DNA of 64,000 nt from positions 496,001 to 560,000 of the forward strand of contig CANMWQ010000001.1 of NCBI GenBank assembly GCA_947501685.1. Direction: 5' to 3'. Origin of the DNA: an uncultured Litoreibacter sp. (GTDB taxonomy: Bacteria > Pseudomonadota > Alphaproteobacteria > Rhodobacterales > Rhodobacteraceae). A program made the translations under genes and the position numbers. Under the pieces are notes generated by a model. The model searched no databases, was not told where the DNA came from, and saw nothing but the letters and a program-made list of their open reading frames with translations. Position 1 is the first letter of the stretch; the number at the start of each line of letters is the position of its first letter. This document shows positions 1 to 64,000 of the stretch, piece by piece.

Positions 1-365
1 TGGCGGAACGCTGTCCCGGACCTTGCGCTCCGGAGCCTTCAACAATGCGATCCTTTTGGCCGAACAGTTGATACGTTTCGCCAAACTCTGGACACATTTC
101 GCCCAAGTGTGTTCGGCGCGACATAGCGAGGTTTGCAAGGGGCAGTCGCTTGGTCAGATGAGATCGAAAGAGGCGTCAAATACACAAGTCATTGATAATG
201 TGTAATAAAAAGTTCAGTTATGTGGGTTTGTCAGACACAGAACCGCAAAAGATGAACGGAAGATTAACGCATCAACATACTGTTTCCGCTCCGAACCATG
301 TCAAAATGTTGCGCTTAATGTGGCAGGTCCGGTAAAAGATCTCTGGGGGCACCAGAGGGTGTATA
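1..365. other. Left-edge stretch with no supported gene
   Basis: No gene is recognised here. A plus-strand frame is open from the window edge to a stop near 205 and could be the last 68 codons of a gene beginning outside the window. Its translation resembles nothing I know and its third-position composition is not convincing. Bases 200-365 are AT-richer than the surroundings and end in a TATAAT-like hexamer at 362-367, so promoter function for the next gene or transcript is possible. Confidence 0.3.
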
Positions 366-707
366 ATGAGTTACTTCTTTTTTGAGCGTCGTGTCGTTCC
401 GACTGAGTTAGATGAACGAAAGCCTGGCGATCACAGCCAGCTTCTGTCCGAAAGGGAGGAGCGTCACCAGATTGTGCTGGACGTTCCGAACGGACGGACA
501 ATTTCGGACCGGAAACTTGCGGCTATTCGTGACGCATTGGAAGACGATGCGACAGCTGGCGTGTTCTACACACGGCGCCTGCGTCGTGAGCGGGGCGAGC
601 TTCATAGCACGGTACGAGACCGTCGGTTGCAGGCGCTTCAAACCTTGACATCAAATCGCAGGGGCCGTGGCGCGGAGGGAGAGTCGGCGTCGCATCATCC
701 GGCATAA
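366..707 (+). CDS. Hypothetical protein, Arg/Glu-rich, 113 aa
   Basis: Unrecognised small hydrophilic protein with many Arg, Glu and Asp residues, no membrane segment and no signal peptide. The ATG at 366 follows a GAGGG at suitable distance. A good rho-independent terminator lies about 60 nt after the stop, which supports a plus-strand transcription unit. Against it, a TATAAT-like hexamer overlaps the ATG, so the transcript could begin inside the frame and be non-coding. Two overlapping frames on each strand are also open through this stretch. Real but unknown gene is the better guess. Confidence 0.45.
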   Translation: MSYFFFERRVVPTELDERKPGDHSQLLSEREERHQIVLDVPNGRTISDRKLAAIRDALEDDATAGVFYTRRLRRERGELHSTVRDRRLQALQTLTSNRRGRGAEGESASHHPA

Positions 708-769
708 AAGTTAGTGAGTGCGTGGCGGCCTGTGTATTTGGGCCAACACGTGAGTGCGTGTGGGGGCAG

Positions 770-800
770 GGGCTCGGCGTGTTTTGCCGGGCCCTTTTTT
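770..800 (+). terminator. Rho-independent terminator
   Basis: A 9-bp GC-rich stem with one G-U pair (770-778 with 786-794) and a 7-nt loop is followed directly by six T residues at 795-800. It lies downstream of the 113-aa reading frame and just before the convergent hydrolase gene. Confidence 0.75.
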
Positions 801-831
801 GTACCTGATTACCGTGCGCTAAGTGCCGTGA

Positions 832-1707
832 TCAGCGGTGGGCGAGAAATGCGAAAGTCTCCTCCAAGATCATCTCGGGAAGCTCCTCGGCCAGATAATG
901 CGCGCCGGGCAATGATTTCCCGGTGACCTGTTCTGCGCGAAGCCTCCAAAGGGACAGACAGTCGAAAAATGCCTCAATGGCCCCATGCGCGCCCCATAAC
1001 ACATGCACCGGGCAGGTCAGTTTCGCGTCACCATCCGCATCATCATGGGCGATATCAATCGTCGCTGCGGCGCGGTAATCCTCGCAAGAGGCATGAATGA
1101 CGTCTGGATTATCGAAAGCTGCGTGATAGGCGGCGCGGGCCCCCGGGCTGAACGGCCCATCGCCGGCGGCCCCGAACATGCATTTCTTGTCCCAAAAATC
1201 TTGCGGATCCGTGGAAATCATCCGCTCCGGCAGCGGATAGGGTTCGGTCAGGTAGAACCAATGCGCATAGGCTCTGGCGAAGCCAAGTGTCGTGTTGGCA
1301 TACATCTCACGCGTGGGCGCAATGTCGAGAATGATCAATTTCCTGACGGCCTCAGGCGCATCCATCGCCAATCTATGCGCGACGCGTGCGCCTCGATCAT
1401 GCGACAGAATGTCGAAATGTGAAAAGCCCAGCGTGGCCATCAGCCCTACCATATCCGCGGCCATTGTGCGTTTCGACATTTGCGAATGATCGGGGCGCGT
1501 CACAGGGCAGCTGGACGCGCCATAGCCGCGCAGGTCGGGGGCGACCACGGTAAACCGCTCGGCCAATTGCGGAGCCATCTTGTGCCACATCACATGGGTT
1601 TGCGGGTAGCCATGGAGCAACAAAAGCGGAGGCCCCGATCCCCCGATACGGCCATGCAGGCTGACCTCGCCAATCACGTGGTCAAAGCTGTCGAACCCTT
1701 CAAACAT
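832..1707 (-). CDS. Alpha/beta hydrolase, haloacetate dehalogenase-like
   Basis: A 291-aa alpha/beta hydrolase of the fluoroacetate dehalogenase group. The oxyanion motif LLLHGYPQT is at residues 29-37. The nucleophile region HDRGAR places Asp at 104 with the substrate-binding Arg beside it, and the His-Trp pair at 149-150 corresponds to the halide-binding residues of these dehalogenases. The catalytic His is about residue 270 in PGAH. In the family these enzymes hydrolyse haloacetates, but epoxide hydrolases are close relatives, so the substrate is an inference. I chose the ATG at 1707 because upstream codons do not look like protein. It has no clear Shine-Dalgarno and is divergent from the Lol permease gene. 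Confidence 0.85.
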   Translation of the reverse strand: MFEGFDSFDHVIGEVSLHGRIGGSGPPLLLLHGYPQTHVMWHKMAPQLAERFTVVAPDLRGYGASSCPVTRPDHSQMSKRTMAADMVGLMATLGFSHFDILSHDRGARVAHRLAMDAPEAVRKLIILDIAPTREMYANTTLGFARAYAHWFYLTEPYPLPERMISTDPQDFWDKKCMFGAAGDGPFSPGARAAYHAAFDNPDVIHASCEDYRAAATIDIAHDDADGDAKLTCPVHVLWGAHGAIEAFFDCLSLWRLRAEQVTGKSLPGAHYLAEELPEMILEETFAFLAHR

Positions 1708-1810
1708 GGAGGTAGTATAGGCGGTTTGGCGCAGGCCTCCAGCCCCCCGTCTCCCTTGACCTTGGCTGCGTGAAAGCGCACATCTGGGCGCGCAGCAGCA
1801 GGAGAATAAA

Positions 1811-3109
1811 GTGGCCAAGATCACTGGCGGCAAGACCGTCCCGTTTGCAGGCTTTGAATGGATGATTGCCTGGCGCTATCTGCGCGCCAAACGGGCGGAG
1901 GGCGGCGTGTCCGTCATGACGTGGATCTCGTTGATCGGCATCACGCTGGCGGTGGCTGCATTGATCATCACCTTGGCCGTAAGATCGGGATTTCGCTACG
2001 AATTTGTCGACACGATCCTCGGCGCGAATGCCCATGTCAAAGTCTATGACCAAGGCCAAGTTTCTGAGACGGGCAATTTTGCGCGGGTGATCTCCGACTA
2101 TGATGAAAAGACGGTTCGGCTGGCAAACGCGCCGGGCGTCGTGCGCGCGGCTCCGGTTGTGAAGGGTCAGGTGATGGCTACGGGGCGGGGGCGCAATGCG
2201 GGCGTCGAAGTCTTTGGCATGCGGCAGGCGGACTTCTTGAACATCCGCCGCGTGGCAAACCCGTTGGAGGCCTCCGGCGACATCGCGCGGTTTGCGGAAG
2301 GCATCGCGATCGGCAACGGTGTCGCGCGCGAGCTTGGGGTGGGGCCGGGCGACCGTATCAGGCTTATTTCTCCCAATGGGACAAAAAACCCGTTTGGCAC
2401 ATCTCCTCGCGTAGTAGCTTTCGAGGTGGTCTACGTCTTCAAGGTGGGGCGCTTTGATATCGACCGCACCCGCGTCTACATGCCCTTCGAAAAAGCGCAG
2501 GAATATTTCAATCGCGAGGGCCTGGCAGACGAGATCGAAGTGATCTTGGAAGACCCTGAGGACTTGGAGAAGGCGACCCCCGCATTGATGGAAGCCGCTG
2601 GCCCCGGCACACTCCTCTGGAGCTGGCGCGACTCGTCCGGTGCCTTCCTGCAAGCCTTAGCGATGGAAGACAATGTCATGTTCCTCATCCTGTCAGTGCT
2701 GGTCCTGATCGCCTCGATGAACATCGTGTCGGGCCTGATCATGCTGGTGAAGAACAAGGGTCGCGACATTGGCATTTTGCGCACCATGGGGCTGAGCGAG
2801 GGCTCAATCCTGAGGGTTTTCTTCATCTGCGGCGCGTCCACGGGGGTGATTGGAACGATTGCCGGTCTGATCCTTGGATGCCTCTTTGCGATCTATATCG
2901 ACCCGATTTTTGATCTGGTGAATTACATCGCTGGCGGCGGCGTCTGGGATCCGTCTGTGCGGATGATCTCGAAACTTCCTGCAAGGCTGGAAATGGGGGA
3001 CGTCTTGTCGGCAATCTCGCTCTCGCTGTTCCTGAGCTTCGTGGTGACGATTTTCCCGGCGCGCCGTGCCGCCCGCATGAACCCGGTGGAGGCGCTTCGC
3101 TATGAGTGA
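1811..3109 (+). CDS. lolC: Lipoprotein-releasing ABC transporter permease (LolC/LolE family)
   Basis: Inner-membrane permease that, with LolD, extracts outer-membrane lipoproteins and hands them to LolA. At 432 aa it has the family layout: an N-terminal membrane helix around residues 38-62, a large periplasmic domain, and three C-terminal helices with the MacB/FtsX signature near residues 290-430. The start is GTG at 1811 after a good AGGAG. The stop overlaps the lolD start by 8 nt. Many alphaproteobacteria carry one permease serving both LolC and LolE roles; only one is present here, so the symbol is approximate. Confidence 0.92.
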
Positions 3110-3779
3110 CGCGGCATTGGTGCTCACGGGCATCAAGAAACATTACAACCAAGGAAAGCCAAACGAGATCAAGGTCTTGCGCGGGGCTGAGCTGTCAGTA
3201 AAGCGCGGTGAGGTTGTCGCATTGGTCGCCCCGTCCGGGGCAGGTAAATCGACGCTGTTGCATATTGCAGGGCTGCTGGATACGCCGGATGCGGGGCAGG
3301 TGAAGATTGCCGGTGAAGACCTAACAGGGCGCAGTGACCGCGCCAGGACCAATGCAAGGCGCTCCGAGATCGGGTTTGTCTACCAGTTTCACCATCTGTT
3401 GCCAGAATTCACGGCCGCTGAGAACATCGTGCTGCCACAGCTTGCGGCTGGCGTGCCAAACGCGCAAGCCCATGCCCGCGCCGTTGATTTGATGGGCAAG
3501 GTCGGCGTGGCGGATCGGGCAGAGCATCGGCCCGGTGCCCTATCTGGTGGGGAACAGCAAAGGGTCGCGTTTTGCCGCGCTTTGGCCAATGCGCCGGGAT
3601 TGTTGCTGGCGGATGAGCCGACGGGAAACCTAGACCCGGCAACGTCCGATCAGGTGTTTGAAGCGCTGATGACGCTTGCGCGGGAAACCGGGCTCGCGGC
3701 CTTGATCGCCACGCATAATCTGGAGCTGGCCGCGCGTATGGACCGGACGGTTCGGTTGGAAGGCGGGGTTTTGGTCTAG
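3102..3779 (+). CDS. lolD: Lipoprotein-releasing ABC transporter ATP-binding protein LolD
   Basis: ATPase of the lipoprotein-release complex, 225 aa, cytoplasmic face of the inner membrane. The Walker A region is APSGAGKST at residues 43-51, the signature is LSGGEQQR, and Walker B with the following loop is [13 protein letters not shown]. The first Walker A Gly is replaced by Ala, which is unusual although the GKST core is intact. Translation is probably coupled to the permease through the 8-nt overlap. It runs tail to tail into the hydrolase gene, overlapping it by 4 nt. Confidence 0.94.
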
Positions 3780-4735
3780 GTCGTTTCCAGCGTGGCATGA
3801 CGCGCAAAGAGCGCGCAGGCCTCGTCGAACACGCGTGTGCGTGCCGCAGGGCCTTCCATGACGATCTCGTGCTCGCCACGCTCAATGATCACCAGCTCTC
3901 CGTTTGGCCAGCGGGACATGCGGTCATGAATGGTTGGTATGTCAACGATCCGCTCATTGGTCCCAACATAAGTGATGCAGGGCACGTTGGGCGTCGGATG
4001 GGCCCGCAGCGCTCGGCACTCCCGCAGGGCCTTGTTCAGCCAGCTCAGCGTCGGTCCGCCGAGCGCCAGCTCGGGATGCGCGCTGACCTGTCGCTTCATA
4101 TACTCGAACATCTCAAGGTCGGTGGTGAGCATGTTGTTTTCAAAGGGATTTGCCAGCACATAGGTTTCCCGCAACGTGCCGGGTGCCAGCATGTTGCCGA
4201 ACCCAAATGTATGCGCCACGGTCGAGGCGGTCCAGCCAAGCGAGCGTTTGCTTGTCGTCAGGGCTATGCCCCACATCGGCCCGGAGAACACCGCAGAGGT
4301 GACAGGCAACCCGTCGATCAAAGCTCGCAGGCCGATGCAGCCGCCCATGGAATGCGCAAACAGCGTGTGGGGCGTCGGCAGCTCAATCTTGCGGGCGAAG
4401 GCCAGCACCGCTTGAACGTCAAGCTGGTAGTCTTGAAAGTCGCCGACATGGCCCAGCATCTCGTCTTCCAGCAACCGATCAGACAAGCCTTGCCCGCGCC
4501 AGTCAATGACAAGGGTGGCATAACCCCGCAAGGCGAACTCAGCGGCGGCCCGGCCGTATTTTTCGATATATTCGGTGCGGCCGGGAAACAGCAGCACGGT
4601 GCCATGTTTGGCAGTGTCGGCACCCCAGACCGCAACGCGGATCCGCACCCCGTCTGCGCAGAGCAGCCAATAGGCCGCACCGCCATCCGGGCCATCGGCT
4701 ACGTCGTGATAAAGGGGTGCCGTCGTGAGGGTCAC
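3776..4735 (-). CDS. pldB: Alpha/beta hydrolase, lysophospholipase/monoglyceride lipase type
   Basis: A 319-aa serine hydrolase of the PldB/monoacylglycerol lipase group (Hydrolase_4). The nucleophile elbow HSMGG lies at residues 128-132 (Ser129). The oxyanion segment is around [14 protein letters not shown] at 48-61, and a C-terminal His is in RGEHEI. Members hydrolyse lysophospholipids or monoglycerides; the exact substrate is unknown. The start overlaps the stop of the SCP2 gene in an ATGA junction, so the two form an operon and may act together on lipid substrates. Confidence 0.85.
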
Positions 4736-5019
4736 GACAGAACGGAGCCCAGCTTCATGGCCTGACCCATATCGCCATCAACGGTCAGCTTGCCGGTCAT
4801 GAAGGCGGAGGTCGGGTTCAATTCCCCGTCAAGAATGGCCTCAAAGGTCTCGGTATCTGCAGACATTGTGCATTCGGCATCTTCGTCGCCGGCGCGCACG
4901 CCTGCGCTGTCTACCATGATGGAACCTTCGCCTTCGATGTCGAACTTAACTGAGCCGTCAAAGCCCCCGTCCAGTTTCGCTTGCAAGGCGGCTACAGCTT
5001 TGGTGATGACGTCGCTCAT
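4732..5019 (-). CDS. SCP2 sterol-binding domain protein
   Basis: A 95-aa protein consisting only of a sterol carrier protein 2 domain. The pattern FDIEGEGSIMVD, a central CTMSADTETF and the C-terminal TGKLTVDGDMGQAMKL are typical of bacterial stand-alone SCP2 proteins. The family binds lipids or acyl-CoA in the cytoplasm. It is followed, with a 4-nt overlap, by the lipase-like hydrolase, which suggests lipid delivery or metabolism. The start ATG at 5019 has a GGAGAACC ribosome site a few bases upstream. Confidence 0.9.
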   Translation of the reverse strand: MSDVITKAVAALQAKLDGGFDGSVKFDIEGEGSIMVDSAGVRAGDEDAECTMSADTETFEAILDGELNPTSAFMTGKLTVDGDMGQAMKLGSVLS

Positions 5020-5090
5020 TTGGGTTCTCCTAAAAATGTGACATCCAGGGTCTCGATTTTTCCAATCATGCCGCTAGACTTAAGGTCGTT

Positions 5091-5639
5091 ATGAAATTTT
5101 CAATCCTCATCCTCAACTGTGTCGTTGCGGCATTCCTTTTTGCGACAAGCGCCGTTGCAGATGAAGATGCGCTCGATAAGCTCTTTGATCGCTTGGCGCA
5201 GCCCGAGTTGCAAGACTGGGAGTTGGTTGAACGCGCGATTTGGCGTGAATGGTCCGATAGCGGTTCAAAATCCATGAACTTTTTGCTGCAACGCGGACGC
5301 CAAGCCATGTCCAACGGCGACACGAAAAAGGCCATCGACCATTTTACCGCTCTGACCGACCATGCCCCCGACTTCGCCGAAGGCTGGAATATGCGGGCGA
5401 CCGCCTATTTCGGGGAGGGGCTCTACGGGCTGTCCATCGCCGATATCGGGACAACATTGTCGCTGAACCCACGCCACTTCGGAGCCCTTCAGGGCCTTGG
5501 CCGCATGCTTGAAGAGCTGGACCAAAAAACCGACGCGCTGAAAGCGTATAAGGCGGCATATGCTATACATCCCCACAGGCCGGGTCTAAAAGAAGGCATC
5601 GAGCGGCTAGAAGCGGAAGTTTCGGGCCAAGACATTTAA
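5091..5639 (+). CDS. Exported TPR-repeat protein
   Basis: A 182-aa protein with a signal peptide (hydrophobic run to about residue 21, cleavage after SAVA) and two or three tetratricopeptide repeats between residues 65 and 165, seen as AIDHFTALTDHAPDFAEGWN and ALKAYKAAYAIHPH. TPR domains mediate protein contacts; the partner is not indicated. It is divergent from the SCP2 gene and ends 34 nt before the SUV3-like helicase. The same arrangement is common in related genomes as far as I recall, but a functional link is not established. Confidence 0.88.
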   Translation: MKFSILILNCVVAAFLFATSAVADEDALDKLFDRLAQPELQDWELVERAIWREWSDSGSKSMNFLLQRGRQAMSNGDTKKAIDHFTALTDHAPDFAEGWNMRATAYFGEGLYGLSIADIGTTLSLNPRHFGALQGLGRMLEELDQKTDALKAYKAAYAIHPHRPGLKEGIERLEAEVSGQDI

Positions 5640-5673
5640 CGCGCCATTCATGGCCCCCTAACAGGCGACGCCC

Positions 5674-8421
5674 ATGACCGGCCAGCCCCGGGTGACGGCG
5701 GTTCTCGGACCGACCAACACCGGCAAAACCCACTATGCCATTGAAAGGATGCTTGCGCACCGCACTGGTGTGATCGGGCTTCCGTTGCGGCTGTTGGCCC
5801 GCGAGGTCTATGACCGCATCGTCGCGATACGCGGCCCCTCTGTTGTGGCTTTGGTCACAGGTGAGGAGCGGATCGTGCCCGACAGGGCGCAATATTGGGT
5901 GTGCACCGTTGAGGCCATGCCGGACGGCATGGGCGCGGATTTCGTCGGGATCGACGAAATTCAGCTCTGTGCCGACCCGGAGCGGGGGCATGTCTTCACA
6001 CAACGATTGCTGAAGTCTCGCGGGCATCTTGAGACGCTCTTCATGGGCTCGGACACGATGCGCGGCGCAATCGCCGCGATGGAGCCACGCGCGCAGTTTT
6101 TGAAGCGGGAGCGCTTTTCCGAGCTGACCTATACCGGAGCCAAGAAGATCAGCCGCTTGAAGGCACGCTCCGCCATTGTCGGGTTCTCCGTGGAAAACGT
6201 CTACGCCATTGCCGAGCTGATCCGCCGCCAAAAGGGCGGCTGCGCGGTTGTGATGGGCGCCCTGTCGCCCCGCACGCGCAACGCGCAGGTGGAGATGTAT
6301 CAAAACGGCGACGTTGACTATCTGGTGGCCACCGACGCGATTGGCATGGGGTTGAACCTCGATATCAACCATGTGGCATTTTCCGCGCTCCAAAAATTCG
6401 ATGGCCGACGGATGCGCTATCTGCATCCCAATGAGCTGGCTCAGATCGCCGGGCGGGCAGGGCGCTATATGACGCCCGGCAGCTTCGGGGTCACGGGCGA
6501 GGCGGCCGCGCTTGAGGAGCCGGTGGTGCAGGCGATTTTGCAGTCGAACTTCCGGCCCGTCTCCAAGCTGCAATGGCGCAATGACCGCCCTGAGTTCGGC
6601 TCGGTCGACCGGCTGGTCCGCTCGCTTGAAATGCACACGGATGATGAATGGCTCAGCCGAGCGCGAGATGCCGACGACGTGGTGGCGTTGAAAAACCTGC
6701 GCGATGTGGCGGAGGTTGTTGCGCGCACGCACAGCCCGCAGGACGTCAAACTGCTCTGGGATGTCTGCCGCATCCCTGATTTCAGGGGTATCTCAACGGG
6801 TGATCACGCCAGCATTCTGGAAGTGATTTTTGGCTACCTGCATGACAAAGGGCAGGTGCCGCAAGATTACATGGCACGCCAGATCGCGCGGATTGACCGC
6901 TCTGATGGCGACATTGATGCAATCTCCAAGCGCTTGGCGTATATCCGGACTTGGACCTATGTCGCGCAGCGAAAGGGGTGGGTTGCCGATGAAAGCCATT
7001 GGCGCGGCGAAACCCGTGCGGTAGAAGACCGCCTGTCGGACGCGCTCCATGGCGCGCTGACCCAAAGATTTGTCGACCGGCGCACCAGTGTTTTGCTGCG
7101 GCGGTTGAAACAGAAGGAGAGCCTCGTGGCTGACGTGAACGACAAAGGTGAAGTGACTGTTGAGGGCGAAATGATCGGCCGTTTGGACGGGTTCCGGTTC
7201 CGCCAGGACGCGTCCTCCAACCCCGACGAGGCTAAGACCCTCAAGCAAGCCGCCGTCGCGGCGCTGGCCCCTCACTTCAATTTGCGTGCCGACAAATTCT
7301 ACAATGCGCCCGACACGGAAATGGATTTCACCGAGCAGGGTGGCCTGATGTGGGGTGATCTGGCCGTGGGCAAACTGGTCAAGGGCGCAGAGCCATTGAA
7401 GCCTATGGTCGAGCCCTTTGTGGATGAAGAGGCCGGCAGCGACGTGGCCGAGAAGGTCAAACGCCGCTTGCAGCATTTCATCGACCGCAAGATTGCGGCG
7501 GCGTTCGAGCCGATGATTGCAATGTCCAATGATGACACGCTGACCGGGCTGGCCAAAGGTTTTGCTTTCCGGATGGTTGAAGCGCTGGGCGTGATCCCGC
7601 GTGACAAGGTGGCCTCGGAGGTCAAGGACCTTGATCAGGACGCGCGTGGCGCGTTGCGCAAACATGGCATCCGATTTGGCCAATTCACCATCTTCATGCC
7701 ACTGCTCTTGAAGCCCGCGCCTACCCGTTTGCGGCTGGTCCTGTGGTCATTGCAAAACGGGCTGAGCGAATTTCCAGAAGCCCCGCCGCCCGGTCTGGTG
7801 ACCGTGCCGGGGGTCAAGGACGCGCCGGACGGGTATTACACCCAAGCGGGCTACCGCCTCGCCGGAGACCGTGCGATCCGGATCGACATGCTGGAGCGCC
7901 TCGCAGATCAACTGCGCAACGAGAACTCCCGCGCTGGGTTCGAGGCGAAAGCAGACATGCTGTCGATCACCGGAATGACGCTTGAGCAGTTTGCAAACCT
8001 GATGGAAGGCCTTGGGTATAAAGGCGAACGCGGTGAGCGGGCCAAGGTCAAAGCGGCTCCCACGCCTGAGGCCAAGACGGACGCGCCGGAAGCAGATGCA
8101 CTGGAGGCTGAAGCGCCTGAGGCAAAAAATTCAGAGGCGCAAGTGGACACCCCCGCTGAGGCGAAAGACGCCGCAAGCGACGCGCCGGAGATGGAGGTGT
8201 TCTACACCTTCCGCTGGGGCGGCAACAAAGGCGGCGCGCGCGAGGGTGGCCGGGGCGGCAAGCCTCAGGGCAAACCCAAGCCACGCGGCAAGCCTAAAGG
8301 CAATGGCGGCCCACGCGATGGCAGGGCGCAGAGCTTCAAGGCACGGCCTCCGAAGAAAGAGAAAGCCATCGACCCTGACAACCCCTTTGCGGCGGCTCTT
8401 ATGGGGCTGAAGAAAGACTGA
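5674..8421 (+). CDS. SUV3-like ATP-dependent RNA helicase
   Basis: A 915-aa superfamily 2 helicase related to mitochondrial SUV3 of the RNA degradosome. Motif I, GPTNTGKT, is at residues 12-19 and the DEIQ box at 94-97. Helicase C motifs follow with VATDAIGMGLN and AQIAGRAGRY. A long family-specific middle region precedes a C-terminal tail: residues about 790-840 are rich in Ala, Glu and Pro, then Gly, Lys and Arg dominate, as in disordered RNA-binding tails. RNA unwinding for turnover is the expected role. It is one of the longest genes here and has several spurious antisense frames. Confidence 0.9.
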   Translation: MTGQPRVTAVLGPTNTGKTHYAIERMLAHRTGVIGLPLRLLAREVYDRIVAIRGPSVVALVTGEERIVPDRAQYWVCTVEAMPDGMGADFVGIDEIQLCADPERGHVFTQRLLKSRGHLETLFMGSDTMRGAIAAMEPRAQFLKRERFSELTYTGAKKISRLKARSAIVGFSVENVYAIAELIRRQKGGCAVVMGALSPRTRNAQVEMYQNGDVDYLVATDAIGMGLNLDINHVAFSALQKFDGRRMRYLHPNELAQIAGRAGRYMTPGSFGVTGEAAALEEPVVQAILQSNFRPVSKLQWRNDRPEFGSVDRLVRSLEMHTDDEWLSRARDADDVVALKNLRDVAEVVARTHSPQDVKLLWDVCRIPDFRGISTGDHASILEVIFGYLHDKGQVPQDYMARQIARIDRSDGDIDAISKRLAYIRTWTYVAQRKGWVADESHWRGETRAVEDRLSDALHGALTQRFVDRRTSVLLRRLKQKESLVADVNDKGEVTVEGEMIGRLDGFRFRQDASSNPDEAKTLKQAAVAALAPHFNLRADKFYNAPDTEMDFTEQGGLMWGDLAVGKLVKGAEPLKPMVEPFVDEEAGSDVAEKVKRRLQHFIDRKIAAAFEPMIAMSNDDTLTGLAKGFAFRMVEALGVIPRDKVASEVKDLDQDARGALRKHGIRFGQFTIFMPLLLKPAPTRLRLVLWSLQNGLSEFPEAPPPGLVTVPGVKDAPDGYYTQAGYRLAGDRAIRIDMLERLADQLRNENSRAGFEAKADMLSITGMTLEQFANLMEGLGYKGERGERAKVKAAPTPEAKTDAPEADALEAEAPEAKNSEAQVDTPAEAKDAASDAPEMEVFYTFRWGGNKGGAREGGRGGKPQGKPKPRGKPKGNGGPRDGRAQSFKARPPKKEKAIDPDNPFAAALMGLKKD

Positions 8422-8478
8422 TCCGGGCGGCGGACATAGCGCGGTCTGGCGGCGCTCGATTGGCATGCGGGTTGAGAG

Positions 8479-8853
8479 ATGGATAGTCCCAGAGAAACGA
8501 TCCGCCTCGACAAATGGCTCTGGCAGGCGCGGTTTTTCAAGACCCGTTCGCTGGCCGCCTCTGTGGTCAAGGGCGGCTCCGTGCGGGTCAACACTAACAA
8601 GATCGCAAAACCGGCCTTTCAGGTCGGCGAGGGCGACGGCATCACCTTCGCGCAAGGCGAGCAAACCCGCGTGGTCGTGGTGCGCGCCTGTGGGACACGG
8701 CGCGGCCCGGCACCTGAGGCGCAAGAGCTTTACCTCGACAAAACCGTCTTTGTCGAAAAGACGCCCCGGTTGGTCACGCCGTGGGGGAAAGGGCGTCCCA
8801 CAAAGAAAGATCGCCGCAGCTTAGATTTTTCGCGCAAGCCTCCGCTTGAATGA
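8479..8853 (+). CDS. RNA-binding S4 domain protein (HslR-like)
   Basis: A 124-aa protein with an N-terminal S4 RNA-binding fold: IRLDKWLWQARFFKTRSLA at residues 8-26, then GGSVRVN. This matches heat-shock protein 15 (HslR), which binds stalled 50S subunits carrying nascent chains. The basic C-terminus, KGRPTKKDRR, fits RNA contact. It follows the helicase by 57 nt on the same strand and precedes fdxA, an order often seen in the Rhodobacterales. The function is inferred from the family. Confidence 0.88.
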   Translation: MDSPRETIRLDKWLWQARFFKTRSLAASVVKGGSVRVNTNKIAKPAFQVGEGDGITFAQGEQTRVVVVRACGTRRGPAPEAQELYLDKTVFVEKTPRLVTPWGKGRPTKKDRRSLDFSRKPPLE

Positions 8854-8904
8854 TCCGGGAATGGTCATTACGACAGGCACAACACAGTTTTTCGGACAAT
8901 GCTC

Positions 8905-9240
8905 ATGACCTATATCGTCAACGACGCCTGCATCGCCTGCAAATACACCGATTGCGTCGAGGTGTGCCCAGTGGATTGCTTCTATGAGGGTGAGAACATG
9001 CTGGTGATCCATCCTGACGAGTGCATTGACTGCGGCGTCTGCGAGCCCGAATGCCCCGCAGATGCGATCCGCCCCGACACCGAGCCGGACATGGAAAAAT
9101 GGGTGGAGTTCAACCGCAAATACTCTGAAAAATGGCCAGTGATCATCACCAAGAAAGACCCGCTGCCGACCGCCGAAGAGATGGACGGCAAAGAGGGCAA
9201 GTTGGAGATGTTTTCCGAGGCACCCGGCGAAGGCGGCTGA
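8905..9240 (+). CDS. fdxA: 7Fe ferredoxin FdxA
   Basis: A 111-aa soluble ferredoxin with the 3Fe-4S/4Fe-4S arrangement. The first cluster motif, [18 protein letters not shown], starts around residue 9, and the second, [12 protein letters not shown], is near residue 40. The typical long C-terminal extension ([18 protein letters not shown]-like) is present. The family starts with MTYIV, so I prefer the ATG at 8905 over the one at 8899. It transfers electrons in the cytoplasm; the partner is not shown. carD follows after a 215-nt gap. Confidence 0.93.
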
Positions 9241-9455
9241 TTCGCCAGTTTTGGTGGATATCGCGATGGCCCAAGCGGGCTTGGCGTAAGCAGCCCTTTG
9301 GATATTCACGTTTTTGTGGTATGGTCCCTGCGAAGATGGTAACTGGCCGTTCCTGCATGGGTGAGCATACGGATCAGCGAAAAATCGAAAGATCAGCGGA
9401 CGCGACCGGGGGAGTTTCCACCGGCCCGTCCATTTTGGCGTGAAAGAGAGATCGT

Positions 9456-9965
9456 ATGAGCAAGAAGAAGCAAGACTTTAGTCCCAATGAGTTCGTGGTC
9501 TACCCCGCGCACGGCGTCGGCAAGATTGTGAACATCGAAACCCAGGAAGTGGCGGGCATCGAGCTTGAGCTATTTGTTGTGGCGTTCGAGAAGGACAAAA
9601 TGACCTTGCGCGTGCCAACCCATAAGGCGGTTGAGGTCGGGATGCGGCCTTTGTCCTCGCCTGATTTGGTGGGGCAGGCCTTCAAGACGTTGAAAGGCAA
9701 GGCGCGGGTCAAGCGGGCTATGTGGTCTCGGCGGGCGCAGGAATATGAGCAGAAGATTAACTCCGGCGATCTGATCGCGATTGCCGAAGTGGTCCGCGAC
9801 CTGCACCGCCATGGCGACCAGCGTGAGCAAAGCTATTCGGAGCGTCAGCTCTATGAAGCAGCCCTCGAGCGCCTGACGCGCGAGATCGCCGTAGTGCAAG
9901 GCAATGACGAGCCCTCTGCCATGAAAGAGATCGACGACGTTTTGGTCAGCCGCGCTGCGGCTTAA
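9456..9965 (+). CDS. carD: CarD family transcriptional regulator
   Basis: A 169-aa protein with an N-terminal CarD/TRCF RNA-polymerase-interaction domain (FVVYPAHGVGKIVNIE at about residues 13-28) and a C-terminal helical DNA-binding region. CarD binds the RNA polymerase beta subunit and stabilises open promoter complexes, commonly at rRNA and growth-related promoters. The start ATG has AAAGAGAG upstream. The 215-nt region before it is a likely promoter, and a terminator follows directly. Location beside fdxA is typical for alphaproteobacteria. Confidence 0.92.
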   Translation: MSKKKQDFSPNEFVVYPAHGVGKIVNIETQEVAGIELELFVVAFEKDKMTLRVPTHKAVEVGMRPLSSPDLVGQAFKTLKGKARVKRAMWSRRAQEYEQKINSGDLIAIAEVVRDLHRHGDQREQSYSERQLYEAALERLTREIAVVQGNDEPSAMKEIDDVLVSRAAA

Positions 9966-9986
9966 GCCTTACCAAATCAAGCTTGG

Positions 9987-10016
9987 ACGCCGCGCATTGG
10001 CCTGCGCGGCGTTTTG
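9987..10016 (+). terminator. Rho-independent terminator after carD
   Basis: A perfect 9-bp stem (9987-9995 with 10004-10012) and 8-nt loop are followed by a short T run. It separates carD from the convergent cobS gene. Confidence 0.75.
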
Positions 10017-10019
10017 CGT

Positions 10020-10805
10020 TTAGCTGAGCGCTGCTGATAGCGTGATCAAAAGCGCTGCTTCGGTTATCGCCTGCGTTGCCCCCAAAACATCACCGGTTTG
10101 CCCACCGATTTTGCGAGTGGCGATCAGCCCGACCGCGCCTGCAGCCAGCACCATCGCTGCAATCAGGACAAGGGCGTTCGAGGGGGCAAGAAGAGCAGCG
10201 ACAACACCCAGCGCAAGCGCCACCCACATCGCGGATTTTCCGGGTGTTCCTGTTTTTGAGGACAGCCCGCCTTCCCGCGCATTCGGCAGAAGCGCCATAA
10301 CCGCAACCATCGCGGCGCGCGACAGGATTGCGGGGACAAGGATCACCCAAGCCGTTGCGGATGGATGGGCAAGCACGGCAGAGAGGCTGCCCCATTTCAA
10401 CGCAAACACGGTGACCAGCGCCAAGACGCCGTAAGCCCCAATCGCGCTGTCTTTCATGATCTCGAGACGGCGAGACCTGTCCCAGCCGCCCCAAAACCCA
10501 TCCGCGCAATCGGCCAAACCGTCCTCATGCATCGCGCCGGTTGTCATGCTCAGAACCGCAAGCATCAGCGCCGCGACAACAGACGGGCCAAGACTGAGTG
10601 AGTTACCGACGAGGCCTGCAATAGCTGCCAAGCCGCCCACGACAAGACCTGCAAGCGGGTAGGCCCAGGCGGCACGCGCTGGCGGGCGTTCGGTGTTGCT
10701 CCAATCAGCCTGCGGGATGGGCAACCGCGTCAGCAAGGACAGGGCGACCAGCAGGTCTTTGAGCAAAAATTGCGGGCTTGGCAGGCGCATGTCGGTTTTC
10801 TGCAT
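10020..10805 (-). CDS. cobS: Adenosylcobinamide-GDP ribazoletransferase CobS
   Basis: Integral membrane enzyme of late cobalamin synthesis that joins adenosylcobinamide-GDP to alpha-ribazole. The 261-aa protein has several hydrophobic helices and the family motifs LLTRLPIP near residue 21 and [34 protein letters not shown] in the middle ([12 protein letters not shown] is diagnostic). An alternative start five codons in (10790) is possible. It is divergent from cobT across an 83-nt intergenic region; no cobalamin riboswitch fits in that space. Confidence 0.93.
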
Positions 10806-10888
10806 TTCTGAGGCGTGGGTGGTCTTTAGGTCGGGCTAGGCTACGGCTAGAAGGGCAGGCAACACAATCTCAAACAGGTTTGATTTCC

Positions 10889-11899
10889 ATGACCGCACCG
10901 TTCTCGTCTCTCGCCGATTTTCGCGCGCTTCTTCAATCGCAGCCAAGCGCTGACGCAGCCGCCTTGCAAGGGGCCTCAGAGCGAAACGGGCAGTTGACGA
11001 AACCGCCGGGCGCCTTGGGCCGTCTCGAGGATCTTGCGCTGTGGTACGCATCCTGGAGAGGCGAGGCGCGGCCCGACATGGACGCGCCTCAGGTCATCGT
11101 TTTTGCCGGAAATCACGGCGTCACGGCGCAAGGCGTCTCGGCCTTTCCGGCAGAGGTAACGGTGCAGATGGTGGCCAATTTTGAGCATGGCGGGGCCGCA
11201 ATAAACCAGCTTTCCAAAGCATTCGGCGCGACCATGACGGTCCATGCGTTGGAGTTAGACCGCCCGACGGCTGACTTCACCAAAGAGCCAGCGATGAGCG
11301 GGAGCGATTGCGTCGCTGCGTTGCAGGCTGGTTGGAACGCCGTGGACCCGAAGGCGGATGTCTTGGTCTCCGGAGAAATGGGCATTGGCAACACAACCTC
11401 TGCCGCCGCAATTGGGGCCGCCCTGTTTGGCGGCGGCGCGGAGAGCTGGACCGGACGTGGAACGGGTGTGGATGATGCCGGGTTGGCCAATAAAATTAGG
11501 GTCGTGACCGAGGGGCTCGCGCTACATGATCTGTCCGACCCGCTGGAGGTCCTGCGCTGTTTGGGCGGCAGGGAGCTGGCGGCGATGGCGGGCGCAATCG
11601 CGTCGGCCCGCGCGCATAAAATACCAGTGATCCTGGACGGGTTCATCTGCACGGCTGCGGCATCAGTGCTCGAAAAAGCCCAAGCAGGCGCGCTTGATCA
11701 TGCGGTGGCTGGCCACCTGTCGGCAGAGGGCGCGCATCGCCAAATGTTGGACGCGCTGGGCAAAGAGCCGTTGCTGTCGCTGGGGTTGCGTCTGGGCGAG
11801 GGCTCGGGCGCCGCATTGGCGCTTGGTGTTCTGAAGGGCGCGATTGCCTGCCATTCAGGCATGTCGACATTTGCCGAGGCCGGTGTCGCCGCCGGGTAG
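10889..11899 (+). CDS. cobT: Nicotinate-nucleotide--dimethylbenzimidazole phosphoribosyltransferase CobT
   Basis: A 336-aa enzyme making alpha-ribazole 5'-phosphate from nicotinate mononucleotide and dimethylbenzimidazole for the lower ligand of cobalamin. Family motifs are [19 protein letters not shown] near residue 35, [19 protein letters not shown], and the C-terminal [12 protein letters not shown] with the catalytic Glu. I start at the ATG at 10889, which gives the usual length; the upstream open frame lacks family similarity. Divergent cobS makes its reaction partner for the product. Confidence 0.94.
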
Positions 11900-11971
11900 C
11901 GACATTTGATTGTAGCGCGGCACCGAGCGCGATAAGTCCAGACGACGAAACGCAAACAAAGGCCGGTCTTC

Positions 11972-12952
11972 ATGGATATGATACTGACATTGGCGGCGCA
12001 AAACCTTCTGTCGCCAATCATCTTGTGCTTTGCCTTGGGGGTCGCGGCGGCACTTGCGCGGTCTGACCTCAACTTTCCCGAAGCGATTGCCAAAGGCATG
12101 TCGCTCTACCTGCTCTTTGCGATCGGGTTCAAAGGTGGGGCCAGCGTGGCCGGGCACGGGGTCGACGGCCAGCTCATTGCCTCTTTGGTGGCGGGCGTGA
12201 TCCTATCTGCGCTCCTGCCGCTCATCGCCTTTGCGCTGCTGCGTTCAATGACGAAGCTGTCGACTTTGGATGCAGCGGCAGTGGCGGCGCATTACGGGTC
12301 GATCTCTATCGTGACCTTCGTTGCGGGCAGCTCGATCCTTGAGGCGCAGGGGATTGAATTTGAGGGTTATATGGTCGCCGTCGCCGCCGCGATGGAAGCG
12401 CCTGCTATTGTCTCCGCGCTTTGGCTGATCTCAAGGCAGGGCGAAGGGGCGAAAAGCATGGACGGCGCGTTGATGCGGGAGATCATGCTCAACGGCTCGA
12501 TTGTTCTTCTGGTGGGCTCTTTTGTCATCGGGATGGTGACCGGCAAAGACGGGCTCTCGGAAATTGCCCCCTTCATTTCGGCTCCTTTCAAAGGCGTGTT
12601 GTGCCTGTTTCTGCTCGATATGGGGCTGGTCGCCGGTCGCGGTCTTGCGCGTGCCAAGGGGGCCGTCTCAGGGGCCACGATTGCATTCGGCCTGATCATG
12701 CCGCTGATCGGCGCGGCAATCGGTCTGTTGGCGGCGCTTGTGCTGGGCCTATCGGTTGGCGGGGCCGCCCTGATGATGGTGCTGAGCGCCTCTGCCTCCT
12801 ACATCGCGGTTCCAGCCGCCATGAGAGTCGCGTTGCCAGAGGCCAACCCGGCTGTTTACCTGACCCTTTCGCTGGGCATCACCTTTCCTTTTAACCTGAC
12901 ATTGGGCATCCCGCTTTATGTCGCGACGGCAAGCGCCGTGATTGGAGGCTGA
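11972..12952 (+). CDS. sbtA: Sodium-dependent bicarbonate transporter SbtA family
   Basis: A 326-aa inner-membrane permease with about ten hydrophobic helices, related to cyanobacterial SbtA (PF05982), a Na+/HCO3- symporter. Visible landmarks are GFKGGASVAGHG near residue 52, AAHYGSISIVTF, and the C-terminal LSASASYIAVPAAMRVALPEANP, where the family signature lies. The PII-like gene follows with 1 nt between stop and start, as in sbtAB operons. Bicarbonate is the expected substrate by family; in a heterotroph it could feed carboxylation reactions. Confidence 0.85.
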   Translation: MDMILTLAAQNLLSPIILCFALGVAAALARSDLNFPEAIAKGMSLYLLFAIGFKGGASVAGHGVDGQLIASLVAGVILSALLPLIAFALLRSMTKLSTLDAAAVAAHYGSISIVTFVAGSSILEAQGIEFEGYMVAVAAAMEAPAIVSALWLISRQGEGAKSMDGALMREIMLNGSIVLLVGSFVIGMVTGKDGLSEIAPFISAPFKGVLCLFLLDMGLVAGRGLARAKGAVSGATIAFGLIMPLIGAAIGLLAALVLGLSVGGAALMMVLSASASYIAVPAAMRVALPEANPAVYLTLSLGITFPFNLTLGIPLYVATASAVIGG

Positions 12953-12953
12953 T

Positions 12954-13265
12954 ATGCAAATGCATGACGCAAAACGTATCGAGATCATGATCGAGCAGAT
13001 CATGGAACGGCGTCTGACCGACCTGTTGATCGAGGCGGGCGTGAAGGGCTTCAGCGTGCTGCCGGTGCGCGGCGGCTCGGGGCGATCGGGCCTGTGGAGC
13101 CGTCAGGGCCAAGTGGGCCGCGCCGAAGGCCTGTCTTGCGTGGTGTGCCTGATCCAACCCGACCGGCTCGATGCGCTGCTTGAAGCGATCTTTCCGGTGC
13201 TCGACCGCCATATCGGGGTGGTGAACATCGCCGATGCCAAGGTCCTGCGGGCCGAGTTGTTTTAA
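12954..13265 (+). CDS. sbtB: PII-like signalling protein (SbtB type)
   Basis: A 103-aa ferredoxin-fold protein of the PII superfamily. Position directly after the SbtA gene and the overall pattern (KRIEIMIEQIMERRLTDLLIEAGVKGFSVLP, then a VGVVNI-like strand) point to SbtB, which binds adenine nucleotides and inhibits the transporter. The classic PII T-loop uridylylation Tyr is not evident. ATG 12954 follows GGAGG at 12944-12948 inside the end of sbtA, so translation is coupled. Confidence 0.8.
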   Translation: MQMHDAKRIEIMIEQIMERRLTDLLIEAGVKGFSVLPVRGGSGRSGLWSRQGQVGRAEGLSCVVCLIQPDRLDALLEAIFPVLDRHIGVVNIADAKVLRAELF

Positions 13266-13277
13266 GGAGAGACCGAC

Positions 13278-13619
13278 ATGATTGAACGGATAGACACGGG
13301 CGCACGCTCCTCGAAAGTGGTGAAGCATAACGGGGTGGCTTATATTACTGGCCAAGTGGCCGAAGGCGCGAATATCACGGAGCAAACCAAGGCCTGCTTG
13401 GCCAAACTAGAGGCCGAGCTGTTGAAGGCGGGGTCGTCGCCAGAGAAGATGCTGCGCGCGACGATCTGGCTGAAAGACATGTCCGATTTCGCCGCGATGA
13501 ACCTGGTTTGGAACGCTTGGGTCCCGGAAGGTCATGCGCCCGCGCGCGCCTGCGGGCAGGTCAGGCTGGCCCGCGAAGAGCTGCTGATCGAGATCATCGT
13601 AGACGCGGCCTACGACTAA
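13278..13619 (+). CDS. RidA family protein
   Basis: A 113-aa member of the YjgF/RidA family. The C-terminal ACGQVRLA carries the conserved Arg, and [12 protein letters not shown] carries the Glu used to bind and deaminate imine or enamine intermediates. It follows sbtB by 12 nt with a GGAGAG ribosome site, so it probably belongs to the same transcript, although a link to bicarbonate transport is unexplained. It could also be a RidA paralogue with a different substrate. Confidence 0.87.
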
Positions 13620-13646
13620 GGCCGCCTCATCTGGATGCAGACGGGT

Positions 13647-15401
13647 TCAGTCGCCAAGGGCGATCCCCTCACGCCGGGGGTCTGCACCGCCTCTCAGCCC
13701 ACTGTCATGAATGCTGATCGCATGTAGCCCCGAGGTAAGTGCGCGCGTGTTCAACTCATAGCCCAAATCGGTCAAACTGTCCGAAAGCTGTGTGGCGCTG
13801 GTGCCTTCCTCCATGTCATAAGCCCCAAAGCGGTTCACCAGATGGGGCAGAGCCACGGCCTGCTGGACGTCCATGCCCCAATCAAGATGCGCGATGATCG
13901 TCTTGGCGACATAGCCGATGATCCGCGACCCGCCCGGTGAGCCCACAACCAGAACGGGCGAGCCGTCCTTAAGCACAATCGTCGGCGCCATGGAGGATCG
14001 TGGCCGCTTGCCTGGCTCCACCCGATTTGCAATCGGGACGCCGTCCACATGGGTTCTAAACGAGAAATCGGTCAACTCATTGTTCAACAGAAATCCACCG
14101 GGGGCCATGAGCCGGGAGCCGAAGCCGTTCTCAATCGTCGTGGTCATCGAAAGGGCGTTCCCCTCCGCATCGACGATGGAAATATGGGAGGTCGATGGCA
14201 GCTCAAGCGATTGGTCATCCGCCCATAAGAGCGCGTGATCAAAGGCGGGCGCGCCGGGGGCGACCTCTTGCAGCGCCATCCCCCCGTCGGTGTTCAACAG
14301 CTCTGCGCGGCTTTTGAGATAGGCGGGGTCGACAAGCCCTTCGGTTGGGACCGGCACAAAGTCGCTATCGGCGATGTAACGACCCCGGTCGGCGAAAGCG
14401 AGGCGGGAGGCGTCGCCGATCAAGCGCCATGCTTGCGGGTTCTCAGCGCCCAGAGCCGCGAGGTCAAACTGGTCCAGCATTCCCAAAATCTGCCCGACCG
14501 TCAGCGCACCAGAGGAGGGCGGTCCCATGCCGCAGACATCATGCGCCTTGTAGGTTGCGCAGACAGCGGCGCGTTGTTTGACCTCGTAATTCTCAAGGTC
14601 GCGTAGCGCCAACACGCCGGGATTTCCGGACGCGTTTTGGACCGTGTCGATGATGCCTTGCGCGATCTCCCCCTTATAAAAGACCTGCACCCCTTCGCCC
14701 GCAATGCGGCTCAACGTGTCGGCATAGGCCTCGTTTTTCAAGAGATCGCCCTCGGCAATTGGGGTGCCTTCGGGCACAAAGTAAGCGGCGGTGCGCGGAA
14801 AGCGTGACAGCCGTTCGACGTCACTTGCGACCAAGCTGGCCAATCGAGGCGAGACGGCAAAGCCCTCGTCCCCCAAACGGATCGCGTCTTCAAACAGGGA
14901 CGCCCAATCCGATCTGCCCCAGCGCTTATGGGCCTGAGCCATCAATGCGGGCGTGCCGGGTGTGCCCACGGACAGGCCTCCAACGACGGCGTCGAAGAAT
15001 TTCAAGGGCGCGCCAGCTGCATCCTGAAACAGGCGCGGAGTGGCCGCCATGGGTGCGGTCTCACGCCCATCGAGCGTGGTGATCTCTCCTGTGCCCGCGT
15101 CATACCATACAAGAAACGCACCGCCTCCAAGACCAGAGCTTTGCGGCTCCACCAATCCGAGAACAGCTTGAACGGCTACCATTGCATCCGCTGCGCTACC
15201 ACCAGCTTCCAAGATTTTTGCCCCGGCCTGAACGGCCAAAGGATTGGCCGCGGCAACCATCCACGTTTTTGCTTCAACGGGAGTGCCGGCCCCTTTAGCT
15301 GCCTGAGCGGAGGCTGTCTCGAGTGCGATGGCGTCAGCCGCTTGCTCGGCCAAAGCAGGAAAGGTTAGTGACAGCAGAAGGATTGAGAGAGCGGAGCGCA
15401 T
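13647..15401 (-). CDS. ggt: Gamma-glutamyltransferase
   Basis: A 584-aa periplasmic N-terminal nucleophile hydrolase acting on glutathione and gamma-glutamyl compounds. The signal peptide runs from residue 1 to about 20 (ALA cleavage). The autoprocessing nucleophile is Thr404 in STSHISIVD, followed by GNALSMTTTIENGFGS and the GSPGGSRI loop. These are the standard landmarks of the large and small subunits. I start at ATG 15401 because it begins the signal peptide; upstream in-frame codons are not protein-like. Divergent from rpmG. Confidence 0.93.
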   Translation of the reverse strand: MRSALSILLLSLTFPALAEQAADAIALETASAQAAKGAGTPVEAKTWMVAAANPLAVQAGAKILEAGGSAADAMVAVQAVLGLVEPQSSGLGGGAFLVWYDAGTGEITTLDGRETAPMAATPRLFQDAAGAPLKFFDAVVGGLSVGTPGTPALMAQAHKRWGRSDWASLFEDAIRLGDEGFAVSPRLASLVASDVERLSRFPRTAAYFVPEGTPIAEGDLLKNEAYADTLSRIAGEGVQVFYKGEIAQGIIDTVQNASGNPGVLALRDLENYEVKQRAAVCATYKAHDVCGMGPPSSGALTVGQILGMLDQFDLAALGAENPQAWRLIGDASRLAFADRGRYIADSDFVPVPTEGLVDPAYLKSRAELLNTDGGMALQEVAPGAPAFDHALLWADDQSLELPSTSHISIVDAEGNALSMTTTIENGFGSRLMAPGGFLLNNELTDFSFRTHVDGVPIANRVEPGKRPRSSMAPTIVLKDGSPVLVVGSPGGSRIIGYVAKTIIAHLDWGMDVQQAVALPHLVNRFGAYDMEEGTSATQLSDSLTDLGYELNTRALTSGLHAISIHDSGLRGGADPRREGIALGD

Positions 15402-15608
15402 AACAAAATTCCTTATGGGAGCTATGGTCAAATCGTTGCGCTTTGGTCCAGAAAGCACAAGTGGGGCTTCGGTGCCCTCGTGGAATGACGGTTCATTCAA
15501 AACTGCGCCCCAAATCGCAGCTTTCGCGGTTGACTCGGGGGCTGGCCCGCGTAAAAGCAGCATCTAATGATTTTCCGGGGCTCCTAGGCCCCGCGCAGGA
15601 GAAGAGAC

Positions 15609-15776
15609 ATGGCGAAGCCAACCACGATCAAAATCCGCCTGAACTCGACGGAAGGCACTGGCCACTTCTACGTGACCAAGAAAAATGCGCGCACCATGAC
15701 CGAGAAGATGGTCGTGCGTAAATATGATCCCGTCGCGCGCAAGCATGTCGAGTATAAGGAAGGTAAGATCAAGTAA
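15609..15776 (+). CDS. rpmG: 50S ribosomal protein L33
   Basis: A 55-aa protein, [14 protein letters not shown] followed by [17 protein letters not shown] and a C-terminal [16 protein letters not shown], matching L33 of the large ribosomal subunit. A GGAGAAGAGAC stretch supplies the ribosome site. It lacks the zinc-binding Cys pairs of the C+ form, so it is the C- type. A strong terminator follows about 30 nt later, making this a single-gene unit. Confidence 0.95.
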
Positions 15777-15803
15777 TCTTACACTTCAGCGAAAGCTTTA
15801 AAA

Positions 15804-15827
15804 GCCGCGCCCCTGAGCGCGGTTTTT
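15804..15827 (+). terminator. Rho-independent terminator after rpmG
   Basis: A GC-rich stem (CCGCGC with GCGCGG) and six-base loop is followed by TTTTTT, directly downstream of rpmG. The next 190 bases to 16021 hold no gene I can support and presumably carry the promoter of the histidine-rich protein gene. Confidence 0.8.
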
Positions 15828-16021
15828 TGTTGTTTCAGGGGCGTGCGGTGCGGGTTTTGGTTTTCTCGATGACGATTTGAACCCGTTTTGGCGTTTTTCC
15901 TGCCGTCAATTGTGCCATGGACAGGTTGCAAATCCCGTGAAGCTGAGGTCAAACTACACCCGTCGGAACCACATCTAGTGCAGCGCTGCTCGTCTGCAAC
16001 TTCTGCTGGTTTCCTTAAGCA

Positions 16022-16474
16022 ATGATTGGAGCTGCCATGCTGAGACCTTTAGCCTTCACCGCAACCGTCATCGGATTGCTTGCCGCAGGGCCTTTGTTTG
16101 CTGACGGGGGTGGCCATACACATACGCATACGCACCCTCATCAGGGGCATGCCGTGGCCGGAGGTGGTGCCTACCACCATACCCATGGAACGAACGTCCG
16201 AGGTGTTGTTCACACACACGAGATAAACGGGGCCATCGTCAAGCATCGGCACGGTCAGTCCGAAAGCGCAACTGCGCGCTTCGAACGAGCAACTGCTCGT
16301 GCAAATGCGCGCTTCGAAAAACGCGAACGACTTTCAAGAAGCCGGTACCAGGTCGGGGCTGGCTTTGGCCCTTACAGCGTCGCGGAGTACCAAACCCGCG
16401 TGGGAGCGGGTCAGCCGGGTCTGACACGGCTCCAAGAGCCTTGGCCCACCCGTCGCTACCGCAACCAAGATTAA
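16022..16474 (+). CDS. Histidine-rich exported protein
   Basis: An exported protein of about 150 aa; ATG 16037 (MLRPLAF) is an equally good start. A signal peptide ends near PLFA. The mature N-terminus is extremely His-rich (HTHTHTHPHQGH, then HHTHG, VVHTHEI and KHRHG), which strongly suggests binding of zinc, nickel or copper in the periplasm. A short Arg/Ala/Glu repeat (RFERATARANARFEKRER) follows, then an uncharged tail. No family is recognised. The gene stands alone and ends in a terminator. Confidence 0.75.
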   Translation: MIGAAMLRPLAFTATVIGLLAAGPLFADGGGHTHTHTHPHQGHAVAGGGAYHHTHGTNVRGVVHTHEINGAIVKHRHGQSESATARFERATARANARFEKRERLSRSRYQVGAGFGPYSVAEYQTRVGAGQPGLTRLQEPWPTRRYRNQD

Positions 16475-16511
16475 AGCAAGCCGCCTGAAAATCAGGGGCA
16501 GCAAGGATTAG

Positions 16512-16541
16512 AAGGTCGGCGCCATGAACGCCGGCCTTTTT
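16512..16541 (+). terminator. Rho-independent terminator
   Basis: A stem of about 10 bp (GGTCGGCG paired with CGCCGGCC) with a 7-nt loop and a run of five T. It ends the transcript of the histidine-rich protein gene. Confidence 0.75.
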
Positions 16542-16657
16542 GTATGAACAAGAGAAGCAGGCTTGGGCAGCCGCAAGAATCAGCAGCTCATCCGCCATGC
16601 AATAACCCATTCCGTTTTCCGCCGCGTATCCGCCATGTAAAAGTTTCCTGCAAAAAA

Positions 16658-16671
16658 TTCCCACGTGTAAA
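16658..16671. promoter_or_regulatory. Candidate LacI-family operator upstream of the regulator
   Basis: TTCCCACGTGTAAA matches 10 of 14 positions of the palindrome found before the polyol operon, including the complete right half GTGTAAA. It lies 66 nt before the start of the LacI-type gene, which fits autoregulation. Assignment rests only on this similarity. Confidence 0.4.
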
Positions 16672-16736
16672 AAAATATTCGACATGTCGACTTGTGGCGT
16701 TATGGTGGTTTTACTAGCCTTAGAAGGACCGCTGCC

Positions 16737-17774
16737 ATGCCAAAGCCCCGGATCAAGACCATGGAAGACTTGTCGGTTGCCATTGGTGTGTCACGCCCCA
16801 CGCTGTCGCGGTTTTTTCAAGACCCGAACCTGATCAAGCCTAAGACCGTTGCCCGGATTGAAGAGGGGTTGGAGCGCGTCGAATATGTCCCGAATTTCTT
16901 TGCGACACGGTTGAACCGGAAATCCACCGGCATGATCGGCGTGATCATTCCCTATCTCAACGACCTGTTTTTTACCAAGCTTCTGGAGGCCGTCGAGGTC
17001 GCCGCGATGGAGGCCGGGCTGAGCGTCATCACGAAGTGCTCGCATTCCGATCCATTGATCGAGGCCCGTGCTGCGGAGACCTTCATGTCCATGAATGTGG
17101 ATGGCGCATTGGTGACGCCGCTTGGGGACCATAGTGATCAGGCCGTCTACCAAAGATTGAAGTCGCGGCTGCCATTTGTGCTGATGGACTCGCGCCCGAC
17201 CACGATGCCGGATGTGGATTATGTTGGCTCAGACCACATGCAAAGCACGGGTTTAATTACAGAATATCTATGTAGGGTCGGCGATCCACCCGTCTTTCTT
17301 GCAATGCCAAGGGTAAACTTTAACGCGTTGGGGAGAGAGGCTGCCTATATCGCAAAGATGAAAGAGCTTGGCTTTGAGCCAGAGATCATCGGGGTCGATG
17401 CGGTCAATGATGACGGGTATTTCGAGGGGCATGGTGAGGCGGTGCTCGACAAAGCATTCGCGCAGGGGCAGCTGGCGGACCGCTCCATTCTTTGCGTGAA
17501 TGACCGTGTGGCAATCGGCGCAATTCGCGCAGCTGCCCGGCACGGGCTCACGCCGGGGCGGGGCGCAAGGGGAGGCCTACGGATCGCCGGGCATGATGAC
17601 TACCCGCTTTGCCCCTACCTGAATCCGTCGCTGACCACCGTGGCCCAGAACACCGACGCGATTGGCCGCAAGGCTGTGTCACGTTTGTTGCAGATTATTG
17701 GGGGCAGCGTGGCTACGGATACCCCGGAGATTTCGCTGTTCGACGGGGAGTTGAAATTGCGGGAGTCTGCCTAA
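16737..17774 (+). CDS. LacI family transcriptional regulator of the polyol operon
   Basis: A 345-aa regulator with an N-terminal helix-turn-helix (TMEDLSVAIGVSRPTLSRFF at residues 8-27), the hinge and a periplasmic-binding-protein-like sensor domain. It directly precedes, on the same strand, the sorbitol/mannitol transport and dehydrogenase genes, so a polyol or its product is the likely effector. ATG 16737 follows AGAAGGA. Candidate operators lie before this gene and before the binding-protein gene. Confidence 0.9.
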   Translation: MPKPRIKTMEDLSVAIGVSRPTLSRFFQDPNLIKPKTVARIEEGLERVEYVPNFFATRLNRKSTGMIGVIIPYLNDLFFTKLLEAVEVAAMEAGLSVITKCSHSDPLIEARAAETFMSMNVDGALVTPLGDHSDQAVYQRLKSRLPFVLMDSRPTTMPDVDYVGSDHMQSTGLITEYLCRVGDPPVFLAMPRVNFNALGREAAYIAKMKELGFEPEIIGVDAVNDDGYFEGHGEAVLDKAFAQGQLADRSILCVNDRVAIGAIRAAARHGLTPGRGARGGLRIAGHDDYPLCPYLNPSLTTVAQNTDAIGRKAVSRLLQIIGGSVATDTPEISLFDGELKLRESA

Positions 17775-17821
17775 TTTGAGGCCACGCCGCTCTGCAGCAT
17801 TGATGGGGCAAAAATTGAAGC

Positions 17822-17870
17822 TTGACTCAACGCCAATCGCTCATCAATATTTACGTGTGTAAAAGGGAGG
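17822..17870 (+). promoter_or_regulatory. Polyol operon promoter and LacI-type operator
   Basis: A TTGACT -35 at 17822-17827 and an AATATT-like -10 about 18 bp later precede the perfect inverted repeat TTTACGTGTGTAAA (17850-17863), which overlaps the expected start of transcription. The ribosome site GGGAGG is at 17865-17870, just before the binding-protein ATG. Placement fits repression by the upstream LacI-type protein. The promoter hexamers are inferred by eye. Confidence 0.5.
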
Positions 17871-17876
17871 ACTTCA

Positions 17877-19169
17877 ATGTCTATCATGAGAACACTACTG
17901 ACCACTGCGGTCAGCGTTGGCCTTTCCGCGGGTATTGCGTCCGCTGACGGTCACGCAAAAGAACTGACAATTGCGATCGTGAACAACGGTCACATGATCA
18001 ACATGCAAAAAGTTGCTGAAGCCTACACTGAAGAAACCGGTGTGAAGCTGAACTGGGTTTCGCTGGAAGAAGGCGTTCTGCGCGAGCAGGTCACTTCCGA
18101 CACAGCAACCGGTGGCGGCCAGTACGACATCATCAACATCGGCATGCAAGAAGCTCCGATCTGGGGTGCTGCAGGCTGGATCGAGCCGCTGAACTTCGGT
18201 GAAGCTTACGACGTCGACGACATGCTGCCAGCAATGCGCAATGGCCTGTCCCACGAAGGTCAGCTGTACGCGGCACCGTTCTACGGTGAATCGTCCATGG
18301 TCATGTACCGCAAGGACCTGACAGACGCTGCTGGTGTGACCATTGCTGACAATGACAGCTGGGACAACATCAAGAAGGCCGCTGCTGCAATGCACGACCC
18401 AGACAACGGCGTTTACGGCGCATGTCTGCGCGGTAAGCCGGGTTGGGGTGACAACATGGCGTTTATCACGACCATGGTGAACTCCTTCGGCGGCGCATGG
18501 TTCGACGCTGACTTCAAACCAACTCTGGACTCTGACGAATGGAAAGCAGCCATCAACTTCTACGTTGATCTGCTGGGCAACTACGGCCCTCCCGGCTCCG
18601 AAGGTAACTCCTTCAACGAGATCCTCGCGCTTTACAACGAAGGCAAGTGCGGCATGTGGATCGACGCAACAATCGCCGCTTCCTTCCTGGAAGTAGACGG
18701 TGTTGCATACGCTCAGTCGCCAAACGCTGGTAATCCAGTTGGTGCGAACTGGCTGTGGGCATGGGCAATGGCTGTACCAGCTGGCTCGCCAAACGCTGAA
18801 GAATCCAAAGCGTTCATCGAGTGGGCAACGTCCAAAGAGTACATCAAGGCGGTTGCTGACCACCCTGAGTTTGGTTGGGGCTCCGTGCCAACGGGCACAC
18901 GTGCATCCACCTACGCGTACCCTGAGTTCCAGGCCGCTGCACCATTCGCCGCTGCTGAAATGGCTGCCATCGAATCCGCGGCTCCTGAAGCAACTGACAT
19001 CAAGCCTTACGTAGGCGTTCAGTTTGCCGCGATCCCTGAGTTCCCAGAAGTGGGCTCCGCTGTTGCACAAGAGATGGCTGCTGCTCTCTCCGGTGCGAAA
19101 TCGGTAGACGAAGCTCTGGAGGCGGCACAAGCCGCTGCTGCAGCGATCATGTCGGAAGCTGGCTACTAA
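17877..19169 (+). CDS. smoE: Polyol ABC transporter substrate-binding protein
   Basis: A 430-aa periplasmic binding protein (family 1 extracellular solute-binding) with a signal peptide to about residue 23 (ASA). It resembles SmoE of the Rhodobacter sorbitol/mannitol system, and the gene order with the following genes supports that. Codon use is strongly biased to a few codons, unlike its neighbours, consistent with very high expression. A stable hairpin follows the stop and probably boosts its level relative to the permeases. Substrates are probably mannitol and sorbitol. Confidence 0.9.
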   Translation: MSIMRTLLTTAVSVGLSAGIASADGHAKELTIAIVNNGHMINMQKVAEAYTEETGVKLNWVSLEEGVLREQVTSDTATGGGQYDIINIGMQEAPIWGAAGWIEPLNFGEAYDVDDMLPAMRNGLSHEGQLYAAPFYGESSMVMYRKDLTDAAGVTIADNDSWDNIKKAAAAMHDPDNGVYGACLRGKPGWGDNMAFITTMVNSFGGAWFDADFKPTLDSDEWKAAINFYVDLLGNYGPPGSEGNSFNEILALYNEGKCGMWIDATIAASFLEVDGVAYAQSPNAGNPVGANWLWAWAMAVPAGSPNAEESKAFIEWATSKEYIKAVADHPEFGWGSVPTGTRASTYAYPEFQAAAPFAAAEMAAIESAAPEATDIKPYVGVQFAAIPEFPEVGSAVAQEMAAALSGAKSVDEALEAAQAAAAAIMSEAGY

Positions 19170-19183
19170 GCCTCTCCTTACTT

Positions 19184-19210
19184 GGAAGGCCCGGCTGGTC
19201 CGGGCCTTCC
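19184..19210 (+). other. Intercistronic hairpin after smoE
   Basis: A perfect 11-bp GC-rich stem (19184-19194 with 19200-19210) with a 5-nt loop and no T run. Such hairpins after binding-protein genes protect the upstream message from 3' decay or cause partial termination, giving more binding protein than permease. The function here is inferred from position. Confidence 0.7.
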
Positions 19211-19331
19211 ACCCCAATTCCAAGAATTTTGCTGTTTCGTTTAAACGAGCTTCAGGCGCGGCGGCCCGAGCTGTGTCTTTTCGAGTAGCCCCGCCTTACG
19301 TTTCCGTTCACCTCGCTGAGAGTTAGATACA

Positions 19332-20270
19332 ATGGCTAACAGAACGATCCCCCGCCTGTTGCAAACACCCGCAGTCTTGCTGCTGCTTGTTTGGATGCTC
19401 GTGCCGCTCGGCATGACCCTGTTCTTCTCTTTCATTCGCTATGTGCTCAACAACCTGCGGCGGCCTGAATGGACCTCGCCCTCAATTGAGAACTGGCGCG
19501 GCTTCGGAAACTACCAATTCGTCTGGAACCAGGACAGCTTCTGGCTGGCGATCCAGAATAGCCTTCTGATCGTTTGCAGCATCCTGTTTCTGACCGTCAT
19601 CCTAGGCGTGCTGATCGCGGTTCTGGTCAACCGGTCCTTCCCGGGGCGCGGCATTGTCCGGGTGCTGCTGATCTCTCCTTTCTTTGTCATGCCCGCCGTG
19701 AACGCAGTTTTGTGGATCAACATGATCCTTGACCCGGTTCTCGGGCTTCAGGGCTTGGCCGTCGGCGGCCTCAACGACGTCATCGCAGGCTTGAGAAATG
19801 CGCCGCTCATCGGCGGCTTTTTCTCGCTGTGGCCCGAGCTAAACCCTATTTCCTTCCGCGCCACCCAGACCTCGGCCTATGCTGTTATCATGATGGTCAC
19901 CTGGCAATGGACGCCGTTTGCGGTGCTGATCTTCATGACCTCGCTGCAATCCGAGGACCAACAGCAAAAGGAGGCCGCCATTCTCGACGGTGCCAGCCGC
20001 TGGTCGCAATTCCGGTTCCTGACCCTGCCGCATCTGGGCCGCCCCATCGCAATCGTGGTGATGATCCAGGCGATTTTCCATCTGTCGCTCTATGCGGAGA
20101 TCGAGATCGTTAGCCGCGGCAACGGCAACAAAAACCTGCCTTATTTGATTGGCGAGCTGGCCAACAACAATATTGGTGCCGCAAGCGCCACGGGTATTTT
20201 CGCAGTCATTCTTGCCAATATCGTAGCCATCTTCTTGCTGCGCATGGTTGGCAAAACGCTCATGGAGTAG
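19332..20270 (+). CDS. smoF: Polyol ABC transporter permease SmoF
   Basis: A 312-aa inner-membrane permease of the MalF type with six hydrophobic helices and the cytoplasmic EAA-type loop (QQQKEAAILDGASRWSQFRFLTLP around residues 215-238) that docks on the ATPase. The start ATG at 19332 follows a 162-nt gap holding the hairpin. The next gene, smoG, follows by 9 nt. Confidence 0.9.
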   Translation: MANRTIPRLLQTPAVLLLLVWMLVPLGMTLFFSFIRYVLNNLRRPEWTSPSIENWRGFGNYQFVWNQDSFWLAIQNSLLIVCSILFLTVILGVLIAVLVNRSFPGRGIVRVLLISPFFVMPAVNAVLWINMILDPVLGLQGLAVGGLNDVIAGLRNAPLIGGFFSLWPELNPISFRATQTSAYAVIMMVTWQWTPFAVLIFMTSLQSEDQQQKEAAILDGASRWSQFRFLTLPHLGRPIAIVVMIQAIFHLSLYAEIEIVSRGNGNKNLPYLIGELANNNIGAASATGIFAVILANIVAIFLLRMVGKTLME

Positions 20271-20279
20271 GGGGCCGTT

Positions 20280-21113
20280 ATGGCAATCGTTGCAGAAACA
20301 TCGAAATTCTCGAGATTTGCGTGGCCCGTGCTCGCTTGGGGTGTGGCGCTGATCTTCTTCTTCCCGATCTTTTGGATGGTCCTCACCAGCTTCAAGACGG
20401 ACGCGGATGCGGTGAAACCGGAATTCCTGTTCTCGTTCACGCCAACATTGGAAAACTACGCCAATATGACGCAAAACTATGACTATTGGCGTTTTGCGAC
20501 AAACTCCGTCATTACGTCGGTTTCGGCCACGCTGCTGACCTTGGTGGTCGGGGTGCCCTGCGCCTATGCAATGGCATTTAACCCAAGCCGGGGCACCAAA
20601 GATATTCTGATGTGGATGCTGTCGACCAAGATGCTGCCCGCCGCAGCCGTGCTCTACCCAATGATCTTCCTTGCCAAAGGGCTCGGCATCTACGACACGC
20701 ATTTTCTGGTGATCATGGTTCTGTGTCTGATCAACCTGCCGATCGTGATCTGGATGCTCTTCACATATTTCAAGGACATCCCGAAGGACATTATTGAAGC
20801 GGGCAAGATGGATGGGTTGAACACATGGGGCGAGGTCCGCGAGATCTTGATCCCGCTGGCCTGGGGCGGCATCGCTTCGACGGCTTTGCTGGCCTTCATT
20901 TTCTGCTGGAACGAAGCGTATTGGACCGTGCGCCTGACCACGATTGATGCGGCAACATTGTCCAAGCTGATCGAAGGGAACCGCGCGCCTGAAGGCCTTT
21001 TCTTTGGGCGCCTGTCTGCGGTCTCAACCGCTGCCGTTGGCCCCATCGTTGTGCTGGGCTGGTTCTGTCAAAAACAACTTGTCCAAGGCTTGACCTTCGG
21101 CGCAGTGAAATAG
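20280..21113 (+). CDS. smoG: Polyol ABC transporter permease SmoG
   Basis: A 277-aa MalG-type permease with six membrane helices. Its EAA loop, PKDIIEAGKMDGLNTWGEVREILIPLA-like, begins near residue 165. It pairs with SmoF to form the channel of the polyol importer. Spacing of 9 nt on each side within the operon. Confidence 0.9.
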   Translation: MAIVAETSKFSRFAWPVLAWGVALIFFFPIFWMVLTSFKTDADAVKPEFLFSFTPTLENYANMTQNYDYWRFATNSVITSVSATLLTLVVGVPCAYAMAFNPSRGTKDILMWMLSTKMLPAAAVLYPMIFLAKGLGIYDTHFLVIMVLCLINLPIVIWMLFTYFKDIPKDIIEAGKMDGLNTWGEVREILIPLAWGGIASTALLAFIFCWNEAYWTVRLTTIDAATLSKLIEGNRAPEGLFFGRLSAVSTAAVGPIVVLGWFCQKQLVQGLTFGAVK

Positions 21114-21122
21114 GGGACGATC

Positions 21123-22127
21123 ATGGGGCGAATTGCGCTTGAAAAAGTAAACAAGGTGTTTGGTGACGTCGAGGTCATCCCACCGCTTGATCTGACCATT
21201 GATGACGGAGAGTTCGTCGTTTTTGTCGGCCCTTCGGGCTGCGGTAAATCCACGCTGCTGCGGATGATTGCTGGGCTTGAGGACCTGACGGCCGGGGCCA
21301 TCCAAATCGACGGTGAAGACGTCACGGAAGTGCCGCCGTCAAAGCGCGGCCTTGCGATGGTGTTCCAAAGCTATGCGCTTTACCCGCATATGTCGGTGCG
21401 CAAGAACATCGCCTTTCCAATGCGGATGGCCGGGGTTGATGAGGCGACCCAAAACGCCAAGATTGATGCCGCCGCCAAGTCGTTGAACCTGACGGATTAC
21501 CTTGACCGCAAGCCGGGTCAATTGTCGGGCGGTCAGCGTCAGCGGGTGGCCATTGGCCGTGCAATTGTCCGCGAGCCAGCGGCGTTCCTCTTTGACGAGC
21601 CGCTGTCAAACCTCGATGCCGCGCTTCGCGTCGGCATGCGCCTCGAGATTATGGAGCTTCACAAAAAGCTCGAGACCACGATGATCTATGTGACCCACGA
21701 CCAGGTTGAAGCCATGACCATGGCCGACAAGATCGTGGTCCTTCAGGCCGGTGTGATCGAGCAAGTGGGCAGCCCGTTGGAGCTGTACCACGCTCCACGC
21801 AACAAGTTTGTCGCGGGCTTCATCGGGTCTCCGAAAATGAACCTGATCGAGGGGCCTGAGGCCGCGAAACATGATGCCACAACGATTGGTATTCGGCCCG
21901 AGCATTTGACGGTCTCAAAGACCAAAGGTACATGGAAAGGCCGTGTGGGCGTGGCAGAACATTTGGGCTCTGATACGTTCATCCACGTGCATGACACAGG
22001 GTTGATGGACATGATGACGGTCCGCATCTCCGGAGATATCGAGGCACGCCATGGTGACACCATCTACCTGACGCCTTCGGCGGATCAAATTCACCGCTTT
22101 GACGCGCAAGGTCTGCGTATTGCATGA
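21123..22127 (+). CDS. smoK: Polyol ABC transporter ATP-binding protein SmoK
   Basis: A 334-aa MalK-type ATPase. Walker [10 protein letters not shown] is at about residues 36-44, the signature [14 protein letters not shown] and Walker [12 protein letters not shown] follow, and a C-terminal regulatory domain with IRPEHL is present. It energises the SmoFG permease. The stop overlaps the smoS start by 4 nt. Confidence 0.92.
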
Positions 22128-22897
22128 CACGGCTTGCTGGGAAATCGGCGTTGATCACGGGATCAGCACGCGGCATTGGCCGTGGCTTTGCGAAGCGTTT
22201 TCTTGCGGAAGGCGCACGCGTTGCGATTGCTGATGTGAACCTTGATGCGGCGCAGCAAACGGTCTCCGAGCTTGGCGAAGGTGCCTATGCCGTTGAGCTG
22301 GACGTGACCGATCAAAGCAGCATTGACCGAGCGGTTTCTGCTGTCGTTGAGGGCGCGGGCAAGCTTGATATCCTGATCAACAACGCAGCCCTTTTTGACG
22401 CGGCTGAAACCGTGGACATCTCCCGCGCGAGTTACGACAAGCTCTACTCCGTCAATGTCGCGGGTACGCTCTTTACCATGCAGGCGGCGGCCAAGCAGAT
22501 GATTGCACAAGGCCATGGCGGCAAGATCATCAACATGGCATCGCAGGCGGGCAGGCGGGGCGAAAGCCTTGTGCTGGTCTATTGTTCTACCAAGGCGGCG
22601 GTGATTTCCATGACGCAATCTGCGGGGCTCAACCTGATCAAGCATGGAATCAATGTAAACGCGATTGCGCCGGGCGTCGTGGACGGTGCGCATTGGGAAC
22701 ATGTGGATTCCATGTTTGCCAAGCTTGAGGGCAAAAAGCCCGGCCAGAAGAAGGCGGAGGTTGAGGCCGGGGTTCCGGCGGGACGCTTTGCCGTGCCAGA
22801 AGACCTTACCGGCATGGCGGTTTTCCTTGCGTCGCCAGAATCCGATTACATTGTGTCCCAGACGTATAACGTCGACGGCGGTCAGTGGATGAGCTGA
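22124..22897 (+). CDS. smoS: Sorbitol dehydrogenase SmoS (SDR family)
   Basis: A 257-aa short-chain dehydrogenase oxidising sorbitol (glucitol) to fructose with NAD+. The nucleotide motif [11 protein letters not shown] is at residues 12-22, NNAA at about 87-90, and the catalytic YCSTK near 152-156. The sequence, including [11 protein letters not shown] and the ending [10 protein letters not shown], closely follows Rhodobacter SmoS as I know it. Overlaps smoK by 4 nt and mtlK by 1 nt. Confidence 0.93.
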
Positions 22898-24360
22898 TGA
22901 AACTGAACTTAGAAAATCTTCCGAACCTGCCGGAACGCGTGCGCACGCCGAGCTATGACCATGCTGATCTATCCGCAGGGATCGTGCATATCGGCTTGGG
23001 CAATTTCCACCGCGGACATCAGGCGTGGTATCTCCATCGCCTTATGGATGAGGGCCGCGCCTTGGATTGGGCGATCATCGGGGCCGGGGTCCGCCCGGCA
23101 GACGCAAAGCAACGTGAGCAGCTCTTGGCGCAAGATTGCCTGACAACGCTGATCGAGCTGGACCCATCAGGCAAGTCTGCCGAAGTGACGGGCTCAATGA
23201 TCGGTTTTGCCCCGGTAGAGCCCGACAACGCGGCGCTGATTACACAGATGGCCGACCCGAGCATCCGCATTGTGTCTCTCACTGTGACCGAAGGTGGATA
23301 TTACCAGACGGCAGCAGGTGGGTTCGACACCGAACACGCGGATATTCAGCATGACGTCGCCGAGCCCGAGGCCCCGCGCACCGCATTCGGTGCCATGATT
23401 ACTGCACTCAGGCTGCGTCGGGCCGACGGGGCAGGCCCCTTCACGTGCCTTAGCTGCGACAACCTGCAAGGCAATGGTGATATTTTGCGGCAAACTGTCG
23501 TTGGTTTGGCTGAGCTGACCGATCCAGAGCTAGCGGTTTGGATCGGTCAGCACGTGACCTTCCCAAATTCCATGGTGGATTGCATCGTGCCCGCGACGGG
23601 CCCGACGGAGCTCGCTTTGGCGCGCAGCTTCGGAATTGACGACATGGTCCCCGTGACTCATGAGAACTTTCGTCAATGGGTGATTGAGGACAAGTTTTGC
23701 GCCGGTCGCCCGGACTGGGAGCAGGTCGGCGTGACCTTCACAGATGAGGTGCATGTCTTTGAGGCGATGAAGCTGCGCCTGCTTAATGCGGGGCACCAGA
23801 TCATCGCCACTCCGGGGGAGCTTCTCTCCATCGACACCATTGCAGGCACGATGGCCCATCCTTTGATCCGCGACTTGTTTCACAAGATTGAAACCGTCGA
23901 GATCGTGCCGCATGTTGCGGCGGTTCCGGGCATGGAGCCGTCTGCCTATGTCGCGCTGATCAGCGCGCGCTTTGCCAATCCCGAGATCCGCGACACCACC
24001 CGCCGTGTCGCATTTGACGGCTCATCGCGCCATGCAGGTTTCCTGCACCCGATCATCCGGGATGCATTGGCCGCTGGTACGCCCATGAACGGGCTGGCCC
24101 TTGTGGAGGCGCTCTGGGCGCGGATGTGCGCCGGAAACCGCGAAGACGGCAGCGTGATCGAGCCAAATGACCCGTTTTGGGACAGCTTGTCGACGCATGC
24201 CATTGCAGCGAAAGATGACCCGGCGGTTTGGTTATCGCAGGACCAATTTTACGGCGACCTCGGCCAGAATGCGCGCTTCGCGACCAGCTTTACGGGCTGG
24301 CTCCGGATGATCTGGGATGACGGCTCCAACGCGGCAATCGAGACCTATCTCAAAAGCTGA
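22897..24360 (+). CDS. mtlK: Mannitol 2-dehydrogenase MtlK
   Basis: A 487-aa polyol-specific long-chain dehydrogenase converting mannitol to fructose with NAD+. The N-terminal nucleotide site is VHIGLGNFHRGHQAWYL around residue 33, and the C-terminal mannitol dehydrogenase domain is complete, with the KLRLLNAGHQ segment. The ATG overlaps the smoS stop in TGATG, so translation is coupled. In Rhodobacter this operon continues with xylulokinase and fructokinase genes; here it ends in a terminator, so fructose must be phosphorylated by a kinase encoded elsewhere. Confidence 0.93.
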   Translation: MKLNLENLPNLPERVRTPSYDHADLSAGIVHIGLGNFHRGHQAWYLHRLMDEGRALDWAIIGAGVRPADAKQREQLLAQDCLTTLIELDPSGKSAEVTGSMIGFAPVEPDNAALITQMADPSIRIVSLTVTEGGYYQTAAGGFDTEHADIQHDVAEPEAPRTAFGAMITALRLRRADGAGPFTCLSCDNLQGNGDILRQTVVGLAELTDPELAVWIGQHVTFPNSMVDCIVPATGPTELALARSFGIDDMVPVTHENFRQWVIEDKFCAGRPDWEQVGVTFTDEVHVFEAMKLRLLNAGHQIIATPGELLSIDTIAGTMAHPLIRDLFHKIETVEIVPHVAAVPGMEPSAYVALISARFANPEIRDTTRRVAFDGSSRHAGFLHPIIRDALAAGTPMNGLALVEALWARMCAGNREDGSVIEPNDPFWDSLSTHAIAAKDDPAVWLSQDQFYGDLGQNARFATSFTGWLRMIWDDGSNAAIETYLKS

Positions 24361-24408
24361 CGGCTTAGCCGCTTTTGCTCTTGCGACAGACGATCCCGCA
24401 AATAAAAA

Positions 24409-24445
24409 GCCCCACCCAGCGAAGCGTCGGGTGGGGCGATTTTTT
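24409..24445 (+). terminator. Strong terminator at the end of the polyol operon
   Basis: A perfect 9-bp GC-rich stem (24409-24417 with 24429-24437) is followed by a T run at about 24440-24445. On the other strand the stem is followed by TTTTTATT, so it can also end the convergent gene at 24462. Confidence 0.85.
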
Positions 24446-24461
24446 ACTACTTATGAGGTCG

Positions 24462-25238
24462 TTATTCTCTGTTGCCGAACAGCTGCAGCAGGAACATGAA
24501 CATGTTGATGAAGTCGAGATAGAGGTTCAAAGCGCCCATGATCGCCGACTTGGCCAACCACTCCTGATCGCCCGCATGAGCCATCTGAAGGTAGTCGTTC
24601 TTGATCTTCTGCGTGTCATAGGCGGTGAGGCCGGCAAAGATCAGCACACCCAGGATCGACACTGCGAACATGATCGCAGGCGAGCCGATAAAGATGTTGA
24701 TGATCGACGCAACGATCAGGCCAATCACACCCATGATCAGGAAGGATCCCCAACCGGAGATGTCCTTCTTGGTGGTGTAGCCCCAGAGGCTCAGACCGGC
24801 GAAGGCAATCGCTGTGACCAAGAAGGTCTGAACGATCGAGTAGCCAGTGAACACGAGGAAGATCGAGCTGATCGAGATGCCCATGACGGCTGCAAATGTG
24901 TAGAACACGACCTGCGCAGTGCCCGAGGAGATGCGGTTGATCGCGGCGCCGAAGCCAAAGACAAAGGCCAGCGGAGCAAACATCACAACCCATTTCAGCG
25001 GCGACAGATACAGCGTCGCGCCCAGCTGGGTCAGGTATTTACCATTGCCGATCTGTGCGGCGGCCAAGGACGGGTCCGTCGTCGTGGCCAGCCCGGCGAT
25101 TGCCCAAGCCGCCAGAGCGGTGAGCAACATACCGACGGACATAAGCCCGTAGACCTTGTTCATATGAGCGCGCAGGCCGACATCCAGCTGCTCGGCGGAA
25201 ATGCCGGCGGTGGAGCGTGTGCCTATATGTTCTTGCAT
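24462..25238 (-). CDS. Bax inhibitor-1/YccA family membrane protein
   Basis: A 258-aa inner-membrane protein with seven hydrophobic helices of the BI-1-like family (YccA/YbhL). A pattern such as GLMSVGMLLTALAAWAI at the first helix and the acidic C-terminal region AYDTQKIKNDYL are typical. E. coli YccA modulates the FtsH protease; calcium leak has been described for other members. Role here unknown. Single gene bounded by the shared terminator. Confidence 0.9.
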   Translation of the reverse strand: MQEHIGTRSTAGISAEQLDVGLRAHMNKVYGLMSVGMLLTALAAWAIAGLATTTDPSLAAAQIGNGKYLTQLGATLYLSPLKWVVMFAPLAFVFGFGAAINRISSGTAQVVFYTFAAVMGISISSIFLVFTGYSIVQTFLVTAIAFAGLSLWGYTTKKDISGWGSFLIMGVIGLIVASIINIFIGSPAIMFAVSILGVLIFAGLTAYDTQKIKNDYLQMAHAGDQEWLAKSAIMGALNLYLDFINMFMFLLQLFGNRE

Positions 25239-25488
25239 GGGTTTGTTCCCTTTCTACAAATACGTTGGCTGCCCCGGTGATATCCGGGATTTCTGGCTTA
25301 AATGTGGTGCAGAACGGCCTCTATTTCAAGGCTACCAAGGCCAATCATAAGCTTTTTTCTCAGAAAAGGAGCAATCTGTTACGAAACAGCCAAAGAGGTC
25401 GTGTCTTTGATGCTTTCCAAAACAAAACCGGCGGAATCATCTCTGACCGGCACCATTTTTATATGCCTTTCGTAAAATCGATCACACC

Positions 25489-25514
25489 GAACCCGGCTCA
25501 ATGGGGCCGGGTTC
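25489..25514 (-). terminator. Probable terminator after the DUF1127 gene
   Basis: A perfect 9-bp inverted repeat (25489-25497 with 25506-25514) and an 8-nt loop, immediately downstream of the minus-strand DUF1127 stop. There is only a weak T tract. The rest of the gap 25239-25488 contains no gene I can support. Confidence 0.55.
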
Positions 25515-25522
25515 ACCGCTAT

Positions 25523-25732
25523 CTATTTGTGCCAGTGGCGTGGGGCGTCCCACGGTGGGCGCGCGACTTCAGCCTCAGCCTCCGCGCGGCTGACGCCGAT
25601 ATCGCGCAATTGAGCTTGGTCCAGTTTCGCCAGGGCCCGGCGCTGCGCATAGAGATCAAGATAGGCGAGCAGGCCTTTGCGTGGCTTACGCGAATTGCTG
25701 CGAGAGGTGTGTGCGAGGGTCCTGACAGTCAT
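25523..25732 (-). CDS. DUF1127 domain protein
   Basis: A small 69-aa basic protein with the C-terminal DUF1127/YjiS motif (RALAKLDQAQLRDIGVSRAEAEAEVARPPWD, Asp-Ile-Gly core). I choose ATG 25732, preceded by AAAGGAAA, over an ATG 15 codons upstream. In some alphaproteobacteria DUF1127 proteins influence RNA turnover or phosphate and carbon responses; the role here is not known. It is divergent from a LysR regulator, a frequent arrangement. Confidence 0.85.
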   Translation of the reverse strand: MTVRTLAHTSRSNSRKPRKGLLAYLDLYAQRRALAKLDQAQLRDIGVSRAEAEAEVARPPWDAPRHWHK

Positions 25733-25854
25733 GGTGTTTTCCTTTGCAATCGTGATGTGTTTTTTGTTTTGCATCATTTATGTTGATGTTTATGCCGGGT
25801 CGTGGTTCATTTGTGAAATGAATGATTGATCATATAAACATCACGGAAATTGAT

Positions 25855-26754
25855 ATGGCCCGAAATTTCGATCTGACCGCACTGCGCTCCTTCGTCGCCG
25901 TTGCTGATAGCGGCGGCGTGACGAAAGCGGCGGGGCATCTCAACCTCACGCAATCTGCCGTATCCATGCAGCTGAAACGTCTGGAGGAGGCGCTGAACGT
26001 CAAGCTGCTTGACCGCGCAAACCGGGCCGTCACGCCGACCGCAGAGGGGGAGCAGCTGTTGAGCTATGCGCGGCGGATGCTCTCGCTCAATGATGAGGTC
26101 TGGGGCAGGCTGACCGCGCGGGAATTTGAGGGCGAGATAAAGCTCGGCGTGCCTCACGATATTATCTACCCCTATATTCCGCCTATATTGCGAAGCTTCG
26201 CGCAGGAGTTTCCGAGAATGCAGATCAAGCTGATCTCCGCCCCCACAACGGAGCTGCGAGACATGTTTGGCCGAGGGGCCTGTGACATGATCCTGACCAC
26301 CGAGGACCAGCCCGGTCCCGGAGGTGAGGTGCTGGTGCAACTGCCGCTTGTCTGGCTGGGTGCCGAGGGCGGACAGGCCTGGAAACAGCGCCCGCTGCCG
26401 GTTGCGTTTTGCACGCGGTGCATCTTTCGAAAGGGTGTGTTGCGCATACTGGATGAAGCGCAGTTTGAATGGGAAATGGTGGTCGATTCCGATCTCGACA
26501 ACGCTGTCGAGGCAGTTGTGAGTGCGGATTTGGCCGTGCATGCCGCCGTGGCGGGCTTTTCGCCTCACCAAGCGGCTCCGATCCCAGATCAATCGGCCTT
26601 ACCGGACCCGGGCCATACGCAAATCATTCTCTATGCCCAACCAAACAAGGACGTGGTGCATGACGGGTTGAGCAAAATGATCCGGCAAACCTATGCCGCC
26701 GCCGCAGAGCAGGGATCTCAGGCTCGTCGAAAGTCGCCTGCGCTTACAGCGTGA
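25855..26754 (+). CDS. LysR family transcriptional regulator
   Basis: A 299-aa LysR-type regulator. The N-terminal winged helix-turn-helix, DLTALRSFVAVADSGGVTKAA to LNLTQSAVSMQLKRLEEAL, occupies residues 5-50, followed by an effector domain. Start at 25855 (MARNFDLT) rather than 11 codons upstream. It is divergent from DUF1127, which it may control. Its tail overlaps the convergent oxidoreductase gene by 11 nt. Confidence 0.9.
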   Translation: MARNFDLTALRSFVAVADSGGVTKAAGHLNLTQSAVSMQLKRLEEALNVKLLDRANRAVTPTAEGEQLLSYARRMLSLNDEVWGRLTAREFEGEIKLGVPHDIIYPYIPPILRSFAQEFPRMQIKLISAPTTELRDMFGRGACDMILTTEDQPGPGGEVLVQLPLVWLGAEGGQAWKQRPLPVAFCTRCIFRKGVLRILDEAQFEWEMVVDSDLDNAVEAVVSADLAVHAAVAGFSPHQAAPIPDQSALPDPGHTQIILYAQPNKDVVHDGLSKMIRQTYAAAAEQGSQARRKSPALTA

Positions 26755-27703
26755 TAACGATCTTGCCGGTGGATTTGCGGGAGCGGAGCAATTCAAGGCC
26801 GTCGGCAGCCTGCTCCAAGGGAAACTCATGCGAGATATGCGGACTAAGCGTGCCCGCGATATACATCTCAAAGAGAGCCGACAGGCTGTCGGTCAAGACA
26901 GATGGCTTGAACGCCAGATAGCCTCCCCAATAGAAGCCCAACACGCTGACATTCTTTACCAGCAAATGGTTGGCCGCGATCTGCGGCACGTCGCCCGACG
27001 CAAACCCAATCGTCAGGACGCGCGCTTCCGGTTTGCAGGATCGCAGGGCCTCGGTGAACAGGGTGCCTCCGACCGGGTCATAGACCACATCAGCGCCGCC
27101 CAAAGATTTGACGAGATCGCGCAGGTCGTCTTTGTCCGTGTCAATAAGGTGCTCGGCCCCATGTTGCGCCGCCACCGCCAGCTTCTCGGCACCGCGCGCT
27201 GCGGCGATGACTTTTGCGCCCATCAGCTTGCCCAACTCAACAGCCGTCAGCCCGACGCCGCCAGCGGCGCCCAGAACCAGTAGCGTTTCGCCCGCCTTCA
27301 GGCCTGCACGGTAGTCCAGCGCGACATGAGACGTGGAATAAGCGACCTGAAACGCGGCCGCCGTGCGGAAATCCATTTCATCGGGCAAAGGCACGCAAAG
27401 CTGGGCCGGAAACACCCCAAACTCTGCCAACCCGCCATGCCCGCCAAACACCGCAACACGCGTGCCCAGAGCGGGCTCGGAGACGCCTTCGCCAAGGGCC
27501 ACGACTTCGCCCGCAACCTCCATGCCCGGAGAGAATGGCAGGTCCGGCTTTTCCTGATAGGTCCCTTTCACCATCAGCAGGTCGGCGAAATTCAGGGCGC
27601 AGGCCTTGATCGCGATCAGCACCTGTCCTGCGGCGGGCTCGGGTTGCATGGCGTCTTTGGTATAGGCCGTTTGCCCCAGTTTAGTGACCTGAATGGCGCG
27701 CAT
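26744..27703 (-). CDS. NADPH:quinone oxidoreductase family protein
   Basis: A 319-aa zinc-independent medium-chain dehydrogenase/reductase. The GroES-like N-terminal part contains the quinone reductase pattern, and the cofactor motif LGAAGGVGLTAVELGKLMGA lies around residue 143. Members reduce quinones or enoyl compounds with NADPH in the cytoplasm. No zinc-binding Cys cluster is visible. The substrate is undetermined. Confidence 0.9.
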   Translation of the reverse strand: MRAIQVTKLGQTAYTKDAMQPEPAAGQVLIAIKACALNFADLLMVKGTYQEKPDLPFSPGMEVAGEVVALGEGVSEPALGTRVAVFGGHGGLAEFGVFPAQLCVPLPDEMDFRTAAAFQVAYSTSHVALDYRAGLKAGETLLVLGAAGGVGLTAVELGKLMGAKVIAAARGAEKLAVAAQHGAEHLIDTDKDDLRDLVKSLGGADVVYDPVGGTLFTEALRSCKPEARVLTIGFASGDVPQIAANHLLVKNVSVLGFYWGGYLAFKPSVLTDSLSALFEMYIAGTLSPHISHEFPLEQAADGLELLRSRKSTGKIVITL

Positions 27704-27837
27704 GAGAGTTGCTCCGTCTGTGATATCGGTGCGATCCTATCCGTCAAAGCGCGTTGCGAAAACAGCAATCGACAGAAAGACTTGATTTTTGAGGCGGTTG
27801 CATGGCACCGATACCCCGCACCGCGCTGCGAGGATCC

Positions 27838-28635
27838 ATGGACCAAAAGACAAAAGCCGAATGCCGGGACCTCGCCATGGCACTTGCCGATGCAGCCCGC
27901 GAGGAAACGCTGCGGTATTTTCGCCAGCGCAATCTGGGGGCCGACAACAAGCGCGTTGAAGGGTTTGATCCGGTCACCGAAGGCGACCGCGCCGCCGAAG
28001 CGGTGATGCGGGGGCTTATCGAAAAACACCGCCCGGATGATGGTATTCTCGGCGAGGAGTTTCCACCAAAGGAGAGCACCTCCGGCCTCACTTGGGTGCT
28101 TGATCCTATCGACGGCACGCGCGGCTATATTTCAGGCACCCCGACATGGGGCACTCTGATCGCTTTGCATGATGGAACGAAGCCCGTTCTGGGCGTGATC
28201 GACCAACCTTATATTGATGAGCGATTCTGGGGCGGGTTTGGCGCGGCGGAGGTCAGCGGCCCGCGCGGAACGCTCTCGCTCGCAACATCATCTGTTAGAA
28301 ACCTCGATGACGCGATTATTTTCACAACCTTCCCGGAGGTGGGCTCGTCGGAAGAGGCCGCCGGGTTTGCGGCCATCGCCGGGCACTGCAAGCTCACACG
28401 CTATGGAATGGATTGCTACGCCTATGCGCTTTTGGCCGCCGGGCACATTGAGTTGGTCGTGGAGGCGGGCCTGCAAGCCTATGACATTCAAGGCCCCATT
28501 GCCGTGATCGAGGCCGCAGGCGGGATCGTGACAGGTTGGACCGGCGGTCCGGCGGATCAGGGCGGACGGGTTTTGGCTGCGGCAAACCCTAACATTCACG
28601 GCGCAGCGCTTGCAATCCTCAAGGACTTCCCATGA
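27838..28635 (+). CDS. hisN: Histidinol-phosphatase (inositol monophosphatase family)
   Basis: A 265-aa member of the IMPase family that matches the HisN histidinol-phosphatase subgroup. The metal motifs are GEEF near residue 76 and WVLDPIDGTRGYISGTP near 87-103, with the C-terminal YDIQGP-containing segment replacing the usual WD. ATG 27838 has GAGGA upstream. The stop overlaps the next gene by 4 nt, an unusual partner for histidine synthesis, so another phosphate substrate cannot be excluded. Confidence 0.87.
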   Translation: MDQKTKAECRDLAMALADAAREETLRYFRQRNLGADNKRVEGFDPVTEGDRAAEAVMRGLIEKHRPDDGILGEEFPPKESTSGLTWVLDPIDGTRGYISGTPTWGTLIALHDGTKPVLGVIDQPYIDERFWGGFGAAEVSGPRGTLSLATSSVRNLDDAIIFTTFPEVGSSEEAAGFAAIAGHCKLTRYGMDCYAYALLAAGHIELVVEAGLQAYDIQGPIAVIEAAGGIVTGWTGGPADQGGRVLAAANPNIHGAALAILKDFP

Positions 28636-29969
28636 CCGAGACCCTCATTCGAAATGCCGATGTCGTGGCCACCATGGACGATGCGCGTAGCGAGGTGACA
28701 TCTTGCGATATTCTTGTTCGCGAAGGGGTCATTGTCGATGTGGGGCAGGGGCTGACGAGCGATGGTGATCTGATTGACGCGGCAGGCTGCGTGGTCACGC
28801 CGGGTTTGGTGAACACCCATCACCACCTCTTTCAAACCCTGACGCGCGCTGTTCCGGCGGCCCAGGATGCGGCCCTTTTTGGCTGGCTGCAAACGCTCTA
28901 CCCGATTTGGTCGCGGATGGGGCCGGAGCACTTGTTCACCTCTGCGCAGATTGGTCTGGCTGAATTGGCCCTGTCGGGCTGCACCATGACGTCAGATCAT
29001 TTGTACCTCTATCCCGGTGGCGGAAAACTGGACGACACGATTGCTGCCGCAGGCGAGGTGGGGCTGCGGTTCCACGCGACGCGCGGCTCAATGAGCATTG
29101 GGGAAAGCAAAGGTGGCCTGCCGCCAGATGCGCTGGTTGAAGATGAAGCCGCGATCCTTGAGGACTGCATACGGGTTGTTGATCGCTACCACGATGATGC
29201 CGATGGCGCGATGATCCGCGTGGCGCTTGCGCCGTGCTCGCCTTTCTCGGTGAGCCGTGACCTGATGCGGGAAACCGCCGTGCTGGCCCGTGACAAGAAG
29301 GTCATGCTGCACACCCATCTTGCAGAAAACGACGAAGATATTGCGTTCAGCCAGCAAGCCTTCGGCTGCCGCCCTGGCCAATATGCCGAGGAACTTGGCT
29401 GGGTCGGTGAAGACGTCTGGCACGCCCATTGCGTCAAGCTGGACGCCCAGGAGATAGACCTGTTTGCGCGCTCAAAGACCGGGGTTGCCCATTGCCCTTG
29501 CTCAAACTGCCGGCTGGGATCGGGCATCGCTCCCGTCATCACCATGCGCGACGCAGGCGTGCCGGTGGGGTTGGGCGTCGATGGGTCCGCTTCAAATGAC
29601 ACCGGTAACCTGATTTTCGAAGCAAGGCAGGCCATGCTGTTGCAGCGCGTCGCAAATGGTGGAGACGCGTTCTCTGCCCGCGCGGCGCTTGAGCTTGCCA
29701 CGCGCGGCGGGGCGCAGGTCTTGGGGCGTGGACATGAATGCGGCCAAATCGCCAAAGGCTTCCGCGCCGATCTGGCGATTTGGGACGTCAGCGGCGTACA
29801 CACTGCTGGTAGCTGGGACCCTGCGGCTTTGATGCTTGCGGGACCCACTCAGGTGCGCGACCTGTTGGTGGAGGGACGGCGGATCGTTGCCGGTGGCGCG
29901 ATTGTCAGTTTCGACCTGTCTGCTACGATAACGCGTCAAAACCAACTGGTTCAGGCCCTGATGGAGTGA
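28632..29969 (+). CDS. 8-oxoguanine deaminase (amidohydrolase family)
   Basis: A 445-aa metal-dependent amidohydrolase. Metal ligands appear as NTHHHLFQTL near residue 59, HTHLAEN near 235, HCVKL, and the aspartate in DGSASND near 320. This group covers 8-oxoguanine deaminase and the AtzB-like hydroxyatrazine hydrolases; the VPAAQDAALFGWLQTLYPIW pattern fits 8-oxoguanine deaminase best. It is translationally coupled to hisN by an ATGA overlap. The guanine deaminase nearby suggests linked purine salvage. Confidence 0.82.
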   Translation: MTETLIRNADVVATMDDARSEVTSCDILVREGVIVDVGQGLTSDGDLIDAAGCVVTPGLVNTHHHLFQTLTRAVPAAQDAALFGWLQTLYPIWSRMGPEHLFTSAQIGLAELALSGCTMTSDHLYLYPGGGKLDDTIAAAGEVGLRFHATRGSMSIGESKGGLPPDALVEDEAAILEDCIRVVDRYHDDADGAMIRVALAPCSPFSVSRDLMRETAVLARDKKVMLHTHLAENDEDIAFSQQAFGCRPGQYAEELGWVGEDVWHAHCVKLDAQEIDLFARSKTGVAHCPCSNCRLGSGIAPVITMRDAGVPVGLGVDGSASNDTGNLIFEARQAMLLQRVANGGDAFSARAALELATRGGAQVLGRGHECGQIAKGFRADLAIWDVSGVHTAGSWDPAALMLAGPTQVRDLLVEGRRIVAGGAIVSFDLSATITRQNQLVQALME

Positions 29970-29992
29970 TCCCGCCTGATCAAAGGAGGCCT

Positions 29993-30469
29993 ATGATCCG
30001 CCATATACTCGTCCCGTTCGCTCTTTGCGCAATCGTCGCCGGGTGCAGCAACCCGCAACGTCCAACCGCCTCAACCCCGCCTGCGGCCTCGGCCGCGATA
30101 GGGGCCGGGGATGTCGGCGCGCGCCTCAATCAGGTCCGCTCACAGCGCGGGCTCAGTCAGTTGGCCCGTTCAGACGCATTGGCGCGCGCGGCCCAAGCAC
30201 ATGCCACTGATATGTCCCAAAACGGGTTTTTCAGCCATGTCAGCCCAAATGGCGGCACTTTGGTGGACCGTGTGCAGGCAGCAGGCTACCCCTATTGCTT
30301 CGTGGCTGAGAACATTGCCCAAGGCCAGCAATCCGCCGCCGAGGTCATGACGGCTTGGATGAACAGCGCGGGTCACCGGCGCAACAATCTGTCGGATCGC
30401 GCGACCGAATACGGCGTCGCGCGCGCGGCTGGCGACTACTGGGTGCTGGTGCTGGGGTCTCGCTGCTAG
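29993..30469 (+). CDS. CAP/SCP-domain lipoprotein (YkwD type)
   Basis: A 158-aa lipoprotein. The signal peptide ends in the lipobox IVAGC (Cys at about 18), followed by a CAP domain with RSDALARAAQAHATDM, NGFFSHVSPNGGT, AENIAQG and WMNSAGHRRNN. ATG 29993 follows AAAGGAGG. Bacterial CAP proteins are extracytoplasmic with largely unknown roles. Overlaps the convergent guanine deaminase stop by 4 nt. Confidence 0.88.
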   Translation: MIRHILVPFALCAIVAGCSNPQRPTASTPPAASAAIGAGDVGARLNQVRSQRGLSQLARSDALARAAQAHATDMSQNGFFSHVSPNGGTLVDRVQAAGYPYCFVAENIAQGQQSAAEVMTAWMNSAGHRRNNLSDRATEYGVARAAGDYWVLVLGSRC

Positions 30470-31773
30470 GTCGCTGCCTTCGAGACTAACGCCCCTGCAA
30501 TGAAAACGTCGGAAATCGCGCGGTCATCCCCCATCATGATGGTAGGGAATATCGCCTCCCAAATCGTGTCGGCCGCCGCATGCCGCTGCGCGATGGCGGG
30601 GGTCGAGGCAAGGTCAAGCACGATCAAATCAGCCTCCATACCGGCCGCGAGATTGCCGATCTTGTTTTCCGCATGCAGAACCTTGGCCGAGCCGCAGGTG
30701 GCCAGCCACAACAGCTCCGCCGGGTGTAGGGCCGCGCCGTTTAACTGCCCGATCTCGTAGGTCGCCGCCATTGTGCGCAGCATCGAAAAGCTTGAGCCGC
30801 CGCCAATATCGGTGGCCAACCCGATCCTGTGCCCCGCCGCTTTCAGCCCCTTCAGATCAAAAAGGCCCGACCCGATAAAGGTGTTGGAGGTCGGGCAATG
30901 CGCAAGCCCCGCGTCGGCCTCAAGGAGGCGTGCCCTTTCGCGCGGTTCCAGATGAATGGCGTGGCCATAAAGCCCCTTTGTCCCAAGCAACCCATGCGCT
31001 TCATAGGTGTCGAGGTAATCGCGGGCGTCCGGAAACAACTCGCTCACCCATGCGATCTCTTCCACCTGTTCGCTGAGATGGGTTTGCATGAGGCAGCCCG
31101 GCATCTCTGCCCAAAGCGCCCCGAGCGCCTCTAGCTGCTTCGGGGAAGACGTTGGCGAAAACCGCGGGGTAATAACGTATCCAAGCCGGTCCTTGCCATG
31201 CCAAGACTGAGCAAGACGCTTGCTGTCATCATAGGCCGACTGTGCCGTGTCACTTAGCCCATCCGGCGCATTGCGATCCATGCAGGTCTTCCCGGCATAG
31301 GCCCTAACACCGCGCTGCTGCGCCTCTTGAAAAAACGCGTCAACGCTTTCGGGATGTGTTGTGGCGTAGCTGCACATGCTGGTGGTGCCAGCCCCAAGCG
31401 CGAGATCGAAATAGCGCTCGGCAATCATCCTGGCATAGGAGGCGTCGGCAAAGCGCATTTCTTCAGGGAATGTGTAGGTGTCGAGCCATTCAATCAGCCG
31501 CTTGCCCCAACTGGCAATTATTGCCGTCTGGGGGTAGTGCAGATGCGGGTCAACAAAACCGGCCATGATCAGCTTGTCGCCATACTGGATGGTTTTGGAT
31601 CCGGCGGGCGGGGTAACGTGATCGGCGGGACCGACCCATGACACTTTGCCGTTCTCAATCAAAACGGCCCCGTTGCGATGATGACTGACAGCATCAATGC
31701 CCTCACTGAACGGATCGCCCGAGAAGCTGAGCGTTTGACCAAAAAGAAGCGTGCTGCCGTGTTCCATTCCCAA
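30466..31773 (-). CDS. guaD: Guanine deaminase
   Basis: A 435-aa amidohydrolase converting guanine to xanthine. Zinc ligands: FVDPHLHYPQT near residue 73, QTHLSEQ near 235, GHAIHLE near 272, and Asp in DIGGGSSFSML near 325. The C-terminal IWEAIFPTIMMGDDRAI is typical for guaD. It is convergent with the CAP lipoprotein gene and divergent from mgtE. Confidence 0.92.
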   Translation of the reverse strand: MGMEHGSTLLFGQTLSFSGDPFSEGIDAVSHHRNGAVLIENGKVSWVGPADHVTPPAGSKTIQYGDKLIMAGFVDPHLHYPQTAIIASWGKRLIEWLDTYTFPEEMRFADASYARMIAERYFDLALGAGTTSMCSYATTHPESVDAFFQEAQQRGVRAYAGKTCMDRNAPDGLSDTAQSAYDDSKRLAQSWHGKDRLGYVITPRFSPTSSPKQLEALGALWAEMPGCLMQTHLSEQVEEIAWVSELFPDARDYLDTYEAHGLLGTKGLYGHAIHLEPRERARLLEADAGLAHCPTSNTFIGSGLFDLKGLKAAGHRIGLATDIGGGSSFSMLRTMAATYEIGQLNGAALHPAELLWLATCGSAKVLHAENKIGNLAAGMEADLIVLDLASTPAIAQRHAAADTIWEAIFPTIMMGDDRAISDVFIAGALVSKAAT

Positions 31774-31898
31774 ACTCGTATCCCGCCTGATCCCAAAAGG
31801 AAATTCCTGAAAACGAGCCCTACCGCTGCCGCCGGGCTTTGTCTAAGCTGCGAGTTGCCCCGCTTTTCCCGTCTAGCCCTAGAATTGAGCTTGTCAGC

Positions 31899-33296
31899 AT
31901 GTCCGATCCAGAGACCTCACCCAAGGAGCCACCGCAAGACGTAGCCGCCGAAACATATGAGCTGGAACGCGGACTAGTCGCACAGGTTCTTGATGCGATT
32001 AACCGCACGGATGCGGTCGCGCTGGACCAATTGCTTGATCCCTTACATCCCGCAGACATCGCCGATTTGATCGAGCAGGTTAGCGGACCAGAGCGGCGCG
32101 CGTTCCTGTCGCTTTGGTCAACAGGTTTGGACGGTGAAGTCCTGTCCGAATTGGAAGAGGGCCTGCGGGATGAGGTGATCCAGTCTCTGCCAGATCATGT
32201 GCTCGCAGGTGCCGTGCGCGAGCTGGAATCAGATGACGTTGTTGATCTGATTGAAGACCTTGAGGGCAAGCAGCAAGACCTCATCCTTGACGCGCTGGAT
32301 GACGCAGATCGCGCGGTTGTTGAAGACGCGTTGAGCTACCCGGAAACTTCTGCTGGTCGGTTGATGCAGCGCGAAATGGTGGTCGCCCCTGAGCATTGGA
32401 CCGTCGGACAGGCGATTGATTTCATGCGTGCCGAGGACAATTTGCCCGAGCAGTTTTACCATCTGATTTTGGTCGATCCCGCCTACCACCCTACTGGCTA
32501 CGTCACGCTCGGGCGCATCCTTGGCGCAAAGCGGGAATACCGCCTGTCAGACATGAAGGAACACAGCTTTCGAACTATCTCCGCGCTGCAGAACGAGGCT
32601 GATGTGGCATATGCGTTCAACCAATACCACTTGATTTCCGCGCCAGTTATCGATGAGGATGACCGGCTGGTGGGGGTGATCACCATAGACGATGCCATGG
32701 TGGTGCTGGATGAAGAGGCGGGGGAGGACATCTTGCGTCTCGCCGGTGCTGGCGGCGACGAAAGTGTCTCGGACCGGACCCTTGCGACCGCCAAGCGGCG
32801 CTTTCCGTGGCTGGCAGTGAATTTGACGACATCAGTCCTGGCCTCTCTGGTGATTGCTCAATTTGAGGAAATCATCAGCCAAATCGTAGCACTCGCGGTT
32901 CTGATGCCGATTGTGGCCTCAATGGGCGGCAATGCCGGAACCCAGTCCTTGACCGTGGCCGTGCGCGCCATTGCCACTCGCGACTTGACCGGCTCAAACT
33001 TGCTGCGCGTGATCCGCAGGGAGGTCGTTGCGGGCCTGCTAAACGGCCTCATCTTTGCGGTGATCATGGGAGTCGTTGGGGTCATTTGGTTTGGCACACC
33101 GGTCCTTGGCGCGGTGATCTTCGTGGCGATGGTCGTGAACATGGTGGTCGCGGCCTTGGCGGGGATATTGATCCCGATTGGGCTGGACAGGGCAGGGGTG
33201 GACCCGGCGCTGGCTTCAGGGGCTTTTGTGACGACTGTTACAGATGTGGTTGGCTTCTTCGTGTTCTTGGGCCTCGCGGCGGTCTGGCTGGTCTAG
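31899..33296 (+). CDS. mgtE: Magnesium transporter MgtE
   Basis: A 465-aa Mg2+ channel. The N-terminal MgtE domain (LLDPLHPADIADLIEQV onward), paired CBS domains with PVIDEDDRLVGVITIDDA, and a C-terminal membrane region of five helices including MGGNAGTQSLTVAVRAIA are all present. The CBS and N domains sense cytoplasmic Mg2+ and gate the pore in characterised members. ATG 31899 (MSDPETS) is chosen over an upstream in-frame start. Confidence 0.94.
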   Translation: MSDPETSPKEPPQDVAAETYELERGLVAQVLDAINRTDAVALDQLLDPLHPADIADLIEQVSGPERRAFLSLWSTGLDGEVLSELEEGLRDEVIQSLPDHVLAGAVRELESDDVVDLIEDLEGKQQDLILDALDDADRAVVEDALSYPETSAGRLMQREMVVAPEHWTVGQAIDFMRAEDNLPEQFYHLILVDPAYHPTGYVTLGRILGAKREYRLSDMKEHSFRTISALQNEADVAYAFNQYHLISAPVIDEDDRLVGVITIDDAMVVLDEEAGEDILRLAGAGGDESVSDRTLATAKRRFPWLAVNLTTSVLASLVIAQFEEIISQIVALAVLMPIVASMGGNAGTQSLTVAVRAIATRDLTGSNLLRVIRREVVAGLLNGLIFAVIMGVVGVIWFGTPVLGAVIFVAMVVNMVVAALAGILIPIGLDRAGVDPALASGAFVTTVTDVVGFFVFLGLAAVWLV

Positions 33297-33311
33297 CCTT
33301 GCGCGCGTGAT

Positions 33312-35789
33312 CTAGCTGCTGGGCATCTGCAATGTTACGGTGCGCCCGCCTTTGGTGTAACGCAGCGAATTGCCGTCAATCGCGGCGACACGGCCACCGT
33401 CAACGCGGTCGCCAATAGAGACTTTCCGGAACCGGCCGTTGGGCATCCTGACCAACGCGCGCCGGTTGGCCGATGTTCCGAACACGCCAACAAGCGCAAC
33501 ATTACCCAGCGAGATCGCGTTGCTCTCAGTCGCGGCTCTGGCAACACGGCCGCTGACAGGGCCTGTCGGGTTGATCCGGCTGCTTCTTGCGACAGCCGGT
33601 CCAGTTGCGCGCGCCGCGGCAGAAGCAGTCGATGCGCTGGCCGTCTGTACCTGTGCGGATGGGGCCGCTTGGCTGGTCGCCCGCGCCGTTTGGACGATGG
33701 CCGCGAAATTCTGAGGCCGTTGCTGGGCCCGAAGCGAGACACTCACAGCCTGCCGGGTTGCGGCGGCCAAGGCGGCCTCCACGCTGGCTGCATCTGCCTC
33801 TCCCACTTCAAGCAAAGCCCGCGCTATAGCCTGTGCTTGGAGTTGGGCTGAGATCGGGCGTTGTTGCGGGCGAATGTTCGCCAGCTCTGGCCGCGAAAGC
33901 CCGCCAAGCGTGGCGCGCTCGCGCCGCTCGCTCAGGTCATTTGGCCTTTGTTCAGGGCGAATGGTGGCCAGGCGAAGTTGCTCTGCGGAGAGGGCGGGGG
34001 CCTCGACAACAGCCTCGGGTTCAGCCGTCTCAAGTGTAGGGGTCGCCTCAGCCGATCCGCCGGGGCGCTGAACAGCAACAACCGGCGGGCGCCCCAAAAA
34101 GACAGTGATCCCGTCCGGGTTTAACGTGCCTTCAGGCGTTGGGCGGACCAATCCCCGCTCATCAATATCAAAAATGATGCCCGGAGGGGGCGGACGGGTG
34201 AAGGACGCAAGCTCTGTTTCACCGCCGTCCAATGCCTGTGGAATGAGCGCTGGTGCATCCTCAAAGGCGGGACTGGGGTCAAGCGACGCGATGTACAGCT
34301 CGTCCAAATTCTCCGTAACCAGCTCTTCGGCTGAAACTGTATCGGTGCGCTGCCAAATCCCACTGACGGCATATGCGGTTTGCGCTTCGATCTGCGACAT
34401 TTCGGCCACTGGAGCAGGCGGCGCAGGGGGCAACTCGGGTTCCACAAACTCCTGCACGCCATCGAAGACGGGCGGGACGTCTTCGGGTGGTATGTTGGCC
34501 AAATCAATCGCGTCGGGAATGGGCAGCTCCGTCAAGCGGTCTTCGATGATGACGGCTTCAACGGGGGCGGCCGCCAGCTCTGTTTCTTCGGCCGTTTCAT
34601 TACCAAAGAACCGGCTCACTGCGTCATCGGGCAGCACGTAAGATGACAGCAGCGCGGCAAGCCCGAGACAGACCAGCAAAATGGCGGTCATGATCAGTCC
34701 AAGGAACCGAGGTTTTCCGCGCCGTTCACTGGTGGTCAGGCGCGTCAGCGGGTCACGTTCTTTCGCGAGTTCTTGCGCCAAAGCAGCAGGCGGAGTGGCC
34801 TTTTTCGGAGCAGAAAGGGCCGGCTTTGAGACCGCGACAGGTGTGACCTTCGGAGCGGGTTTTGTCTTTGCCTTCGAGGAGGATGGCGGAGCCACCTTTT
34901 TTGTTTTTGCGGCTTTGTCGATATCTTTGGTGGTAAGCCGCGGCGCATCTGATGCAGCTCCAAGCTTGGGCGCGCTGCCAGGTACTGCAATCCGGGCAGA
35001 GAGTTTGCTGACATGAGTTCCCGCATCTTCGGGGTTCTTATCTTCGGTGGACTGCCTGCGGCTGGAAAAAGCGGCAGGGCTTCTCGACACACCGTTTTCG
35101 GCGACCAACGCCGGCTTATCTGGTTCGGCAATCTCGGGCTTGTTGGCAGACAACAGAGCTTGATCATCAGACGTAGCTGGAGCTTCTTCCACAAAAAGGT
35201 TCTTCAGATCGTCGGCTTCATTGGCATTATGGCTCTTGGGCTCTGGCTCAGAAGCTGTGGCCTCGGAGACGTCTTGTGGCTTTTCAACTACCCGGACGGG
35301 CTCAGGATCCACGTCAAACCCGCCATTGCCCTCCAGCATGCCGCCAAGCATCGGTTCGCCAAAAAAGCGGCCGTTATCCGGCCGGGCGGTGAAGCCCACC
35401 GGGTTCAGCGCATGCGGCCCGATAAAGCCCTCTGCTTCGCCCAACGTTTCAAGCGCGACGGCGACGATCTTCATCTCCCCGTCTTTTTGCGAGGTATCGT
35501 AGATCAATTGATCAATGCGGTAGGGGGTGCGGTCTTCCAATGTGGTGGCCACATCGGTGCCCGCCGGAACGCTTGTATAAAGAAGCTGCGACGCGGGCAG
35601 GATCAGTTTGGTCTGAAAACCGTCCCCTTCAAGCTCCAGCGCCCGCCTGCGAAACCGGGCAAGACCCTCCGCAATGTCCTCGGAGGCAAAATCAAGACGG
35701 TCTTCGCTATACCAGCCCGCACCGTCTGGTGCGCGGTGTAAAAGCTCGATGCCGTCTTCAGAGAGGTCGAGAGCAAAATTTGGGGCCAT
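33312..35789 (-). CDS. Large single-TM envelope protein, possible GspL/PilM-GspC-like architecture
   Basis: An 825-aa protein without a family name that I recognise. Residues 1-150 form a compact cytoplasmic domain (LDLSEDGIELLHR, then LPASQLLYTSVPAGTD and EDRTPYRIDQLIYD) resembling the N-terminal domain of GspL/PilM. Residues 150-355 are low-complexity, Ala/Pro/Lys-rich. One membrane helix lies at about 362-386. The periplasmic part to residue 755 is Pro/Glu/Ala-rich with repeated RPEQRP/RPQQRP/RAQQRP elements. The last 60-70 residues (NVALVGVFGTSANRRALVRMPNGRFRKVSIGDRVDGGRVAAI) look like the GspC/PilP homology domain. Role in a secretion or envelope complex is an inference. Confidence 0.8.
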   Translation of the reverse strand: MAPNFALDLSEDGIELLHRAPDGAGWYSEDRLDFASEDIAEGLARFRRRALELEGDGFQTKLILPASQLLYTSVPAGTDVATTLEDRTPYRIDQLIYDTSQKDGEMKIVAVALETLGEAEGFIGPHALNPVGFTARPDNGRFFGEPMLGGMLEGNGGFDVDPEPVRVVEKPQDVSEATASEPEPKSHNANEADDLKNLFVEEAPATSDDQALLSANKPEIAEPDKPALVAENGVSRSPAAFSSRRQSTEDKNPEDAGTHVSKLSARIAVPGSAPKLGAASDAPRLTTKDIDKAAKTKKVAPPSSSKAKTKPAPKVTPVAVSKPALSAPKKATPPAALAQELAKERDPLTRLTTSERRGKPRFLGLIMTAILLVCLGLAALLSSYVLPDDAVSRFFGNETAEETELAAAPVEAVIIEDRLTELPIPDAIDLANIPPEDVPPVFDGVQEFVEPELPPAPPAPVAEMSQIEAQTAYAVSGIWQRTDTVSAEELVTENLDELYIASLDPSPAFEDAPALIPQALDGGETELASFTRPPPPGIIFDIDERGLVRPTPEGTLNPDGITVFLGRPPVVAVQRPGGSAEATPTLETAEPEAVVEAPALSAEQLRLATIRPEQRPNDLSERRERATLGGLSRPELANIRPQQRPISAQLQAQAIARALLEVGEADAASVEAALAAATRQAVSVSLRAQQRPQNFAAIVQTARATSQAAPSAQVQTASASTASAAARATGPAVARSSRINPTGPVSGRVARAATESNAISLGNVALVGVFGTSANRRALVRMPNGRFRKVSIGDRVDGGRVAAIDGNSLRYTKGGRTVTLQMPSS

Positions 35790-35927
35790 AGCTGTCAGCT
35801 TCGTCCTGCGTCACTGTTTACAACTGGACAGGGCCGTTCTTAAAAACAGGCCCCACCCAGTCTCGCTGCATATTATAAGTCACCTGCCACCAAAGGAAAC
35901 GGGGAATTACGTCTTTGCGAAGGCCAG

Positions 35928-37220
35928 CTAGCTCACAGCTTTGCTGAGCGCCTGATCCAAATCGGCAATCAGATCTGCCGCATCCTCGATCCCGATGGAG
36001 ACCCGCACCACATTCGGCGCTGCACCTGCTGCCTCCTGTTGTTCTGCGGTCAACTGACGGTGGGTTGTGGAGGCCGAGTGGATGATCAGGGACTTGGTGT
36101 CGCCCAGATTGGCCACATGGGAAAAGATCTCCAAGCTATCAACCAGCTTGATGCAGGCCTCATACCCGCCTTTAACGGCGAATGTGAACAAAGCCCCGGC
36201 GCCGCGTGGGCAAACGGTTTTCACCCGACCGAAATACGGCGAGGATTTCAGCCCCGCATAGGTCACAAAGTCGATCCGGTCGTCTTTTTCCAACCAGTTC
36301 GCGATCTTCTCCGCATTCTCGACATGGCGCTGCATCCGCAGCGAAAGGGTTTCCATGCCCATCAATGTGTAATGCGCAGCCTGTGGGTTCATGGTCATCC
36401 CCAGATCACGCAGCCCGATGGCAATGCCGTGGAAGGTGAAGGCCAGGGGGCCGAACGTCTCGGCAAATTTCAGGCCGTGGTAAGCGGGCTCAGGATCGGC
36501 CAGTGACGGAAATTTGCCTGAGGCTGCCCAATCAAACTTGCCCGAGTCCACTACGCAACCACCGGTAACAGTGCCGTTGCCTGTGAGGTATTTCGTCGTG
36601 GAGTGAACCACTAGGGTTGCCCCATGCTCGATCGGGCGGCACAGGTAAGGCGTGGCTGTGGTGTTGTCGATGATCAGCGGAATGCCCGCCGCATCCGCGA
36701 TATTCGCGACAGCACGCACATCCATGATGTAGCCGCCCGGGTTTGCAATCGCCTCGCCAAAGATGGCTTGCGTGTCATCATCAATGGCGGCTTTCACCGC
36801 ATCCAGATCGTCGAAATCGACAAACTTGGCCGACCAGCCGAACCGTTTGATGGTTTGCGAAAACTGAGTGACCGTGCCGCCATAAAGCCGGGTGGAGGCA
36901 ATGACGTTCTTGCCCGGTTGCATCAAAGGGAACAGCGCCATGATCTGTGCTGCGTGCCCTGAGGAGCAGCACACCGCCCCGACGCCGCCTTCCAGCGTGG
37001 CAATGCGTTCTTGCAAGACGGCCACGGTAGGGTTGGTCAGCCGCGAGTAGATGTAGCCAACCTCTTGCAGATTAAACAAGGCCGCGGCGTGATCGGCGTC
37101 GCGGAAAACATAGGCGGTTGATTGGTAGATCGGTGTGTTGCGCGCCCCGGTGGCCGGGTCCGGTTGCGATCCTGCATGGACCTGCAAAGTATCAAAGCCG
37201 TAGTTTTCCGTGTCGGACAT
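35928..37220 (-). CDS. metY: O-acetylhomoserine sulfhydrylase/aminocarboxypropyltransferase
   Basis: A 430-aa PLP enzyme of the Cys/Met metabolism family that makes homocysteine from O-acetylhomoserine and sulfide. Visible landmarks: FDTLQVHAGSQPDPATGARNTPIYQSTAY at the N-terminus, YSRLTNPTVAVLQERIATLEGG, and the PLP lysine in HSTTKYLTGNG. ATG 37220 follows GGGAGG. A hairpin-forming sequence lies upstream at 37243-37281. No SAM-II riboswitch pattern was recognised. Confidence 0.94.
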   Translation of the reverse strand: MSDTENYGFDTLQVHAGSQPDPATGARNTPIYQSTAYVFRDADHAAALFNLQEVGYIYSRLTNPTVAVLQERIATLEGGVGAVCCSSGHAAQIMALFPLMQPGKNVIASTRLYGGTVTQFSQTIKRFGWSAKFVDFDDLDAVKAAIDDDTQAIFGEAIANPGGYIMDVRAVANIADAAGIPLIIDNTTATPYLCRPIEHGATLVVHSTTKYLTGNGTVTGGCVVDSGKFDWAASGKFPSLADPEPAYHGLKFAETFGPLAFTFHGIAIGLRDLGMTMNPQAAHYTLMGMETLSLRMQRHVENAEKIANWLEKDDRIDFVTYAGLKSSPYFGRVKTVCPRGAGALFTFAVKGGYEACIKLVDSLEIFSHVANLGDTKSLIIHSASTTHRQLTAEQQEAAGAAPNVVRVSIGIEDAADLIADLDQALSKAVS

Positions 37221-37242
37221 TGCCGAACCTCCCATAAAATAT

Positions 37243-37281
37243 GTTGAGCGCACATTAGTCTGACGGGATAGGCGCTTCAAC
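37243..37281 (-). other. Inverted repeat in the metY leader
   Basis: GTTGAGCGC (37243-37251) pairs with GCGCTTCAAC (37272-37281), leaving one bulged base and a loop of about 20 nt. It lies 23-61 nt upstream of the metY start on the minus strand. It may be a leader hairpin; a regulatory role is only a possibility. Confidence 0.3.
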
Positions 37282-37371
37282 GGCAATAAGAAGGGCGGGC
37301 TACCCCGCGCGCAGGCCCGTTTCCACCAAAAGCCCGAGGCGCTTCGCCTCGTAATAATACCCACGCGCATA

Positions 37372-37758
37372 TCAGCCCACGGCCTCTGCCTCATCCCCGC
37401 CGGAAACGAGCCAAGCGCCCTTTAGGTACTTTCCCGCAAACTGAAGATTTATCTCAGGGTTCAGCAGCTCATTTGGCGGGCCGCGATGGCCCATAGTACG
37501 GGCGGTTTCGGGGAGGATCTGCATCAGCCCCCAATAGGGCCCATTCCGCGCATCCGCCCGGTAGTCGCTCTCGCGTTGAATGACACGGCGCAGCAGGCTT
37601 TCGGGAATGTCGTGGATGTCAGCCCATTTCACAATCAGCGCACGCATCTCGGGAGTTTCGTCCGGAAACAGAGGTGCGCGTCCAACTGGCTCAGGCACAT
37701 CTTGGCCGCATGCGGCAACGGCAGGAAGGGACAGGCAAAAAAGACGGCGTGTTATCAT
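37372..37758 (-). CDS. Lytic transglycosylase, apparently ended early by an in-frame TGA
   Basis: A 128-aa SLT-type transglycosylase that cleaves peptidoglycan in the periplasm. The N-terminus MITRRLFCLSLPAVAACG is a lipoprotein-like signal peptide. The catalytic Glu lies in RVIQRESDYR, followed by GLMQILPETARTMG and the NPEINLQFAGKYL helix. The frame meets TGA at 37372-37374, but the same frame then continues for 23 codons reading YARGYYYEAKRLG and on to TAG at 37300-37302, which looks like the usual family C-terminus with TGA replacing a Trp codon. The core active site is intact, so the short form may still work. Confidence 0.75.
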   Translation of the reverse strand: MITRRLFCLSLPAVAACGQDVPEPVGRAPLFPDETPEMRALIVKWADIHDIPESLLRRVIQRESDYRADARNGPYWGLMQILPETARTMGHRGPPNELLNPEINLQFAGKYLKGAWLVSGGDEAEAVG

Positions 37759-37854
37759 GATCTGCTTGTATTTCAGCGCCCTTGGCCCCGCCAGTCGAAG
37801 CCGTATCAGTGGGGGCACCTTGCCGATATCCGATTGCTGGGGCAGGGTGTGCGC

Positions 37855-38268
37855 ATGCTGACACCATTTCATCTCGCCTACCATGTCACCAACCTTGAAG
37901 AGGCGCGCGCTTTCTACGGCGAAACGCTTGGCTGCAAGGAGGGGCGCTCGACGCAGACATGGGTTGATTTCGATTTCTTCGGTCACCAGATTTCGCTGCA
38001 TTTGGGCACGCCCTTTGAGACCACGAATACCGGTCAGGTCGGGGACCATATGGTTCCGATGCCGCATCTCGGGCTGGTATTGCCTTTTGAGCGCTGGCGC
38101 GCGCTCGCGGACCGGCTTGAGGCGGTAAAGACGAAGTGGGTCCTGTCGCCTTCGGTCAGGTTCGAGGGTGAGCCGGGGGAGCAGTGGACGATGTTCTTTC
38201 GAGACCCCTCCGGCAATCCGATAGAGGTCAAGGGTTTCAAAGATATGTCAGGCGTGTTCGCGCCCTAG
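37855..38268 (+). CDS. VOC family (glyoxalase-fold) protein
   Basis: A 137-aa vicinal oxygen chelate protein, FHLAYHVTNLEEARAFYGETLG at the N-terminus and MFFRDPSGNPIEVKGF at the C-terminus, with the family metal-ligand His and Glu positions present. The substrate cannot be told from sequence; related proteins include dioxygenases and glyoxalase-like enzymes. ATG 37855 gives the family length. Convergent with the CoA-binding protein gene, overlapping by 4 nt. Confidence 0.87.
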   Translation: MLTPFHLAYHVTNLEEARAFYGETLGCKEGRSTQTWVDFDFFGHQISLHLGTPFETTNTGQVGDHMVPMPHLGLVLPFERWRALADRLEAVKTKWVLSPSVRFEGEPGEQWTMFFRDPSGNPIEVKGFKDMSGVFAP

Positions 38269-38747
38269 CGCGGCGGCAGTTTTGACGACACAATGCCCGT
38301 GTTGAAGCCGCCCATCCGCAGCTCTCCGAAGAGGCGCTGGTATTCGATCTTTGGGCATCGATCCTGAATAACAGTTATGCCTTTGGCCTCCGCGTGGGTC
38401 GCCGCTTGTGGATGGGTGACGCCGATCTGCATCCAGATCGTCCTGAGCCCTGATACATGGCGCAGCGCCTCTTCGACAATCTCGGGCACCGCTTCGGGTT
38501 TTCGGAAAATGTCGACCATATCCACTTTGGCCTCTTCCGGGATGTCCTTAAGTGACGCATAGACCGTTTGCCCGAAGGCCTGTTTGCCCGCATGGCCCGG
38601 GTTCACCCCGATCACGGTGAACCCTTTCAGTGACAGGTAGCGCGCCACATAATAGCTGGGCCTGACGGGGTTCATCGACATGCCAACGCATGCGACGACC
38701 TTCGTCGTCATCAGGACTTGGCGGAGATGGTCGTCTTCATACTGCAT
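38265..38747 (-). CDS. CoA-binding protein (YccU-like)
   Basis: A 160-aa protein with a Rossmann CoA-binding domain: VVACVGMSMNPVRPSYYVARYL near residue 16, GFTVIGVNPGHAGK, and IWMQIGVTHPQAA near 105. The stand-alone YccU-type domain binds CoA or nucleotides; the physiological role is undefined. It is convergent with the VOC gene. Confidence 0.88.
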   Translation of the reverse strand: MQYEDDHLRQVLMTTKVVACVGMSMNPVRPSYYVARYLSLKGFTVIGVNPGHAGKQAFGQTVYASLKDIPEEAKVDMVDIFRKPEAVPEIVEEALRHVSGLRTIWMQIGVTHPQAATHAEAKGITVIQDRCPKIEYQRLFGELRMGGFNTGIVSSKLPPR

Positions 38748-38784
38748 CCCAAATCGCTATCCGTTAAGCTGCCAAAAAGCGATC

Positions 38785-38815
38785 CAAAAAAATGCGCCCG
38801 CATAGAAGCGGGCGC
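38785..38815 (-). terminator. Rho-independent terminator, minus strand
   Basis: A perfect 8-bp stem (38794-38801 with 38808-38815) with a 6-nt loop, followed on the minus strand by seven T (38786-38792). It ends the minus-strand transcript coming from rlmB and the zinc-ribbon gene, about 130 nt past the latter's stop. The 38816-38944 interval holds no gene that I can support. Confidence 0.75.
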
Positions 38816-38944
38816 AAGTCGCGGAACGAGGGACAGTGAAAAGGGCGCGCAGTTCCGATGCGCTGCCCTTGAGCCAAACTTAGGGTGAGCTACCCCTTGA
38901 TCCAGAGCGCTTACAAACTTGTGAAGTGCAGTATCCGGGGGCAA

Positions 38945-39262
38945 TCAGTCGAAAATGTCTTCCAGAATATCCCAGGCTTCCTCCGCCACCTTGTACAAAA
39001 GAGATTTCTTGCGCTTGCGTTTCTTGCGGGGTTTGAACGCAGGAAACTTTGGGCTCGGCAGCGTAAAGGCGGCGCGCTTGGTCTTATCTGGCTTGGCGGG
39101 TTCTGCGGGTTCTGCGGGTTTTGGGGCCTTGAGCCACTTCATTTCGTGCAACGGCGCGCCACAAGAGCCGCATGCCAACTCGTGCCCATCGCGTGCGGTG
39201 GGTTTCAGAATGGTCCTTGCTGAACAATAGCAGCATGTCGCGATTTTCGTAGAGTGGGGCAT
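38945..39262 (-). CDS. Small zinc-ribbon protein, hypothetical
   Basis: A protein of about 105 aa with two Cys pairs (TCCYCSART and ACGSCGAPL), forming a zinc ribbon at residues 9-38. It has a Pro/Ala/Lys linker (the AEPAEPAKP repeat comes from a tandem TTCTGCGGG in the DNA), a very basic stretch RKKRKRKK, and an acidic C-terminal helix VAEEAWDILEDIFD. No function is known to me. It follows rlmB on the same strand by about 10 nt, so it may be an RNA- or ribosome-associated factor. Confidence 0.72.
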   Translation of the reverse strand: MPHSTKIATCCYCSARTILKPTARDGHELACGSCGAPLHEMKWLKAPKPAEPAEPAKPDKTKRAAFTLPSPKFPAFKPRKKRKRKKSLLYKVAEEAWDILEDIFD

Positions 39263-39274
39263 CAAGAACCTGCG

Positions 39275-40057
39275 TTAAGACTTCGCCTGGACTTCATATA
39301 GGGAGACCGCAGCCGCATTTGAGACGTTCAGCGATCCAAAACTGCCAGAGGCATCAATGCGCACGAGAGTGTCGCAGGTCTCTTTGGTCTTTTCACGAAG
39401 CCCCGGACCCTCCGCACCCAGCACCAAGGCAATCGCTTGGTCATGAGAGGGCAGGGCGTCGGACAAACGCGTCTCCGCCTCACCATCAAGGCCAAGGAGC
39501 GTGTAACCCATCTCCCGCAAGGCCTCCATCGTCGTGGCGAGGTTCTTGACCCGCAAATAGGGCTGCCGTTCAAGGGCCCCTGATGCGGTTTTCGCCAAGG
39601 CGCCTGTTTCGGGGGCGGAATGGCGGTGGGGCGCAATAACAGCGCGCGCGCCGAACACCTCTGCTGAGCGCAGGATCGCACCGACATTATGTGGGTCCGT
39701 CACGCGATCGAGTAAGATCACGCGTGCGGGCTGGCCTCTGGGCGCGCAAATGTCGCTGAGCCCACCCCAATCGAGCGGTTTGACTTCCAAAGCGGCCCCT
39801 TGATGCACGGATTGCGGATCAATCGGCGCGGCAAACTTGCGAGGGTCGGAGATCTCTGGCTCCATCCCGCTGGCCGCAATATCTTCTGCCAGCCTGTCTG
39901 CGGCATTTTTGGTGACTACCAGCCGAAGCCTCTCGCGCATCGGGTTCGCCAAAGCATCCCGCACGGCATGAATGCCAAAAAGCCAAACTGTCTCAGCTGC
40001 GGCGGCGCGACGGTCACGTTCTTTTTGAACGACCCATTTGGGTTTTTTCTGCTTCAT
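39275..40057 (-). CDS. rlmB: 23S rRNA 2'-O-methyltransferase, RlmB/TrmH family
   Basis: A 260-aa SpoU-family methyltransferase. An N-terminal substrate-binding domain (WLFGIHAVRDAL, residues 25-36) precedes the knotted domain with DPHNVGAILRSA near 120, VLGAEGPGLR near 212, and SLNVSNAAAVSLYE at the end, the three motifs of the family. It methylates a ribose in 23S rRNA (G2251 in E. coli). It is transcribed away from the tRNA-Tyr gene. Confidence 0.93.
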   Translation of the reverse strand: MKQKKPKWVVQKERDRRAAAAETVWLFGIHAVRDALANPMRERLRLVVTKNAADRLAEDIAASGMEPEISDPRKFAAPIDPQSVHQGAALEVKPLDWGGLSDICAPRGQPARVILLDRVTDPHNVGAILRSAEVFGARAVIAPHRHSAPETGALAKTASGALERQPYLRVKNLATTMEALREMGYTLLGLDGEAETRLSDALPSHDQAIALVLGAEGPGLREKTKETCDTLVRIDASGSFGSLNVSNAAAVSLYEVQAKS

Positions 40058-40152
40058 GGCGCGACCTTGATCATTTCATCCCAGAAAGCGCAAGTGGCGG
40101 AGCGTTTTGATGTTGACGGGCGGATGAAGCACTTATAGATCAGCCGCCTAGT

Positions 40153-40236
40153 GGGCGACAGGCCGCAAGGTGTGGCAGGGGACTGTAACTCCCTCGCGGA
40201 GACGCACGCCTGGTTCGATTCCAGGGTCGCCCACCA
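40153..40236 (+). tRNA. tRNA-Tyr (anticodon GTA)
   Basis: The cloverleaf can be drawn completely: acceptor GGGCGAC pairs with GTCGCCC, the anticodon loop CTGTAAC gives GTA, the long variable arm (about 14 nt) is as expected for tyrosine, the T arm is CCTGG-TTCGATT-CCAGG, and CCA is encoded. The last 20 bases are the integration target of the island that follows, and the tRNA stays intact after insertion. Confidence 0.95.
40217..40236 (+). repeat. attL: left copy of island attachment repeat
   Basis: GATTCCAGGGTCGCCCACCA, the T-arm and acceptor 3' end of tRNA-Tyr, is repeated exactly at 57148-57167. It marks the left junction of the island. Confidence 0.9.
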
Positions 40237-40245
40237 TTTACCATA

Positions 40246-40287
40246 CAGCGTTGATTTTTATAGCTATTCAGCTTAATATCAACGCTG
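40246..40287. repeat. 10-bp inverted repeat beside attL
   Basis: CAGCGTTGAT at 40246-40255 and ATCAACGCTG at 40278-40287 are perfect inverted copies 22 nt apart. The element may be a hairpin ending the tRNA transcript or a site for an excision factor; there is no T run. Confidence 0.5.
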
Positions 40288-40297
40288 AGATGGCATA

Positions 40298-40329
40298 TTT
40301 TCGATACATATCACTCGGTTTTCGATACA
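40298..40329 (+). repeat. Left pair of candidate integrase arm sites
   Basis: TTTTCGATACA occurs at 40298-40308 and again at 40319-40329, exactly 21 bp apart (two helical turns). The same pair, with the same spacing and orientation, recurs at 57032-57063. The second copy ends 1 nt before the integrase ATG, so bound integrase could repress its own gene. Confidence 0.7.
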
Positions 40330-40330
40330 A

Positions 40331-41953
40331 ATGACTACTGAGAAGAAGGTGAAATACCTGAAAATTGACCGTGGAAGGTATTATTACCAGCGCCGCGTAC
40401 CCGATCAGTTTCGGGACTTATTGGGGATATCCAAGTGGCAGATGCCATGTGGAGATGTCAGCTACGCCAAGGCTGTTCAGCTTATTGTTAACTGGGCTGA
40501 AGAACACGATGAACTGTTGGCTAAGCTGAAGACATCAGAGGGCTACGATGCCATTGAAGCTGAATTGCTGCGGTCCGAAGACGCGGCGGACAAGTTCGTC
40601 GAAGAACTTAATGATGGTATCCGAGTGTTTCAAAATGGTGAAGATTGGGCTCCACTTGACGAGCTTGCTAAGCCTTGGATGAATGCTCTCGAAGAAGTTG
40701 CCAAGCTTGACGAATATCATTCAAAGGCGAAAGCCCCAGAGCATGAAGTCCTTCAGCTACGCGCCCAGATAGATCACTCAAAACGCGGCGGTCCGAAGTT
40801 GGGGAAGATCAAACTTTCGCCCTACCCTGAGTTCATAGAATTGGCACAGGTTCACGCATCCGATGCGCATTTGGTCGAATTTGAGTTCACGCCCCATCCA
40901 CCAAGACCGATGTCAGATGAACGCTACCATGACGAGCTAAACAGTATTTTCCAGCAGTATTTTGGTCCAAGCCCAACACCGCCATCTGATCCCGATGATC
41001 GGGACGAATACATGTTTGCCAAGCATCGTATCGAACGAAAGATTTCAAGCGTCACACCTGACAAGAACAGCATCACAGCCGTCTTGGAGAAGTACTGTAA
41101 ATTCAACTCCATTCGGAGTGGGACGCGATCAAAGTATCGTCGTGAGATTGCCAGGCTCACGGCGATTACAGGCGATGTTCCGTTGGGACACGTGCGCACT
41201 GAAGACTTGAAGCAGTTGAGAGACGGTTTGATCGGGACAATTCAAGTCGCCTCGATCCAAGCCATCTTCACACCAATCAAAGGGATTTTTGCGTTCGCTT
41301 TCGATGAAGACATCATTCCAGTGAATCCGATGCTTGGTGTCAAATTGCCCAAGGACAAGAGACCAATCGAAGAAAGGAAGTGGAAGTCTTTCACGCCGAC
41401 TGAGGTTATACGAATACTCAATGCCGCTGAGGAACTATGGTCTACACCCGTGCAGGGATTGTCTGATGCTCGAAGAGAAGCGATCCATATGGTGGTGCGT
41501 GTTTTGACCTATTCAGGAATGCGCCCAGTGGAAGTGATTAGGCTGGAACCTGATGATGTGACCGATAGCTGGATTCGCATCACTGGAAGCAAGACGGAAA
41601 GCTCAACTCGCTTTGTTCCCCTGCACCCTGAGATTGCTGATTTTCCAGCGTGGGTTGCATCAGGTGGGCTTGAGACCTTCCAGTCGATCAAAACGGATCA
41701 AGTTGGATCGGTACGTCACAATTTTAGTCGATTGCTTCGGAAAAAGATGCAAAGTCCAATCACCGACCCGCAGAAGGCTCTCTACTCACTCAGGTCCACC
41801 TTCGTGAATGCGATGCGTCGCGCTGGTGCGGACATACAGGTCCAAAGAGCCATCCTAGGCCACAAGGAAGCTGGTGCGATCCGTCACTACGACGACGGAC
41901 CTGAATTTGAAGTGAAACGCAAATGGGTGGAAGCGACTGACCCGAAGCGTTAA
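40331..41953 (+). CDS. int: Tyrosine-type site-specific integrase
   Basis: A 540-aa tyrosine recombinase, probably responsible for inserting the island at tRNA-Tyr. The N-terminal 240 residues are a long variable region. The SAM-like core-binding domain is at about 245-330, and the catalytic domain follows with Arg in LTYSGMRPVEVIRLEPDD, box II YSLRSTFVNAMRRAGADIQVQ with AILGHKEAGAIRH, and the nucleophile Tyr in RHYDDG. The usual His of HxLR is Tyr here, a common variant. It sits 94 nt from attL and reads into the element. Confidence 0.92.
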   Translation: MTTEKKVKYLKIDRGRYYYQRRVPDQFRDLLGISKWQMPCGDVSYAKAVQLIVNWAEEHDELLAKLKTSEGYDAIEAELLRSEDAADKFVEELNDGIRVFQNGEDWAPLDELAKPWMNALEEVAKLDEYHSKAKAPEHEVLQLRAQIDHSKRGGPKLGKIKLSPYPEFIELAQVHASDAHLVEFEFTPHPPRPMSDERYHDELNSIFQQYFGPSPTPPSDPDDRDEYMFAKHRIERKISSVTPDKNSITAVLEKYCKFNSIRSGTRSKYRREIARLTAITGDVPLGHVRTEDLKQLRDGLIGTIQVASIQAIFTPIKGIFAFAFDEDIIPVNPMLGVKLPKDKRPIEERKWKSFTPTEVIRILNAAEELWSTPVQGLSDARREAIHMVVRVLTYSGMRPVEVIRLEPDDVTDSWIRITGSKTESSTRFVPLHPEIADFPAWVASGGLETFQSIKTDQVGSVRHNFSRLLRKKMQSPITDPQKALYSLRSTFVNAMRRAGADIQVQRAILGHKEAGAIRHYDDGPEFEVKRKWVEATDPKR

Positions 41954-41969
41954 CGTCGCGCTCTTTGAC

Positions 41970-43199
41970 TCAACCTAGATTGAAGCTCATCTGTTTCTTC
42001 AGACGAATTATGTCATCACGTCCAATAGTGTGGGCTTTGCGTCGCTCACCCCCACTACTGGTAACAACTTCAAGATCAGCGCTGTCCATAATAGCACTGT
42101 GGATATCATCACTATGCGCGGGTGTCTGATTGTAAATCGATCTGTAAAAGTCGCTTACCAACAGCGTATCCCCACCCTCATGGATCAAACGAGCTATGTC
42201 GTCAGGCAACTCATCACGTGCTGTTGCACGAGCCGACTGATCGAAAAGGTACAGAGAACCTTTCTCGTGTTCGGGGTTGAAGGCCAGCATCCTGAGACCA
42301 GCCCGTCCAAAGTGTGCTTGCTCACTGCTATTGTCGTGAAGCACATCGTTGTAGACCTGTCTGGCGCGGTCGGCGTTAGCGAAATGGATGAACCAGTACC
42401 GCCATCCATCTGGATTATGTATCGAGAAAGGGCTGACAAAAGGCGCACACCGACGGAAGACATCAAAAACCAAACGCTCAATCGCACCTAGCCATTCGGT
42501 CTTGTTCACCATCCCCTCAGGCACCATCTTCCAGTCAATTCCAGCACCCAAGTGCCTCAGATTGCGCCTTAGACTTTCTGGGTCAGCTTGGCTTAGATAG
42601 GTGAGCAAAGACTGGATGGAATAGGTGTAGAAAAGCTCGACTGATTTTTCAGACGCCAACAAGCGCGTAATGGTGTCACGCTCTACCTGCGAGTATCCGC
42701 ATTGATCCAAATTGTAGATAATGTTTCGGCACTTCTTGGCTTCGATTGCAGCCTGAAAGGTTGGAAGCATAGCCTCAAACTCACCACATTCGAATTGAAT
42801 TTGGAGTTCAATGCCCGTGCCAGGCTGCTGGGCTTGGTAGACCAAAGGGGCGATATTCGTCTTCAGGAGTTCAACCGCGTCACGGTTGGCATCATTCATC
42901 AAAAATAGGCAATGGACCTCCACTGAGGGCATGTTCTGTGCTGCTCTAGTCACGTTGATCTCGGCCACAGTATCGATCAGGGTTGATAAAAATATTAACG
43001 GCGAACCTTCTTCGCCGCCATCATATACCCCTGCACCCGCAAATCCATCCACCACCGCTAGGCGGAAATGTCGATGGATCGGCGCTTTGCAACGTTCGAG
43101 CAGATACCGTCGGAAGTATTCTGCTAGGACCTTATGTTTCTTGCGCGAATGTTCCTCTAAGACGGCCCCATCGACCCATTGGTATGGCTTGCTAACCAA
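41970..43199 (-). CDS. tcmP: Three-Cys-motif partner protein TcmP
   Basis: A 409-aa protein of the TcmP family, known only as the neighbour of DUF5131 (Gp37/Gp68) proteins. The N-terminal half carries DGAVLEEHSRKKHKVLAEYFRRYL and VVDGFAGAGVYDGG near residue 49, which resembles motif I of Rossmann methyltransferases, with LDQCGYSQVERDTITRLLAS near 174. A nucleotide- or SAM-binding enzyme is plausible; no activity has been shown to my knowledge. It is 13 nt downstream of the DUF5131 gene on the same strand. Confidence 0.88.
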   Translation of the reverse strand: MVSKPYQWVDGAVLEEHSRKKHKVLAEYFRRYLLERCKAPIHRHFRLAVVDGFAGAGVYDGGEEGSPLIFLSTLIDTVAEINVTRAAQNMPSVEVHCLFLMNDANRDAVELLKTNIAPLVYQAQQPGTGIELQIQFECGEFEAMLPTFQAAIEAKKCRNIIYNLDQCGYSQVERDTITRLLASEKSVELFYTYSIQSLLTYLSQADPESLRRNLRHLGAGIDWKMVPEGMVNKTEWLGAIERLVFDVFRRCAPFVSPFSIHNPDGWRYWFIHFANADRARQVYNDVLHDNSSEQAHFGRAGLRMLAFNPEHEKGSLYLFDQSARATARDELPDDIARLIHEGGDTLLVSDFYRSIYNQTPAHSDDIHSAIMDSADLEVVTSSGGERRKAHTIGRDDIIRLKKQMSFNLG

Positions 43200-43212
43200 T
43201 ACTTTTCACCTT

Positions 43213-43989
43213 TTATAAATGAGCAACACGAGGCATTTCATCCCAAGTTTTACCTCGATAAGTCCTGCCATTTTGCTTCTTTGACCGCCGCTTATTGTCC
43301 TTGCCCCAAGCCCCCCACTGTTTGAAAAAGAATGCCGTGTCATCTCGTTGACAAGCAGCGTGAATTTGATCGATCCACGGCTCCTTGATTGGACGTGCGC
43401 GTGGACCGCTTTCTCCACCAACAATCGCCCAGTCGATGGCAGTCAAATCCACGTTTCCAACTGGCCCAATTAGTGGCTCAAAGGAAATAAACCGAATCTT
43501 CGCGTCTACCTTTCGCAATTCATCAATGCGATCTACGACGGTAGAGTCTTCTACGCTGGTACCAAGCCAGACATTGTCAAGAACACCGCCATCCCAAGAC
43601 CCTGTAAACTCAGCCATTCTGTCGGGCCGTTTCGTTAGCACCTGGTAGCTGTGCCAAGGTGTGTCGGCCATTACACGCCAGACCTCGGCGATAAAGTCCA
43701 TTGAGACCTCAGGATGAAACAAGTCACTCATGGAGTTTACAAAAATCTTGCGTGGCTTCTTCCATGTAGCTGGGATGCGGAGCGCTTTGCGATCTTCATG
43801 AACGATGCCTTTCCAAACGCTCCTACCGCCAGATTTGCGAGTTAGCCCAGCGTATTTTTCAACACCCATGGCTTCCAGTCTGTAGGCCATTTGCATCGCG
43901 TAGCAGTTGGTGCACCCAGATGACATAATGCTGCAACCCGCGACTGGGTTCCAAGTAGAATCTGTCCACTCGATTGCTGTTTCACTCAT
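43213..43989 (-). CDS. DUF5131 (phage Gp37/Gp68) three-Cys-motif protein
   Basis: A 258-aa protein starting MSETAIEWTDSTWNPVAGC. The three cysteines at residues 19, 26 and 29 (C-x6-C-x2-C), then CYAM, resemble a radical-SAM-like iron-sulfur motif but with wider spacing. Family hallmarks NSMSDLFH, LTKRPDRM, WLGTSVED and FEPLIGP are present. Found in phages and mobile elements, usually beside TcmP. Biochemical role unknown; a modification enzyme for nucleic acid or tRNA is my inference. Confidence 0.88.
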   Translation of the reverse strand: MSETAIEWTDSTWNPVAGCSIMSSGCTNCYAMQMAYRLEAMGVEKYAGLTRKSGGRSVWKGIVHEDRKALRIPATWKKPRKIFVNSMSDLFHPEVSMDFIAEVWRVMADTPWHSYQVLTKRPDRMAEFTGSWDGGVLDNVWLGTSVEDSTVVDRIDELRKVDAKIRFISFEPLIGPVGNVDLTAIDWAIVGGESGPRARPIKEPWIDQIHAACQRDDTAFFFKQWGAWGKDNKRRSKKQNGRTYRGKTWDEMPRVAHL

Positions 43990-44064
43990 AGTCGAACCTG
44001 TCAGTGTCGCTCATGATCAGAATACTCAAATAAGAACAAAAGAAAAACATTATCGGGCAGTAGT

Positions 44065-44481
44065 TCACAAAAACATTGCCCTAATTACACCCAGATGTCG
44101 GCTTGGGCTGAAATCAGCCTTTGCATTGCTGACAATGTGGTTGATCTCAAGTCGGTAAAGTTCACTGACTGCCAATGCCATCTTCTCTGGTGATGGCTGC
44201 GCTTTCAGATCGTTCACCACCTGCTGCACGGCTTCAACAACCAGCTTGAGACGGTCGATGTCGATAGTAGACGGCTTTGTCACAATGCTGCCCTCCACAA
44301 GTGCCGATGCGGAAACCTCATAAAGCGCGGCCAGCATTTCCAAACGATCCATGGTGACCTTGGAAAGCCCATTCTCCATGCGTGAGAAGCTGGCACCGCT
44401 GATGCCAATGCGTTCGGCGGCTTGTTCCAAGGTAAAGCCCGCCTGTTCTCTGGCTTGTTTGAGGGTCTGGTGAATTGCCAC
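44065..44481 (-). CDS. XRE-family HTH regulator (minus arm of a divergent switch)
   Basis: A DNA-binding protein with a canonical helix-turn-helix: LKQAREQAGFTLEQAAERIGISGASFSRMENG, then a C-terminal helical domain of about 75 aa. I prefer the GTG at 44481 because an operator-like palindrome (44516-44530) lies inside the longer frame that would start at ATG 44580. It is divergent from a second small HTH protein, with two matching palindromes between, the layout of a CI/Cro-type switch. Confidence 0.8.
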   Translation of the reverse strand: MAIHQTLKQAREQAGFTLEQAAERIGISGASFSRMENGLSKVTMDRLEMLAALYEVSASALVEGSIVTKPSTIDIDRLKLVVEAVQQVVNDLKAQPSPEKMALAVSELYRLEINHIVSNAKADFSPSRHLGVIRAMFL

Positions 44482-44515
44482 GGCTGTCGTCTCTTCGTCG
44501 GTTTCACTTTCATCC

Positions 44516-44530
44516 TTACATTTTTTGTAA
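44516..44530. promoter_or_regulatory. Operator-like palindrome O1
   Basis: TTACATTTTTTGTAA, arms TTACA/TGTAA around 5 nt. On the minus strand it overlaps a TGTTAC -10 that is 17 bp from TTGTCA, so a bound repressor would block the minus-strand HTH gene. Confidence 0.6.
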
Positions 44531-44580
44531 CACTCGGGAAGACAATTCGTGACAAACCAAAAGAGTGGGTAGCGAATCAC

Positions 44581-44595
44581 TTACGAAAAACGTAA
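44581..44595. promoter_or_regulatory. Operator-like palindrome O2
   Basis: TTACGAAAAACGTAA, arms TTACG/CGTAA around 5 nt, the same TTACN7GTAA form as O1 and 65 bp from it. It ends 2 nt before the ATG at 44598 of the plus-strand HTH gene. Confidence 0.6.
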
Positions 44596-44597
44596 GT

Positions 44598-44855
44598 ATG
44601 GAAGGCATGAAACTCAATGACTTCCTGATCGCTGAAGGTACATCCATGGGCCAGTTCGCCAAGGCCGTCGGCACAACGACTGCCACAGTCAGCCGTATCG
44701 CTGATGGGACCGTAGTGCCGCGTAGAGCCCTCATGAAACGGATTAACCAAGCGACGGGAGGCTTGGTCACACCGAATGACCTAGTGGGCATCTACTGCAA
44801 GGAAGTCTGCCCGAATATCGACGCATCAAAAGACGGGGACGCAAACAATGAGTGA
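44598..44855 (+). CDS. Small Cro/YdaS-like HTH protein
   Basis: An 85-aa protein, with alternative start at 44607, carrying one helix-turn-helix (LNDFLIAEGTSMGQFAKAVGTTTATVSRIADG at the start). It pairs divergently with the larger HTH gene, and its coding region begins right after operator O2. The stop overlaps the start of a small membrane protein by 8 nt. Confidence 0.75.
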   Translation: MEGMKLNDFLIAEGTSMGQFAKAVGTTTATVSRIADGTVVPRRALMKRINQATGGLVTPNDLVGIYCKEVCPNIDASKDGDANNE

Positions 44856-45120
44856 TGAGGCACTGGGCGGTTGGGTCATCTTTGGCATTATTGCCGCTGT
44901 GCTGGTCGGCTCGGGGTTCTGGGTCGCCGACGGCATCGAACGCAATCAAGTGCAGGATTGTTTGCAGGCCGCACCGAACAACCGTCAGGATCATGTTTAC
45001 ATGACAGATGTAGTCAGCGTTGAGGCGTGGCGTCGTTACCCGAATGGCGAGGCGACTTGGATCGTGGAGTATCGGGTCAGCTACACTGATCAGATCAAGT
45101 CAACATATTGCCGCTGGTGA
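44848..45120 (+). CDS. Small single-TM protein, hypothetical
   Basis: A 90-aa protein with one N-terminal membrane helix (GGWVIFGIIAAVLVGSGFWVA, residues 7-27) followed by a 60-aa soluble domain with two Cys. It is translationally coupled to the HTH gene through an 8-nt overlap and is followed by the lyase gene after 43 nt. Not recognised. Confidence 0.65.
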   Translation: MSDEALGGWVIFGIIAAVLVGSGFWVADGIERNQVQDCLQAAPNNRQDHVYMTDVVSVEAWRRYPNGEATWIVEYRVSYTDQIKSTYCRW

Positions 45121-45163
45121 CTACGGATTGCCCTTCAGATCGCCACCATTAAAAAGGACGCCA

Positions 45164-45973
45164 ATGATCAATCGATTGACCAAAGCCTGCAAACTCGGCC
45201 TGTTCACCGCTGCCCTGTCATCGCCCGCACAAGCGGATCGGGTCTACGAAATCCTCGACAACACCCGCATCGAAGCTGGCCTGTCCCATGGACAGCCGTA
45301 CCAGTTTGCGATGGTCAGTGGGTTCACACGGCGTGGAGAATTGGCACAGCGGTTCGAGATCAGGCACGGCGATTGCGGCGGCACACAGGGCTGGGATGAC
45401 TGCTCGAACGACCGTGGGAGGGTGGAACGCAAGGAACGCCCTAAGAACGTGTTCTCGGAGACTGGTGAGGGCATCTGGTACGGATACTCAATTTACATCC
45501 CTGCTGACTTCGAAAGCCTTGGGCGGGCCAATACGCACCTGTCACAGGCCAAGGTCGAGGGCGAAGGGATGCCGCTCTGGCAACTGACGTTTAACGACAA
45601 CCCTTACATCCTCTATTCCGACGACACCTATTGCAGTCTCGGTTCGATGGCGATGTGGCGGGGCGGATGGAATGATGTGACCGTCTATGCCCACTATGGC
45701 GAAGGCGGGGAACATGCTTACTTCCAGCTATACCGTAACGGTGTCCTGCTCTGCGAACGGAACCGTCCGCTGATGCATCCGTCCTTGTGGGGGCGCGATC
45801 AAGAGATCGGCTTTAAGTATGGCATCTATAATTCGTTCGTGAGCCGTTACCTGCGTACCAACGACCGCCTCCCGACCCACGTGATTTTATACGACGAGAT
45901 GCTGGCTGGATCGCGGCGTGAGGATGTTGATGTCAGAATGCGTGAAGCCGCTGGGTTGCCACCTGTTGATTGA
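45164..45973 (+). CDS. Exported polysaccharide lyase (heparin-lyase-like fold)
   Basis: A 269-aa protein with a signal peptide ending at PAQA. The body has the beta-jelly-roll pattern of the PF14099 polysaccharide lyase family: GIWYGYSIYIPADF, HLSQAKVEG, and the C-terminal FKYGIYNSFVSRY, including the conserved Lys-Tyr-Gly-Ile-Tyr. It probably cleaves an acidic polysaccharide outside the cell, with the polymer unknown. Start ATG 45164 follows AAAAAGGAC. Carried as island cargo. Confidence 0.8.
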   Translation: MINRLTKACKLGLFTAALSSPAQADRVYEILDNTRIEAGLSHGQPYQFAMVSGFTRRGELAQRFEIRHGDCGGTQGWDDCSNDRGRVERKERPKNVFSETGEGIWYGYSIYIPADFESLGRANTHLSQAKVEGEGMPLWQLTFNDNPYILYSDDTYCSLGSMAMWRGGWNDVTVYAHYGEGGEHAYFQLYRNGVLLCERNRPLMHPSLWGRDQEIGFKYGIYNSFVSRYLRTNDRLPTHVILYDEMLAGSRREDVDVRMREAAGLPPVD

Positions 45974-46331
45974 CGCTACCCGTCGGTTGGTCGGGCCTGA
46001 CCAAAGACAGGCCATTTATGAAAGGTTGCTTCAGCGAAATGCAATCAGGTCTGAACTTGGCATTCGCCGCCTAAATATTCCTGAACTATACCGAAGGAAG
46101 AAACGGATGATTGCGGAAGCCCGATATGATGAGATCATGGAACCTTATGTCGATTCCGCCTTTAGAAAGATAGACTGGCCTGACAGCTTCACAGGTCGGA
46201 TTTTGTTGGGCGTCAAGACGTATCGTGATTGTGCAACCCAATGTGAGCAGGAGACAGGATATGCAAACCCACGTGACGGCACTCCTGATATCCTCAAGCT
46301 GATCCATCAGTATGTTGCACCATTGACCTGA
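45918..46331 (+). CDS. Hypothetical protein, 137 aa
   Basis: A plus-strand frame overlapping the end of the lyase gene by 56 nt; a later start (45927 or within the first 20 codons) would remove most of the overlap. The protein reads well from LLIDATRRLVGPDQRQAIYERLLQRNAIR onward, with a charged helical middle and no membrane segment. No family is recognised. Tail to tail with the ribbon-helix-helix gene. Confidence 0.55.
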   Translation: MRMLMSECVKPLGCHLLIDATRRLVGPDQRQAIYERLLQRNAIRSELGIRRLNIPELYRRKKRMIAEARYDEIMEPYVDSAFRKIDWPDSFTGRILLGVKTYRDCATQCEQETGYANPRDGTPDILKLIHQYVAPLT

Positions 46332-46490
46332 TCACGCCTCCTCAGCTTCTGGTAGGCCGTACCACCACTGCTCAACGGCTTCGTCGAGCAACGCTCCCAA
46401 TGGGATGCGAGATGCTTCCTTAACCTCTTTCAAACGGTCGTAGGTGACCGTCTTGACGGCGCGAATGGTGACCTGTTTACGATCTGACAT
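46332..46490 (-). CDS. Ribbon-helix-helix protein, 52 aa
   Basis: A small basic/acidic protein, MSDRKQVTIRAVKTVTYDRLKE then SRIPLGALLDEAVEQWWYGL, with the beta-strand plus two-helix layout of Arc/MetJ-type DNA-binding proteins. ATG 46490 has a perfect AGGAGG upstream. RHH proteins of this size are often antitoxins, but no toxin gene is adjacent. A relaxosome or plasmid-control role is possible. Confidence 0.65.
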   Translation of the reverse strand: MSDRKQVTIRAVKTVTYDRLKEVKEASRIPLGALLDEAVEQWWYGLPEAEEA

Positions 46491-46678
46491 GATGCAATCC
46501 TCCTTGCCTGTATTTAGGGTTTGAAGGGCAACTGCATTGCGGTTGCTGTAGGTTTCCATGGACGTTCGCGACCAGCGAGAGAACCGCACACACTATTAGT
46601 CATTAACGCCCAAATACCACGTCAGCATAGCAATGCATTTGCATAGCTTACGGTGGCGAACTGCGAAATTGGAGGTGC
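46491..46678. other. Intergenic stretch, divergent promoters presumed
   Basis: AT-rich spacer between the RHH gene and the recombinase unit. It contains a near-palindrome around 46625-46647 (GCATAGC repeated on both sides of ATGCAT). No gene or clear promoter is identified. Confidence 0.3.
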
Positions 46679-46834
46679 ATCAAAACCGAAATTGACCCCG
46701 CACTTGAAAAATCTCGATGTCCAACCGAGTTTCAGATTGAGGCCGACAGATACTTCGAAGTCTGTCGAAACAGTCCCAATCTCCCGATGTGTGTCGGTGT
46801 ACTAGTTAAGGTTTTACATGTTGAAGGTTCATGA
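46679..46834 (+). CDS. Possible 51-aa leader ORF with non-standard start
   Basis: A well-formed reading frame (KTEIDPALEKSRCPTEFQIE, then ADRYFEVCRN and CVGVLVKVLHVEGS) ends in TGA overlapping the ATG of the recombinase gene, the usual sign of coupled translation. No ATG, GTG or TTG opens it; GGAGG lies 3 nt before an ATC codon, so the start could be ATC or ATT or may have been lost by mutation. Not recognised. Confidence 0.3.
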   Translation: MKTEIDPALEKSRCPTEFQIEADRYFEVCRNSPNLPMCVGVLVKVLHVEGS

Positions 46835-47883
46835 TTTCAAAGACGGTTGAACAAAAGATCGCATCTGGGGATGTCATCCCATACAGGAGAGTAAGCACTC
46901 CAGATCAGGCAGAAGACGGCTACCGTCATCAGCTTCAGGTGATCAAATCCATATACCCAAGTTTTAGTATCAGACACTCAACAGACTATGACTATAAAGA
47001 GGTCATGTCTGGACTAGCAAACATGGGTAAGCGTTCGGCATCCAAGATTGGCACTGCCATCGGTAAGCTGAAACGACACCCTCATTCCATCATCTTGGTA
47101 TCAGACGCAGATCGCATTTCACGTCGTCAGGATGTCTTTGAGATGATCCAGAAACAGGGCTTGGGTCACCGCATCTTTGTCGCTTCATCTGGCCTTAGTC
47201 TGGATGAAGTCGTTGCCTTGGGACATCACAAAAAGATCGAACAACAGACACAGGAATACAAAGAAGCCTGCCGTCTGGGCCAGCAACGGTACCGTGACAA
47301 CGGTGGCATCATCGGCTCACCTGACATCAAGCACCACTCAAAGTCAGGTGCACAGAAGAAATCTGAACAGGCAAAAGAAAGGAAGGTAGGTATCTGCAAG
47401 ATCATCTCTCGTCTGACCTACGCCAACCGAGGGCAGAAACCGTCACACGGCGAAATCTGCGATGTGCTTCGGGATAGCGAAATCCGCACTGGCCAAGGGT
47501 ACTTCTTTACTGCACCTAAGTTGCAACAACTTAAGAAAGGCATGGCATCTGAATGGGACTACGCCATGGATAGCTGGCATCGCCCGCGTCGTCGCATCCG
47601 CGAGATTATCGAAGAATGGCAGAGAGAGATACGTCGTAAGAACAAAGTCTGCCGTATCCGCAGGCTCATCTCTCACTGCCAAATCGAGCTAAATCGGAAG
47701 CGTCAGCGACAGCTTTCCACGAAGAGGCTATTGGCCTTTCTTTCTAACAATGTTTTTTGGCATGTCGTTGTGGGTCGAAGCTCTATCCCCTTGAGGAGTC
47801 CAATCTGGTCAACCACAAGTGAGTGGGCCAAAGGCAAAAGTCGTGATGGATGTCGAGGGCCACCAATCATTCGCTCAGGTTGA
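46831..47883 (+). CDS. Serine-recombinase-like protein
   Basis: A 350-aa protein whose N-terminal 130 residues match a resolvase catalytic domain: YRRVSTPDQAEDGYRHQLQ (nucleophile Ser in RVS near residue 22) and SDADRISRRQ with the conserved Arg pair. The C-terminal part is very basic with several predicted helices, and the last 45 residues look unlike protein of this type, so an old frameshift near the end is possible. It may act in DNA rearrangement of the island. Confidence 0.65.
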   Translation: MISKTVEQKIASGDVIPYRRVSTPDQAEDGYRHQLQVIKSIYPSFSIRHSTDYDYKEVMSGLANMGKRSASKIGTAIGKLKRHPHSIILVSDADRISRRQDVFEMIQKQGLGHRIFVASSGLSLDEVVALGHHKKIEQQTQEYKEACRLGQQRYRDNGGIIGSPDIKHHSKSGAQKKSEQAKERKVGICKIISRLTYANRGQKPSHGEICDVLRDSEIRTGQGYFFTAPKLQQLKKGMASEWDYAMDSWHRPRRRIREIIEEWQREIRRKNKVCRIRRLISHCQIELNRKRQRQLSTKRLLAFLSNNVFWHVVVGRSSIPLRSPIWSTTSEWAKGKSRDGCRGPPIIRSG

Positions 47884-48016
47884 TCCCTGTTGTCGCTAAA
47901 GACACTGCAGCACTCCGATGTCGTTCTCTCTGCATTGAAGCGGTGGATCAAAGGTTTGCATGACGCCATACCTGATGCATGTTTGCTTTATCGACGGATT
48001 GCAATATGAACGAAAA

Positions 48017-49474
48017 ATGCATCACAACTTCACCGCATTGCTTGTTTCTCGAAGGAAGCAGTTGGCCCTTCGACTAATAGACGCAGCACAGGTATCAGGG
48101 TTGGCTGTCCCAACTGTCCAACGCCTTGAAAACGGCACTGGAACCATTGGCTCTCTGTCTTCTTACTTGTCGGCACTGGACCGAAAACTTTACTGGCACG
48201 GCATAGGAGACGCTGAGCATAGTAGGTCAATTGTTGACCGCCGCAAACGATTGGGGATCAGCCAACGTGCTATGGCCCAACGGATCGGCGTAAGCCACCG
48301 CACGATCATTGCCTTGGAGAAGGATTTCACAGGCCGTGTTGAGACGCTATTGAGATGCTTGCATGAACTGAAGCTCAAGCCGACCCTTCGCAGCCATAGC
48401 ACTGTACCCGACGACAGTAACTACGATAAGGTTGATACCGAAGTTCTGCGTGTGCTGGATGCACGTCATGACGCTAGACCACAATTCGCTCTTATCCAAT
48501 CTGATGCTTTGGATGCATTGCGAGGGATGCCGTCAAACATCATCGACTGCGCCATCACATCGCCCCCATACTGGCAGCAACGGGCCTATGAAGCTGGTGG
48601 GATTGGTGAGGAACAGACCGTCGGGGAATATCTCACCGATCTGAGGGCTGTGTTTCAGCAGGTGCATCGGTTGTTGAAGCCAACTGGGTCATTGTGGATC
48701 AATATTGACGACACCTATCACCAACGGTCGATGCAGGGGATACCTTGGCGGCTGGTTCTCGGACTGGTCGAGGACTGTGGCTGGTTAATCCGCAACGATG
48801 TGATCTGGTCGAAGACTGGTGGTTCACTGAATCGATCCAGCAATCGGTTTTCCCATCGCCATGAACATCTGTTTCATCTGGTGAAGTCAGAAGACTACTA
48901 CCATGACCACGATGCGATCCGACTAGCAGCAAAGCCAGCGAGGTTGGATCAGCCGCAGATCGCAACAGCGACGGGGCTGACACTTGACGCCTGTCTGGAA
49001 CGGATTGCGACGAACGATCAGCTTTCTGAGGATGAAAAGATCAACGCTTCGAAGGAAGTCAGAACGACCTTTGACGAGATCGCACAGGGTAAACTCCACG
49101 ACTTTAGGCTGGTGCTACGTGGTGGACGTGTGACGCATTCTGACAGCCAGAGCATTTCAGCCCGTGCATCCAAACTAGACAGACAGGGGTATTATCTTCT
49201 GCGGTATGATCCTGACGGCAGTTTGATGGGGGATGTTTGGAACATCGCACCTGACCGATCCAAAGGCCGCAGCGGCCACTATGCGGCCTTCCCTCAGGAC
49301 CTCTGTGACGTTCCAATCAGGGCGACATGCCCACCATCGGGTGTGGTGCTAGACCCATTTGTTGGCACTGGTACGAGCCTTGTCGTTGCTCAGAAGCTGG
49401 GCCGACACGGGATCGGCATCGACCTGTCGGATGAGTATATCAACCTTGCACGTCAAAGGCTTCAGATCAGCTAG
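48017..49474 (+). CDS. DNA methyltransferase with N-terminal HTH domains
   Basis: A 485-aa beta-class DNA amino-methyltransferase (N4-cytosine or N6-adenine). The catalytic TSPPYWQQR lies near residue 185, the target-recognition region follows, and the SAM-binding DPFVGTGTSLVVAQKLGRHGIGID is near the C-terminus. The first 130 residues contain two helix-turn-helix-like segments (DAAQVSGLAVPTVQRLENG and RLGISQRAMAQRIGVSHRTIIALEK), an uncommon fusion suggesting self-regulation. No cognate endonuclease is adjacent, so it appears solitary. ATG 48017 is chosen over one 19 codons upstream. Confidence 0.85.
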   Translation: MHHNFTALLVSRRKQLALRLIDAAQVSGLAVPTVQRLENGTGTIGSLSSYLSALDRKLYWHGIGDAEHSRSIVDRRKRLGISQRAMAQRIGVSHRTIIALEKDFTGRVETLLRCLHELKLKPTLRSHSTVPDDSNYDKVDTEVLRVLDARHDARPQFALIQSDALDALRGMPSNIIDCAITSPPYWQQRAYEAGGIGEEQTVGEYLTDLRAVFQQVHRLLKPTGSLWINIDDTYHQRSMQGIPWRLVLGLVEDCGWLIRNDVIWSKTGGSLNRSSNRFSHRHEHLFHLVKSEDYYHDHDAIRLAAKPARLDQPQIATATGLTLDACLERIATNDQLSEDEKINASKEVRTTFDEIAQGKLHDFRLVLRGGRVTHSDSQSISARASKLDRQGYYLLRYDPDGSLMGDVWNIAPDRSKGRSGHYAAFPQDLCDVPIRATCPPSGVVLDPFVGTGTSLVVAQKLGRHGIGIDLSDEYINLARQRLQIS

Positions 49475-50048
49475 TGGCAGTACTACGAGATGATCCTGGC
49501 ACCCAGCGATATAACGTCGGCACCGACACACCAACCGCTGCCGCTGCGTCTTTGACGGTCGTACCCGACGCCAGCAGTTCCCGCACCGCATTGATCTTGT
49601 CATCCGTCATTTGACGGGGGCGACCACCAATACGACCCTTGGCTTTTGCAGCGACCAATCCTGCCTTGGTCCGTTCCACGACCAAATCCCGCTCAAATGC
49701 CGCCAGCGAACCCATCAAGTGAAACAGAAGGCGTCCGCCTGGTGTGCTGGTGTCGATAGCTTCTGTGACGCTGTGAAAGCCTATACCATCCGTTTCCAGC
49801 CGATCCATGATCTGGATCAGATGCGGCAAGCTGCGGCCAACGCGGTCGAGCTTGTAGACGGTCAGAACGTCATCGGAATGAGGACGAAGATAGCCGAGTG
49901 CTTGCGCAAGTACGGGACGATCTTTTCTGGCACCAGACGCCACCTCGGTAAAAATCTTGTCACAACCAGCAGCCTTCAGTGCTGCGATCTGACCATCGTG
50001 TGTTTGTGTATCCGTGCTGACCCGCGCGTACCCGATCTTCAATAGCAT
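49467..50048 (-). CDS. Serine resolvase/invertase (Tn3 resolvase family)
   Basis: A 193-aa site-specific recombinase. The catalytic Ser11 is in GYARVSTDTQ, the Arg pair in KLDRVGRSLPHL, and a C-terminal HTH in TVKDAAAAVGVSVPTLYRW binds DNA. Typical of Tn3-family transposon resolvases or DNA invertases. No transposase or inverted repeats were found nearby; it may be a transposon remnant that brought in the mercury genes. Tail to tail with the methyltransferase, 8-nt overlap. Confidence 0.9.
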   Translation of the reverse strand: MLLKIGYARVSTDTQTHDGQIAALKAAGCDKIFTEVASGARKDRPVLAQALGYLRPHSDDVLTVYKLDRVGRSLPHLIQIMDRLETDGIGFHSVTEAIDTSTPGGRLLFHLMGSLAAFERDLVVERTKAGLVAAKAKGRIGGRPRQMTDDKINAVRELLASGTTVKDAAAAVGVSVPTLYRWVPGSSRSTATS

Positions 50049-50207
50049 CTCCTTCTCAAAACTCGTCAGTGTTCTACTGGGAACGTGACCAGGTTTCGAT
50101 AGGGGGTATCGCGAAGATCAGAGCATGTGTTTTCCAGGCCAGGATCGGTCTGACGAGCAGGTTGAAACGAGATGCTTGCAAACGACCGTTTGTGAGAAAC
50201 GAAGCGG

Positions 50208-50729
50208 TTAGTGTGGCGACCGCCCAATCGCGATCATGAGATGGTGCTGTTGGTGATGCGCACCGATTGTCATCAACCCAAAGAATCCCAGTCCCAGCAC
50301 TTGATTCAACTCTCCATCTGACCCGACCTGAACCAGCATCGATGCGCCATTATCTATTTGCCCAGCGGTGACGGTCCAATCCGATGATCCCTGCAACATC
50401 GGGCTATGTGCCAACACCATGCGTCTGATGGACGATGCTACCACGTCATCACCCGTGACTGTGAACATCACACTCAACCCATCGACCTTTCGCTCAACCG
50501 ATGCCCTCGTCGTCACGTTGTCCATATCCACGAGATGATCACGCAAAGCTTTGATATCGACCTGCGCCCAATCCGTGTCTGGGTCATCACGCAGCAGGGT
50601 GACGATCTCAGCAATCGCCGCGAACTGGGACTGACCCGTTTCATTAGGTGACCCCGACGTATGCGCATGTTGTGCCATAGCACCCGATGCGACGAACATC
50701 ATGGCTGCTGATAAAAGACCTAGTTTCAT
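50208..50729 (-). CDS. Exported hypothetical protein of the metal-resistance region
   Basis: A 173-aa secreted protein with a signal peptide ending AMAQ and His-rich ends (HAHTSG and GAHHQQHHLMIAIGRSPH). A middle region of about 90 aa has alternating beta-type segments. I do not recognise the family. The His residues and location next to the copper and mercury genes suggest periplasmic metal binding. It is divergent from the Crp/Fnr regulator and may share its operator. Confidence 0.7.
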   Translation of the reverse strand: MKLGLLSAAMMFVASGAMAQHAHTSGSPNETGQSQFAAIAEIVTLLRDDPDTDWAQVDIKALRDHLVDMDNVTTRASVERKVDGLSVMFTVTGDDVVASSIRRMVLAHSPMLQGSSDWTVTAGQIDNGASMLVQVGSDGELNQVLGLGFFGLMTIGAHHQQHHLMIAIGRSPH

Positions 50730-50778
50730 TGAACACTCCTATTTCTTGATCATCCTAGCCAATTCCACTCTGATTCTT

Positions 50779-50794
50779 TATGATCTGGATCATA
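50779..50794. promoter_or_regulatory. FNR/DNR-like palindrome before the Crp/Fnr gene
   Basis: TATGATCTGGATCATA is a perfect 16-bp palindrome containing TGAT-N4-ATCA, the core of FNR/DNR-type sites. It ends at the first base of the ATG at 50794 and lies between the two divergent genes. Autoregulation and control of the exported protein gene are inferred. Confidence 0.5.
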
Positions 50795-51360
50795 TGTTTT
50801 CTGATCCCTTCTCCCATCTGCCCAGGACTGCGTGTCGCACAATTGAAATGCAGAAGGGTGACGTGCTGTTTCGCCAGACTCAGACAACATCGGGACTTTA
50901 CCGTGTCGTCTCTGGGTGCGTGACGTTGCAACGAACTGGACTGGGTGGCGATATTTTGACCTTGCACAGGGCATTGTCGGGCGGGCTGTTTGCCGAGGCT
51001 TCAGTCTTCTCAGCGACATACCACTGCGATGCGATTTGCACCGAGGCTGGGAGCGTCATCAAGATCGCAAAGATAGATGTGATTGCAACGATGCAATCCA
51101 ATCCTGCGTTTTCTGAGGGTTTCACAAGGTTGCTTGCTGTTCAGGTCCAACAGTACCGCGCACACATCGAGTTGCTGGCAATCCCGTCAGCCAAAGAACG
51201 CATTCTGGCGGCTGTTCAGGCAGGCTACCTCGATGCTACGGTCACCGAGTTGGCCACCCGCATCGACCTCAGTCACGAAGCCTGCTACCGCGCACTGCGG
51301 GCATTGTGTGATGACGGTCGTGTGGTTCAAACGGGACGTGGACAGTACAGCCTAGCGTAA
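50794..51360 (+). CDS. Crp/Fnr family transcriptional regulator
   Basis: A 188-aa regulator with a cyclic-nucleotide-binding-like beta-barrel (KGDVLFRQTQTTSGLYRVVSGCVTLQ) and a C-terminal winged helix, TVTELATRIDLSHEACYRALRAL. It lacks the four Cys of an FNR iron-sulfur sensor, so redox sensing of that type is unlikely. Start 50794 is chosen because a palindromic site lies just before it; longer in-frame starts exist. Neighbours suggest a role in metal or redox response. Confidence 0.82.
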   Translation: MFSDPFSHLPRTACRTIEMQKGDVLFRQTQTTSGLYRVVSGCVTLQRTGLGGDILTLHRALSGGLFAEASVFSATYHCDAICTEAGSVIKIAKIDVIATMQSNPAFSEGFTRLLAVQVQQYRAHIELLAIPSAKERILAAVQAGYLDATVTELATRIDLSHEACYRALRALCDDGRVVQTGRGQYSLA

Positions 51361-51388
51361 TCATTCAGATCAATTGGCTGATAGTCAG

Positions 51389-51796
51389 CTAAAGTGGCAC
51401 CGTCGGAGCTTCACTCATCAAGCTGTCCAGCATCGGGCATGAAGATGTCCCCTCATCACAACTCGCAGACAGGCTCTGTAAGGCCGCACGAAGTCGTTCA
51501 AGACTATCAATCTTGGCATTGATCGCAACTAGTTGGTCTTCGGCCATGCTCTTCACTTCCTTACAAGAACGGCCTTGCTCGTCGTTCAGTGAAAGCAACG
51601 TTTGGATGATCGACATCGGAAACCCAAGATCACGGCAACGCTTTACGAAACGCAATTTTGCGATTTCATCAGCGGTATACAGGCGTCGCCCCGCCGCCGA
51701 GCGATCGGGTTTCGGAACAAGCCCCTCACGTTCGTAATAACGGATCGTCTCAATGTGGACGCCGCTCTTCTGCGAAGCTTTCCCGATGGTAAACAT
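51389..51796 (-). CDS. merR: Mercury-responsive MerR regulator
   Basis: A 135-aa MerR-family activator: HTH MFTIGKASQKSGVHIETIRYYEREGL, long dimer helix, and Cys residues at RSCKEV and ASCDEGTSSCPML that correspond to the three Hg-binding Cys of MerR, with a slightly shorter loop. Start at 51796. It is divergent from merF, with a MerR-type promoter between. A related heavy-metal sensor cannot be fully excluded. Confidence 0.87.
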   Translation of the reverse strand: MFTIGKASQKSGVHIETIRYYEREGLVPKPDRSAAGRRLYTADEIAKLRFVKRCRDLGFPMSIIQTLLSLNDEQGRSCKEVKSMAEDQLVAINAKIDSLERLRAALQSLSASCDEGTSSCPMLDSLMSEAPTVPL

Positions 51797-51801
51797 TTCT
51801 C

Positions 51802-51832
51802 TTGCTCCTGTAGTCGCTACAGGAGCTATGAC
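51802..51832 (+). promoter_or_regulatory. MerR-type promoter of merF, 19-bp spacer
   Basis: -35 TTGCTC at 51802-51807 and -10 TATGAC at 51827-51832 are separated by 19 bp. The spacer overlaps a perfect inverted repeat, GCTCCTGTAG and CTACAGGAGC around TCG (51804-51826). An overlong spacer with a centred palindrome is the hallmark of MerR activation. Confidence 0.8.
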
Positions 51833-51903
51833 TGGATCGCGGGTGCCAATGCAAATCAAACTTTGGCTATAACCGCACAGTCGGGACGACGAGGGATAGC
51901 AAT

Positions 51904-52110
51904 ATGAAAAATAAACTACTGGCATTTGGCATTGGAGGAACGCTGCTTGCTGCGCTGTGTTGCTTTACGCCGTTGCTACCAATCGTTTTGACCGCACTCG
52001 GTCTTACTGGGTTATTGGGTGTGCTGTATAACGACGCAGTTTTGCTGCCAATTCTGGCAGGGTTCCTTACTCTTACGGGGTACGCGATATGGCAACGACG
52101 GAAACAGTAG
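51904..52110 (+). CDS. merF: Mercury transport protein MerF
   Basis: A 68-aa inner-membrane protein with two helices and the Cys pair ALCCFTPLLP at about residues 18-27, which relays Hg(II) across the membrane in mer operons. MerF normally feeds MerA; no mercuric reductase is in this window. Overlaps the next gene by 22 nt. Confidence 0.9.
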   Translation: MKNKLLAFGIGGTLLAALCCFTPLLPIVLTALGLTGLLGVLYNDAVLLPILAGFLTLTGYAIWQRRKQ

Positions 52111-52313
52111 TTGTTCTTGAGTCCACACTGACCTGTCCCGACTGCGGGCATGTCGAAACTGAAATGATGCCAACAGATGCGTGTCAGTGGTTTTATGAAT
52201 GCAAGTCATGCCAAACTGTACTCAAGCCACTGAGCGGTGACTGCTGCGTTTACTGTTCATATGCAACGGTTCCTTGCCCCCCGATTCAAGAGGGCAAGTC
52301 CTGTTGTAGATGA
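52089..52313 (+). CDS. GDCCVxC-domain protein
   Basis: A 74-aa Cys-rich protein with an N-terminal CPDCGH/CKSCQ zinc-ribbon-like part and the motif GDCCVYCSY followed by CPPIQ, the signature of the GDCCVxC family often found beside MerR and MerF (some members contain selenocysteine; this one has Cys). Probably binds mercury or other soft metals in the cytoplasm; mechanism unproven. Confidence 0.85.
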   Translation: MATTETVVVLESTLTCPDCGHVETEMMPTDACQWFYECKSCQTVLKPLSGDCCVYCSYATVPCPPIQEGKSCCR

Positions 52314-52331
52314 AACGACTCCACTGAATTG

Positions 52332-52757
52332 TTAGTGGGGAAGGTTTCTGCTGGCTTGGACATCGCGTTCCCGCTCAGGCCAAGTTGATCTGATGTAAGC
52401 GAGGATATCCCATATCTCGTCATCGGTGAGTGTTTCGCCGAAACCTGGCATCCCGCTATTGAACCCAGTTACACCCCTGATCTCCAATGCAGCAGCGCCA
52501 CCGAGTTTGGTATACTCGAACAGCAGTTCATCATCATGGTGCCACGTGTGACCTGTCCCGTCATGCGGCGGGGCTGGAAGCACACCATCGGCGTTCGGGG
52601 ACTGCCAGTTCGGCTGTCCCTCCAGATTGGCACCGTGGCACGATGCGCAGTTGTCTGCATACAGACTTTGACCCGCAACGATGTCACGGTGATCCCAGTT
52701 GTGATCAGCGGCGGTTGGGGATGCCAAAGACAGCAAGATTGGGAACAGCCACCTCAT
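52332..52757 (-). CDS. Exported c-type cytochrome
   Basis: A 141-aa periplasmic cytochrome c with a signal peptide ending TAAD and one heme site, CASCH, plus a distal Met ligand in [24 protein letters not shown]. It is the last gene of the copper operon; the ATG overlaps the stop of the multicopper oxidase gene. It may accept electrons in copper oxidation or feed the respiratory chain. Confidence 0.88.
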
Positions 52758-54064
52758 GCCACGTTCACCCATGTGCGCATTCCGCCAACGGCATGGCTGA
52801 GCATATGGCAGTGCAGCAGCCAACGACCAGGGTTGTCGAAGACACAGATGACATCACGGCTTTCACCTGCGTCTACCAGAGTTGTGTCACGCAGATCACC
52901 CAAGGCACCATTCTTATCGACTTCATAGAAGTGGTGACCGTGCAGGTGGATGCCATGCGGGAACGAGGTATCGTTTACAAATGTAATCCGTACCGTCTCG
53001 CCATTCTGAAATGATCCGAACGGGTCGCCTTGTAGGTCTGAGACGTTGTTGAACGCCCAGATATTGTCGCCATCGTGGCGACCGCCCATTGCACCACCCA
53101 TCATCGTCAACGTCAGATGTTGCGTGGGATCAGCAGGTATTGGCAGATTAGGCGGCGACAGGGCCATGATCGGCCCACCCACCCTATCCGTATTTGTGCC
53201 CCTCACAGCCAGATCAGCCAACCGATATGGCCCCTGACGGGTCAGCATATCAAACCCAACGGGGCCAGTGACATCAACGATCAAGTCTGCCCGTTGTGCA
53301 GGTGCGAGGGTAAGCTCGGCCATAGGACGTGGCTCCGATAGAGCCATGCCATCCAAGGCCACAAGCAACCCGTTGACGCCGCTAACCGTTACAGGAAAAA
53401 TGCGATTCGTTGCTGCATTAATCAACCGAAACCTAACACGATCTCCAGTCTTCACCTGATCTTGGGACAAGAAAGCACGGGCGAAATTCCCCATGTAACC
53501 GCCATGGGCGACACTGTGCATATCGGTAAACTCTTTGGACAGGCTACCATCTTCCTGCATCTGCCAATCTGCCATCAACACGGTGATGTCATGGTCAATA
53601 TCAGGAGGAGTTTCATCCTCAACAATCAGTGGTCCCATCATGCCACGTGCGACTTGTTCATGAGAAATGTAATGCGAATGATACCAATAAGTGCCTTCGT
53701 CTGGCGGGACAAAGCTATAGGTTTTGGTATCGGAGGGTTCAATCAACTCCTGTGTCAGCATCGGCACACCATCCATCTGGTTTTCCAACCTGATGCCGTG
53801 CCAATGCACTGCGGTGCCTTCTTCAAGACCGTTCTCAACATTGATGTTCACACGCTCACCACGACGCACCCGCAGTTCGGGACCTGGCATTGATCCGTTG
53901 AAGCCCAGCATGGATGTCACACCACTTCCATCTGGTAGGATTTGTTGCGTCACCGCTTCTGCCTTCAATCGTAACGTATCTTCGGCTGCGAATATGGGCA
54001 TAGGTAAGATCGCGGTGGCTGAAACGGAGGCCAAGAAGTATCGTCTATTCATGTGGTGCCTCAT
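52754..54064 (-). CDS. Multicopper oxidase
   Basis: A 436-aa periplasmic oxidase. The N-terminal NRRYFLASV resembles a twin-arginine signal (start at 54064, alternatively 54052). Copper motifs are [28 protein letters not shown] and [14 protein letters not shown], giving type 1 and trinuclear sites. A Met/Gly-rich segment ([12 protein letters not shown]) may bind Cu(I). It probably oxidises Cu(I), as CueO does. The start overlaps copD by 4 nt. Confidence 0.92.
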
Positions 54065-54909
54065 GCTGGCAGAGTCAGGTGTGTTGTCAAAACAGCGGTC
54101 GTGCCAAGCACAGCAAGGATGATCAGCCATTCAACCGATATAGATTTGGAGAGATGGCTTGCAGCGGCTGAATCACCTGCTCGGAGCGCGGGAATGAACC
54201 GAAGTTTATTGGCCGCAGCTAACCCCAGCAGAGCAACTATGAGAAGAACCTTGATGATCAATGCTTGCCCGTATCCAGTCCCGATAAGTGCGGTGAACGA
54301 CCCAACAAGCTGGTAGCCCATGTAACCACCAACGATGATCAGCACGGGGACTGTGGCGGTCGCAACAACACCAAATCGATGCCCCACGTTCGCAGCCATG
54401 TTAAAGGTGTCGGGTAACGATGCCAGGCGTTTCAATGGAGTGAGAACACCGATCCACAGGGCGACGGTCAGCAAATGCAACGTCAAAGCGATGTCGAGCA
54501 GCGTCGTGTCTCGGCTAGAGACGTGTCCTACGTGATCGAATGACCAGATCGCCACGACTCCACCGAGAGCCGAGACCCAAGCTCCAACACGCCCCATGAA
54601 CAAGCCAGCGATCAACAGGCCGAGACCCACCAAACGCAATAGCAGTGCCGTACCGACAGGGGTCGTCCATAGCAGGCCCAGCATCTCTGGGTCAGTCATA
54701 CCGCTGAGATCACCCGTCAGGTTGGCTCCGCGTAATGAGAAGGCAAGGATGGTCGCCGCCAACCCTAGAACAGCGAATGCTGCGGCCAAACCACGTGTGC
54801 GATCTAGCCGAAACATCAGCGTCGCCATGACAGTGCCAGCCGCAGTCATCACGCCAAGGTAGAGGGCAAATTTTGTGACGATGGCCGCCAGACCGAACGC
54901 ATCAGGCAT
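54061..54909 (-). CDS. copD: Copper resistance membrane protein CopD
   Basis: A 282-aa inner-membrane protein with about eight helices and the CopD domain (HLLTVALWIGVLTPLKRL and VGHRFGVVATATVPVLI). CopD works with CopC in copper handling, classically import. Two nt separate it from copC. Downstream gene overlap of 4 nt. Confidence 0.88.
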   Translation of the reverse strand: MPDAFGLAAIVTKFALYLGVMTAAGTVMATLMFRLDRTRGLAAAFAVLGLAATILAFSLRGANLTGDLSGMTDPEMLGLLWTTPVGTALLLRLVGLGLLIAGLFMGRVGAWVSALGGVVAIWSFDHVGHVSSRDTTLLDIALTLHLLTVALWIGVLTPLKRLASLPDTFNMAANVGHRFGVVATATVPVLIIVGGYMGYQLVGSFTALIGTGYGQALIIKVLLIVALLGLAAANKLRFIPALRAGDSAAASHLSKSISVEWLIILAVLGTTAVLTTHLTLPA

Positions 54910-54911
54910 CG

Positions 54912-55253
54912 TTATTCGACAGTGAAGCTGAAGCTACCGTTCAGGGCATGGCCATCGACACCCAACCCACGCCATTCGATCACATAGGTTCCTGCTCCCA
55001 TGTCGTGCATTGGCAAGGCAAACTCCTGTGTGAACGCCGTTTGTTCGCCAAGGTCCATGTCCATACTGTGGGTGTCGGCATGTGTGATCGCGACCCGCGT
55101 CAGGCGGATGTCACCTTTGAAGTTCATCAAGACTTCGGTCGGCATCTCTGTGACGATGGCCTCGTTAGCTGGTGTCGTTGCGTCTAGGGGTGAGTGTGCC
55201 ATCGCACCTGTCGCCCAAATCCCGATCATGCCTGCGAGTAGAATAGCTTTCAT
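54912..55253 (-). CDS. copC: Periplasmic copper-binding protein CopC
   Basis: A 113-aa CopC/YobA-type beta-barrel protein with a signal peptide ending AMAHSPL; the mature N-terminal His is the copper ligand in this family. Mature sequence continues TTPANEAIVTEMPTEVLMNF. It has His and Met residues near DTHSMDM and PMHDM for copper. Binds copper in the periplasm and passes it to CopD. Confidence 0.9.
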   Translation of the reverse strand: MKAILLAGMIGIWATGAMAHSPLDATTPANEAIVTEMPTEVLMNFKGDIRLTRVAITHADTHSMDMDLGEQTAFTQEFALPMHDMGAGTYVIEWRGLGVDGHALNGSFSFTVE

Positions 55254-55280
55254 TGTTGTTTCCAGTCTTGTTGTTGGAGA

Positions 55281-55715
55281 TCAGTTGATCCCGTTGGCAC
55301 GTTGCAGTTCTCGAATGTAGGCAATGATCATGGTGACATCGCCCCGTGTTACACCCTCAACTGGCGGCATGTCGCCAAACGGCCAGTGGTGGCCCCTAAC
55401 GCCCATGGCAGCAGCCCTTTGGAAGGCTTCATCACCGTGATGGCTTGGTTCATAGATAACGTGGACCAGCGGCGGTGCGACGCCATCTTGGCCCGCCGCA
55501 TTCAGCCCGTGGCAAGCCGCGCATTTGGCCTCATAGGCGAGTTGCCCGATCTGGGCATTCTGCGACAACGTGTCAGGCAGCAGGACATTTGCAAGAACTC
55601 CGTCTTCCATGGCGATGGCAGCGTTTGTCGTTGTGGTGTGCGGTACTGTGGGCCACATCGCGTAGCCCACACCACCTGCAACCAAAATAGCAGCAATAGC
55701 GATAGTCGATTTCAT
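55281..55715 (-). CDS. c-type cytochrome, membrane-anchored or exported
   Basis: A 144-aa cytochrome c with an N-terminal hydrophobic segment (uncleaved anchor or signal) and one heme motif, CAACHG, in the pattern AYEAKCAACHGLNAAGQDGVAPPL. His/Met-rich residues in EPSHHGDE and FGDMPPVEGV suit heme ligation. I prefer ATG 55715 over the GTG nine bases upstream. Second gene of the copper operon. Confidence 0.87.
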   Translation of the reverse strand: MKSTIAIAAILVAGGVGYAMWPTVPHTTTTNAAIAMEDGVLANVLLPDTLSQNAQIGQLAYEAKCAACHGLNAAGQDGVAPPLVHVIYEPSHHGDEAFQRAAAMGVRGHHWPFGDMPPVEGVTRGDVTMIIAYIRELQRANGIN

Positions 55716-55788
55716 TGAAGGCACTGCTCCTCACATCTTTCTGCCATCGCTAAGCCTTCCAGTTGGTGGAGGGTCAAACGCTTTTTTA

Positions 55789-56544
55789 TCACAGCTTTGA
55801 GAGCATCCAGATTGCCATACCGATCATCATCAGGTTCTCGGTAAGCGACACGAACCCAAGTGGAACTTTGCTGTCACCGCCGACACAGGCGCACTTGAGT
55901 TCGCGTTTGTCGATGTAGACCGCCTTGAACACACTGATCGCGCCGATGCTTGCCACAAACAACGCGGCTGGTGCAGACAACCATGTGAGAACGCCCGCCA
56001 TCATGAGCAGCCCCGCACCCGTCTCAACAAACGGATAGATATATCCATATCGAACCCACCGCTGAGCCAACAGGTCATAATTCAGGAACATGGTGGCGAA
56101 CCGTTCAACATCTTGCAGTTTCTGTAGACCCAACAAGACCATTGAAATCGAGATAAACAACTCAACCGTCCGCCCAGTGAACATGGTGCCAAGGATGAGC
56201 CAGGTGACTGCAACAGCCATCAACGCAGCGACCGTGAACAAGGCAACCACGGGCTTATAGGTCGTGGCATCATCAGCTTTGGTGGCTTTCCCAAAGTATG
56301 CATTTAGATCGTCGAAGCCACCAATGCGGGTTTCACCAATGAACGTCTGTGGCGTCGTCTTTACACCATGCTTGGCTTTGAACGCATCAACCTCGTCACG
56401 GCTGGTGAGATGGCGATCATCAACTTGAAAGCCCTGTCGTTCCAGCAAGTCTTTCGACTTCAATCCGTAAGGACACATGTGATCGGTCATCACCATCCGA
56501 TAGAGGGTCGCAGTTTTGTTGGCGGTATCCTTGGGCATGGTCAT
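55789..56544 (-). CDS. Glutaredoxin-MauE fusion membrane protein
   Basis: A 251-aa protein whose first 90 residues form a glutaredoxin (monothiol-like active site MCPYGLKS, then TPQTFIGETRIGGFDDL). It is joined to four membrane helices of the MauE/DoxX type ending near residue 251, with a CACVGG motif. MauE proteins support disulfide formation; the fusion may reduce periplasmic or copper-bound thiols. It heads the copper operon under a CueR-type promoter. ATG 56544 has AAGGAAAAA upstream. Confidence 0.88.
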   Translation of the reverse strand: MTMPKDTANKTATLYRMVMTDHMCPYGLKSKDLLERQGFQVDDRHLTSRDEVDAFKAKHGVKTTPQTFIGETRIGGFDDLNAYFGKATKADDATTYKPVVALFTVAALMAVAVTWLILGTMFTGRTVELFISISMVLLGLQKLQDVERFATMFLNYDLLAQRWVRYGYIYPFVETGAGLLMMAGVLTWLSAPAALFVASIGAISVFKAVYIDKRELKCACVGGDSKVPLGFVSLTENLMMIGMAIWMLSKL

Positions 56545-56605
56545 TTTTTCCTTACGCAGGTGCGGGCACCCATCAGAAAGGCACCCTTGAAACTCATTCA
56601 TCATC

Positions 56606-56636
56606 AACCTAATCTCTCCAGTAACTGGAAGGTCAA
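56606..56636 (-). promoter_or_regulatory. CueR-type promoter of the copper operon, 19-bp spacer
   Basis: Read on the minus strand: -35 TTGACC (56631-56636), 19-bp spacer (56612-56630) holding the imperfect palindrome TTCCAGTTACTGGAG, and -10 TAGGTT (56606-56611). It closely parallels CueR-activated promoters such as copA. It is positioned between the operon's first gene and the divergent regulator. Confidence 0.8.
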
Positions 56637-56648
56637 GAGGTGAGTTCT

Positions 56649-57032
56649 GTGAATATTTCTGCTGCATCGAAGGCAGCGGGTCTCCCCGTCAAAACCGTGC
56701 GTTACTACGCTGACATCGGCCTTGTTCAGGCTCCGTCGCGTTCCGATGCAGGGTATCGCACCTATGATGATGCTTCTGTCAGAAAGCTCGTCTTCATCCG
56801 AAGATCACGAGAGTTTGGCTTCACCATCGAAGAGTGCCGTGAACTCCTCGGACTATACCAGGATCAGGACCGCACCAGTTCCGAAGTGAAACGCATCGCA
56901 TCCAAGCGTTTGGAAGAGATCGAAGAGAAGCAACGTGAACTTCAATCGCTCCATGATGAGTTAGCTCACCTAGTGACATCTTGCCGTGGTGATCATCGCC
57001 CCGATTGTCCGATCATCGATTATCTGGGTTAA
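56649..57032 (+). CDS. cueR: Copper-responsive MerR-family regulator CueR
   Basis: A 127-aa activator, HTH SAASKAAGLPVKTVRYYADIGLV, dimer helix, and the metal-binding loop CRGDHRPDCPI with two Cys, as in CueR. GTG 56649 is preferred over 56640 because AGAGGTGAG lies at the right distance and CueR proteins begin MNIS. Divergent from the copper operon, which it should activate with Cu(I). Its stop lies at the first of the right-end arm sites. Confidence 0.88.
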   Translation: MNISAASKAAGLPVKTVRYYADIGLVQAPSRSDAGYRTYDDASVRKLVFIRRSREFGFTIEECRELLGLYQDQDRTSSEVKRIASKRLEEIEEKQRELQSLHDELAHLVTSCRGDHRPDCPIIDYLG

Positions 57033-57063
57033 TTTCGATACAAAGGTTGCAATTTTCGATACA
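57032..57063 (+). repeat. Right pair of candidate integrase arm sites
   Basis: ATTTCGATACA at 57032-57042 and TTTTCGATACA at 57053-57063 are 21 bp apart, the same sequence, spacing and orientation as the left pair at 40298-40329. The AT-rich 57064-57147 region has no gene. Confidence 0.7.
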
Positions 57064-57147
57064 AATACTCTACGGTAAGGAAATTGCATCACCTATTTTT
57101 CCTTATTTCTATAGTTTGATTGGCATCATTGAATTGATGCTAAATTT

Positions 57148-57167
57148 GATTCCAGGGTCGCCCACCA
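57148..57167 (+). repeat. attR: right copy of island attachment repeat
   Basis: Exact copy of the last 20 bases of tRNA-Tyr, GATTCCAGGGTCGCCCACCA, without the rest of the tRNA. It marks the right end of the island; chromosomal sequence resumes at 57168. Confidence 0.9.
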
Positions 57168-57388
57168 CTCAATCCTTATCAGATTCCTGGTTCTCTGAGT
57201 TCCCAGAGATACGCCGACTTATCAAAGGGTTGTGCGATCGGTGCTTGGCGAAGATCTCGCGATAGTGCTCCGATCTGGGCTTTAGAGGCCATATCCCGAA
57301 GAAGTCTCTGTAGGACTATTTGCCTTGAGGTCTTGGGGAGGCCCGCTGCAAACCCTGCGGAACGCTGGACTGAGAGACAAGGCTGACT
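57168..57388. other. No gene recognised between attR and the IS remnant
   Basis: About 220 bases with no convincing frame. A short plus-strand frame at about 57168-57265 is too short to support. It is probably decayed sequence next to the integration site. Confidence 0.3.
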
Positions 57389-57628
57389 TTGGCTATCCGG
57401 GCGTTGAATATGGCCAATACTCTCCGGGGGCTACCTACAGGCTGCATGCATGCTGTTGATCAAGGCAGCCGACTTTGCTCTCGCTACTACCAGAAAATAC
57501 GGTGCCAGAATGGGGTCAAGATATCGATGAGCGGCAAGTGCAATTGTTTTGACAGCGAAGCAGTTGAGACAGTCCATAAAGCCATCAAGGCAGAGCGTAT
57601 CTGGCGACGTACTCGGTCAGCCAAGTAA
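57389..57628 (+). pseudogene. IS3-family transposase OrfB remnant
   Basis: The frame reads HAVDQGSRLCSRYYQKI, then SMSGKCNCFDSEAVETVHKAIKAERIWRR, which is clearly the C-terminal catalytic part of an IS3-group OrfB (compare HSDRGSQY..., SMSGKGNCxDNAAVE). Conserved positions are eroded, and the N-terminal two thirds and terminal inverted repeats are missing. A dead insertion-sequence fragment. Confidence 0.75.
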
Positions 57629-57704
57629 GGTGTCTTCTCCCAAAATGCATTGCCCGCGAAAAGGTGCTCGGTGCCGAGGGTGTCTTCATTTGTATAACAA
57701 GGCG

Positions 57705-58973
57705 TTAGTGCTGCGGGAACAAGGTCAGCTTTGCCGCGCCGATTGCGGCTTCACTATGCGCGGCAACTTGGGGTGCCAGACCTAAGTGTCGCGCACGTAT
57801 CGCGCTCCACGTCGTGTTTTTGGCTCCCCCTCCTGCGGTGTAGATCGCGGCTGGCGCGGGTCCGCCACGGGCTGTGATCTCTTGATAGCACCGTGCCTCG
57901 ATCCGGGCGATGGCTTCAAGGATTGCTTGCAGAAAAGCAGCATCGTCCTTGGGGCGGGGCAGCATGATAGGCTGAAGGTCGGGGTCGTTTATGGGGAACC
58001 GCTCACCCGGTTCGGTCAAAGGGTAGTAGTCCAGATCAAGGGGGCTGTTTGGGTCTATTTCTGCGCTTAAGTGTTGCAACACGTCATCGCTAAAGTGCCG
58101 CTTGAGAACCGCACCGCCAGTATTTGATGCACCGCCCACAAGCCAAAGGTCACCAAGACGGTGCGAATAAAGGCCGACGTTAGGGTCATCAATGCGATGT
58201 GCGCTAAGAAGTTTGATCGCCAGTGTTGATCCAAGAGAGGTGACAGCGACGCCTTCTTTCAAGGAAGCACTCGCAAGAAAGGCGGCGATACTATCGGTGG
58301 TGCCGGCGTGAACAACAGCGTCCGGCGAAAGTTGGAACTGCGCCGCTATCCTGGCGCAGATCGGACCGATAGGTGCGCCGGGACTATGCACCTGCGGCAA
58401 CAAACCCGTGTCGATGACCCGGTCAATCCAAGCTGGCCAGCATTGCTGCTCTGGGTCAAAACCCGTTTTCAACGCGTTGTTATAATCTGAATGCCCGCCA
58501 TGGCCCAAAAGGCGGGCCGCAATGAAATCCGCCTGATGCAGCAAATGTACCGGTTGCATATCCGCAAGCGAGACAAGCCGCATCGCGCGGGCGAGGGCAG
58601 AGTTGCTGCCTTTGGTGATGTGGTCGCCTTCGACGCAGGCGGCAATTTGCGCAGCCTCGGCGTCAAACCCTTTGGAATTATACATCAGTCCGGGGCTTAC
58701 CGGGGCGAGCGTCGCATCCGTGAGAACCATTGACCCAGAAGTGCCGTCAACCGAGATGCTGGTAATGTCGCTTGGGCTTACGCCGTCTTTTTGCAGTGCG
58801 CGCATCTGGCGTATCAGACAGGTCTCGACCGCGGCCCACCATCCGTTCGCATCAATGCGCATGGGATCCTGCGGCGGATGTGCGGCGCGCGCCATGCTGA
58901 TCGGCTCATCGTCGTCCAAAACAGCGGTGCGCACGCCTGAGGTGCCAATATCAATCCCCAGTGCAAGGCTCAC
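57705..58973 (-). CDS. FGGY-family carbohydrate kinase
   Basis: A 422-aa sugar kinase. The phosphate motif LALGIDIGTSGVRTAVLD is at the N-terminus, SISVDGTSGS near residue 73, DFIAARLLG, and the adenosine motif AIYTAGGGAKNTTWSAIRA near 380. Similar to D-ribulokinase/xylulokinase-type proteins; the substrate is unknown. It overlaps the aldolase gene by 4 nt at its start and is the last gene of the operon. Confidence 0.88.
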   Translation of the reverse strand: MSLALGIDIGTSGVRTAVLDDDEPISMARAAHPPQDPMRIDANGWWAAVETCLIRQMRALQKDGVSPSDITSISVDGTSGSMVLTDATLAPVSPGLMYNSKGFDAEAAQIAACVEGDHITKGSNSALARAMRLVSLADMQPVHLLHQADFIAARLLGHGGHSDYNNALKTGFDPEQQCWPAWIDRVIDTGLLPQVHSPGAPIGPICARIAAQFQLSPDAVVHAGTTDSIAAFLASASLKEGVAVTSLGSTLAIKLLSAHRIDDPNVGLYSHRLGDLWLVGGASNTGGAVLKRHFSDDVLQHLSAEIDPNSPLDLDYYPLTEPGERFPINDPDLQPIMLPRPKDDAAFLQAILEAIARIEARCYQEITARGGPAPAAIYTAGGGAKNTTWSAIRARHLGLAPQVAAHSEAAIGAAKLTLFPQH

Positions 58974-59941
58974 GTTTGGGTAGCCAAGGCTTGTCTGTAT
59001 TTTTCAGCGTCCCAATCAAGTAACTCAGCTTCCGCCTCTGCGCCAATGGGCTCGACGCTCCACCCATCCTGCACCCGCGCCAGCACGTCAGACACGCATG
59101 CCAGCATCGCAATCTGGACGGGGGTGGCATCGTCTTTGATCAGCACACCCTGACCTTCTTGCAGGATCGCAGGTGGTTTCCCGTCATGATCGGATGTTGG
59201 CAGGCAAGGCCCTAGGAACACGACATGATCGGGGTAATAGGTGTCTGATTTTGCGCGAGCAAAGGCCGTCTCATCTTGGGCAAGCCAGCCGTAGTCAGAC
59301 CAAGAAAACCCCTTTGGGGCTGGGTCTGTTGCTGGTTTTGCCTCGGTTGATCTTGGTGTCAATGCCAACCGATTTTCCACCTCAGCGATCAGTGATCTTA
59401 CCTCCTCCACGGTGTCGCCTGCGCAAATCAGACCGTGGTTCTGCAGGATTACAACCTGCGTATCCGGCTTGATCCGGGCAAGGATCTGCCGCGTCAGTGG
59501 CAGGCCCGGTTTGGCATATGGTACCATCACGAAATCTAGCCCCTCAAGCTTGGAGGCCGCTTCATTGCGCCCCTCCGGGCTGATCGCATGGGCGATGGTC
59601 GCGACGGAATGTGTGTGGGCTACAACGCGATGCTGAAAGGCCGCGTGGAATGTTGTTTCGATGGAGGGGCGCAGCCCATGAGACTTATCAAGCACAGTGT
59701 TTTTGCAAGACCCGTCGCCCGCTTTTTCAAGTGCTTCCAACAGGGCCGCATCGCGGTCAACAGCGACAAATATGTTTCTGTCTTCGGCATCGGCAAGCTC
59801 CGTGCCCGAGGCCTTGATATACATTACAGAACCGTCTTTGATCGACGTATTTCCGCCGGGACCCTGCACCTGCAATGGATCGCTGCCAAGCATGGCGGAC
59901 AGAGCTTTGAATTCCGGGGTCACGAGGTTTGGAGGTTGCAT
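58970..59941 (-). CDS. Class II aldolase/adducin family protein
   Basis: A 323-aa protein whose first 220 residues form a class II aldolase (PF00596). GPGGNTSIKDGSVMYIKASG carries the substrate loop, and Zn ligands fall in HAAFQHRVVAHTHSVATIAHA and QNHGLICAG. The extra 100 C-terminal residues are typical of a longer subgroup. It should split or epimerise a phosphorylated sugar made by the neighbouring kinase. Confidence 0.87.
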   Translation of the reverse strand: MQPPNLVTPEFKALSAMLGSDPLQVQGPGGNTSIKDGSVMYIKASGTELADAEDRNIFVAVDRDAALLEALEKAGDGSCKNTVLDKSHGLRPSIETTFHAAFQHRVVAHTHSVATIAHAISPEGRNEAASKLEGLDFVMVPYAKPGLPLTRQILARIKPDTQVVILQNHGLICAGDTVEEVRSLIAEVENRLALTPRSTEAKPATDPAPKGFSWSDYGWLAQDETAFARAKSDTYYPDHVVFLGPCLPTSDHDGKPPAILQEGQGVLIKDDATPVQIAMLACVSDVLARVQDGWSVEPIGAEAEAELLDWDAEKYRQALATQT

Positions 59942-60768
59942 CAGCGTAGTTCCTTCATGCGGTAGGTTGGCAGGTCGCAGTGTTCTTCCGCTGCAATCTC
60001 GGCGAGAACCGCGTCACCGTCGAGGCCGTCAAACCGGTCGGCATAAAGGCCGCCTTCAATCAAAAGGCTGTCCCAGCCTGCGCGTTGTGCGCCCGCAATA
60101 TCGTGTTCCATACTGTCGCCGACCATCAGATAGCGACCCGGGCCGAACTTGTTTTCAAGGGCAAGAAAAACGGGGCGGTGTGGCTTGCCATAAAAATTTG
60201 TGCGCCCGCCAAGTGCGGCATAGGAATGGGCCAGCGCACCGGGGGACACGACAATACTGCCGGCACGGGGGCTTTGGCGGTCCGGGTTTGAACAATACAT
60301 TGGCAGATCGCGCGCGCGCCAATTTTTCAGGCGTGATGTCCAATCTGAGAGCTGCGTGCCATCAGGAAGACCCATCATCAAAATGCCATCCGCCTCGCGC
60401 ACATCATTCACGAGTGTCAGATCAAGTCCGCCTGCCCAGTCTGCAGCATCTCCATGAGCGCGTTCGACGGGATACAGCGCCCGCGCATTGATACGACGCT
60501 GATGAACATCCTGCCAAAGCGCTTCGCCGCTTGTCATGACGGAATCAAAGCTGTCAGAAGGAAACCCCATGCCGGTGATCCGTTCAGCATTCGGGGTCGC
60601 ACGCTTGCCGGAGTTCGACAAGACAGCAATCTTGCCCGAAAGCCCGGAAACCGCGGTGACCGCGCCGGGGTAGGGCGTGGTTCCGTTGTGAAGCACGCCC
60701 CATTGGTCAAAGACGATCACATCATAACTTGCTGCAATCGCCTGTATCTTTTCGATCTGCTGGGTCAC
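59941..60768 (-). CDS. HAD-IIA family hydrolase (TIGR01459 type)
   Basis: A 275-aa HAD phosphatase, motif I VFDQWGVLHNGTTPYPGA with catalytic Asp near residue 20 (Asp-Gln-Trp instead of the usual DxDG), motif II LSNSGK, and motif III GRYLMVGDSMEHDIAGAQRAG near 215. Subgroup members act on sugar phosphates or are uncharacterised. Stop and the next start overlap in TGATG. Confidence 0.86.
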   Translation of the reverse strand: MTQQIEKIQAIAASYDVIVFDQWGVLHNGTTPYPGAVTAVSGLSGKIAVLSNSGKRATPNAERITGMGFPSDSFDSVMTSGEALWQDVHQRRINARALYPVERAHGDAADWAGGLDLTLVNDVREADGILMMGLPDGTQLSDWTSRLKNWRARDLPMYCSNPDRQSPRAGSIVVSPGALAHSYAALGGRTNFYGKPHRPVFLALENKFGPGRYLMVGDSMEHDIAGAQRAGWDSLLIEGGLYADRFDGLDGDAVLAEIAAEEHCDLPTYRMKELR

Positions 60769-60772
60769 AGGC

Positions 60773-61705
60773 CTAATATTCTGCCATGTCCTTGGGGTCG
60801 ATCAAACTGGCAATATAGGCATCTGCCTCGGCCTCTGTCAGCTTTGGTGCGGCCTTGCCGATGGTACCGGCGGGCATATCACCAAAATAGAAATTGTAGC
60901 CGGGAATAACCTGACGGCGCTTGCGGATCGGCATGCCTTTATAGGGAAACACGTCGGAGCGTTCGTTCGCTTGCGCGTCATGGCAGGGCAGAACGTAGTC
61001 GGCACGCTTGTCGATCTCTTCGACAGATTTCCATCCCTGATAGGAGTTGACGAAACGGGCAGGCACCCAATAGCGCCATTGCTCGGATGGGTTTGGATCA
61101 AGGTTACGCTCAACAAAGATCGCATCGCCAACAACGCAGATGTCGCCTGCAGATGTAGCAACCGTAACACCCATGTGACCTACGGAGTGGCCAGGGGTGT
61201 CAAACATAGTGATACCCGGCAAAACCTCGGTTTCGCCTTCGATGGCTTCGAACACGCAGCCCGCATAGGCCTGTTCGACGCCAATGTTGGCCTCATAGGT
61301 CCGGTAGTACAAAGGCAGCGGGTTGTAGGCCATTTCGATCTCGGCCTTGGGCGCGATGTAGCGCGCATTCTTGAACATTTTCATGTTCTGCACGTGATCC
61401 CAATGCAGGTGCGTAAAGACGATTGCATCAATTTCATCGGGGTGCACGCCGAGCTTTTGCTCAAGGTGTTCGTGAACCTGAAGGCAGCCACGCTTTTCGC
61501 ACTTGTGGTGATACTTGGTCGCGCGGGCCTCGTCAGGTAGGCCGGTGTCGATCAGGATTTTATGTGTGCCGGTATCGACGTAATGACAATAAACCGGGTT
61601 CCAGTATTTCTTCCCAGCCGGGCCTTTCCAAAAAATATAGGTGCCCAGGTCTGCTTCGAGCCAACCGGTATTGATGGGGTAAATCTTGGTCTCTGCAACG
61701 CTCAT
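60773..61705 (-). CDS. MBL-fold lactonase-like hydrolase
   Basis: A 310-aa metallo-beta-lactamase-fold protein grouped with N-acyl-homoserine lactonases (AttM/AiiA type). Zinc motif THLHWDH lies near residue 98, with later His in DTPGHSVGHMG and Asp in VVGDAIF. The operon context suggests hydrolysis of a sugar lactone rather than a quorum signal, although that is inference. First gene of the minus-strand operon; a 14-bp palindrome lies 27-40 nt upstream. Confidence 0.86.
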   Translation of the reverse strand: MSVAETKIYPINTGWLEADLGTYIFWKGPAGKKYWNPVYCHYVDTGTHKILIDTGLPDEARATKYHHKCEKRGCLQVHEHLEQKLGVHPDEIDAIVFTHLHWDHVQNMKMFKNARYIAPKAEIEMAYNPLPLYYRTYEANIGVEQAYAGCVFEAIEGETEVLPGITMFDTPGHSVGHMGVTVATSAGDICVVGDAIFVERNLDPNPSEQWRYWVPARFVNSYQGWKSVEEIDKRADYVLPCHDAQANERSDVFPYKGMPIRKRRQVIPGYNFYFGDMPAGTIGKAAPKLTEAEADAYIASLIDPKDMAEY

Positions 61706-61731
61706 AGCAGTTTTCCTTCTGTGCGACTCAA

Positions 61732-61745
61732 TTTTGTATACAAAA
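61732..61745. promoter_or_regulatory. GntR operator, site 1
   Basis: TTTTGTATACAAAA, a perfect 14-bp palindrome, upstream of the lactonase gene. It is identical to the site at 62503-62516 and has the form typical of FadR/FCD-type GntR regulators. Confidence 0.75.
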
Positions 61746-61791
61746 ACAGAAATTCGCGCACAAACACAAGGGCGAATACGTTCGGCCTTGC

Positions 61792-62427
61792 CTAATTCAC
61801 CTTGAGCGTCTGCATAAAGCTTGCTGTCATGTGTGATCGCATACCATTGGATGCGGTTGCCGAATCCTCGCTGAAAATGTTGTCGATCAGTTCGCGGTGG
61901 CTCTCGGCGGACTCAATCAAATCCTGTGTCGTTTCGAATTTCTTGGCTCGGAATGGTCCGGTGCGCCTACGGAATTCGGTCGCGATTTCTGCCATATAGG
62001 GATTGCCGGTGGCCTTATATATGGCCATATGAAAAGCCTCGTTGGCACGCAGATAGCCCGCGCGATCTCCTGACCTTGCGGCCGCAAGGCATTCTGATTG
62101 CGCTTGCTCAATCTCGCTCCGTGCCAATAAATTAAGGCGCTGTGAAGCAATACGTGCGCATGCAGCCTCGATCTCATGCATGGCTTCGAAAATCTGGGAC
62201 AGTTCTTCTCGACTATATTGCGCCACAAAAACCCCCCGCTTTTCGCCGGGCACAAGGATGCCTTGGGCGGTTAAGCGGTTCAGGGCTTCGCGGATCGGTG
62301 TGCGCGAAACGCCAAAGCGTTCCGCCAGCTTCGCTTCATCCAAACGCATGCCTGGTGTCAACTCTCCGACGCTGATCTCTTCGGTGAGAACCATTTCAAT
62401 ACGCTGCACTGTTGAGGGAGTTGTCAT
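61792..62427 (-). CDS. GntR-family (FCD) transcriptional regulator
   Basis: A 211-aa regulator. The winged HTH GMRLDEAKLAERFGVSRTPIREALNRL lies at residues 26-52, and an all-helical FCD domain with metal-ligand His and Asp follows. It lies between two divergent operons that both carry the same palindrome, so it probably represses both and itself. The effector should be the pathway substrate. Confidence 0.9.
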   Translation of the reverse strand: MTTPSTVQRIEMVLTEEISVGELTPGMRLDEAKLAERFGVSRTPIREALNRLTAQGILVPGEKRGVFVAQYSREELSQIFEAMHEIEAACARIASQRLNLLARSEIEQAQSECLAAARSGDRAGYLRANEAFHMAIYKATGNPYMAEIATEFRRRTGPFRAKKFETTQDLIESAESHRELIDNIFSEDSATASNGMRSHMTASFMQTLKVN

Positions 62428-62502
62428 ACTATCATTCCTACCTTGAGGCTTTGATCATACCTCAAAATTACCCATCTGGCAATTTTGCATATTTACATTT
62501 GT

Positions 62503-62516
62503 TTTTGTATACAAAA
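62503..62516. promoter_or_regulatory. GntR operator, site 2
   Basis: Second exact TTTTGTATACAAAA palindrome, 30 nt before the ABC transporter ATPase start and 75 nt from the GntR start, so it can control both divergent genes. Confidence 0.75.
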
Positions 62517-62546
62517 TAGTGGCCGCTAACACGAAGTGAGGATTCG

Positions 62547-63635
62547 ATGCCCCGAATAAGACTAGAAGGCCTTGTTAAGCGGTACGGCGCTGTCGAAGTG
62601 CTGCACGGGATTGATCTGGAAATGGCCGACAATGAATTCACTGTTCTGGTCGGACCTTCTGGGTGCGGGAAATCGACCACTCTGCGGATGATTGCCGGGC
62701 TTGAGGATGTGTCGGGCGGTGAGATCTATGTTGATGACGTGCCCGTCAGCCATCTGGAGCCAAAAGATCGCGATCTGGCGATGGTTTTTCAGGATTACGC
62801 ACTTTACCCGCATATGAACGTCGCGCAGAACATTTCGTTCGCGCTGCGTTTGGCCAAGCGGCCCAAGGCAGAAATCGACGCGAAAGTGCGTCAGGTTGCT
62901 GGCATGGTTGGCCTTACAGATTTTCTGGATCGTAAGCCCGGTGCCTTGTCAGGCGGGCAGCGTCAGCGCGTTGCCATGGCGCGTGCGCTGGCCAAAGACA
63001 GCGGCATCTTCCTGTTTGATGAGCCGCTGTCGAACCTTGACGCCAAACTGCGCGGGCAGATGCGCGCCGAACTCGCGATGATGAGTCAGCAGGTCGAGAA
63101 AAGCATGATCTATGTGACCCACGACCAGATCGAGGCGATGACTCTCGCTGACCGGATTGTTGTGATGCATGATGGTTATATCCAACAACAAGGCACTCCC
63201 GAGAAGCTTTTCAAGCAGCCCGCCAACAAGTTCGTAGCTGGCTTTCTGGGCATGCCGCCGATGAACTTTCTGAACTGTCAGATTGAGGCGCGGGGCGCCG
63301 ATACTTTTGTCAAGGGAGACGGATTCGCTCTGCGTTTGCGGGGAGAGATTGCCGCAAAAGCAGCGCGCCATGCCCGCAAGGAGGTCACCCTGGGGGTGCG
63401 CCCGTCAGATTTGTCTTTTGCGGGGGATGCACAGCCTGAAGATTCGCTCAAGCTGGATGTGAAAGTGTCCGAGTATGTCGGTGCCCAATCCGTTCTTTTA
63501 TGTGCCTGCGGTGATGCCAGTGTCACCGTCGAAGTGAATTCAGAAACACCAATGGCCCTTGGGGAAACATTGGTCTTTGAGGTGAACCCAGCACGGGTCC
63601 ACCTGTTTGATCGCGAAAGTGAAATCGCGCTCTAG
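62547..63635 (+). CDS. Sugar ABC transporter ATP-binding protein (UgpC/MalK type)
   Basis: A 362-aa ATPase. Walker [10 protein letters not shown] is at residues 37-45, the signature [15 protein letters not shown] near 134, and Walker [16 protein letters not shown]; the C-terminal TOBE-like domain contains LGVRPSDL. It closely resembles smoK but serves the GntR-controlled transporter. The permease genes must lie beyond the window. Confidence 0.9.
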   Translation: MPRIRLEGLVKRYGAVEVLHGIDLEMADNEFTVLVGPSGCGKSTTLRMIAGLEDVSGGEIYVDDVPVSHLEPKDRDLAMVFQDYALYPHMNVAQNISFALRLAKRPKAEIDAKVRQVAGMVGLTDFLDRKPGALSGGQRQRVAMARALAKDSGIFLFDEPLSNLDAKLRGQMRAELAMMSQQVEKSMIYVTHDQIEAMTLADRIVVMHDGYIQQQGTPEKLFKQPANKFVAGFLGMPPMNFLNCQIEARGADTFVKGDGFALRLRGEIAAKAARHARKEVTLGVRPSDLSFAGDAQPEDSLKLDVKVSEYVGAQSVLLCACGDASVTVEVNSETPMALGETLVFEVNPARVHLFDRESEIAL

Positions 63636-63661
63636 AAAAGAAAAGCAGTAGGGAGGAAACC

Positions 63662-64000
63662 ATGCTTAAAACAATAACTTACGCGTCCTTTGGCGCGGCG
63701 CTGATGGCTACAACGGCCTTTGCGAACCCATATGCTGACTACGAAGGCACGACCTTGATCGTGAACTTCCCAGCTCACCCACATTACGATGCTGTGATGC
63801 AGATTCTGCCGGAATTCACCGCGCAAACAGGGATCGAGGTTGAGGTCGATCAGCTGCCTTACCTTGCGATGCGCGAGCGTCAGACGCTGGAGCTCGGGCA
63901 GGACGAGGGTGAATATGATCTGATCGCTTACGTCGTGTTCTCAAAGGCGGACTATGTCTATGCCGACCAGCTGGAAAACCTTGCAAAATACTTCATGAAC
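63662..64000 (+). CDS. ABC transporter substrate-binding protein (partial, cut by window end)
   Basis: The first 113 codons of a periplasmic solute-binding protein (MLKTITYASFGAALMATTAFA signal peptide, then YEGTTLIVNFPAHPHYDAVMQILPEF and EFTAQTGIEVEVDQLPY). ATG 63662 follows GGGAGGAAACC. Probably binds the sugar or sugar lactone of this locus. The rest lies outside the window. Confidence 0.85.
   Translation, partial: MLKTITYASFGAALMATTAFANPYADYEGTTLIVNFPAHPHYDAVMQILPEFTAQTGIEVEVDQLPYLAMRERQTLELGQDEGEYDLIAYVVFSKADYVYADQLENLAKYFMN

Follow-up and report, generated by a model that had tools for sequence, protein, structure and literature searches.

The systems that come closest to the element analysed here have been described from different angles. 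Genomic islands borne by tmRNA genes are reported to be moved by jumbo phage (PMC12595487). For ICEMlSym(R7A) of Mesorhizobium, the integrase IntS is reported to lower its own expression (PMC11963761), and the arm-binding domain of the Tn916 subgroup is described as three strands and one helix (PMC8138268). Here we analyse an element at a tRNA-Tyr gene in the window, i.e., the whole stretch of 64,000 nucleotides from an uncultured Litoreibacter sp. We interpret it as a site-specific integrative island with an arm-site integrase and cargo exchanged in blocks, an interpretation to which we give a probability of about 86%. Its borders, the empty site of a relative, the geometry of its terminal repeats and its mosaic cargo were read directly from the DNA.

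Borders and insertion site

An intact tRNA-Tyr gene (gta) is placed by ARAGORN at 40153-40236 on the forward strand, and the left copy of the att core (20 nt, 40217-40236, forward), which runs from the T-loop to the CCA end, is therefore the 3' end of this tRNA. The exact 20-mer occurs at two places in the window, the second being the right copy at 57148-57167 (forward). No third copy with up to three mismatches was found elsewhere in the window, nor in 100 shuffles, and the whole genome (16 contigs, 98.99% complete) holds just these two at up to two mismatches. The match between them grows to 23 nt if one mismatch is allowed. Counted with one att copy, the element spans 40237-57167 (16,931 bp). 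These results bear out an earlier note on this DNA, which had described exact 20-bp att repeats at the same coordinates, the left one being the 3' end of a tRNA-Tyr that is whole on that side, with an integrase directly inside the left end (the PF00589 open reading frame at 40331-41953) and an AT-richer interior. In 1-kb windows, the G+C content is 0.521 in the element vs 0.591 in the left flank and 0.596 in the core from 78.6 kb onward (Mann-Whitney P 6e-9, 16 vs 91 windows). A sequence seen by eye just inside the left end (40244-40256, forward) has one mismatch to YAANNNNTTGATW, which we take to be the IHF consensus and on which its label as IHF-like is based.

The earlier note had also proposed to look for an empty site in related genomes, and one was seen in G020, a member of the same genus in which 173 bp that are 86% identical to the start of the right flank (57168-57340, forward) lie directly 3' of tRNA-Tyr. 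Dropping 40237-57167 therefore gives the arrangement of G020; since this genome belongs to another species, the empty site is that of a relative and not of a sister strain. The flank of tRNA-Tyr is present in all 20 same-genus relatives (21/21 with the genome under study). The DNA 3' of the gene was read in 17 of the 20, over 4 to 20 kb each, and an integrase of the element's family was found in one of the 17, G010 (tblastn E 1e-15). Conserved synteny was reached within the stretch read in 10 of the 17, at 1.2 to 16.5 kb after the tRNA; in G018 it starts about 1.4 kb past tRNA-Tyr, with genes that look by eye like hisE and hisF. In our genome it does not return before about 78.6 kb in window coordinates.

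Two exact 20-nt cores on one contig delimit nine elements, ours included, ranging from 996 bp to 19.9 kb. The integrase is full-length in six of them, i.e., in ours and in those of G400 (19,142 bp), G462 (Yoonia litorea, locus L063; 13,068 bp), G466 (19,928 bp), G224 (14,286 bp) and G709 (13,159 bp), and truncated in G069 (5,622 bp), G394 (4,206 bp) and G682 (996 bp). With the empty site of G020 and eight other elements having the same exact bounds, the claim of a complete tRNA-Tyr island stands; neither an empty site lacking part of the interval nor island sequence continuing past 57167 was seen in the genomes compared.

Integrase and paired terminal repeats

The tyrosine integrase (540 aa, 40331-41953, forward, PF00589) adjoins the tRNA gene, its start codon lying 94 nt inward of the left core. 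It combines a putative arm-binding N-terminus (residues ~1-70) with a catalytic domain (~354-520). The model of the N-terminus shows a strand-strand-helix-strand-helix order (pLDDT 74.5), whose fold matches in Foldseek were weak, with none below E 0.001; the full-length model reaches a pLDDT of 48. A search with the integrase gave seven loci in named records (Tateyamaria, Yoonia litorea, Pseudoruegeria, Roseobacter cerasinus and an uncultured Rhodobacteraceae bacterium) and further loci in other genomes of the host's family. Plasmid records gave one partial match at 25%, phage records one at 22%, and no relative was confirmed in viral contigs. We considered whether G394 and G069 encode catalysis-free "mini-integrases", and rejected this because the alignment shows C-terminal loss. 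The open reading frames after the truncated gene in G069 resemble by eye an insertion-sequence transposase. Given the C-terminal loss and these neighbours in G069, we regard both elements as decayed.

At either end of the element lies a pair of direct repeats with a spacing of 21 bp, whose distance from att is nearly constant. On the left, TTTTCGATACA occurs at 40298-40308 and again, 21 bp downstream, at 40319-40329, one nt before the integrase start codon; on the right, TTTCGATACAA at 57033-57043 is followed 21 bp downstream by a second repeat at 57054-57064 (all on the forward strand). Among spacings of 11-45, 21 bp gives the best 10-nt repeat pair at all 19 distinct left ends (one tie) and at all 14 right ends (three ties). 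The left ends number 20 but were counted as 19, because G465 and G686, with identical letters at the same contig position, look like one genome. Measured from the core on the same side, the distance is 59-64 nt to the start of the left pair (69 in a single case) and 80-84 nt to the end of the right pair. One left repeat is damaged in G464. At tRNA-Tyr, an element remnant with stop codons (G273, L147) shows no 21-bp pair, its best spacing being 37 bp, and another locus at this site (G219, L146) has the 21-bp pair. Among 28 related integrases located elsewhere, kept from 34 after dropping two at tRNA-Tyr and four that were misplaced or at contig edges, pairs are spaced by 12 bp in 11, by 13 bp in 3 and by 21 bp in none (shuffles of 60 rounds, preserving base composition alone), with a weak tie (8/10) at 21 bp in L162. 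Of the 11 loci with a 12-bp spacing, 8 were found to contain a tRNA gene.

The two ends of an element tend to share their repeat motif, which tends to vary from one element to the next. The true pairing of ends ranks 1 of 120 over five classes, and the score observed for the nine elements is reached by 25 of 20000 shuffles, for pairs sought at 54-68 and 74-90 nt of the cores. The test leaves out G461, G463, G437 and G530, for which the two ends come from separate contigs, and G131, whose two ends are of different motif classes and on different contigs, the right core having two mismatches. For one motif class only left ends are available, and three classes are separated by about a single base. 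A one-residue recognition code, by which integrase residue 20 (Gln or Arg) would correspond to a motif base (T or C), is consistent with the six classes; we do not claim it, as the two Arg classes are mutual nearest relatives and integrases elsewhere show no clear fit.

The paired repeats are probably integrase arm sites. A more ambitious and rather doubtful extension is that elements competing for one attB, tRNA-Tyr, within one bacterial family have diverged into five or six integrase/arm-site specificities, in which case elements of each class would be excised by their own integrase only while the defence and copper blocks are freely swapped. It would include the conservation of a single geometry, with pairs 21 bp apart whose distances from the core are about 60 and 82 nt, against spacings of 12-13 bp in half of the 28 related integrases elsewhere. 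The motif class represented by left ends alone and the near-identity of three others make this reading less likely. If true, this would amount to insulated mobility with a platform for exchangeable cargo, and to a natural data set for the recognition code of arm-binding domains. The borders of these elements are exact to the base, and the N-terminal domain and the presumed sites vary naturally at a constant target, which should make arm-site recognition open to simple swaps in laboratory strains.

Cargo and its history

Behind the integrase lie, on the reverse strand, TcmP (three-Cys-motif partner, 41970-43199; TIGR04474 at 192 bits, cut-off 53) and a DUF5131 protein (43213-43989; PF07505). 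Both match the PADLOC models PDC-M30 and PDC-M41, TcmP through PDC-M30A (3e-24) and PDC-M41A (7e-5), and the DUF5131 protein through PDC-M41B and PDC-M30B. On the strength of these matches, and taking PDC to stand for a defence candidate, we presume that the two are defence genes. They are followed by an XRE-type HTH regulator (44065-44580, reverse; 72% in G466) and by a 96-aa HTH-like protein (44565-44855, forward) with Pfam matches below cut-off and a 65% homologue in G466, which is a candidate regulator or directionality factor. The next genes encode a polysaccharide-lyase-like protein (45020-45973, forward; PF14099), whose true start is probably further in, an uncharacterised product with a 44% relative in G400 (45918-46331, forward), a small ribbon-helix-helix-like protein below cut-off (46332-46589, reverse), a protein with a weak serine-recombinase N-terminal match, also below cut-off (46831-47883, forward), and an HTH plus N6/N4 DNA methyltransferase (47960-49474, forward; PF01555, MTase_II in PADLOC). 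A small serine resolvase (49467-50048, reverse; PF00239) then precedes the copper block (50208-57032). This block starts with a 173-aa protein, a CRP-like and a MerR-type protein, a cytochrome c and a multicopper oxidase, and continues with CopD, a CopC-like protein (below the NCBIfam cut-off), a cytochrome c, a glutaredoxin-MauE protein and CueR (above the curated cut-off). Pfam scans covering 20 of the element's 22 open reading frames showed no relaxase, type IV secretion or phage structural genes; the frames at 44848-45120 and 54912-55253 were scanned with NCBIfam alone. No Pfam match was named alpA-like, the small HTH frame at 44565-44855 staying a candidate for this role.

The resolvase belongs to one subfamily with relatives at 71-78% in G400, G462 and G466, in the same order and orientation; G224 and G709 have distant serine recombinases only. 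We make no claim for a palindrome upstream of the gene (near 50,097) as a resolution site, since the exact dyad occurs in our element only. Within the part of the sister open reading frames that was scanned, G466 has an RmrA-like and a weakly RmrT-like protein in the slot behind the integrase and, at its right end, a cytosine methylase and a type II restriction enzyme, and G462 carries a DndB-like and an HNH protein. The copper block lies behind the resolvase in our element, in G400 and in G466.

G400 has the scaffold and the copper block (~95% DNA identity) in common with our element, and TcmP and DUF5131 were not detectable in it (blastp E 1e-5, tblastn E 1e-10). Along the alignment of the two, identity climbs near 50.2 kb, from ~67% to 95%, and the match stops at 57032. 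The blocks of our island differ many-fold in synonymous divergence from this same sister: 0.99 for the integrase, saturation for the resolvase and 0.01-0.37 for eight genes of the copper block. Such a gap at synonymous sites is hard to attribute to purifying selection on the proteins, and it therefore appears that the copper block has travelled from element to element independently of the integrase and the resolvase. We thus reject a joint ancestry of all the cargo, and the earlier proposal of a joint acquisition of the metal-resistance and DUF5131/TcmP genes is not supported, given that G400 carries the copper block with no detectable TcmP/DUF5131 and that synonymous divergence is so unequal. 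More generally, this is a warning that genes within one att pair need not have one history.

Mechanism, alternatives and comparison with known systems

In the mechanism that we propose, the tyrosine integrase would recombine the 20-nt core of the element, a copy of the 3' end of tRNA-Tyr, with the same core in the chromosome, which would keep the tRNA intact at the left border and leave the displaced 3' end to mark the right one. Its N-terminal domain would probably grip four arm sites, one 21-bp pair per end, in the fashion of lambda-type integrases, and because the left pair abuts the start codon, the integrase may repress itself too. Cargo would be exchanged blockwise between fixed ends, with presumed defence genes behind the integrase and the copper block behind the serine resolvase. 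Genes for conjugation or for phage structure were not recognised, so that transfer from cell to cell would depend on a helper, for which a phage, a gene transfer agent or a conjugative element are candidates. Arm binding, autorepression, excision, the route of transfer and the defence function are the parts of this explanation that we infer.

The variable region is not over at 57167. Another 21 kb of accessory genes follow up to ~78.6 kb (sugar-transport, aldolase and kinase genes by eye), and their first part, 57168-60768, has any match in 7 of 21 same-genus genomes (ours included), some merely to an insertion-sequence-like piece. The whole stretch from tRNA-Tyr to ~78.6 kb (38 kb) could then be one larger island with an internal att copy at 57148-57167, which would account for the absence of both parts from this place in G018 and for the lowered G+C of both. 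We consider this very improbable, since the G+C of the right part (0.567) is closer to that of the core, the first 173 bp of the right flank occur in G020 without the element, the 634 bp past the right att of G400 do not match our right flank, and the right flanks inspected in other elements look unlike ours by eye. Closure at a third att copy was rejected because none exists up to 84 kb, where the next best match has 15 of 23 letters. Because the accessory genes beyond lack such a copy, we view the tRNA-Tyr place as a hot spot and the 17-kb element as one unit there; the att-bounded unit 40237-57167 of the earlier note holds, and the accessory nature of the stretch beyond its right border had escaped that note.

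The 21-bp pairs might be sites of a directionality factor, since such sites can be helix-phased direct repeats (PMC7498355), or of a repressor, for which the left pair lies operator-like against the integrase start codon. Both are unlikely, given that every one of the nine elements with both ends on one contig has the pairs at either end, that the integrase is the only gene found in all nine (blastp E 1e-5, open reading frames of at least 80 aa), and that its N-terminus is kept even in the truncated G394, G069 and G682; binding by the integrase is what we favour. It is about as likely as not that the copper and TcmP/DUF5131 genes were assembled elsewhere and entered this genome once, the mosaic being older than the entry. 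Both sets now lie within one att pair, and the latest integration could well have brought them in jointly, but a swap of cargo after integration could equally give the present arrangement, and linkage by itself is no proof of a joint arrival when blocks in one scaffold differ in age.

In the open-licence literature we found no tRNA-Tyr genomic island with an integrase in Roseobacter or with copper resistance, no study of arm-type integrases on tRNA-gene islands of Alphaproteobacteria, and no 21-bp arm geometry with varying motifs, the last being weak evidence of novelty. The element is of an ordinary kind and unusually well delimited. It resembles the tmRNA islands of PMC12595487: in both, a tyrosine integrase is encoded at one end, the 3' terminus of an RNA gene serves as the insertion site, the direct repeats are short and exact, part of the cargo is presumed to serve defence, and transfer genes were not recognised. 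It differs from them in its site (20 nt of tRNA-Tyr vs 14 nt of tmRNA), its copper block and serine resolvase, and the lack of a recognised alpA-like gene. ICEMlSym(R7A) likewise has its integrase gene just inside attL with arm-type sites beside it; PMC11963761 describes conjugative transfer for it and a 283-bp attP with five arm sites, whereas our element has two pairs, with repeats 21 bp apart, and no recognised conjugation genes. The recombinases with arm-binding domains, as described in PMC8138268, also carry an extra N-terminal domain before the catalytic part, and ours, at 540 aa, differs by a long variable stretch after this domain. Its predicted N-terminus, with weak fold matches, agrees with the three-stranded sheet and helix of arm-binding domains.

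Accessory DNA beyond the right border of the island

Directly to the right of the tRNA-Tyr island (40237-57167), a second accessory stretch occupies 57168-64000 and continues on the same contig to about 78.6 kb (L103, L104), where conserved synteny resumes. Read by eye, the interval from 57168 to about 78.6 kb encodes an FGGY-type kinase, a class II aldolase, a HAD protein, sugar ABC transporters, and a transaldolase, and a search of this same interval for an att copy retrieved none. The degenerate stretch at 57390-57640 looks, also by eye, like the remnant of an IS3-type transposase; copies of this stretch (~70%) are carried by the relatives G003 and G008.

Ends and remnants of sister-type elements

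In G461 (L062, L112), one left end resembles that of our island, and a right end, which lies on a different contig, is nearly identical to the right end in G466 (L108/L109). This combination may reflect a swap of ends between elements or the presence of two separate elements. In G682 (L124), a 996-bp remnant has retained both cores and both repeat pairs, the presumed integrase arm sites, with a truncated integrase; an integrase of the same class could perhaps still move it.

Repeat pairs at related integrases

Repeat pairs spaced by 12 bp occur at 11 integrase loci elsewhere (L149, L150, L152, L153, L160, L161, L164, L166, L168, L169, L170), around the integrase start codon or just upstream. 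These integrases have an N-terminal domain related to that of our island's integrase, and several adjoin tRNA-Leu, -Ser, -Thr, -Val, or -Cys. Such pairs might aid the automatic delimitation of islands.
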